IMG/VR virus record: IMGVR_UViG_3300036985_001252
Span: 1 to 26,626 of that record
Strand: one strand, 5' to 3'
DNA: 26,626 bases
Source of the DNA: a virus
A program made the position numbers and the translations under genes. A model generated the notes under the pieces. It was not told the DNA's origin. It saw only the letters and a program-made list of their open reading frames with translations, and ran no database searches. How positions within the stretch are numbered: the stretch's first letter is position 1; each line of letters opens with the position of its first letter. Positions 1 to 26,626 of this stretch are shown piece by piece.

Positions 1-693
1 AAGTTGCTCATATGCGTTTACATCTTCTGCTTGTTTAACATTGTGCTGACCAAAAGCATAGGCAACAATGCCTGAGAAGTTTTCGAATGTAGCTAAAAAC
101 TCTTGACTGAATGTTCTAGCATCTAGATCTTGTCTAGCTTGTTCAACTTCATCTTCTGGCACATTACCACCATCCAATGTAGTAAACTGAAAACTCATCC
201 AGTTCTTTCTAGTTGTATAGTAATCATAGATCTCTTTGAACCAGTTCATACCTTTGGGTGTGCCTAGGAAGAGAGCGTGTCCACCTGTGTCTGCCAATGT
301 AGGGCGTAATACTTCATACCATGCTTCACTGTCTATATCTGCGGCTTCATCTAAGACAATAAAGTTTAATCCCACACCACGCAGACTATCATAGTTATCA
401 GCACCGCGAAGAGATATCTCACTGCCATTGACCAACTCCAATGTAAGATCCTGTTCATTTACTTTTTTAACCCAGTTAATTCCTATTAACTTCTTCTTAA
501 GTTTCTTCCATACAATCTGTTTTGCCATTCTATATGTTGGAGCAATATACCAACACTTTTGATCTGGCTGACTGGCATACTTGGCAAGTTCTCTAATAGC
601 AAGGTGAGTTTTCCCGAATCTTCTTCCACATACTGCTACTCTAAATCTAAATGGCGCATCTGCTATCATGCGCTGTGCTTTACTTAACGCCAT
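1..693 (-). CDS. Terminase large subunit 1 (TerL1), N-terminal part, runs off the left edge
   Basis: This is the ATPase half of a phage DNA-packaging motor subunit; the C-terminal nuclease lies beyond position 1. The 231 visible residues show a Walker A loop CGRRFGKT (about residues 22-29), the P-T-Y segment near residue 52, a Walker B IVLDEAAD (D115-E116) and a coupling motif LGTPKG further on. Spacing and wording fit the Terminase_6/P22-T7-like TerL superfamily. The ATG at 693 overlaps the end of the TerS1 gene by 14 nt, the usual TerS-TerL coupling. It differs clearly in sequence from the second TerL at 21009-22619, for example in its Walker A context and shorter N-terminus. Family identity is sure; whether it is functional cannot be judged from half a gene. 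Confidence 0.9.
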   Translation of the reverse strand, partial: MALSKAQRMIADAPFRFRVAVCGRRFGKTHLAIRELAKYASQPDQKCWYIAPTYRMAKQIVWKKLKKKLIGINWVKKVNEQDLTLELVNGSEISLRGADNYDSLRGVGLNFIVLDEAADIDSEAWYEVLRPTLADTGGHALFLGTPKGMNWFKEIYDYYTTRKNWMSFQFTTLDGGNVPEDEVEQARQDLDARTFSQEFLATFENFSGIVAYAFGQHNVKQAEDVNAYEQL

Positions 694-1111
694 TTAACTC
701 CGCATATTCTTCACGCATATCTTCCAACTGTTCTTCTGAGGGTTTATCATCTTCATCATCACTAAATGGTAATACTTTACTTCCATCATTGACCATACCA
801 TTGTCGCTCATGCCCAACATGTTTTTCGCTAAGAATATCTGCACTGCGGCATTTAGATTTACACAGGCATTTTTAAGCATTGCTCTGCGTAATGATATCT
901 TCAGCGTTTCACGACCTTTTATTAGTTCATCGTTAAAGTTGTATCTAATTGCTTGTTCTGTGACACCAAACCAGTTTGCTATATCAACGTTGGTGCAGCC
1001 TAATGCGGCCAAGTCTTCGACTTCTTCGGGTGGCACTACAACATTGCGTCGGCCTATTAACTTGCCTTCAACAATCTTTTCACCCCAAGCATTGGCTTTA
1101 CCTTGACTCAT
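680..1111 (-). CDS. Terminase small subunit 1 (TerS1), helix-turn-helix type
   Basis: A 143-aa protein probably recognising viral DNA for packaging by TerL1, whose gene overlaps its 3' end. Residues about 30-58 read as a helix-turn-helix: a proline-rich lead-in, then LAALGCTNVDIANWFGVTEQ. After this comes the pattern 'EL..GR......LR.A......NAAVQIFLAKN.LGMSD', which matches HTH-type phage small terminases, where an 'A.IFWLK...GW'-like stretch follows. The acidic C-terminus (DDEDDKPSEEQLEDMREEY) is typical of the part that contacts TerL. The ATG at 1111 overlaps the stop of the upstream membrane-protein gene (TAATG). The alternative, a plain DNA-binding regulator, is less likely given the partner gene. 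Confidence 0.78.
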   Translation of the reverse strand: MSQGKANAWGEKIVEGKLIGRRNVVVPPEEVEDLAALGCTNVDIANWFGVTEQAIRYNFNDELIKGRETLKISLRRAMLKNACVNLNAAVQIFLAKNMLGMSDNGMVNDGSKVLPFSDDEDDKPSEEQLEDMREEYAELNGVK

Positions 1112-1257
1112 TAGAAAAACAATCCTACAACTTTGTATATTGCTATTGCTATACCTAGGAAAAACGCACCCGCAAGCAAGCCATTTACCATGCGATAAAA
1201 GCGTAGTTTTTCTTCTACTAAGTGTTCTTCTTTTTCAATCATACTTGTTAGTTTCAT
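1111..1257 (-). CDS. Small single-pass membrane protein, holin-like candidate
   Basis: A 48-aa ORF, ATG at 1257, stop TAA overlapping the TerS1 start. The N-terminal half is charged (MIEKEEHLVEEKLRFYR). The C-terminal half is one continuous hydrophobic helix (VNGLLAGAFFLGIAIAIYKV) ending in two Phe. The start overlaps the stop of the upstream gene as ATGA, so it sits in a tightly coupled chain. A small one-helix membrane protein directly before TerS and TerL is the order seen in T7 (class II holin 17.5, then 18, then 19). That makes a holin role plausible, but the fold alone does not prove it. It could also be a membrane-associated packaging or exclusion protein. Confidence 0.6.
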   Translation of the reverse strand: MKLTSMIEKEEHLVEEKLRFYRMVNGLLAGAFFLGIAIAIYKVVGLFF

Positions 1258-1469
1258 AGTGCGTCCTTTAATAGTTTAAGTTGTTCATGTGTGAGAAAAC
1301 ACTCAAACCTATTGTCAAATATACTTTGACTTTGTAGCTGTATGTGCCATACACTTGTGGCTTCTACCCAAGTCTTTTTTAATCTAAGATTATAATCATC
1401 TGTGCTGATTATATCAAATTCTTCTTTAGTCTTGCCTTGGCTGTAAACCATAAATTGTCCTTGTCTCAT
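1254..1469 (-). CDS. Terminase-adjacent small protein, paralogue A
   Basis: A 71-aa protein of unknown function. From residue 24 on, the pattern DDYNLRLKKTWVEATSVWHIQ...FECFLTHEQLKLLKDAL lines up with the 56-aa protein at 20830-21000 (EDYKLKVKKTWVKATEQWHIQ...FELFLTEDELEHLRRVL), and more weakly with the 68-aa protein at 22619-22825. A strand-rich core followed by an amphipathic C-terminal helix ('LT..EL..L...L') is the common plan. The ATG at 1469 has a good AGAGGT ribosome-binding site. The gene leads the chain membrane protein, TerS1, TerL1. No known domain recognised. Confidence 0.7.
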   Translation of the reverse strand: MRQGQFMVYSQGKTKEEFDIISTDDYNLRLKKTWVEATSVWHIQLQSQSIFDNRFECFLTHEQLKLLKDAL

Positions 1470-1479
1470 ATTTACCTCT

Positions 1480-1743
1480 TTATAATAATTTGCTTACAAC
1501 GAACTCGTCCGTGATAAACTGCTCGTTTAATTTCTTTGCTAAGTTCTCTGCACTACTTTTATGCGGAAACACTGTTCTAATATACTTGGGAAATTCACCA
1601 TTGGCACCCCAATAACGTTGTCTAATGCTAAAAGGCTTGTCTCTGTATAATATTACCCATAGTGCTTGTGCTGTCAATATATCAATGCCTAATTGATCTG
1701 TGACCTGTATGCTGTTGATTACTTCTGCGGCAGGTCTAGCCAT
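1480..1743 (-). CDS. Hypothetical protein, 87 aa
   Basis: I do not recognise this protein. It starts with ATG at 1743, overlapping the final base of the preceding gene's stop region, and ends ten bases before the next gene. It is mixed alpha/beta in character with a net positive charge, and the segment DKPFSIRQRYWGANGEFPKYIRTVF is rich in aromatic and basic residues, compatible with nucleic-acid binding, which is only a guess. It belongs to the same minus-strand chain as the metallopeptidase and HNH-like genes upstream and the paralogue A gene downstream. Confidence 0.6.
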   Translation of the reverse strand: MARPAAEVINSIQVTDQLGIDILTAQALWVILYRDKPFSIRQRYWGANGEFPKYIRTVFPHKSSAENLAKKLNEQFITDEFVVSKLL

Positions 1744-1955
1744 TAGGGCATCCTTGTCAATATGCGTTTAAGATCAGGCATGACTATGTTTGCCAATGTC
1801 CAATTATGTTCATGCCAGTATATGCTGTAATAATCATATTCAATGTTGAATGTCATTTGTCTGGCAAATCTTTTACAAGTGGCTTGAAGTTCTGCTTCTA
1901 TGTCTTCATCCAGTGTGGCAAATGCGTAGCTAGGTATTCTAGTTTCAATAATCAT
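1743..1955 (-). CDS. Hypothetical protein, 70 aa
   Basis: A small protein of unknown function, ATG at 1955, coupled to the next gene by a 1-nt overlap at 1743. Visible features are an acidic stretch (TLDEDIEAELQATCKR) and an aromatic cluster (YDYYSIYWHEHNW) with two histidines around one glutamate. This is not a recognisable zinc protease motif. It is placed between the HNH-like gene and the 87-aa gene in one operon. Confidence 0.6.
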   Translation of the reverse strand: MIIETRIPSYAFATLDEDIEAELQATCKRFARQMTFNIEYDYYSIYWHEHNWTLANIVMPDLKRILTRMP

Positions 1956-1956
1956 T

Positions 1957-2295
1957 TTATAGCCTATTGTTAGGTTTTAATTCAAAGTGGTTTGGGTTTA
2001 CACAATCCTGTCGGCGACACTTCATTTTAACTTGATAAGGACTAACATCTTCATTGGTTTGACTCATATACACTAATCTACGTGCCTGCGTCATTTGTGG
2101 TGTGCATTGGCCGGTGCTGTGATTCCAAGCACCCATCAACGCACCACTAGGACTCATTGATCCTGTCCATGGCCAACACGCCTCTGTGTCCAAACTAACT
2201 TCAATTTTACTCCATAGTCTGGCGTCATCCCAGCCCCATTCAGCCACTTGTTTATATCCTGGCTGTGTAGCATGCCACATTTTTGATCTGCCCAT
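1957..2295 (-). CDS. Degenerate HNH_3-type endonuclease-like protein
   Basis: A 112-aa protein with the frame of the HNH_3 nuclease family: an early CWPWTG (C40-W41), a Gly-rich turn, a helix with 'ARR' (71-73), then C93, C98, and N100-P101-x-H103 (CVNPNHFELK). In active relatives the helix reads 'AHR' and the core reads 'H-x-C....C-x-NP.HL'. Here the first His is Arg72 and the core His is replaced by Met91 (KMKC). The structural zinc cysteines and the last His remain. So this is probably a DNA-binding or structural relative without normal cleavage chemistry. It starts with ATG at 2295, overlapping the metallopeptidase stop by 1 nt. Confidence 0.65.
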   Translation of the reverse strand: MGRSKMWHATQPGYKQVAEWGWDDARLWSKIEVSLDTEACWPWTGSMSPSGALMGAWNHSTGQCTPQMTQARRLVYMSQTNEDVSPYQVKMKCRRQDCVNPNHFELKPNNRL

Positions 2296-2582
2296 TATTG
2301 TTCTTCCTCAATCAACTTTATCAATTGTGGATTTTCTTTTAAGCAATGTATCATAGCACTTGCCATAGTGTCTACTTGCTGTTCTGTTAAGCACTGATGC
2401 ATGGTCATTTCCCAGATATGGAATATTTCGTGAAATATTGTTTGTGTGCGAACCCAACCAGTTAGTTCTGGATCAATAATAATTGTATTTGTCTTGGGAT
2501 CACATTGACCTAAACAATCAACCAGTTCTCGTGGCTCGGCATCTCTAATAGTCCATTGCTGTGACATAAATGTTATCTGCAT
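2295..2582 (-). CDS. ImmA/IrrE-like zinc metallopeptidase
   Basis: A 95-aa protein with the zinc-peptidase motif HEIFH (residues 51-55), preceded by RTQTIF and a beta strand NTIIIDPEL. After it comes TEQQVDTMASAMI, which fits the 'E.EA..FA..ll' third-ligand helix of small ImmA/IrrE-like peptidases. Members of this family cleave or inactivate repressors, or act as antirepressor-type proteases; the substrate here is unknown. There is no helix-turn-helix domain, unlike full IrrE. The ribosome-binding site AAAGGAA lies just before ATG 2582, and a GATAAATA box lies 18 nt upstream. It follows the polymerase gene and is coupled to the HNH-like gene. Confidence 0.7.
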   Translation of the reverse strand: MQITFMSQQWTIRDAEPRELVDCLGQCDPKTNTIIIDPELTGWVRTQTIFHEIFHIWEMTMHQCLTEQQVDTMASAMIHCLKENPQLIKLIEEEQ

Positions 2583-2599
2583 ATCTCATTCCTTTGTTT

Positions 2600-2607
2600 T
2601 ATTTATC
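2600..2607 (-). promoter_or_regulatory. T4-late-like box GATAAATA upstream of the metallopeptidase
   Basis: The minus strand reads GATAAATA in the short gap between the polymerase stop (2615) and the metallopeptidase start (2582). It resembles the TATAAATA late-promoter box seen in other gaps of this window. It is a weaker match, in AT-rich DNA, so chance is possible. Confidence 0.3.
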
Positions 2608-2614
2608 TTTTTAA

Positions 2615-4183
2615 TCACAGATGTGAAACACTGTGCCTCATTGGATTGATCTCTGCCAATGCTTGTTCCAATAATCTTTGATCTCCTGTGGCCATGGCTA
2701 ATTTATAAAGTTCCACTGCTGTGTTAGTTTCCTTTTTTTCCTCTGTTTGGATAAAATGTCCATGCTGTTCTGTGATCTCTACGGAGAGATATGGATTAAA
2801 CTGCTGTAGTGCGCTGACAAGTTCTACTCTGCTGATGCTGTGTTTGATATAAACTGCGTCATGCACTAACAATAATATTTCCTCTGCTCCAAATCTTCTT
2901 TGAACATAGTCAACAATTTCTTCCAAATAACTTCGTTCTGCTTGCTGATATAAACAGGCCATGATTTTATTGCGGTGTATGCTGCCACTTTTAGTTTTGA
3001 CAAAATCTGGAATACTGTCTTTGGTATTGTGTAATAGAAAGTGTTCCAATATAAGTTTATTCATAGTTTTTTGTTCATCAATAAACTCCATGAACCAACG
3101 ACTGTTTGTTAAAAACTCAACTTCTTCTTTGTTAAGTATTTCTCGTATTGCTGGTAGTTTGTAATTGTCATTGCCAGTGGGCCATGGTGTAGCTTCAATG
3201 TCTGCTCCAAATCCAATTGCTGTAATAATCTGTTTGGCACGACCTGTGTGCTTGTCACCTAATAACTTGGCCACTCGCTGTCTAAATGCCAATTTGTCTT
3301 TAATCAAGTCTTTACTGTGGCGTGTCATTATATTGGGATTTATTAACTCTGCTTGATGCACTCTCCACGCTTGGCTACACACATCAATGTCAATGCTATA
3401 ACAATGTCCCATGGCAGCATGGCGTAGTTCTTTACTGCTGTTTTGTAAATTTAATCCTGTGAGATACAATCTACCAAAATCACTGTCCTTGGTTGCTTGT
3501 TTAAGAACACCATCTTCCTGTAGTTTCAATATACACACTGCCTGCTTTAAGTTTTCTCGGGCCTTGGCTTTGTATTCTTCACTGGCATATTTGTATGAAT
3601 TGGTTTTAGTATCCCAACGTCCCATGCTAGCCACATTCAAACTGCGTTGTATGAATATGTTTAAACTAGTCAAGTCTATTGGTGTGGGCAAATAACTTTC
3701 ACCTGGTTGAATAACACCAAAGTATTCTTGGATAGACTCTTTGCTCCAATGTGTTAGGTCTTCGGCATCTGCCATTTCATAATTAAGTTTTACCATTGTA
3801 TTCTCCTCTGTTAAATTGTTGCCTAATTGGACTATAGTATATAAACTATATTTGCTGTTCTCAAACCAATCCAGCCAATACATTCTCTTTCCATTTAGTG
3901 TATATTGACCTAATTTGGTGCTGATTCGTCTTCTTCTTATGTGATATAAGTTTAGTTTTTTTTGACTGGGATTACGCCAATTTAATTTTAGTTCTGTCAT
4001 GACCAAATCATAGTAGCGATTGACTAACTTTACATAGTCAATGCGTGGTCCTCGCTTTGGCTGAGGTATTTGATTTGAAACTGCTGTGGCTGTGACGACC
4101 AAGTCATAACGACCAGTTGGCAACACCTCCTCTCCCTCCTCTTCCGGGGGATATGTGGTATATGTATGTGATATGTAAGTCAT
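2615..4183 (-). CDS. Compact single-subunit nucleic-acid polymerase (Pol A / T7 RNA polymerase palm-fold candidate)
   Basis: A 522-aa protein whose C-terminal two thirds carry motifs in the order expected for the family A DNA polymerase / single-subunit RNA polymerase fold. Motif A-like: YSIDIDVCSQ (262-271, Asp265 and Asp267). Motif B-like: RAKQIITAIGFGA (315-327), where Lys317 is followed eight residues later by Phe325-Gly326, the spacing of K631...Y639-G640 in T7 RNA polymerase. Motif C-like: LLLVHDAVY (437-445) with the invariant-type His441-Asp442. A conserved-looking run GRLYLTGLNLQ-SKELRHA precedes motif A. I see no 3'-5' exonuclease motifs, and the protein is much shorter than T7 RNA polymerase (883 aa) or E. 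coli Pol I. Template and substrate (DNA, RNA, primer synthesis) are unknown. ATG at 4183 overlaps a short leader ORF and has no strong ribosome-binding site, suggesting coupling. Confidence 0.6.
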   Translation of the reverse strand: MTYISHTYTTYPPEEEGEEVLPTGRYDLVVTATAVSNQIPQPKRGPRIDYVKLVNRYYDLVMTELKLNWRNPSQKKLNLYHIRRRRISTKLGQYTLNGKRMYWLDWFENSKYSLYTIVQLGNNLTEENTMVKLNYEMADAEDLTHWSKESIQEYFGVIQPGESYLPTPIDLTSLNIFIQRSLNVASMGRWDTKTNSYKYASEEYKAKARENLKQAVCILKLQEDGVLKQATKDSDFGRLYLTGLNLQNSSKELRHAAMGHCYSIDIDVCSQAWRVHQAELINPNIMTRHSKDLIKDKLAFRQRVAKLLGDKHTGRAKQIITAIGFGADIEATPWPTGNDNYKLPAIREILNKEEVEFLTNSRWFMEFIDEQKTMNKLILEHFLLHNTKDSIPDFVKTKSGSIHRNKIMACLYQQAERSYLEEIVDYVQRRFGAEEILLLVHDAVYIKHSISRVELVSALQQFNPYLSVEITEQHGHFIQTEEKKETNTAVELYKLAMATGDQRLLEQALAEINPMRHSVSHL

Positions 4184-4254
4184 ATACTATTAGCGCCAGC
4201 AGTTTCGGGCCACACAGCGCCAGCAGTTTTTTGTAGTAAAAAAGCCATTTTCAT
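4180..4254 (-). CDS. 24-aa ORF translationally coupling two genes
   Basis: ATG at 4254 overlaps the stop of the 113-aa gene as ATGA, and its own stop overlaps the polymerase ATG in the same way. A GGAGA sequence stands directly upstream. The predicted peptide begins MKMAFLLQKTAG and contains the segment TAGA twice, encoded by a 14-nt direct repeat AAACTGCTGGCGCT. The peptide may matter only for passing ribosomes on to the polymerase start. No homology can be claimed. Confidence 0.4.
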   Translation of the reverse strand: MKMAFLLQKTAGAVWPETAGANSI

Positions 4255-4592
4255 TCTCCAAACAAACTTTTGTATTGTTTGTTTTGGCAATAGCGATTGT
4301 AGGTCATTGGACCCTGACTGGCCATTGGAGCCCAATCTAAAACATTTTGTCCTAGTTCTGTGGCAGCCACACTTGGACAATGCTGTATTTGATCTACCAA
4401 CCAAACGAATGTATTCTTCTTAACACTGTTTATTTCAAAATGGTTATCGTTGATTTGGTCCGCGGCTTTGTTTACCCAGTCCCACCATTCAGCATAACTT
4501 TTTTGGCTTAGGTGCTGTTTCTTATAAGCATCGCAGGCTAATACGATGTCACGCATTTCATCTAAATGCTCTGTTCTTAAATGTAGTTCCAT
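4251..4592 (-). CDS. Hypothetical protein, 113 aa, first gene of the polymerase operon
   Basis: An unknown protein. I choose ATG 4592 rather than an upstream in-frame ATG at 4649, because AAAGGAAAT stands just before 4592 and the promoter -10 box (4641-4646) would fall inside the longer version. The sequence looks helical with many Trp, His and Gln (LSQKSYAEWWDWVNKAADQ). It ends in a basic/aromatic tail (TYNRYCQNKQYKSLFGE). It lies directly after a sigma-70-like promoter and is coupled to the 24-aa ORF and the polymerase, so a replication-related role is possible but inferred only from position. Confidence 0.6.
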   Translation of the reverse strand: MELHLRTEHLDEMRDIVLACDAYKKQHLSQKSYAEWWDWVNKAADQINDNHFEINSVKKNTFVWLVDQIQHCPSVAATELGQNVLDWAPMASQGPMTYNRYCQNKQYKSLFGE

Positions 4593-4633
4593 TTTTATTT
4601 CCTTTATTAAATAGGGATTTGCCTCCCTCTGTG

Positions 4634-4669
4634 TATTTATATTATACACGCTTTTTATGCGTTTTACAA
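4634..4669 (-). promoter_or_regulatory. Promoter: sigma-70 -35/-10 followed directly by a TATAAATA late-type box
   Basis: On the minus strand TTGTAA (4664-4669) is followed after exactly 17 nt by TATAAT (4641-4646), and this runs into TATAAATA (4634-4641). The spacer contains ACGC and GCGT half-sites separated by seven bases, a possible operator. The start site would be near 4634, giving a leader of about 40 nt to the 113-aa gene. The overlap of the two box types could allow both early and late use. Confidence 0.65.
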
Positions 4670-4684
4670 CCTTATTTTTGCCAA

Positions 4685-4802
4685 AAGAAAAGCCCTTATA
4701 AGGGCTTTTCCGGTGTAGTCATTGCGACCTCACCTATATCGGAAGCGGGCTCTTTTAAGGAACTTTGGCAAATACATTATAAAGGATAAATTTGCTTCCG
4801 AC
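4685..4802 (-). ncRNA. Candidate structured small RNA with three hairpins
   Basis: The gap between the lipoprotein gene and the promoter at 4634-4669 holds ordered structure. Reading the minus strand: a closing stem CGGAAGC/GCTTCCG (4794-4800 with 4740-4746, 47-nt interior); then a hairpin GGTGAGGTC-GCAAT-GACTACACC (4712-4734, one A-A mismatch and one G-U); then a perfect palindromic terminator (4687-4710). An ACTAAATA box at 4808-4815 sits about where its promoter would be. Together these predict a free-standing RNA of about 115 nt. It does not fit a tRNA and I do not recognise a riboswitch class. A 5' leader with attenuator is the main alternative. Confidence 0.5.
4687..4710 (-). terminator. 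Rho-independent terminator, perfect 24-nt palindrome
   Basis: GAAAAGCCCTTA is followed immediately by its exact reverse complement. The stem has a GGGC/GCCC core, with A-rich and T-rich sides and TTTTCTTTT following on the minus strand. Its A/T flanks make it usable in both directions, but only minus-strand genes are present. It ends the candidate RNA just before the next promoter. Confidence 0.75.
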
Positions 4803-4807
4803 AATAC

Positions 4808-4815
4808 TATTTAGT
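4808..4815 (-). promoter_or_regulatory. T4-late-like box ACTAAATA before the candidate RNA
   Basis: The minus strand reads ACTAAATA, nested in an inverted repeat AATACT-AAAT-AGTATT (4803-4818). It lies immediately after the lipoprotein stop codon. A start site a few bases downstream would be near 4802, the 5' edge of the structured RNA. Confidence 0.4.
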
Positions 4816-4818
4816 ATT

Positions 4819-4998
4819 TTATTCTATTCTACATCTATGCTCAATGGGAAATCCTGGACATTGAAAGCTGGAACACACTACCCAATAATGACCTTCATCT
4901 GTAGTTATTTTGGTTCTAGTGATAGTGTCCGGACAGTCAGAGCCACCGCACCCTGAGATTAGGCTTGCCACGAGGATCGTTGTCAGTGGTGTTTTCAT
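4819..4998 (-). CDS. Small secreted lipoprotein
   Basis: A 59-aa protein from ATG 4998; the in-frame TTG at 5004 is a less likely start. The N-terminus is a classical lipoprotein signal: MKTPLTTILVASLISGCGG, with lipobox LISGC and the cysteine as residue 17. The mature part is about 43 aa and has further cysteines (DCPDTIT, VVCSSFQCPGF, HRCRIE), suggesting disulfides and a periplasmic location in a Gram-negative host. The 5' third overlaps the 56-aa gene in another frame. Short phage lipoproteins act as outer spanins (Rz1) or in superinfection exclusion. The mature part is not the proline-rich type typical of Rz1, so exclusion is equally possible. Confidence 0.65.
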   Translation of the reverse strand: MKTPLTTILVASLISGCGGSDCPDTITRTKITTDEGHYWVVCSSFQCPGFPIEHRCRIE

Positions 4999-5107
4999 TT
5001 TCAATCTTTTCTAGTATGTTGGCAAGTTCGGTGTAGAACTCATCACCGTGCTTGTCTATGTGTTCTCGGATTGTAAGTTCTAGTTTTAATCTTTCGGTGA
5101 TGTTCAC
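4937..5107 (-). CDS. Hypothetical 56-aa protein overlapping the lipoprotein gene
   Basis: GTG at 5107 overlaps the stop of the preceding gene (GCGTGA), and the frame stays open for 56 codons into the lipoprotein gene. The N-terminal half is a charged amphipathic helix (ERLKLELTIREHIDKHGDEF, then ELANILEKIENEN). It has no transmembrane helix, so it does not look like an inner spanin even though the overlap resembles the Rz/Rz1 arrangement. The last part is basic. The coupling and sensible composition support translation; function unknown. Confidence 0.5.
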   Translation of the reverse strand: MNITERLKLELTIREHIDKHGDEFYTELANILEKIENENTTDNDPRGKPNLRVRWL

Positions 5108-5316
5108 GCTTCTTCATCCTCTTTAGCCCATTGATCTTTGAAATACTTAAACTCTATATCACCAGCAACATCTAAAAGGTCTTCTAAAGGCTTAATAAAC
5201 TGTGCTAATTCTTTAGGGTAAGCGAATCCTTTAACTTCTTCTGCAAAGATAGCGGCTCGTCGTAAGGAGCACATAAACTCTTCAATCTGTTCTTTACGGC
5301 TGTATTGATTTTTCAT
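5104..5316 (-). CDS. Hypothetical protein, 70 aa
   Basis: An all-helical-looking charged protein (QIEEFMCSLRRAAIFAEEVKG, then FIKPLEDLLDVAGDIEFKYFKDQ) ending in an acidic tail. Start taken as ATG 5316, which overlaps the previous stop as TGATG and is preceded by GGAGG; a GTG one codon earlier is possible. No family recognised. It lies in a chain of coupled small genes of early-phage character. Confidence 0.6.
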   Translation of the reverse strand: MKNQYSRKEQIEEFMCSLRRAAIFAEEVKGFAYPKELAQFIKPLEDLLDVAGDIEFKYFKDQWAKEDEEA

Positions 5317-5594
5317 CACACTTCCTCCATATCAACGTCATTGCCTTCACACCATTCTTCAGTTTCATAGCACTCTTCGTCAGTTAGGTCTTCATCTTCT
5401 AGTTTGGACTCAAAGTATTCAACAACTTCTTGTTGTAGATGTTTAGGCAAATCATTCCAAGATGTATAGTTGTCAGGATCGCTGTCAAGTTCTTCCAATA
5501 ACTCGTAAATCTGTTCCCAGTTGTCAGTGTCCAGTTCAATTTCTTTACGATAATAAACAACTTTTTCTCTGGTAAGTGTATAAGAGCGTTTCAT
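5316..5594 (-). CDS. Acidic hypothetical protein, 92 aa
   Basis: After a basic first strand (MKRSYTLTREKVVYYRKEI) the protein becomes strongly acidic, ending in DEECYETEEWCEGNDVDMEEV. Such negative charge is common in phage early proteins that mimic DNA or bind host enzymes, but no specific family is recognised. The start is part of the repeated GGAGACAGCATAATGA junction, so ribosome-binding site, stop and start lie together. Confidence 0.6.
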   Translation of the reverse strand: MKRSYTLTREKVVYYRKEIELDTDNWEQIYELLEELDSDPDNYTSWNDLPKHLQQEVVEYFESKLEDEDLTDEECYETEEWCEGNDVDMEEV

Positions 5595-5815
5595 TATGCT
5601 GTCTCCTTAAACTCAAAAGTATATTTGTCTGTGCCCAAACTACCGGGCTTGCCTTTTGCACTCCAAGTATTATTTTTATTTTTAGTCCATTTAACATTTT
5701 CTACATAGCCATTTTCAAACTTGTATTCAATCCAAATGCTTTTTGGAGTAGTGCGAGTAATCTTGCCATAATACACCGGCGTGTCATCGCTGATGTCATA
5801 TACTAATGTAGTCAT
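5594..5815 (-). CDS. Hypothetical protein, 73 aa
   Basis: A beta-rich protein (VYYGKITRTTPKSIWIEYKFENGYVENVKWTK), probably a small barrel or SH3-like fold by its alternating pattern. It ends in FEFKETA, with the stop codon inside the coupling junction to the 92-aa gene. The start uses the same junction from the 154-aa gene. Function unknown. Confidence 0.6.
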   Translation of the reverse strand: MTTLVYDISDDTPVYYGKITRTTPKSIWIEYKFENGYVENVKWTKNKNNTWSAKGKPGSLGTDKYTFEFKETA

Positions 5816-6279
5816 TATGCTGTCTCCAAAACTATTTTATATGGACTTTGATCTAATCCACTATTATGAGTGTATTCATAGTTGCCCTTGAAGTCTTTGC
5901 TTAAAGGATCTGCTGGACCCACTGCCACGAACCAAAACTCATAGTCAGGAACTACATCTTCTCCGGGTGTAGCACAGATAAACTCACCTTGTTTAGTGCG
6001 AACTACGAAGTGTTCTTCAAAACAGATATGTCCCATTTTCTTTTGGACTGAGCGATAGGGATCAGTGCTGTCTCCGTTATTTGGATAAATGCGATAACCA
6101 AACCACACTTCACTGTCGGCTGTGATTAAATGTAATGCTCGGCTGTTGATCCTGCATTGTTTAGGCTGACCTTGTTTAGAATGGTTTTTTGTCTTTACAA
6201 GAGTGCCTGACATTTGTTTGGCACATCGTTGTAAGTTTTTTAATGACACGCCCGTTGCTTGTTCTAGATAATGTTTCAT
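5815..6279 (-). CDS. Hypothetical protein, 154 aa
   Basis: An unknown protein of mixed fold. The N-terminal 50 residues are basic and helical (LKNLQRCAKQMSGTLVKTKN). The middle has aromatic-rich strands (EVWFGYRIYPNNGDS and YEFWFVAVGPADPL). It starts at a TAATG overlap with the 73-aa gene before it and ends in VLETA at a second such junction. No known domain can be claimed. Confidence 0.6.
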   Translation of the reverse strand: MKHYLEQATGVSLKNLQRCAKQMSGTLVKTKNHSKQGQPKQCRINSRALHLITADSEVWFGYRIYPNNGDSTDPYRSVQKKMGHICFEEHFVVRTKQGEFICATPGEDVVPDYEFWFVAVGPADPLSKDFKGNYEYTHNSGLDQSPYKIVLETA

Positions 6280-6500
6280 TATACTGACTCCTCATCTGTA
6301 ATAGTCTGTTCTACTCTAACAATTTTGAATTTGTCGTTTTGCATCCAAGGCTTGAATTGGTTGCCTTTGTAAGTGCCACGACGATGTTCGCTGAGTAGCA
6401 CTTGTGCATCATCCACTGTAGCACAATCTGGAATGTGACTGTAACGGAACCAATCACCTTTAGTTGGGCTTAGACGCCACACTTGATAGAATGTATTCAT
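6279..6500 (-). CDS. Hypothetical protein, 73 aa
   Basis: I start it at ATG 6500, which overlaps the NUMOD3 gene's stop (ATGA) and has AAAAGGAAG just upstream; an in-frame ATG at 6524 would sit inside the NUMOD3 gene. The sequence MNTFYQVWRLSPTKGDWFR.. followed by TVDDAQVLLSEHRRG and DKFKIVRVEQTI suggests a small strand-helix-strand domain. The ending EESV lies in the coupling junction. Unknown role. Confidence 0.6.
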   Translation of the reverse strand: MNTFYQVWRLSPTKGDWFRYSHIPDCATVDDAQVLLSEHRRGTYKGNQFKPWMQNDKFKIVRVEQTITDEESV

Positions 6501-6772
6501 TTTGCTTCCTTTTGTTTTGCCCATCTTGCTTTTGCTCCGGCGGCAATCTTAGCACGAGTTTCTGCAGATTTATTAGTGCCAGTATGCGAAGCACTCATTT
6601 TAGCACGAGTTTCTAGACTAAGTTTTTTACCTGTATTATGGGCTTTAAGATTAGCACGAAACTTATCACTCATAATACCTTTTAAGCCTGAACTCCAAGA
6701 CAACTTTTTCTTTTCACAAGTAGTGACATTGTCGTCATCTACTGCTGTCATTGTAGTATTGAACAAGTTCAT
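6497..6772 (-). CDS. NUMOD3-type protein without nuclease domain (copy 2)
   Basis: A 91-aa protein with the repeated DNA-binding motif of NUMOD3 (found beside GIY-YIG and HNH homing nucleases): KKLSLETRAKMSASHTG, then KSAETRAKIAAGAKARW. The first 20 residues (MNLFNTTMTAVDD...VTT.E.K) match those of the 190-aa protein at 7663-8235, and the DNA under this part is about 83% identical over 52 nt (6721-6772 with 8184-8235). No nuclease domain is present. It follows the AAA+ ATPase gene by ten bases. Probably a sequence-specific DNA-binding remnant or regulator. Confidence 0.7.
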   Translation of the reverse strand: MNLFNTTMTAVDDDNVTTCEKKKLSWSSGLKGIMSDKFRANLKAHNTGKKLSLETRAKMSASHTGTNKSAETRAKIAAGAKARWAKQKEAK

Positions 6773-6782
6773 AGCAATCGCC

Positions 6783-7574
6783 TTACAGGCCTAACAGAAC
6801 AGCATCACGCCAGTTACCGCCAAGTGCCACACGCTTAATGGCTTTTTGGATAGTGCGGAATGTCCAACGGTCATCCGTCTTAGCATTAGCACATACGAAC
6901 TTAATCAGTTCATTTTGTTGCGTCTTTGTAAGACTACACTCATTCAATGACTGGATCAAGTTATGCTTATAGAACACTTTGATAGCAACAGCATTCCATT
7001 CAGTGCTCAAGCCAACACGCACGTATTCGCAACGGTCCTTGATAGGAGCCAGTGTAGCCGCATGCTTTTTGGTCATTGCCGCTGGAGCCATGTTCATGTT
7101 GCTGATGAACACTACACTACCCAAGCACTTGAATGAACTTGGAATGGCATTAATACGCAAGTGAGCACTACTGGCCTTGCCATAGTGAATTTCTTTGCCC
7201 TTACCGTCTAATGCTGCCTTAAGAATGTCACTCATCTCAACATCATTGAAGATAACATCAGTGTCGTCAATGACCAAGATTTGGTTCTTGTCTTTGGCAT
7301 GCTTGTATAGCATCTCGAACAGCACGGGTGCTGTAATAGTGCCATTGATAACATGGTAGTTGGCCTTAAGCGTCTTAAGTGTATGCGTTACAAGACTGGT
7401 CTTGCCGCCACCTTTAGGACCATTTATGATAAGTCCACGAGTGCCTAACTTACCGGACATGAAGTTAGTAAGTTCACTGGTAACATAGTTATAGTGACTT
7501 TTGATAACTTCTTCTTGTTGACCTGCTGTCAACTTTGCGGGACTCTCTGCGAGTTGTTTAACGAGATATGTCAT
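6783..7574 (-). CDS. AAA+ ATPase
   Basis: A 263-aa P-loop ATPase. Walker A is GPKGGGKT (52-59), Walker B VIDDTD (101-106), a sensor-1-like Asn159 sits in VVFISNMN, and a candidate arginine finger is in PIKDRCEYVRV (R181). The C-terminal part ends in a helical lid (DDRWTFRTIQKAIKRVALGG). I start at ATG 7574, because AAGGAG lies seven bases upstream and the promoter at 7638-7666 would be inside the longer ORF from 7700. Phage AAA+ proteins of this size act as helicase loaders, clamp-loader-like or DNA-remodelling motors; which applies here is not visible. Flanked on both sides by NUMOD3 genes. Confidence 0.8.
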   Translation of the reverse strand: MTYLVKQLAESPAKLTAGQQEEVIKSHYNYVTSELTNFMSGKLGTRGLIINGPKGGGKTSLVTHTLKTLKANYHVINGTITAPVLFEMLYKHAKDKNQILVIDDTDVIFNDVEMSDILKAALDGKGKEIHYGKASSAHLRINAIPSSFKCLGSVVFISNMNMAPAAMTKKHAATLAPIKDRCEYVRVGLSTEWNAVAIKVFYKHNLIQSLNECSLTKTQQNELIKFVCANAKTDDRWTFRTIQKAIKRVALGGNWRDAVLLGL

Positions 7575-7625
7575 AATAGACTCCTTAGTTCGTTGTTGAT
7601 AAAATATAGCGTCTTGTTTTTGTTC

Positions 7626-7654
7626 CGCTATGTATGTATTATAACACCATAGCG
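7626..7654 (-). promoter_or_regulatory. Operator-like inverted repeat around the ATPase -10 box
   Basis: CGCTATG (7626-7632) and CATAGCG (7648-7654) form a 7-bp inverted repeat with 15 nt between, framing the -10 box (7638-7643). The downstream half occurs in the same phase at the promoter of the 190-aa gene (8250-8256), and in shorter form (CTATG) at 8604-8608. This suggests a binding site for a regulator shared by these promoters. Confidence 0.5.
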
Positions 7655-7666
7655 AATTAGTGTCAA
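7638..7666 (-). promoter_or_regulatory. Consensus sigma-70 promoter of the AAA+ ATPase
   Basis: TTGACA (7661-7666), 17-nt spacer, TATAAT (7638-7643) on the minus strand: a perfect match to the sigma-70 consensus. The -35 box contains the TGA stop codon of the upstream NUMOD3 gene. The leader to ATG 7574 would be about 57 nt. Confidence 0.85.
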
Positions 7667-8235
7667 TTAATGTAATAGTAGTGTTCTGGCCATTTTGCAA
7701 TCCAGCGTTTGATAGTCGTTGGATCTACATTTGCGGCATTAGCAACTGCCGACCTACTTGGATACAACCCGTTTGGTGTCATTAATTGTTTACCACGATT
7801 TGAATCTTGATTACGCTTACCTTTACGAGCATTAGGATTGGATTTATAATATTCCTTTATGTTTTGGCTAATAAGCATTTTAGTTTTTTCACCAGTATTC
7901 TTTTTTCCAATAGATGCATCGCTTAGTTTCTTCTTTAATTCTGTGCTCATAGGGCCACGCTTTTTGCCGGTTAATGCCTTACTTATTTTTTCCCTGTATT
8001 CTTTGGCAGACATCATTTCACGATGCCGAGCAAGGCGTTCTTCGCTCATAGGACCTTTTTTATAATTTGTTTGAAGTGCCCGTGCGGCTTTTATTTTAGC
8101 CTTAGATTCATCAGTATGACGATAACAACCTGTGCCCAACAATCCAGCATTCCAATGGTATTTGTTATCTTTACGCTCAACGGTAGTGACTTTACTGTCA
8201 TCTACTGCTGTTATCTTAGTTTTGAATAAGTTCAT
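7663..8235 (-). CDS. NUMOD3-type DNA-binding protein without nuclease domain (copy 1)
   Basis: A 190-aa basic protein with tandem NUMOD3-like motifs: TDESKAKIKAARALQ, MSEERLARHREMMS, AKEYREKISKALTGKKRG and STELKKKLSDASIGKKN. It ends in a NUMOD1-like helix-turn-helix (LYPSRSAVANAANVDPTTIKRW). These modules give sequence-specific DNA contacts in homing endonucleases, but here no GIY-YIG or HNH catalytic part is seen. The N-terminus is shared with the 91-aa protein at 6497-6772. Driven by its own promoter (8262-8290). It could be a homing nuclease remnant or a free DNA-binding regulator. Confidence 0.72.
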   Translation of the reverse strand: MNLFKTKITAVDDSKVTTVERKDNKYHWNAGLLGTGCYRHTDESKAKIKAARALQTNYKKGPMSEERLARHREMMSAKEYREKISKALTGKKRGPMSTELKKKLSDASIGKKNTGEKTKMLISQNIKEYYKSNPNARKGKRNQDSNRGKQLMTPNGLYPSRSAVANAANVDPTTIKRWIAKWPEHYYYIN

Positions 8236-8261
8236 GTCTATTCCTGTTACGCTATGTAGTT

Positions 8262-8290
8262 ATTATACTGCCACAACCAATTTGTGTCAA
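8262..8290 (-). promoter_or_regulatory. Consensus sigma-70 promoter of the 190-aa NUMOD3 gene
   Basis: TTGACA (8285-8290), 17-nt spacer, TATAAT (8262-8267) on the minus strand. The -35 box follows the stop codon of the DUF4258-like gene by two bases. The leader is only about 20 nt. Confidence 0.85.
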
Positions 8291-8291
8291 T

Positions 8292-8582
8292 TTAATGCTT
8301 AGTGCTAAGATTGCTGTATTCTTTGTCTACGATTGGACCTGTAGTCATAACCGTAACTACCAAACCTGTGTCAGCATCTATAGCCATAACCACGGGCTGA
8401 CTGCGGTCTCTGTTAGTCCAGTGCTGAATGGTGTTGCCTGTTTTATTATGAGTATACTCATATGTCTTAACGAAGTTAGATGTAATGTCCACTGATTGTC
8501 CTTCACGAATTTTGATGCCCAAACGGCTTTGCATACGCTCTGCGGCGTGGGTAGTAAACTTTACTAGATTTAAATGTGCCAT
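8292..8582 (-). CDS. DUF4258-like protein (RelE/BrnT-type fold candidate)
   Basis: A 96-aa protein beginning MAHLNLVKFTTHAAERMQSRLGIKI, the 'T.HA.ERM..R.I' signature seen in DUF4258 and related small toxin-fold proteins. The end contains a core strand pair QPVVMAIDADTGLVVTVMT. Relatives include ribonuclease-like toxins, but phage copies may serve other functions, and no antitoxin-like gene stands next to it. A strong AAAAGGAGG ribosome-binding site and its own promoter (8614-8642) indicate high early expression. Confidence 0.55.
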   Translation of the reverse strand: MAHLNLVKFTTHAAERMQSRLGIKIREGQSVDITSNFVKTYEYTHNKTGNTIQHWTNRDRSQPVVMAIDADTGLVVTVMTTGPIVDKEYSNLSTKH

Positions 8583-8613
8583 AAAAGGCCTCCTTTTGTT
8601 AAACTATGTGTAT

Positions 8614-8642
8614 ATTATAACACCAAAATCAATTAAAGTCAA
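8614..8642 (-). promoter_or_regulatory. Sigma-70 promoter of the DUF4258-like gene
   Basis: TTGACT (8637-8642), 17-nt spacer, TATAAT (8614-8619) on the minus strand. The stop codon TGA of the 42-aa gene lies inside the -35 box. GGTGT directly precedes the -10, as in the ATPase promoter. Confidence 0.82.
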
Positions 8643-8767
8643 TTAAACTCTTTTAGTTTAAGTTTAAGTTCTAAGATTTTGGGTGTTAAATGTTCTACCA
8701 AATCTGGATAAGTTTGGCATTCTTTTACTAACCAATAAAGTTGTTTTGTTAGTTCCTCTTTAGACAT
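8639..8767 (-). CDS. Small hypothetical protein, 42 aa
   Basis: ATG at 8767, 18 nt after the expected start site of the promoter at 8792-8820, with AAAGGG upstream. The peptide is helical and amphipathic (MSKEELTKQLYWLVKECQ, then HLTPKILELKLKLKE), likely a small coiled or helix-pair protein. It is the first gene after the late-region terminator. The promoter and clean spacing argue that it is real. Function unknown. Confidence 0.6.
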   Translation of the reverse strand: MSKEELTKQLYWLVKECQTYPDLVEHLTPKILELKLKLKEFN

Positions 8768-8791
8768 ATAGCCCTTTGTGTGTAAAAACAT

Positions 8792-8820
8792 AGTATAACA
8801 TAGGCGTCAAATTGTGTCAA
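8792..8820 (-). promoter_or_regulatory. Sigma-70 promoter, first of the tandem early promoters
   Basis: TTGACA (8815-8820), 17-nt spacer, TATACT (8792-8797) on the minus strand. It is the first promoter after the terminator at 8876-8912 and lies just downstream of a 12-bp inverted repeat. Confidence 0.82.
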
Positions 8821-8832
8821 TAAACAAAAGTA

Positions 8833-8864
8833 ATACTAAAGTATGACAACCTATACTTTAGTAT
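8833..8864. repeat. Perfect 12-bp inverted repeat, operator candidate
   Basis: ATACTAAAGTAT (8833-8844) and ATACTTTAGTAT (8853-8864) are exact reverse complements separated by eight bases. The element sits between the late terminator and the first early promoter, 13 nt upstream of the -35 box. That suits a regulator binding site. It lacks GC content and a T-tract, so it is not itself a terminator. Confidence 0.6.
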
Positions 8865-8875
8865 GATTTAAGGTC

Positions 8876-8912
8876 AAAAAAAGGTCCTAGAAGTATTCAC
8901 CCAACTAGGACC
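8876..8912 (-). terminator. Rho-independent terminator of the virion gene region
   Basis: On the minus strand GGTCCTAG, a 14-nt loop, CTAGGACC, then seven T. It lies 34 nt after the stop of the last late gene and separates late from early-type genes. Confidence 0.82.
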
Positions 8913-8946
8913 GAAAGTTTGCAGTAATATTAACTAAAGGCAGTGA

Positions 8947-9510
8947 TCAATAATAATCATCTACCTCATCCAACTCCTCAGGAATTGGATCATTGAGTAT
9001 TGCTCTTGCACTACCCAATAACGAATCAACATATTCTGTGTCATCGCTGAAGTATTTAACTTTAAGTGCCTCAAAGTAGCCCATGGTGTAAAGACGTTCA
9101 TTGTCAGTCATGTTTGTATCACTGATGTTGTGTCTAGTCCAAAGCATTTGTCTTTGTTGTTTTATCTTTGGTGCTTTGAGATGACACCAAACTGCTTTAG
9201 GTTTACATTGAAATATCCAACTATCAACTTGTGCGGTATCTCCATTGGGCACATACAAAAGTGTGATCCATGCGTCTTTGTATTTGTAAACAACTTGGTC
9301 TTCAACGATTAAACAATCAACGGGAGTAGATGAGTAAACAGCACGATTGTAATTATCGGGTTCAGGTGTGGGGTATTCAGTGTCTTCACTGTGAACCTTT
9401 TTCCAACCTATGTGGCGGGCTAGTGTAAGTCTTGGGTCTGGTAAATCCCGAGCGCCTTGATACTCAGGACCATAACTCCAATACATGAATTTTGCTTGTG
9501 GGTTTGGCAT
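8947..9510 (-). CDS. Hypothetical protein, 187 aa, last gene of the virion region
   Basis: An unknown protein. The ATG at 9510 is preferred over a GTG one codon upstream. It is rich in aromatic residues and strands (FMYWSYGPEYQGARDLPDPRLTLARHIGW; DAWITLLYVPNGDTAQVDSWIFQCKP). After a basic patch (KAPKIKQQRQMLWTRH), it ends with an acidic tail EELDEVDDYY. It follows the holin-like gene and is followed by a terminator. A lysis or virion-accessory role is possible by location only; no lysozyme or amidase motif is visible. Confidence 0.6.
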   Translation of the reverse strand: MPNPQAKFMYWSYGPEYQGARDLPDPRLTLARHIGWKKVHSEDTEYPTPEPDNYNRAVYSSTPVDCLIVEDQVVYKYKDAWITLLYVPNGDTAQVDSWIFQCKPKAVWCHLKAPKIKQQRQMLWTRHNISDTNMTDNERLYTMGYFEALKVKYFSDDTEYVDSLLGSARAILNDPIPEELDEVDDYY

Positions 9511-9537
9511 CACCTATTTAACTGCTGTTATCTGTTG

Positions 9538-9723
9538 TTATTTGCTGTTAAGTTTAGTTTCAATGCGTTCCAGTGCTTTACTTTGGTGTTCGCTGTTAGT
9601 GTGAATAACGGCAGTCTTTTTATCTAATTGATCAATCTTTTCATTCAATGATAGATAGCCAGTGCCACCAATGCCCAGGCTACCTATAACAATCCACGAT
9701 AATTGTTTGAGTGTGAATTCCAC
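9538..9723 (-). CDS. Small membrane protein with coiled coil, holin candidate
   Basis: A 61-aa protein starting at GTG 9723, with TAGGAG seven bases upstream inside the end of the fibre gene. Residues 8-26 form one hydrophobic helix (LSWIVIGSLGIGGTGYLSL). The rest is a charged coiled coil (LNEKIDQLDKKTAVIHTNSE.. ALERIETKLN). One membrane helix plus a cytoplasmic or periplasmic coil right after the tail fibre gene fits small phage holins or spanin-like proteins. There is a second small membrane protein at 1111-1257, so only one of them need be the holin. Confidence 0.6.
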   Translation of the reverse strand: MEFTLKQLSWIVIGSLGIGGTGYLSLNEKIDQLDKKTAVIHTNSEHQSKALERIETKLNSK

Positions 9724-9724
9724 T

Positions 9725-12406
9725 TTATGCTCCTACTGGCTGTATTGTTAAAAATGTTGCCGCTGTGCTTGGTCCAAATGCTGTGGCTGCAAAATATGGG
9801 AATACTAATGCTACATCATCCACAGCATACATCAATTCAAAGTAGTCTGTGGTAGCAGTTGCTTCCACTGTGTTGTTCCAAGAGGAAATAGTTTGGTGTT
9901 GTTTAGTAACATAAACACGACCCATACTGGCAGGAATATCTACACCATTTTTACGCCACCAAATATAAGCAGTATGATCCGCGGCATTGTCAGTGTTTTC
10001 TAATTGAATACTAAATTGTAGATTGTAAAAGCCCAGTGCATTAGGCTGTATTCTACTAGTGTTGGTTGCACTAGCAATATTAGCAAAGTCTGTGACAGCA
10101 TTAGTGCCCTGCCAAGGGAAAGCATAAGCAGTATTTGCTGCCACTGGTGTGATAGTAGCGTCATACTGCCATTGTCCATATACACGATTATAAGTAATTT
10201 TACTACCAACTAAATTAACATTACTGCTATCCTGTAATGTAATAGAATCACTTCTTATAAACATTGTTTCTGGATTAGCGTTGATAACATTTACGCCAGT
10301 TGTAGTGCCTGCTTTAGTGCCCCAGAATTGAATGGCTGCACCGTTGGCTGTGGCTGTCCAATTTTCTGTGGCATTACTAATAATTTGTGAAGGAACACCA
10401 CTAGTTGGACTTGCACCAGATGCATATTGTCCATTGAATTTAAATTCACCAAGTTTATCACCATTTTGTGTTGGACTATAAGTGCCAGCAGTGCTTCTAT
10501 AAGTTGCAAAATTAATTACAGCGTGATCCGCACTGGCAGCGGCATCTTGTTTTAATATTGTTAATGTATTTTCGCTGGCACCAGCAGTTGTGGATAACAT
10601 ATTATATGTTAAACCACTGCGGACATTTAAAATGCCATTGACTTGAACTACATCAGCAAATGTAGCATCATTGGTTGACATTGACATAACTACAGCACCC
10701 GTGCTACTTTGTATGTCATTACCATTTACACGGAGAACACCTGTTAATGCAGTAGTAGCATTACGAATAGTCGCTGTGCCTGTAGTAGCACCCAAACTAA
10801 CAGTGGTGGCTGCTTGACCTACATTCAAAGTTGTTGCTGTAGTATTGAATAATGTGGCTGTTGTTTGTGTAGTAGTTAAATCACCACCATTAACTGCTAC
10901 ATCGCCTGCATGAACAGCATTACCAGTGGCATCTAGTGTCATTAATGTAGTGTTAGTTCCGCCTGTGTTTAATGGACGACTTCTAAATGTCCAAGCATCA
11001 GCAATATAAGTTGCTGCCGTTGGTTGGTGATCAATGATACTAACTGGTGTAGTTCCTGTTGGACTTAATGAAACAATGCCACCAATTCTAGTGTTTTGTG
11101 TTTGAGCACGGACAAGTAATCTAGTTCCGTTTGAACCACCTGTAATAGCAATTGGACCCACTGTTTGACTCTTATCCACAGTCCAAGTTGAACCGCTACC
11201 GCTGACAATGCTGGTAGCAGTAGTAACACCACTACCATAAATCATTTGTCCTGCAGCCACTGTGCCTGAAGTTAATGTGCCTATAGTCAATGTAGTGCCA
11301 CTAATACTACTACCAGTTGAAGTAAAACTACTCCAGGTTTGTGTAGCAGTAACACTCATACCTGGCAAACCACTTGCTATAGTATCACTGGCCCAATTTG
11401 AACCAGTATAGCCATTACCTACAAATTCACTTAATACTGTGCCTGAAGTAATTGCTGTTGGCGTGGCAAATGTGCCACTTGCAACTTCGCCAATAAACGA
11501 CGCTTTGGCTGTGCTTGAACCTGCATAACCACGCAATACTGCTATGCTGCCACGACCTTCATCAACACTATTGTCAATGCTTAGACCTTTATATAATGCA
11601 CCTGTGCCTGATAGATAACTCCATACACCACCGGCTGCTTCTGTGGTAGCATTGCGAATAGGGCCTTTGACTATATTACCATTGAATACAGCATTTGGTG
11701 TTTGTCCAGCAATAGGAGTTAATGTTACACCCAATGTGCCATTGCTGTTCATTATGATAGTGCCACTGGTGCTGTCTAAGATTAGATTGCCGGTAGAAGT
11801 TGTAATAGTATTACCATTAATATTTAAATTGTCTACATTCAATGCTGTGCTTACAGTAACAATGCCTGTTGAATCGGCAATAACCATCGCGGCTGTGCCA
11901 TCCTTGGCTTTGATATTTGTTACTTCTAAATTAGTAGTGTCCACTGTGGTAACGCTGATATCGTCAGCAACCAAACTATTGTTGATTGTAGTTGTGCCTG
12001 TGTTAGCACCAATGCTAATTGTGGTAGCCGCACCAAATGCGTTTACGGTGGTTGCTGTTGTATTGAATAAGGCCAGTGTAGTAGCATCTGTTGTTATTGT
12101 AGGAACGTTAATGGATACTGTTCCACTTGCACTATCTAATACTAAATCACCAGAAGTTGTTGAAATAGTATTATCTGTATCAACTGCAATGGTAATGTTA
12201 CCAAATGTTGAACCACCACCACCAGGTAATGCCCAGGATAAATTACCCGATCCATCATTGGTCAATACTGTGCTTGAAGCACCTGCTGATCCTGGAAGCA
12301 CATAACTTAAATCTGTGCCTGTGGCTGTTGAAGCGAAACTGCTACTACCACTGGTAGTGCCATCTATTGTTAGTCCGTTGCGAACTCTAAAATTGCGTTG
12401 TGTCAT
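9725..12406 (-). CDS. Tail fibre protein with repeated beta modules and a C-terminal jelly-roll-like domain
   Basis: An 893-aa virion fibre, the likely host-receptor-binding or fibre-shaft protein. It begins with MTQRNFRVRNGLTIDG, a typical fibre N-terminus. Repeated modules follow: NTISTTSGDLVLDSASGT, and LFNTTATT..., with the ATTISIGANTGTTTIN type occurring twice (about residues 113-142 and again in the middle). A TSGTVAAGQMIYGSGV module with a GSTWTVDKSQTV strand appears near the middle. The last ~130 residues (NTSRIQPNALGFYNLQFSIQ ... AYIWWRKNGVDIP) look like a C1q/jelly-roll-type trimer head. The Gly/Thr/Ser-rich repeats resemble fibres of aquatic phages. Ends just before the holin-like gene. 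Confidence 0.82.
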   Translation of the reverse strand: MTQRNFRVRNGLTIDGTTSGSSSFASTATGTDLSYVLPGSAGASSTVLTNDGSGNLSWALPGGGGSTFGNITIAVDTDNTISTTSGDLVLDSASGTVSINVPTITTDATTLALFNTTATTVNAFGAATTISIGANTGTTTINNSLVADDISVTTVDTTNLEVTNIKAKDGTAAMVIADSTGIVTVSTALNVDNLNINGNTITTSTGNLILDSTSGTIIMNSNGTLGVTLTPIAGQTPNAVFNGNIVKGPIRNATTEAAGGVWSYLSGTGALYKGLSIDNSVDEGRGSIAVLRGYAGSSTAKASFIGEVASGTFATPTAITSGTVLSEFVGNGYTGSNWASDTIASGLPGMSVTATQTWSSFTSTGSSISGTTLTIGTLTSGTVAAGQMIYGSGVTTATSIVSGSGSTWTVDKSQTVGPIAITGGSNGTRLLVRAQTQNTRIGGIVSLSPTGTTPVSIIDHQPTAATYIADAWTFRSRPLNTGGTNTTLMTLDATGNAVHAGDVAVNGGDLTTTQTTATLFNTTATTLNVGQAATTVSLGATTGTATIRNATTALTGVLRVNGNDIQSSTGAVVMSMSTNDATFADVVQVNGILNVRSGLTYNMLSTTAGASENTLTILKQDAAASADHAVINFATYRSTAGTYSPTQNGDKLGEFKFNGQYASGASPTSGVPSQIISNATENWTATANGAAIQFWGTKAGTTTGVNVINANPETMFIRSDSITLQDSSNVNLVGSKITYNRVYGQWQYDATITPVAANTAYAFPWQGTNAVTDFANIASATNTSRIQPNALGFYNLQFSIQLENTDNAADHTAYIWWRKNGVDIPASMGRVYVTKQHQTISSWNNTVEATATTDYFELMYAVDDVALVFPYFAATAFGPSTAATFLTIQPVGA

Positions 12407-12421
12407 GGTTCATTTTCCCCG

Positions 12422-13567
12422 TTAGACTTCTACTGCTATAACACTACCTTGGTAAGTAGTTACAGCATTTGTTGGTGTTACTAATAATCGTATAAAGCCA
12501 CCGCTGATATCTGCATCAAATGTTGATAAGTTAGCACCTGTTCTTACATCACCATAAGTGTTTAAGTATGCTGTTGTGCCATCATGTATAATCATAATTT
12601 CTACTACTTGATATGCTGAGCCACTGGTAATTTGATACATGTATTTTAAACTACGATATCCTGTAGCACTTACTGTTGAAGCAACTTGATTTGCTGTAGT
12701 TGTTGAAGTTGTAAATGGTCCAGAAGCATCAAAAGCCACAATACCGCCGGCAATAAAACTATCTCCAGTAACTACACCAGTAGAATTTAAATTACCTGTA
12801 ACATCAACATCACCACCGGCAGCAGTTAAAGTTAAATCACCAGAAGTAGTTGTTATTGTGTTGTTTGTAGTAATGCCTACTGTAATACTACCTAATGTAG
12901 CACCAGCAAATGTTGGATTACTTGTAGTAGCAATATCCTGTGGTGTGCTTAGTGTAACTGCACCTGTGGGGCTACTGGCTATAATTTGATTGGCTGTGCC
13001 AGTAATTGATGTTACACCAGTTGATCCAGGATCTGTGTTTGTAATAGTAATTGTATTGGCATCAGTTCTTGATACTGTAATACCAGTGCCACTGGCAAAC
13101 TTAACTGTGTCAGTGGTTGGAATGTCACTGGTTAAGTTTAAGTTGGCACCGCCTGTTACTGTTGATGCATCAATGTTGTATGTTTTACCAACTGTGGTTA
13201 CTGCGGCAAAACTTAATGTGCCACTGCCATCTGTGACTAATACTTGTCCAGCAACGCCATCCGCTACTGGAAATGTATAGTTAGCAGTGGCTAGTTGATT
13301 GTTGATTGTTGTTGTGCCACTGCCACTGCCAATAAGCATTGCTGTTGAGGCACCACCAAACAATATTGTTTCTGCCGTAGTTGGTAATAAACTAAAACTA
13401 CTACAATTGGTTAAAATAGCACAGCCATTTACTGTTAGTGTGCCTTGAACAACTAAATTGCCATTGGCTACAGGAGCATTACCGCTACTATACAATGTTG
13501 TAAAGTTACTGGAATTTACATTACCACTTTGCGGTGTTGATCCGTATAATGAACTTGAACTTGTCAT
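12422..13567 (-). CDS. Second fibre-like structural protein
   Basis: A 381-aa protein built from the same modules as the 893-aa fibre: GQVLVTDGSGTLSFA, TTNNTITTTSGDLTLTAAGG, and GSGSGTTTINNQL each have close equivalents there. The N-terminus (MTSSSSLYGSTPQSGNVNSS) differs and could be the attachment end. The C-terminal ~110 residues (SATGYRSLKYMYQITSGSAY ... GGFIRLLVTPTNAVTTYQG) form a distinct beta domain. Good ribosome-binding site AAGGAGAT before ATG 13567. Probably a short fibre, a fibre adaptor, or a product of duplication from the main fibre gene. Confidence 0.75.
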   Translation of the reverse strand: MTSSSSLYGSTPQSGNVNSSNFTTLYSSGNAPVANGNLVVQGTLTVNGCAILTNCSSFSLLPTTAETILFGGASTAMLIGSGSGTTTINNQLATANYTFPVADGVAGQVLVTDGSGTLSFAAVTTVGKTYNIDASTVTGGANLNLTSDIPTTDTVKFASGTGITVSRTDANTITITNTDPGSTGVTSITGTANQIIASSPTGAVTLSTPQDIATTSNPTFAGATLGSITVGITTNNTITTTSGDLTLTAAGGDVDVTGNLNSTGVVTGDSFIAGGIVAFDASGPFTTSTTTANQVASTVSATGYRSLKYMYQITSGSAYQVVEIMIIHDGTTAYLNTYGDVRTGANLSTFDADISGGFIRLLVTPTNAVTTYQGSVIAVEV

Positions 13568-13576
13568 AGTATCTCC

Positions 13577-14788
13577 TTACTTAATGTTGTATTGGCGATA
13601 CTGTCGGGGTTGCCATACTGATGTTAAACGAGTGTGTCCACCACTCCATTTACCTAAATTATTTTGATCACTGACAATGTTCCAAGCATTGTCATACTTT
13701 TGTGCGTATACAGCGGCATCTTGATCATTGTGACGTTTAATATAGTATTCACGTAGTGTAGCATATACATAACCTTCTACCCAAGTTTGTAATACTGGAT
13801 TAGTTTGAACTGTTTGATCTATTATGTAAATGTCTGTAATTGTTCCGCCACTTGGACTTGTGCCACCAGTTACGCTAACTTTAATTGCTGTGCTTGATGT
13901 TACTTCTGTGACTATTGCTGTGGTAAAACCTGTGCCTAAACTACCTGTGCCTGCTGTGGCTGTAATGTGATCACCAACATTAACACCATCTGTGTCAGTC
14001 ATACCAGTTATTGCTATCAACCAAGGACCAGTGCCACTTATTGGATTTACACTTCCAGTTGCACTGACTAATGTATCATCTATAGGAGCAAACAACAATG
14101 GCCATGCTTTATAGTAATATAAGTTGATTAAATCGCCTGCGGCAATATATGGTAAGAATTGATAATTGTTATATACTTCACTGAACTTACCACGGATAAC
14201 TGCGGGCACATTTACTGGTTGTAAGTAAAGTTGAGCAATCATGCCCTGTGTGATAATATCTCTGTCACCAATACGGTCATAGACAATCCATGGACCTGTT
14301 TGGCTACTGGCATTACCAGTTGTAGAAAATGTTAATGTGCCACTGACTGTGCCTGTGTTAACTGTGTTTAATGTAATAACACTGCCAATACCTCCATTGC
14401 CTGAAATATTATTAATAACGGCACCCAGTGCTACACCAGTGCCGCTGACTACCATGTTATTTGATATTGTTTGTGATGGCACTGAAGTTAGTGTAATTGT
14501 AAATTGCCCACTAGTTCCTGTGGCAGTAGCAGTTGTTGTGACTTGTTGTCCTTGTTTGAAAAACAAGATTGGTTTGTTCATATCTCCTGGAATGGGAACA
14601 CGACCATTAGCATCTGCTATACCAATGTTTTCTGGTGCATATGGGTCACTGCGTAGTGCGGGTAATTCAATGTTACGCATGGACATTTCTGCCATGAATA
14701 TACATTTCTTTATTTCTTCATCATTGGTGCTGCCAGTAAAGTCTTTGACAAAAGTTACAAGGTCATCGCCTGTGGGTATTGTAAACAT
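13577..14788 (-). CDS. Head-tail adaptor / tail tube gatekeeper-like protein with two inserted beta domains
   Basis: A 403-aa protein. Its N-terminal helical part (LVTFVKDFTGSTNDEEIKKC ... LRSDPY), the strand GRVPIPGDM and the C-terminal helix VEGYVYATLREYYIKRHNDQ match the plan of podovirus tail tubular A/gp11-like adaptors. Two Thr/Gly-rich beta insertions interrupt it, at about residues 82-160 (TVSGT, VVSGTGVALG) and 243-325 (VGDHITATAGTGSLGTGF). The first resembles a module in the fibre protein. Strong ribosome-binding site AGAGGAAA. Position between capsid and fibres supports the role; the exact family is not certain. Confidence 0.65.
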   Translation of the reverse strand: MFTIPTGDDLVTFVKDFTGSTNDEEIKKCIFMAEMSMRNIELPALRSDPYAPENIGIADANGRVPIPGDMNKPILFFKQGQQVTTTATATGTSGQFTITLTSVPSQTISNNMVVSGTGVALGAVINNISGNGGIGSVITLNTVNTGTVSGTLTFSTTGNASSQTGPWIVYDRIGDRDIITQGMIAQLYLQPVNVPAVIRGKFSEVYNNYQFLPYIAAGDLINLYYYKAWPLLFAPIDDTLVSATGSVNPISGTGPWLIAITGMTDTDGVNVGDHITATAGTGSLGTGFTTAIVTEVTSSTAIKVSVTGGTSPSGGTITDIYIIDQTVQTNPVLQTWVEGYVYATLREYYIKRHNDQDAAVYAQKYDNAWNIVSDQNNLGKWSGGHTRLTSVWQPRQYRQYNIK

Positions 14789-14810
14789 TATATGTTTCCT
14801 CTAAAATATT

Positions 14811-15371
14811 TTAACCTGTTCGTTGCGGATATGATACTGCAACTGGGATTGGTAATTTCCCACCTGGATAACAAATGTATTGAGGATATTCCGTTTCAAC
14901 TACACGATAAAACTGTGCTTTCATAGTTCTATCATTTTTAAGTGCTGTCCAAGGAATACCACCAAAGTATTGATCACTGATACGAATACTAATAACTGTG
15001 GGTAACTCCATCCATTTGTAAGTTAAGTTACCATCATCACCTATGGGTGCCATTGGATCCGGAATACCTAATTCTGCGGCGTGTCTATAGTTTTTTACAC
15101 GTTCTTTGACTTCTTCAATGTTTTGTTGTTCACGGGTAATAAAGAACTTACCATCCTGGCGTCCAGTAGTAACTTTAATGTTGTTACCTTTGTTCCATGA
15201 TGTTCTTGTCCAATCACCTTTCATTGACTTATATAAGTCGTCATTTTGTAATAACTTATCTGCTATGCCATTGTGATTAGTAACCATACCCCCATGATCT
15301 TGTCGGTAATAGTTATAGTTCTTTTCTGGATCTGTGTCATCCAAATATTCGGGTCTATTAATATCATTCAT
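14811..15371 (-). CDS. Putative virion adaptor protein, 186 aa
   Basis: A protein of unknown family between capsid and the gatekeeper-like gene, a position that usually codes for a head-completion or adaptor protein. I use ATG 15371 (MNDINRPEYLDD); an in-frame TTG at 15398 would place the late-type box inside the gene. Visible: a charged N-terminus with DDTDPEKNYNYYRQDHGG, a helix REQQNIEEVKERVKNYRHA, and a C-terminal strand-rich part ending GGKLPIPVAVSYPQRTG. No ribosome-binding site is visible before 15371, so the start is not firm. Confidence 0.6.
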   Translation of the reverse strand: MNDINRPEYLDDTDPEKNYNYYRQDHGGMVTNHNGIADKLLQNDDLYKSMKGDWTRTSWNKGNNIKVTTGRQDGKFFITREQQNIEEVKERVKNYRHAAELGIPDPMAPIGDDGNLTYKWMELPTVISIRISDQYFGGIPWTALKNDRTMKAQFYRVVETEYPQYICYPGGKLPIPVAVSYPQRTG

Positions 15372-15376
15372 AGTAT

Positions 15377-15384
15377 TATTTAGC
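15377..15384 (-). promoter_or_regulatory. T4-late-like box GCTAAATA between capsid and adaptor genes
   Basis: The minus strand reads ACGCTAAATAATAC, a 14-nt string found identically before the portal gene (20494-20501 core). The box lies only five bases before ATG 15371, so a start here would give an almost leaderless transcript. It comes directly after the capsid hairpin terminator. Confidence 0.5.
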
Positions 15385-15400
15385 GTTTTTATATTCAATG

Positions 15401-15424
15401 AGAAAGGGACCGAAGTCCCTTTCT
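15401..15424 (-). terminator. UUCG-capped terminator after the major capsid gene
   Basis: AGAAAGGGAC (15401-15410) and GTCCCTTTCT (15415-15424) form a perfect 10-bp stem. On the minus-strand RNA the loop is UUCG on a GGGAC stem, an extra-stable tetraloop. Only a weak T-tract follows (TTTCTC is part of the stem side), so it may pause, partly terminate or protect the capsid mRNA 3' end. Confidence 0.7.
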
Positions 15425-15448
15425 TTATTACTTTAATTCTGCAAAGAA

Positions 15449-16621
15449 TTAAGGAGTAACGTCGCCTGCACCTAAGTTTACACGGCTTACCAACGCGGCT
15501 GCACGAGCCGCAGGCAAACTTGCTTGAGCGGCTGTGCCTGCTGTGATGTTGTTTAGAACACCAACGCCTGCTGGGTTACGAACAATTAGCGTGCCTTCGA
15601 GTATGAACTGATCCAATGACGCATCAGCATTGCTGAATACTTCATTGTTAGGACCTAGGTCACGTAGTGAACCCCACTGAACAACATCTTCATTCAAGAA
15701 GAAGATACTGTTAGCATTTACGCTGTCCATGATCCAAGAATCAAAGATTTCGTAAGTGTAGTTGAAGTCACCTTCATAAGTCTGGATTGTATCACCACGT
15801 GCTGAATCAACACGGTTAATACCTCTGGACTGTGGCATGTTGTCACTTAGACTTGTGCGTAGGCTAGTAGGAGCAACTACTGTGCGGATCTTAGCGTTGT
15901 AGCGTTGTTCAGCAACTGTTACCAATTGCTTGTATAATGCTGGGCTGAAGAACTGGTTAGTAAATGTTCCAGAGTAGAACTGAGCACCATTAGCATAAAT
16001 CTGCAATGCGTTACTTGCTTGAACAGCAACGTCAGTGTCTTCATTGTTGTAGAAAGAATCTAAACCACTTAATGATCCACTTGTTGTGTTGAAACTTTGT
16101 GTGCCAGCGAATGAAGTCAATGAACCCATACGACGACCAGTTTGGCCTGCTGGCAAGCCAGAGGCTGTGCCTGTTTGACCAGCATACTTAGTGCCGATTT
16201 GGTCGTTACGAACTAATTGTAGTTCAACGTCAAACATCAATTCAATCAATTGCTTGACTTCTTGATATGCTTGTGGGTCGCCACCAGATTGCATAACAGC
16301 GCGAGCAGTGCCGGAAGCGGCAATAACTGTGCTGAAAATCTGTGTGTAGTTACCTAAGTTGTAACGTTGATTGCTCTGCGCTTGTGACGTAGAAACAGTA
16401 GCGCCTTCAACTTGTGCTTGAACACCAGGTGTGCGATAGATGTCATCTGTCCACAAAGGCAAAGTTGAATTAACTTTACGCTTTTTGCTCATACACATGT
16501 TTAGAACAGGTGTATCATCTTTTACTCTATTAGACACATCTAGGTCTAGATCTTTGACAACGATGTCGCTACCATATGCTGTAGTGCCGTTACCAATTTG
16601 ACTTGTTGTAATTTCTGCCAT
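15449..16621 (-). CDS. Major capsid protein (SU10-type, HK97 fold)
   Basis: A 390-aa protein. The N-terminus contains RVKDDTPVLNMCMSKKRKVN and SLPLWTDDIY-like spacing (TLPLWTDDIYRTPGVQAQVEG), characteristic of the SU10/DUF5309 family of capsid proteins. Later segments FDVELQLVRNDQIGTKY and QLVTVAEQRYNAKIRTVVAP fit the HK97-fold spine helix and A-domain. The C-terminal part after FILEGTLIVRNPAGVGVLNN is alanine-rich. Ribosome-binding site AAAGGAGCC before ATG 16621. It follows the scaffold gene by 17 nt. It is followed by a stable hairpin, which fits the high expression expected of a capsid gene. Confidence 0.85.
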   Translation of the reverse strand: MAEITTSQIGNGTTAYGSDIVVKDLDLDVSNRVKDDTPVLNMCMSKKRKVNSTLPLWTDDIYRTPGVQAQVEGATVSTSQAQSNQRYNLGNYTQIFSTVIAASGTARAVMQSGGDPQAYQEVKQLIELMFDVELQLVRNDQIGTKYAGQTGTASGLPAGQTGRRMGSLTSFAGTQSFNTTSGSLSGLDSFYNNEDTDVAVQASNALQIYANGAQFYSGTFTNQFFSPALYKQLVTVAEQRYNAKIRTVVAPTSLRTSLSDNMPQSRGINRVDSARGDTIQTYEGDFNYTYEIFDSWIMDSVNANSIFFLNEDVVQWGSLRDLGPNNEVFSNADASLDQFILEGTLIVRNPAGVGVLNNITAGTAAQASLPAARAAALVSRVNLGAGDVTP

Positions 16622-16638
16622 TTTAGGCTCCTTTAAAA

Positions 16639-17802
16639 TTATCTACCACCTCTGCCCGACTTCAATCTTTGAAGTTGAGCCATTAAGAGGTTGTCTCCGG
16701 CTTTTTTATCACCGGACTTGGCTTGTTCACGAAGTTTTTCAATGTTATCATTTGATCCTTTGCCTGTGCTACCACCTTTACGGTTAGTTAATGCAGCCAT
16801 ACTGCTGCCAGCACTCTTAGTAGAAGGTTTATCTCTATATCTTAGACCATCACGGACTAGGCTTAATAATGCTTCGTCACTGCTGATCAAATCTATATTT
16901 GGCACACCAGGTATAATTTCCTGTTTAGCGTGTGGCCACAACTTGCCTACCTTTTCACGAATCTCATTAAAGACATATTCATTTTTCAATTCCTTGTCTG
17001 TAAATGCTTTGCGTGAACTATCTAACCTTTGGCTGACCTGCTGAGCACGAACTTGTCTAAACTGTTCTACCGCTGGCTGGATTTGATTAATCATACCCTG
17101 CTGTTGGCGAATGTATTGTTCATTCTGTTTCATACTTGCTTGGATACGGGCACGTTGTCCTGGATCCTGTGTTCTAGCCAATTGTTGCTGGAATGTAGTT
17201 TGATAATTCTGTGTTTTCAAAATCTCATCATACGCACTTTGCAACTTTGGTTGGATGGTAAACTCCATTGCTAATGTTAGACCTTCTTGTCTAGCATAAG
17301 TTTCTTTTAGATACTCATCAAATTCAGCCTTTTGAACTTTAAGTTCTCGGGCTTCTTCATGTATTGCTGATCCTTGACCTAGAATACTTGCGGCTTTCTT
17401 AGCATCAATGACTACTTCTTTACCGTTTTTCATAAACTTGAACTTGGCGTTCGGGTTAGTTTCTGCGAACTCAATAAAATCAATTAGTTCATCAGTGTTA
17501 GAATCATTACTATCAGTGCTTACCTCTTCAGGGGCATCTGCTTCTTGACCGTCGCTGTTGTAATCTTCATCGTTGGTATCACCAACTTCGGCGTCAGCGT
17601 TTCCGCTGGGTGCCACAGGGTTAGATGTTTCTTCTGCCACATCATCTACTCCTGTTGCAGTTGTTTCGGTAGCACCAATTTGATTACGTAATGTCATTTC
17701 TTTCATTGCGGTCATTTTAGCGGCTATAGAATCCAAACTTGGGACTGCACTTTGACTTGCGGCCGCACCATTATCGGTGTTAGGACTTGTCGTTGTTTCC
17801 AT
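16639..17802 (-). CDS. Capsid scaffolding protein
   Basis: A 387-aa protein without globular enzyme motifs. An acidic disordered N-terminal third (TNDEDYNSDGQEADAPEEVS) is followed by a short folded part (KFKFMKNGKEVVIDAKKAAS). A long Gln-rich coiled coil comes next (LQSAYDEILKTQNYQTTFQQ ... MKQNEQYIRQQQGMINQI), then a basic helical C-terminus (NIEKLREQAKSGDKKAGDN ... LKSGRGGR), typical for the capsid-binding end of phage scaffolds. It lies directly before the capsid gene, the standard place. The MKNGKEV element is also frequent in such proteins. Confidence 0.8.
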   Translation of the reverse strand: METTTSPNTDNGAAASQSAVPSLDSIAAKMTAMKEMTLRNQIGATETTATGVDDVAEETSNPVAPSGNADAEVGDTNDEDYNSDGQEADAPEEVSTDSNDSNTDELIDFIEFAETNPNAKFKFMKNGKEVVIDAKKAASILGQGSAIHEEARELKVQKAEFDEYLKETYARQEGLTLAMEFTIQPKLQSAYDEILKTQNYQTTFQQQLARTQDPGQRARIQASMKQNEQYIRQQQGMINQIQPAVEQFRQVRAQQVSQRLDSSRKAFTDKELKNEYVFNEIREKVGKLWPHAKQEIIPGVPNIDLISSDEALLSLVRDGLRYRDKPSTKSAGSSMAALTNRKGGSTGKGSNDNIEKLREQAKSGDKKAGDNLLMAQLQRLKSGRGGR

Positions 17803-17811
17803 TTATTTTCC

Positions 17812-18156
17812 TTAATTAATATCGGGCACTTCGTTAGTGCTTACGATACGGTTTTTTAAATAAACAGCCCTCTTAAGGCTGCTTACAAAATTGTCAATGC
17901 CTGCAAGTTCATTGCTAACAGCAATTCTTCTAGCATTGTCGTCTGGTTGATGACTGCGAATGGACGCTAATTCATCAGCAAGACTGAATTTAAAATGATG
18001 CACAAACATTGCTAAATCTCTGTTCTTTAGTAATGCTTCTGCTAGACTACCATAATGTTTAACTTGGTCTTTTTGACTTGTTGTTAATTTACTGGGTTGA
18101 CTCATGTCAACTGTTAGTCTGTTGTTATAAAAATCTACTGCGTCTTCGTTGATCAT
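17812..18156 (-). CDS. Hypothetical virion-operon protein, 114 aa
   Basis: An unknown helical protein (SQKDQVKHYGSLAEALLKNR; FKFSLADELASIRSHQ; GIDNFVSSLKRAVYLKNRI) between portal and scaffold. The position suggests a minor head or ejection-associated protein, but no family is recognised. A box AATAAATA and an 18-nt palindrome stand between the portal stop and this start. It ends eight bases before the scaffold ATG. Confidence 0.6.
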   Translation of the reverse strand: MINEDAVDFYNNRLTVDMSQPSKLTTSQKDQVKHYGSLAEALLKNRDLAMFVHHFKFSLADELASIRSHQPDDNARRIAVSNELAGIDNFVSSLKRAVYLKNRIVSTNEVPDIN

Positions 18157-18176
18157 ATTCTATTCTATTATATGTT

Positions 18177-18196
18177 TATTTATTCTTAAGAATAAA
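18177..18196 (-). promoter_or_regulatory. AATAAATA late-type box merged with an 18-nt palindrome at the portal stop
   Basis: AATAAATA occupies 18177-18184 on the minus strand. It overlaps the perfect palindrome TTTATTCTTAAGAATAAA (18179-18196), which also contains the portal stop codon (18186-18188). The palindrome is AT-rich, so a weak hairpin or a dimeric binding site is more likely than a terminator. Confidence 0.35.
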
Positions 18197-20468
18197 CCTT
18201 TGGATCGCCAGCAGCCATACTCATAAAGTCTAACTGCGTTTCTGCATCTTCACCAGCAACTTCCATTTGTATCTGCTTGGCTTTGACATCATTTAAGTTA
18301 GCCATGGATAACTTCTGCTTGTCTTCTGGACTTGGTTCTTTATTGGCCTGTGCTTGTTTGCCTTGTTCAATAATGGCTGCTACTTCATCATCACTTGGCA
18401 AGTAAGTATTAGCATCTTTAACACCCAATACATATAGCGTATCTGCAAATGGCTTTTTAATCTTTTGATACATTTCAGGAGTCATTGTGCCTTGACCAAC
18501 TAAGTTAGTCAATGCTGAGTATAAATCATTTTGGCACTTCTGTATAATCTGTAAACGACCCAATGCGTTTTCTTCACTTTGCATGCCTAATGCTAGTTCT
18601 AAACGGATCTGCTTTCTATCACAGAAGTCCATGTCATCCCAACTTTGATAATCCATGAACAAGGGTTCTTTGTTTTCACCACATTGTTGTGCTAGTTTCT
18701 TAACACCATAATCATCACCATATTGAATCAATGTGCGCCATACCAAGTATAGTGCTTCTTTCAATCCTTCTGCGGCATTACGCACAGTATTGTCTTGAAT
18801 GATTTGATTTGGACTTAGTGCTAGTTGTAGTTTGATACCGCTGTTACCTGGTGCCATAACTTCTGGATTGAATACATCCTGTGGAGTAGTCATACCAACC
18901 ATGGCCATAGTGTCTTGTTGTATGCGGTTCATAGCAACTTCTAAGAACTGTAAGTTACCACTGGGAGGAGGCATTTGGTATATGTCTTTGCTAGGATCAA
19001 ACTTTGAATCTAAAATAAAGATAGCACTTTCGCCATCCTGCATCATTTCAAAGTCAACTCTGTCTGGCTTAACACCAATACGTGGAGTTGCTGTTAACAA
19101 ACCTAATTGAATTTCAGCACGAGCCGCAGAGGTATTATATTCCTGCATAGGAATAACCGATTCAGCGATACTCATACCATAGAAGTTTCCAGGTAGTGGT
19201 TTTGGACACATATTGGCAACTGGAATAAACTCTACTTCACGAGCAGAAATAATATAACTGCCAGAGTAAATCAATTCAATTAGTTCTAATTCGCCATCAC
19301 CATCAATGTCATACTTGTTCCATACTGTGACGATTGATACTTGACGACTGTCAGGATCTGCACTGGCAGCACTGCTTACAGGAATACCCATAACTGGCAC
19401 TGAATCACGTGCGTGAATTGCCAAGTTGTTTAATACACTACCTGCTTGATAAGCACCATTCATATTGTATTCTGCGTGAACACGAAAGTGCTCAATGTCA
19501 ATGCCAGGATATAATTCTACTGCTTCTTGAATTGTCATTGGATCATAATAACCACAGAATGGTTGATCCTTCATCTCTGGCACTGTAGGATCACAGATCC
19601 AGTAATGTTGTGCAATAGGATGAAACTTGATGTTGATTGAATAACCAGTTAGTTTATATTTGGCTGTGTAAATTGTATTGCGTTTAATAGCGTCTGCGAT
19701 AATCTGTTGTTGATTATCCATTTCATTTAACTTCATGTCAGTGACAGCAGTGGACATTGATTCTTGATCAAACTCTTCTGGTGCTTGACGCATTGCGTTG
19801 TCAGCCAAGTCTAACATTGATTCTGCACTTTGTGCTTCTTGTTCACCTAATAGTTGTTGAATCTCTGCCATGGCTTTTTCCATGTCCACAGAGATTTGTC
19901 GCTTGCTTTGTCTGCGAGCAGTTAATCCTGAATCTGCTGCCTGTTGTTCATAGGCACGTAGTTGATCCAATGTGCCTTCTGTTTCAATATAACGGTCAAT
20001 CTTTTCACGCACTGGTTTAATCATCATCATACCATTTTTGTGCATGTTAGCATCCATGATCCAACGCTCTAGGATAAAGTGCGGATCATTCATTTGATTA
20101 ACAACTTTGTTGACCATGTTTGTGGCTTGTCTTGCGGCTATTTCATCATCTTCTGTGTCTGCTACGAATTCAAAGTTAATCTCGCCATTGGGCATAAGTC
20201 CTTTGGCAATAACTGCTGTGGCATAATCTACAACAGGCTTTACGCTGGGGTGAATATAGTCAATGCCATTTACTGGAGCAGTTGAGTCTGTGACTGCTAA
20301 ACACAAATAGTGATAATCGCTGGCCCTGTTAACAGCGTTCTTAGTTCCTAGATAGCGCAGATAACTGGCCATCTTGACATCCATTTGATTCTTCATACGC
20401 ACAAAGTTGGCGAGTGTTTTTCTATTTTGATTGATGTCGCTGACAGGGGTATTCTTTATTTCCAACAT
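18186..20468 (-). CDS. Portal protein
   Basis: A 760-aa protein of the size of large podovirus portals (P22/SU10-like). The N-terminal quarter reads LRYLGTKNAVNRASDYHYLC then VTDSTAPVNGIDYIHPSVKPVVDYATAVIAKGL, typical portal wording around the wing. A central acidic coiled segment (MEKAMAEIQQLLGEQEAQSAE) follows, then the stem-like region SIAESVIPMQEYNTSAARAE. Near the end there is a helical, Gln/Lys-rich C-terminus (AIIEQGKQAQANKEPSPEDK), as in barrel-forming portals. It lies between TerL2 and scaffold, the canonical order. AAGGAAAA precedes ATG 20468 and a GCTAAATA box lies 26 nt upstream. Confidence 0.85.
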   Translation of the reverse strand: MLEIKNTPVSDINQNRKTLANFVRMKNQMDVKMASYLRYLGTKNAVNRASDYHYLCLAVTDSTAPVNGIDYIHPSVKPVVDYATAVIAKGLMPNGEINFEFVADTEDDEIAARQATNMVNKVVNQMNDPHFILERWIMDANMHKNGMMMIKPVREKIDRYIETEGTLDQLRAYEQQAADSGLTARRQSKRQISVDMEKAMAEIQQLLGEQEAQSAESMLDLADNAMRQAPEEFDQESMSTAVTDMKLNEMDNQQQIIADAIKRNTIYTAKYKLTGYSINIKFHPIAQHYWICDPTVPEMKDQPFCGYYDPMTIQEAVELYPGIDIEHFRVHAEYNMNGAYQAGSVLNNLAIHARDSVPVMGIPVSSAASADPDSRQVSIVTVWNKYDIDGDGELELIELIYSGSYIISAREVEFIPVANMCPKPLPGNFYGMSIAESVIPMQEYNTSAARAEIQLGLLTATPRIGVKPDRVDFEMMQDGESAIFILDSKFDPSKDIYQMPPPSGNLQFLEVAMNRIQQDTMAMVGMTTPQDVFNPEVMAPGNSGIKLQLALSPNQIIQDNTVRNAAEGLKEALYLVWRTLIQYGDDYGVKKLAQQCGENKEPLFMDYQSWDDMDFCDRKQIRLELALGMQSEENALGRLQIIQKCQNDLYSALTNLVGQGTMTPEMYQKIKKPFADTLYVLGVKDANTYLPSDDEVAAIIEQGKQAQANKEPSPEDKQKLSMANLNDVKAKQIQMEVAGEDAETQLDFMSMAAGDPKVYS

Positions 20469-20492
20469 TATTGGTTTTCCTTAACTAATGTA

Positions 20493-20621
20493 TTATTTAG
20501 CGTTTTCTTTAGCAGGCTCTTTTGGCTTTTCTTCTTTACTATCTTTCTTGCCAAATATAGCATCCCAGTTATCGCGGATCTTTTCCGTGTCTTCTTTACG
20601 ACGATTGCTACCTTTTCCCAT
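20493..20621 (-). CDS. Small basic/charged protein, 42 aa
   Basis: ATG at 20621 overlaps the stop of the zinc-ribbon-like gene (TAATG). The peptide (MGKGSNRRKEDTEKIRDNWD, then AIFGKK, then a Lys/Glu-rich tail) is charged and probably disordered. Its stop codon lies within the late-type box upstream of the portal gene. Tiny genes at this place are often overlooked linkers before the portal; function unknown. Confidence 0.55.
   Translation of the reverse strand: MGKGSNRRKEDTEKIRDNWDAIFGKKDSKEEKPKEPAKENAK
20494..20501 (-). promoter_or_regulatory. T4-late-like box GCTAAATA upstream of portal
   Basis: Part of the 14-nt string ACGCTAAATAATAC that is identical to the one before the adaptor gene at 15377-15384. 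A start site near 20488 would give a leader of about 20 nt with the AAGGAAAA ribosome-binding site. Confidence 0.5.
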
Positions 20622-20833
20622 TACATATCTCCTGGCATAATAATCTTTGGACGATTTAGTTCTGCTTGTAAATCACAGGCATGACAAATGTATGCTGTGT
20701 CGCTGTCATCTAATTCATATATAGTATGTGGTGTTTCTGCTATCATTGCTGCCTGTTCAAATGCTTGAGCATGTTTTTCACATAACACCATTGTGTTTTC
20801 TTCTATGGCACAAATGAATAAACTTGGTGTCAT
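20621..20833 (-). CDS. Zinc-ribbon-like small protein, 70 aa
   Basis: Contains VLCEKHAQAF and, about 30 residues later, YICHACDLQAE. The C-x2-H plus C-x-x-C arrangement could bind one zinc ion. ATG at 20833 has AAGGAG six bases upstream and overlaps the stop of the preceding gene. Located between TerL2 and the portal. No family assigned. Confidence 0.55.
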   Translation of the reverse strand: MTPSLFICAIEENTMVLCEKHAQAFEQAAMIAETPHTIYELDDSDTAYICHACDLQAELNRPKIIMPGDM

Positions 20834-21000
20834 AATACTCTCCTTAGATGTTCAAGTTCATCTTCTGTTAAGAATAATTCAAAAGTGTATTCATTTACAT
20901 TATCACTGACAAATTGTATGTGCCATTGCTCTGTGGCTTTAACCCAAGTCTTTTTAACTTTGAGTTTATAATCTTCGTTGTTAATTACTGTCTGTTCCAT
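20830..21000 (-). CDS. Terminase-adjacent small protein, paralogue B
   Basis: A 56-aa protein from ATG 21000, chosen because TAAGGA lies just upstream; an in-frame start at 21036 would run into the terminase gene. EDYKLKVKKTWVKATEQWHIQ...FELFLTEDELEHLRRVL aligns with paralogue A (1254-1469) almost residue by residue through its core. It stands right after TerL2. Possible roles include a packaging cofactor or a nucleic-acid-binding regulator, but only position and family relation are known. Confidence 0.65.
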   Translation of the reverse strand: MEQTVINNEDYKLKVKKTWVKATEQWHIQFVSDNVNEYTFELFLTEDELEHLRRVL

Positions 21001-21008
21001 GCTATTCC

Positions 21009-22619
21009 TTAGTTTGCTGAGAAAGTCTTCTTCCAAGCAGGTTTATTACTGTCATCTGGTTTGATGTATCTGTCTCTTTGTGCTGCCATACGCTGTTGTG
21101 GACTGCGTCCATCCCAGGGTTCTGCAATTCCTTGTAAACAAGCAAGGAGAGCATAACGGCAACTATCAATTGCATCATCTGGATCACTGAAGCGTCCTCG
21201 TTCGTCTACATAGTAGTTAGTTGCTTCACTCAAGAACTGTGTGCAGTTTTCGTTGACCATTAGACTACCTACCTCCAACATTTGTCGCATTTGATTTATG
21301 CCATAACTTTTGTGATTGGTTACACGCCCTTGTTGGTCAGGAGGATTCATAATTGCTCGTTCATAAACATTAAGTTGATATTGTTCAAATAGTTCACGAA
21401 TACTGCTACTGCTCATAGTGTATCTGCCACTAGTGTTTGCGTCAGCAGGAAGAACAATAGGAGTGCCAAACACTTCAGGACGAAGTAAATGATTGATATA
21501 TTGAGTGGGGACTGCTTCTTCAACGCCCTGCACAACAATCTGTCTATGTAAATAAGCAGTTTTTTCATATGGATCCCAATACATTAAACTAATAACTGTT
21601 TTGTCGTTGACCAAGCCCAAGTCTAATGCTATAACTCGCTGTATGTTTGACATACGCATAAAGTCAATGTCACCGGATTTGTATAGTGGCCAATTGCCCA
21701 ACTGAAACACAGCACCTTTACCCATAACAGGTTTACCAGCAATACGTGCTTCACGTTCATGTGGTAAGTAATCTCGTTCTAGTTGTCTACGTGTTTCTTT
21801 TAATAAGAATGGTTCACCCCATGGACTATATTCAGGAACATCATCCCATGACACACGGATAAACTCATAGCCTTCTTCGTTGTTCCAAAACTTGCTTACA
21901 AGTCCGTTGAGTCCTTTGAGCGGTGTAAATGAGCAGAGAACTTTTCCCTGCGTTGTTGCTGTTCTAGTAACAATTTCACTGAAGAAATCATCTGGTGGTT
22001 GCTCGTCAAATACTGCAAGATCCAAGCGGAATCCTTGCATTTGTCTAACTTCCTGCGTGTAGTTAGCAAATAACAAATAACTATTGCTTCCAGATACATG
22101 CTTAACTTCACAACCAATGTTGTTGGCTCCATCGTTTCGCATAGTATCAGCAACAATGCAGTCGCGAGGAATGGCACCAGTTCCCAGATTTTCTGTAATT
22201 TTGACATCCTGTGTTCCTAATAATTCATTTTGTAGCACCAATGCTACCTGACTCCAGCCCTCACCTGCAACCATACAAGTTATTGGTTTATTAAATCTAT
22301 ATCCCTGCCACCAATCTGGATATAAACCAGTTAGGTGCATGGCAGTTTCATAACAAGTGCTTACTGTTTTACCAACACGATTGGCTGCAAGTATTCCTCT
22401 ACGATCCGCTGATCCAGTTAGAAAGAATTTCTTTTGGTGTTCAAATGGTCTAAAGTATTTGAGTTGATTCCACTTCATGTCTTCAGCAACTTCAATACTG
22501 AGACTCATTAACTTTGTTTTTAATGGTCCTGGTATTGTTTTAAGTGCATCAACAGTTAGGTCGTGTTCATCCACTGCCCAACGCAATGCTCTAGCCATTA
22601 ATACATCATTGCCCAGCAT
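21009..22619 (-). CDS. Terminase large subunit 2 (TerL2), complete
   Basis: A 536-aa packaging motor with both domains. ATPase: Walker A AANRVGKT (78-85), Walker B LAVFDEQPPDD (D205-E206), and coupling motif CSFTPLKG (229-236). Nuclease: first acidic strand VIALDLGL (D333), an Asp in LPADAN (around 392), and the last motif SDPDDAIDSCRYALL (around 479-493). Length and motif order are those of a full TerL. It lies directly before the portal block, coupled at its start to paralogue C (TAATG). It is distinct from TerL1 at the left edge. Ends in a basic, probably disordered tail. Confidence 0.92.
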   Translation of the reverse strand: MLGNDVLMARALRWAVDEHDLTVDALKTIPGPLKTKLMSLSIEVAEDMKWNQLKYFRPFEHQKKFFLTGSADRRGILAANRVGKTVSTCYETAMHLTGLYPDWWQGYRFNKPITCMVAGEGWSQVALVLQNELLGTQDVKITENLGTGAIPRDCIVADTMRNDGANNIGCEVKHVSGSNSYLLFANYTQEVRQMQGFRLDLAVFDEQPPDDFFSEIVTRTATTQGKVLCSFTPLKGLNGLVSKFWNNEEGYEFIRVSWDDVPEYSPWGEPFLLKETRRQLERDYLPHEREARIAGKPVMGKGAVFQLGNWPLYKSGDIDFMRMSNIQRVIALDLGLVNDKTVISLMYWDPYEKTAYLHRQIVVQGVEEAVPTQYINHLLRPEVFGTPIVLPADANTSGRYTMSSSSIRELFEQYQLNVYERAIMNPPDQQGRVTNHKSYGINQMRQMLEVGSLMVNENCTQFLSEATNYYVDERGRFSDPDDAIDSCRYALLACLQGIAEPWDGRSPQQRMAAQRDRYIKPDDSNKPAWKKTFSAN

Positions 22620-22825
22620 TACATATTCCTTAGTTTATTTGCTACAAGTTTACTGTCAAGATATCTAACAAATGCTTGTAGTTCGTCGTGACTTAATATT
22701 AGAAATATTTCTAAATCATCTTCATCATCACGATTGAATTTAAAGTGAAGTTCAAATTGATCTGGACCAGTCCAAACTCCACCTATGTCTATGGCACTAT
22801 CTTCATTGTGTGTTAGATTGAACAT
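22619..22825 (-). CDS. Terminase-adjacent small protein, paralogue C
   Basis: A 68-aa protein from ATG 22825 (MFNLTHNEDSAIDIGGVWTG); a longer in-frame start at 22918 would lie deep in the preceding gene. The layout, a strand-rich core (DQFELHFKFNRDDEDDLEIF) followed by LSHDELQAFVRYLDSKL, matches the C-terminal pattern of paralogues A and B, more weakly than those two match each other. It directly precedes TerL2 with a 1-nt overlap. Function unknown. Confidence 0.6.
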   Translation of the reverse strand: MFNLTHNEDSAIDIGGVWTGPDQFELHFKFNRDDEDDLEIFLILSHDELQAFVRYLDSKLVANKLRNM

Positions 22826-23114
22826 CTCTAATTTTTTCTTTAACAATGTAAATGTGATGTATGGCTGTAGATAAATCACTGAGTTCTTTACTGGACATTT
22901 TCCAAGTATCAGGATCATTAATATCTACACCATCACGTTTGTCTAGTCCTGCTTGTAAGCGTTCTGTTAACAAGCGTAGGATATGTTCAATTTGTCCAGG
23001 AAACTTTTCGGCAAAAGCAACTCTGTGACTGGCATTAATCTTTTGAAGTATTAATGTGTCACTGACTCGGCTTGCTTCTTGAGCACGACGAATTTCTGTG
23101 TCACGGGCTGTCAT
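22803..23114 (-). CDS. Small helical protein, 103 aa, possible small terminase component
   Basis: An all-helical protein (TARDTEIRRAQEASRVSDTL; FPGQIEHILRLLTERLQAGL; SKELSDLSTAIHHIYIVKEK) lying one gene before TerL2. The size fits T7 gp18-like small terminases, which are sequence-divergent and helical, and the site fits too. A second candidate is the 138-aa protein at 25998-26414. ATGA overlap with the 263-aa gene. Confidence 0.5.
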   Translation of the reverse strand: MTARDTEIRRAQEASRVSDTLILQKINASHRVAFAEKFPGQIEHILRLLTERLQAGLDKRDGVDINDPDTWKMSSKELSDLSTAIHHIYIVKEKIRDVQSNTQ

Positions 23115-23902
23115 TTAGTCAAGTCCCAAACATCCGTAACACCTGCGCCACCAAGACTGATAAACTCTCTGTCTATCCATACCTCCCACTGTGATGAATT
23201 GTTAACTTTGAAACTTTGCATTAGTCCACGTAGTTTACGACCCTGTGGTGTCAGTGTGCCATCATTACGCACAATAACTTGTTCACCTGTTCTTGGATCA
23301 ACCCATTTGATAATCTCAGGACGCTCACGACCAAACTTGTCTAACTTAACACCGTGTGGGCGTTGTTCAATTGGACCAACAATTTCATAACTAATTTCGC
23401 CTGACTTGTATTTGCGAAAGTATACTGAAACTTTCTTGTCCTGCATACGTGCTTCAAAGTCAGTGTGTGGAATAACATTGCTGACAAAGATGTTTTGTAA
23501 TTGAGTTGGTTCAGGTAAATGATTGTCACGTGGAGGAACTGGTTTCAAATCTTCTACTGGCACTAGTTCTGTTCTGTCAATGTATGGATTGTCTCCGCCC
23601 ATGAATTTTGGATCAACTTCTTGGCCATTTAATACATCCATGGCTACTTGATATTTTAATTTGTTGGCACGACCTTTTAGGTTTAATACAATGCCAGTTT
23701 CATCAAAGACAAATCTCTCTAAGTCTTTGGCTGTGGGAAAGTCTGTCATTAGACCATCAATGTCAAAGTCTGCTGTGCTTATTGCTTTAGGTGCAATGCC
23801 AGCAACTTGTTCTGCTACGTCTAAGATTTCTTGTTGTGTGGGTTCTTCGTCCCAGGGACTGGCTACTTCTTGAGTAGCAGGTGGTGATAATTTTTTTGTC
23901 AT
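23111..23902 (-). CDS. Conserved-looking phage protein, 263 aa, unknown
   Basis: I do not recognise a named family. The N-terminus is acidic (SPWDEEPTQQEILDVAEQVAG). The middle contains proline-rich VPVEDLKPVPPRDNHLPEPT. The C-terminal 130 residues form a compact beta-rich domain (KKVSVYFRKYKSGEISYEIVG; KWVDPRTGEQVIVRNDGT; QWEVWIDREFISLGGAGV). It is the first gene after a late-type box and leads to the terminase block, so a packaging or head role is plausible. Ribosome-binding site AAGGAA before ATG 23902. Confidence 0.65.
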   Translation of the reverse strand: MTKKLSPPATQEVASPWDEEPTQQEILDVAEQVAGIAPKAISTADFDIDGLMTDFPTAKDLERFVFDETGIVLNLKGRANKLKYQVAMDVLNGQEVDPKFMGGDNPYIDRTELVPVEDLKPVPPRDNHLPEPTQLQNIFVSNVIPHTDFEARMQDKKVSVYFRKYKSGEISYEIVGPIEQRPHGVKLDKFGRERPEIIKWVDPRTGEQVIVRNDGTLTPQGRKLRGLMQSFKVNNSSQWEVWIDREFISLGGAGVTDVWDLTK

Positions 23903-23978
23903 TTCTATTCCTTAATATAAACAAGAGAACTAATGTTCCCTTGCTTACTATGCTATAATAAGACTATTGTCTTAGTGT

Positions 23979-23986
23979 TATTTAGT
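23979..23986 (-). promoter_or_regulatory. T4-late-like box ACTAAATA upstream of the 263-aa gene
   Basis: The box overlaps the stop codon of the 56-aa gene. A leader of about 70 nt follows and contains a hairpin CAAGGAAC-ATTA-GTTCTCTTG (23923-23943, one bulge), which could affect translation or act as a weak terminator. Confidence 0.4.
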
Positions 23987-24152
23987 ATGGGCTGGTAGAA
24001 CCTAAGGCACCAGTGCGACTATTTGTCGTTCTTGGTTGTGCTCTAGGCTTAACTGGCTTACTAGGTTTACTTGGTTTAATCATCTTAGGCTGTTTGGCCT
24101 TTTCTGTTTTCTTTTTAGACTTGGGCAAGTTGAATTTTGTATATGTTGACAT
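23982..24152 (-). CDS. Small Lys/Pro-rich protein, 56 aa
   Basis: ATG at 24152, two bases after the stop of the proline-rich gene. The sequence is highly basic and disordered (KSKKKTEKAKQPKMIKPSKP, with repeats of PSKP and PVKP). This resembles nucleic-acid-binding tails. The stop lies in the late-type box. Unknown function; coding supported by the spacing and the lack of stops. Confidence 0.5.
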   Translation of the reverse strand: MSTYTKFNLPKSKKKTEKAKQPKMIKPSKPSKPVKPRAQPRTTNSRTGALGSTSPY

Positions 24153-24154
24153 TA

Positions 24155-24928
24155 TTACTTGCCTGCGAATCCACCGCCACCAAACAAACTACCACCGCTA
24201 TTGAAAGCGGAGCCTTCTAGTTGATCATAGTCACTGGCCATTGAATCAGGTTGCATACCACTTAGTTGTCCATTTGGATCATACCAAGGATCGCCACCGA
24301 CTTGATAACCATTATTATAATTGGCTGGCTGTTGACCACCACCGCCAATCATACCTTGGTAAGGATCATAGTCTGGAGGCATAACATCAGGACCACCATA
24401 CAGTCCACCCATAAACGGATCAGGGACTGGACCTTGAGGCATTCTAGCCTGAACTAAAGGATCATTAGGTCCGCCAACTTCATAATCTCTACCTGGTTTA
24501 TATTGCATATCACGAACATAAGGATCTGGTTGTGGTCCATATGGATTCATACTAGGATTCATTGGCATTTGTCCAGGATTAGGCTGAGGATTGAAAGTCT
24601 GTGGTGGAGGTGTCATTGGCTGTGCACCTAACATTGGTTTTCTCATCATAGCGCCTGGTGGTATGTCTGTTCTAGGTTGAGGAGACATAGCCTGCTGTAA
24701 CGGATTAGGTTGTTGTTGTGCCAAGGGATTAATCTTTGGCTGTGCAGGTTTAGAATAATTCTTAAATGGTTGACTTGCTTGACGCTGTGCTAATGTAGTT
24801 GTTACTGGTTTAGGCACAGGCATTTTAGCCACAGGCTTGGGTGCTGGCTTTGTTGGACTGGCCATACGCTGACGATTGACAATACTACCAATATTGCCTA
24901 GACCTTTTGACTTTGGTGATATTGCCAT
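24155..24928 (-). CDS. Proline/glutamine/glycine-rich disordered protein, 257 aa
   Basis: Low-complexity from end to end: N-terminal PKPVAKMPVPKPVTTTLAQR, central NPLAQQQPNPLQQAMSPQPR and NPYGPQPDPYVRDM, then a Gly-rich end (GGSLFGGGGFAGK). No enzymatic domain is seen. Similar linker-like proteins occur in virion operons, where they may be minor structural parts, but nothing specific is recognised. Preceded by the 100-aa RGPT-motif gene with six bases between them. Confidence 0.6.
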   Translation of the reverse strand: MAISPKSKGLGNIGSIVNRQRMASPTKPAPKPVAKMPVPKPVTTTLAQRQASQPFKNYSKPAQPKINPLAQQQPNPLQQAMSPQPRTDIPPGAMMRKPMLGAQPMTPPPQTFNPQPNPGQMPMNPSMNPYGPQPDPYVRDMQYKPGRDYEVGGPNDPLVQARMPQGPVPDPFMGGLYGGPDVMPPDYDPYQGMIGGGGQQPANYNNGYQVGGDPWYDPNGQLSGMQPDSMASDYDQLEGSAFNSGGSLFGGGGFAGK

Positions 24929-24934
24929 TGTTGA

Positions 24935-25237
24935 TTAACCTTTAGTAATTGGTTTTTTATATTTGCTGGATAGTTTACTACCATTAGCAGTTGGATTACT
25001 TTTAGGACCTGTATTGCTGTGTAGACCTTCTAATGCAGGATTAGTTTTACCTGCTTGTCCACGTCCACGCATTTCCAGTGCTGATGTAACCATATTGGCC
25101 AGTGTAGACTTTTCGCTACTGCTTGTTGACTTTGCCTTCATAAAGTCTTCACGCTTGCTACCAGTTGCTACGTTGCCAGTTGTTGGACCACGCTTTTGGT
25201 TTATGGCTTTGTTGCCCATTGGGTTAGTTGATGTCAT
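24935..25237 (-). CDS. RGPTxGN-motif protein, 100 aa
   Basis: A basic, Ser/Asn-rich protein with one INQKRGPTTGN near its N-terminus, matching two copies in the 122-aa protein at 25577-25945. The rest includes a probable helix (SEKSTLANMVTSALEMRGRG) and a Lys-rich tail. The function of the motif is unknown. In the same late operon. Confidence 0.6.
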   Translation of the reverse strand: MTSTNPMGNKAINQKRGPTTGNVATGSKREDFMKAKSTSSSEKSTLANMVTSALEMRGRGQAGKTNPALEGLHSNTGPKSNPTANGSKLSSKYKKPITKG

Positions 25238-25247
25238 TTTGTTTTCC

Positions 25248-25577
25248 TTATCCTACGATTGCTACTGGAGTAATGTAAGCAACTGCACTAGCAGTTCCAC
25301 CAATATAAAAATATACTGGACCAGTATTATTTAATGCGGCTACTTGAACAAATTCTGTTTGTCCAGCACCAACAATGGTTGCGGCTGAAGCACCAGTTAA
25401 TGCTCCTGATGTTTGAAACGACAATGTAATGGCACCAGTTAAACTTGTATTAGTTACTTTAACAAATGCTATATTAGTGTTGCCTGTGATACTAGTAGTT
25501 AAGTCTGCGCGAGCAATTGAACCAGCCGCTGGGGCTGTGATTCCTATTGCGGCGCCTAGTTTTTGATAGACTGTCAT
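25248..25577 (-). CDS. Small beta-rich virion protein candidate, 109 aa
   Basis: MTVYQKLGAAIGITAPAAGS is followed by alternating strands (LTTSITGNTNIAFVKVTNTS; GAITLSFQTSG; TEFVQVAALNNTGPVYFYIG). Ala/Thr/Gly-rich, no charged surface stretches. This is the composition of capsid decoration or fibre-like small proteins. The start overlaps the previous stop (TAATG). The role is inferred from composition and operon only. Confidence 0.55.
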   Translation of the reverse strand: MTVYQKLGAAIGITAPAAGSIARADLTTSITGNTNIAFVKVTNTSLTGAITLSFQTSGALTGASAATIVGAGQTEFVQVAALNNTGPVYFYIGGTASAVAYITPVAIVG

Positions 25578-25945
25578 TATCGTTGATTCCCTTTAGTTGG
25601 GCCACGACCTACATTGATACTGTCTGCGTTGCCTTTATAGTTTTGTGTAGCACTAGGAGCCCATGCTCTTGTGCCTGCAAAGCGACCGCCACCACTTTCA
25701 CGAACTTGTGGTCCACGATTGATGTTGTCACGAATGCTACCTTGTGCTGGTAACTTTGGTGTTACTCTGGCATCTGGATATGAACTGTCATCATCGCTTT
25801 TGTTACCAACTGTTGGACCACGTCCTTTGTTGATTAACGCATCGCTGTTGGTTTTCATATGTTGATTACCACTATACTTGCCTGTGCCGCGGCTAAAACC
25901 AGGACTTGCGGCTCCAGTTGCTGAATTTACTTTTTCAAACTTCAT
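25577..25945 (-). CDS. RGPTxGN-motif protein, 122 aa
   Basis: Carries the motif twice: ALINKGRGPTVGNKS around residue 40 and SINVGRGPTKGNQR at the C-terminus. A related INRGPQVRESGG lies in the middle. Disordered, Gly/Ser/Asn-rich, basic. First gene after the exact TATAAATA box at 25984-25991. The repeated motif may be a peptide ligand for another virion protein; this is inference. Confidence 0.6.
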   Translation of the reverse strand: MKFEKVNSATGAASPGFSRGTGKYSGNQHMKTNSDALINKGRGPTVGNKSDDDSSYPDARVTPKLPAQGSIRDNINRGPQVRESGGGRFAGTRAWAPSATQNYKGNADSINVGRGPTKGNQR

Positions 25946-25983
25946 TTTGATTTCCTTTGTTTAGCCTCTTAATGGCATAATGT

Positions 25984-25991
25984 TATTTATA
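25984..25991 (-). promoter_or_regulatory. TATAAATA box, exact T4-late consensus
   Basis: The minus strand reads TATAAATA, identical to the T4 late promoter core. A start site near 25978 gives a leader of about 33 nt to the 122-aa gene. Strongest member of the late-type box set in this window. Confidence 0.55.
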
Positions 25992-25997
25992 CTGATT

Positions 25998-26414
25998 TTA
26001 CTCAGCGTCTTCTTCTGTAATTTCTGGATTGATCTCTTGATAAATGCCAGTTAGGTTTGCCAATGCTTGTGTAAACGCAATTTGTTTTGCTGCCACTGCT
26101 TCGGCACTGTCTGTTACTTCTATCTTTGCCAATGTATTCATAACTTTATTCAATATCAAGTTGTGATACTTCAGCGTTGTTGCTTTATCGCCTTCGTTAC
26201 GTGCGTTGAGAAAGTCTTCTACTAGTAGTTCTTCATAATCACGTCCGCCTGTTTGAGCATCTAATGCACCCAACAAACTTCTAATGCTTACTTGATCTCT
26301 ACTACCTTTTTTACGGCCTGCGCCAGCACGATAACCACCGCGAGTTCCCTTATAAGGACTATTTTCAGTGCCTATAAGTTCTTCTTCCTGCTCTATAATT
26401 TCTTTTCTATCCAT
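25998..26414 (-). CDS. Putative terminase small subunit 2 / GYRAGAGRKKG protein
   Basis: A 138-aa protein with GGYRAGAGRKKGSRD near residues 26-40, the 'GARPGAGRPKG' type basic hook frequent at the N-terminus of phage small terminases. The rest is helical (DYEELLVEDFLNARNEGDKA; YHNLILNKVMNTLAKIEVTD) with an acidic end. It lies upstream of TerL2 in the late block. No clear ribosome-binding site before ATG 26414. Alternatives: a DNA-binding protein of another role. The 103-aa protein nearer TerL2 is the competing candidate. Confidence 0.5.
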   Translation of the reverse strand: MDRKEIIEQEEELIGTENSPYKGTRGGYRAGAGRKKGSRDQVSIRSLLGALDAQTGGRDYEELLVEDFLNARNEGDKATTLKYHNLILNKVMNTLAKIEVTDSAEAVAAKQIAFTQALANLTGIYQEINPEITEEDAE

Positions 26415-26524
26415 AATATTTTTAAGTTAATGCTTTACAAGTCACGCTTGCCAATTCGTTGTTGCCTGGATTAGAAAGCGACAAAATCATTCCAGTTCTT
26501 GATAGCATTAGGGTCGCTTAACCT

Positions 26525-26626
26525 TTACTCCAATGTTGATCTAATCATCCAAATAGATTTTTCTAAATCTAATGCTTGGTCCTGGGCATAGTTGCTGATT
26601 TCTTCCAGGTTTTCATCACTGGCCAC
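26525..26626 (-). CDS. C-terminal end of an unknown CDS, cut by the right edge
   Basis: An open frame enters from the right edge and ends with TAA at 26525-26527; 33 residues are visible (ASDENLEEISNYAQDQALDL, then a helical end). It is helical and acidic and cannot be identified. The 110 bases between it and the next gene hold an inverted pair AAGCGAC/GTCGCTT but no clear promoter. Confidence 0.45.
   Translation of the reverse strand: MASDENLEEISNYAQDQALDLEKSIWMIRSTLE

Follow-up and report, generated by a model that had tools for sequence, protein, structure and literature searches.

A virus contig with two large terminases probably joins pieces of two co-occurring phages

The two large terminases found in a single virus contig most probably reflect two co-occurring phages that were joined during assembly, not a single phage with two packaging motors, a reading to which we give, from sequence comparisons, about three chances in four. 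The contig, referred to here as the window, is an IMG/VR virus record; it is linear, measures 26,626 bp and lacks end repeats, and its large conserved genes lie on the minus strand (Table 1).

Judged from their motifs and domain matches, both terminases are genuine, as a preliminary description of the window had held. Both match the Pfam family PF03237, TerL1 with E = 3.9e-11 (43.5 bits, cut-off 22) and TerL2 with E = 9.7e-17, and in each we recognised by eye a Walker A motif (GRRFGKTH in TerL1, AANRVGKT in TerL2), a Walker B motif (IVLDEAAD and AVFDEQPP) and a coupling-type motif (LGTPKG and SFTPLKG). TerL1 further matches PHROG phrog_2 (terminase large subunit) at 7e-37. Its frame is undamaged over the visible part, the N-terminal ATPase half with its Walker motifs, and then runs off the left end of the contig after 231 of about 410 aa (407–420 aa in relatives). 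TerL2 is complete and holds both the ATPase and the RNase H-like nuclease domain, the latter matching PF17289 above cut-off (1.9e-6). The two proteins do differ in sequence, as had been noted: BLASTP found no significant similarity between them (best E 0.29). The gene beside TerL1 had rightly been called a small terminase; this protein, TerS1, is up to 88% identical to the gene found directly before TerL1 in relatives. TerS2, which lies upstream of TerL2 in type A phages (defined below) and had no Pfam or PHROG family match, is a putative small terminase. A search found no relatives of TerL1 in bacterial genomes.

Table 1 Features of the window
Feature	Position	Strand	Description
TerL1	1–693	−	Large terminase of type B (siphovirus-type), 5′ 231 codons only; truncated by the end of the contig
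TerS1	680–1111	−	Type B small terminase; PHROG phrog_309 (terminase small subunit), 5e-6
Small genes before TerS1	1254–2582	−	c2, c6, c15, HNH endonuclease c1, c16 (metallopeptidase-like)
Type B early genes	2615–4649	−	522-aa divergent family A polymerase-like protein and 132-aa g4251
A/B switch zone	5115–8876		Variable early genes: NUMOD3 proteins, AAA ATPase, small ORFs
Type A-like p188, spanin-like g9538, tail fibre genes	8876–13567	−
Type A head genes	13577–20468	−	Adaptor-like p403, p195, SU10-type capsid, scaffold-like protein, SU10-type portal
TerL2	21009–22619	−	Complete type A large terminase, 536 aa
Type A genes before TerL2	23111–26414	−	p263, others, putative TerS2
TerS2	25998–26414	−	Putative small terminase; type A family upstream of TerL2

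Searches of IMG/VR with each terminase, from which 80 loci were kept for each, revealed two separate lineages, here called types A and B. Among 50 long relatives, 28 carry TerL2 only (type A), 22 carry TerL1 only (type B) and none carries both, which speaks against the earlier suggestion of one phage keeping two packaging systems. Neither a closed genome nor an independent relative with two terminases was found (0 of the 50 long relatives, and no other record examined), and the window alone among the records examined has strong markers of both types. In the large-terminase tree, a check that had been proposed along with the profile searches, A and B form separate clades, both with support of 100/100, with TerL1 placed in B and TerL2 in A. 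In type A phages, TerL2 goes together with a portal and a capsid like those of podovirus SU10 and has a putative small terminase upstream. Their closed genomes measure 33.9–36.7 kb (34–37 kb) and have a single TerL each; three of these have direct end repeats of 123–127 bp (G023, G033 and G041), and in a fourth, G049, TerL2 is split over the genome ends. Type B phages have the order TerS1-TerL1-portal-scaffold-capsid-tape measure in closed genomes of 30–32 kb with one TerL each, including G012 (31.8 kb, with an 87-bp end repeat) and G013, whose ends overlap over 2,353 bp at 98.6%. As far as contig names tell, at least eight metagenomes contain both types.

Among named phages, the nearest type A record is MW202484 (Podoviridae sp. 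ctfne034), with the order TerL-portal and with 53% identity in TerL2 and 48% in the portal. TerL1 is 52–53% identical to the terminases of Pelagibacter phage HTVC111P and phage DSL-LC06, which are typed as siphovirus-like from annotated tape measure and tail genes, not from images. Their order, TerL-portal-scaffold-capsid-tape measure, is that of the type B relatives, tape measure gene included. The window, in contrast, has only TerS1 and the partial TerL1 of this arrangement, and the head genes seen in it are those of another phage. The preliminary description had likened TerL1, preceded by TerS and a small membrane protein, to the end of a T7 genome. We rejected this comparison because every TerL1 locus long enough to show it (67 of 67 with more than 1.5 kb downstream) has the type B portal behind TerL1, and in relatives the genes directly after TerL1 are those for a portal, scaffold, capsid and tape measure of its own; by homology, TerL1 is the first gene of a siphovirus-type head operon of type B. 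The supposed membrane protein (1254–1469, 71 aa) had no obvious hydrophobic stretch when judged by eye.

Each part of the window follows a lineage that exists without the other, as expected of a contig joined from two phages. On the right, TerL2 is 93% identical to type A genomes and the head genes reach 97% protein identity to type A. The portal and capsid match PF23899 (2e-46) and PF17236 (9e-35), bearing out the order of TerL2 before portal, scaffold and capsid that had been described. The head gene families are found in type A only, as are nearly all families from 13.6 to 26.4 kb; those of p263 and TerS2 were present in all 10 type A genomes compared and in none of the 10 of type B. Further left, p188 and g9538 are 96% and 93% identical to their counterparts in the type A contig L218, and at the right end of the window, read in gene orientation, the type A gene c18 is matched at 94% over the first 99 bases. 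On the left, TerL1 is 92% identical to type B contigs. Unlike the SU10-like podovirus module (PF23899 portal, PF17236 capsid), the left 5 kb of the window contains type B-only families that are absent from type A genomes, namely those of TerL1, the polymerase-like protein, g4251 and c16; families c1, c15, c6 and c2 are common to both types. Beyond the left end of the window, then, homology predicts a type B head operon, and beyond the right end genes of type A.

Family c2 has two members in the window, one beside TerS1 (1254–1469) and one after TerL2 (20830–21036), and such pairs of related small genes, here one beside each terminase, would fit two parents. The short type A contig L086 has exact 21-mers in common with the c2 copy beside TerS1. 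The 522-aa protein (2615–4183) matched no Pfam or PHROG family at cut-off; it contains the motifs YSIDIDVCSQ, RAKQIITAIGFG and LLVHDAVYI, and its model (pLDDT 52) weakly resembled family A DNA polymerases in fold (best E 0.07), which together suggest a divergent, short polymerase.

The window changes from type B to type A between about 5.1 and 8.9 kb, probably near 6.5–7.6 kb, as far as sequence similarity can place it. Nucleotide similarity to type B ends at 5115: the type B contig L210 matches positions 2–2614 at 78% and 2685–5088 at 85% identity, and the type B genome G001 matches 2685–5115 at 72%. Similarity to type A ends, from the other side, at about 8.8–8.9 kb, with continuous similarity to L218 ending at 8876. 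Shared 21-mers agree with this picture, those of type B numbering 54–376 per kb over the first 5 kb with almost none beyond, and those of type A rising from 7.6 kb (the reversed window, used as a control, had one shared 21-mer in all). The last type B-like short matches lie at 6.35–6.49 kb and the first type A-like one at 7.62 kb. Several genes between 5.1 and 8.9 kb have relatives in both the type A genome G049 and the type B genome G012. Searches with the junction-zone genes returned only distant or single relatives and placed the breakpoint no more closely. The 21-mer comparisons found no identical repeat at the junction zone, although elsewhere the fibre genes of the two types share up to 133 bp exactly, and a run of genes on one strand crosses the zone without an obvious broken gene. 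Both observations count against a misjoin. A tetranucleotide classifier trained on A versus B indicated a change near 6.6 kb; it was set aside, as held-out early regions of type A also scored as B. The zone also contains two NUMOD3 proteins (6497–6772 and 7663–8235) that resemble each other at their 5′ ends (83% over 53 nt), flank the AAA gene and are possible remnants of homing endonucleases. Ahead of the early genes, a sequence of about 53 nt occurs three times as a direct repeat (7618–8646), each copy with a TTGACA/TTGACT-17-TATAAT-like promoter on the minus strand.

The tail fibre genes (9725–13567) belong to families common to podovirus type A and siphovirus type B; family c0, for example, was present in 7 genomes of type A and 10 of type B. 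In other samples, fibre DNA of the two types is up to 94% identical, including the exact 133-bp match, which suggests that host-recognition genes have been exchanged across phage types. An assembly misjoin is mechanically possible because types A and B co-occur and share such near-identical DNA. The contig would unite DNA of two separate phages, both from one kind of aquatic sample. Its right two thirds would come from an SU10-like podovirus of type A, with TerL2 as its own motor, and represent the late operon of that phage. Its left 5 kb would come from a siphovirus of type B, with TerL1 as its own motor, and run from the last early genes into the beginning of the head operon. We infer that the assembler, not a phage, made the join, at sequence common to two phages in the sample, and that each motor would package its own genome in the real viruses. 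Chimeric contigs have been described in virome assembly (PMC3901335); in the present case the parents would be only distantly related phages, with shared fibre and early genes.

The same sharing of genes makes real recombination in the early region plausible, since early genes are exchanged between types: G012 and G049 have related early genes in similar order, the two types have fibre DNA and the c1, c15, c6 and c2 genes in common, and the junction falls in exactly this shared region, with both terminase frames undamaged as far as seen. Types A and B could accordingly have recombined during co-infection into a hybrid or cointegrate with both terminases, a molecule that may have been a passing intermediate and not a stable phage. 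We nevertheless regard such a recombinant as unlikely, given that both terminases co-occur in none of the long relatives and that the portal following TerL1 opens a full siphovirus head module, which together with a type A head would exceed the 30–37 kb genomes of either type. To hold both, a real genome would have to contain two head modules or be interrupted directly behind TerL1. Rather doubtful, too, is a hybrid phage, part SU10-like podovirus and part siphovirus, that replicates with two complete pairs of small and large terminases from the two lineages. A stable type A podovirus that acquired only TerS1-TerL1, whether for a second way of packaging or for interference with type B phages, is very improbable: TerL1 is undamaged in its visible part and the left edge hides what follows, but the acquisition is seen in no relative and the type B stretch spans about 5 kb with early genes, not just a terminase. 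Two published reports of two large terminases are not precedents either, as one concerns a single gene split in two frames (PMC10773633) and the other two adjacent annotated frames (PMC11512304), and neither resembles the case of the window. An assembly join is the simpler reading because it needs only two co-occurring phages with shared sequence. Of the further options named in the preliminary description, which were fusion with a second phage and an assembly join, we retain what they have in common, two phages in one contig, and a join by the assembler is more likely than a biological fusion.

Were a fusion true, two head-packaging systems from different lineages would reside in one genome, an arrangement seen in none of the relatives examined. 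Public virus contigs serve to define new phage groups, and a contig that mixes the genes of two phages can point to a biology with no counterpart in nature and mislead terminase-based phylogenies.
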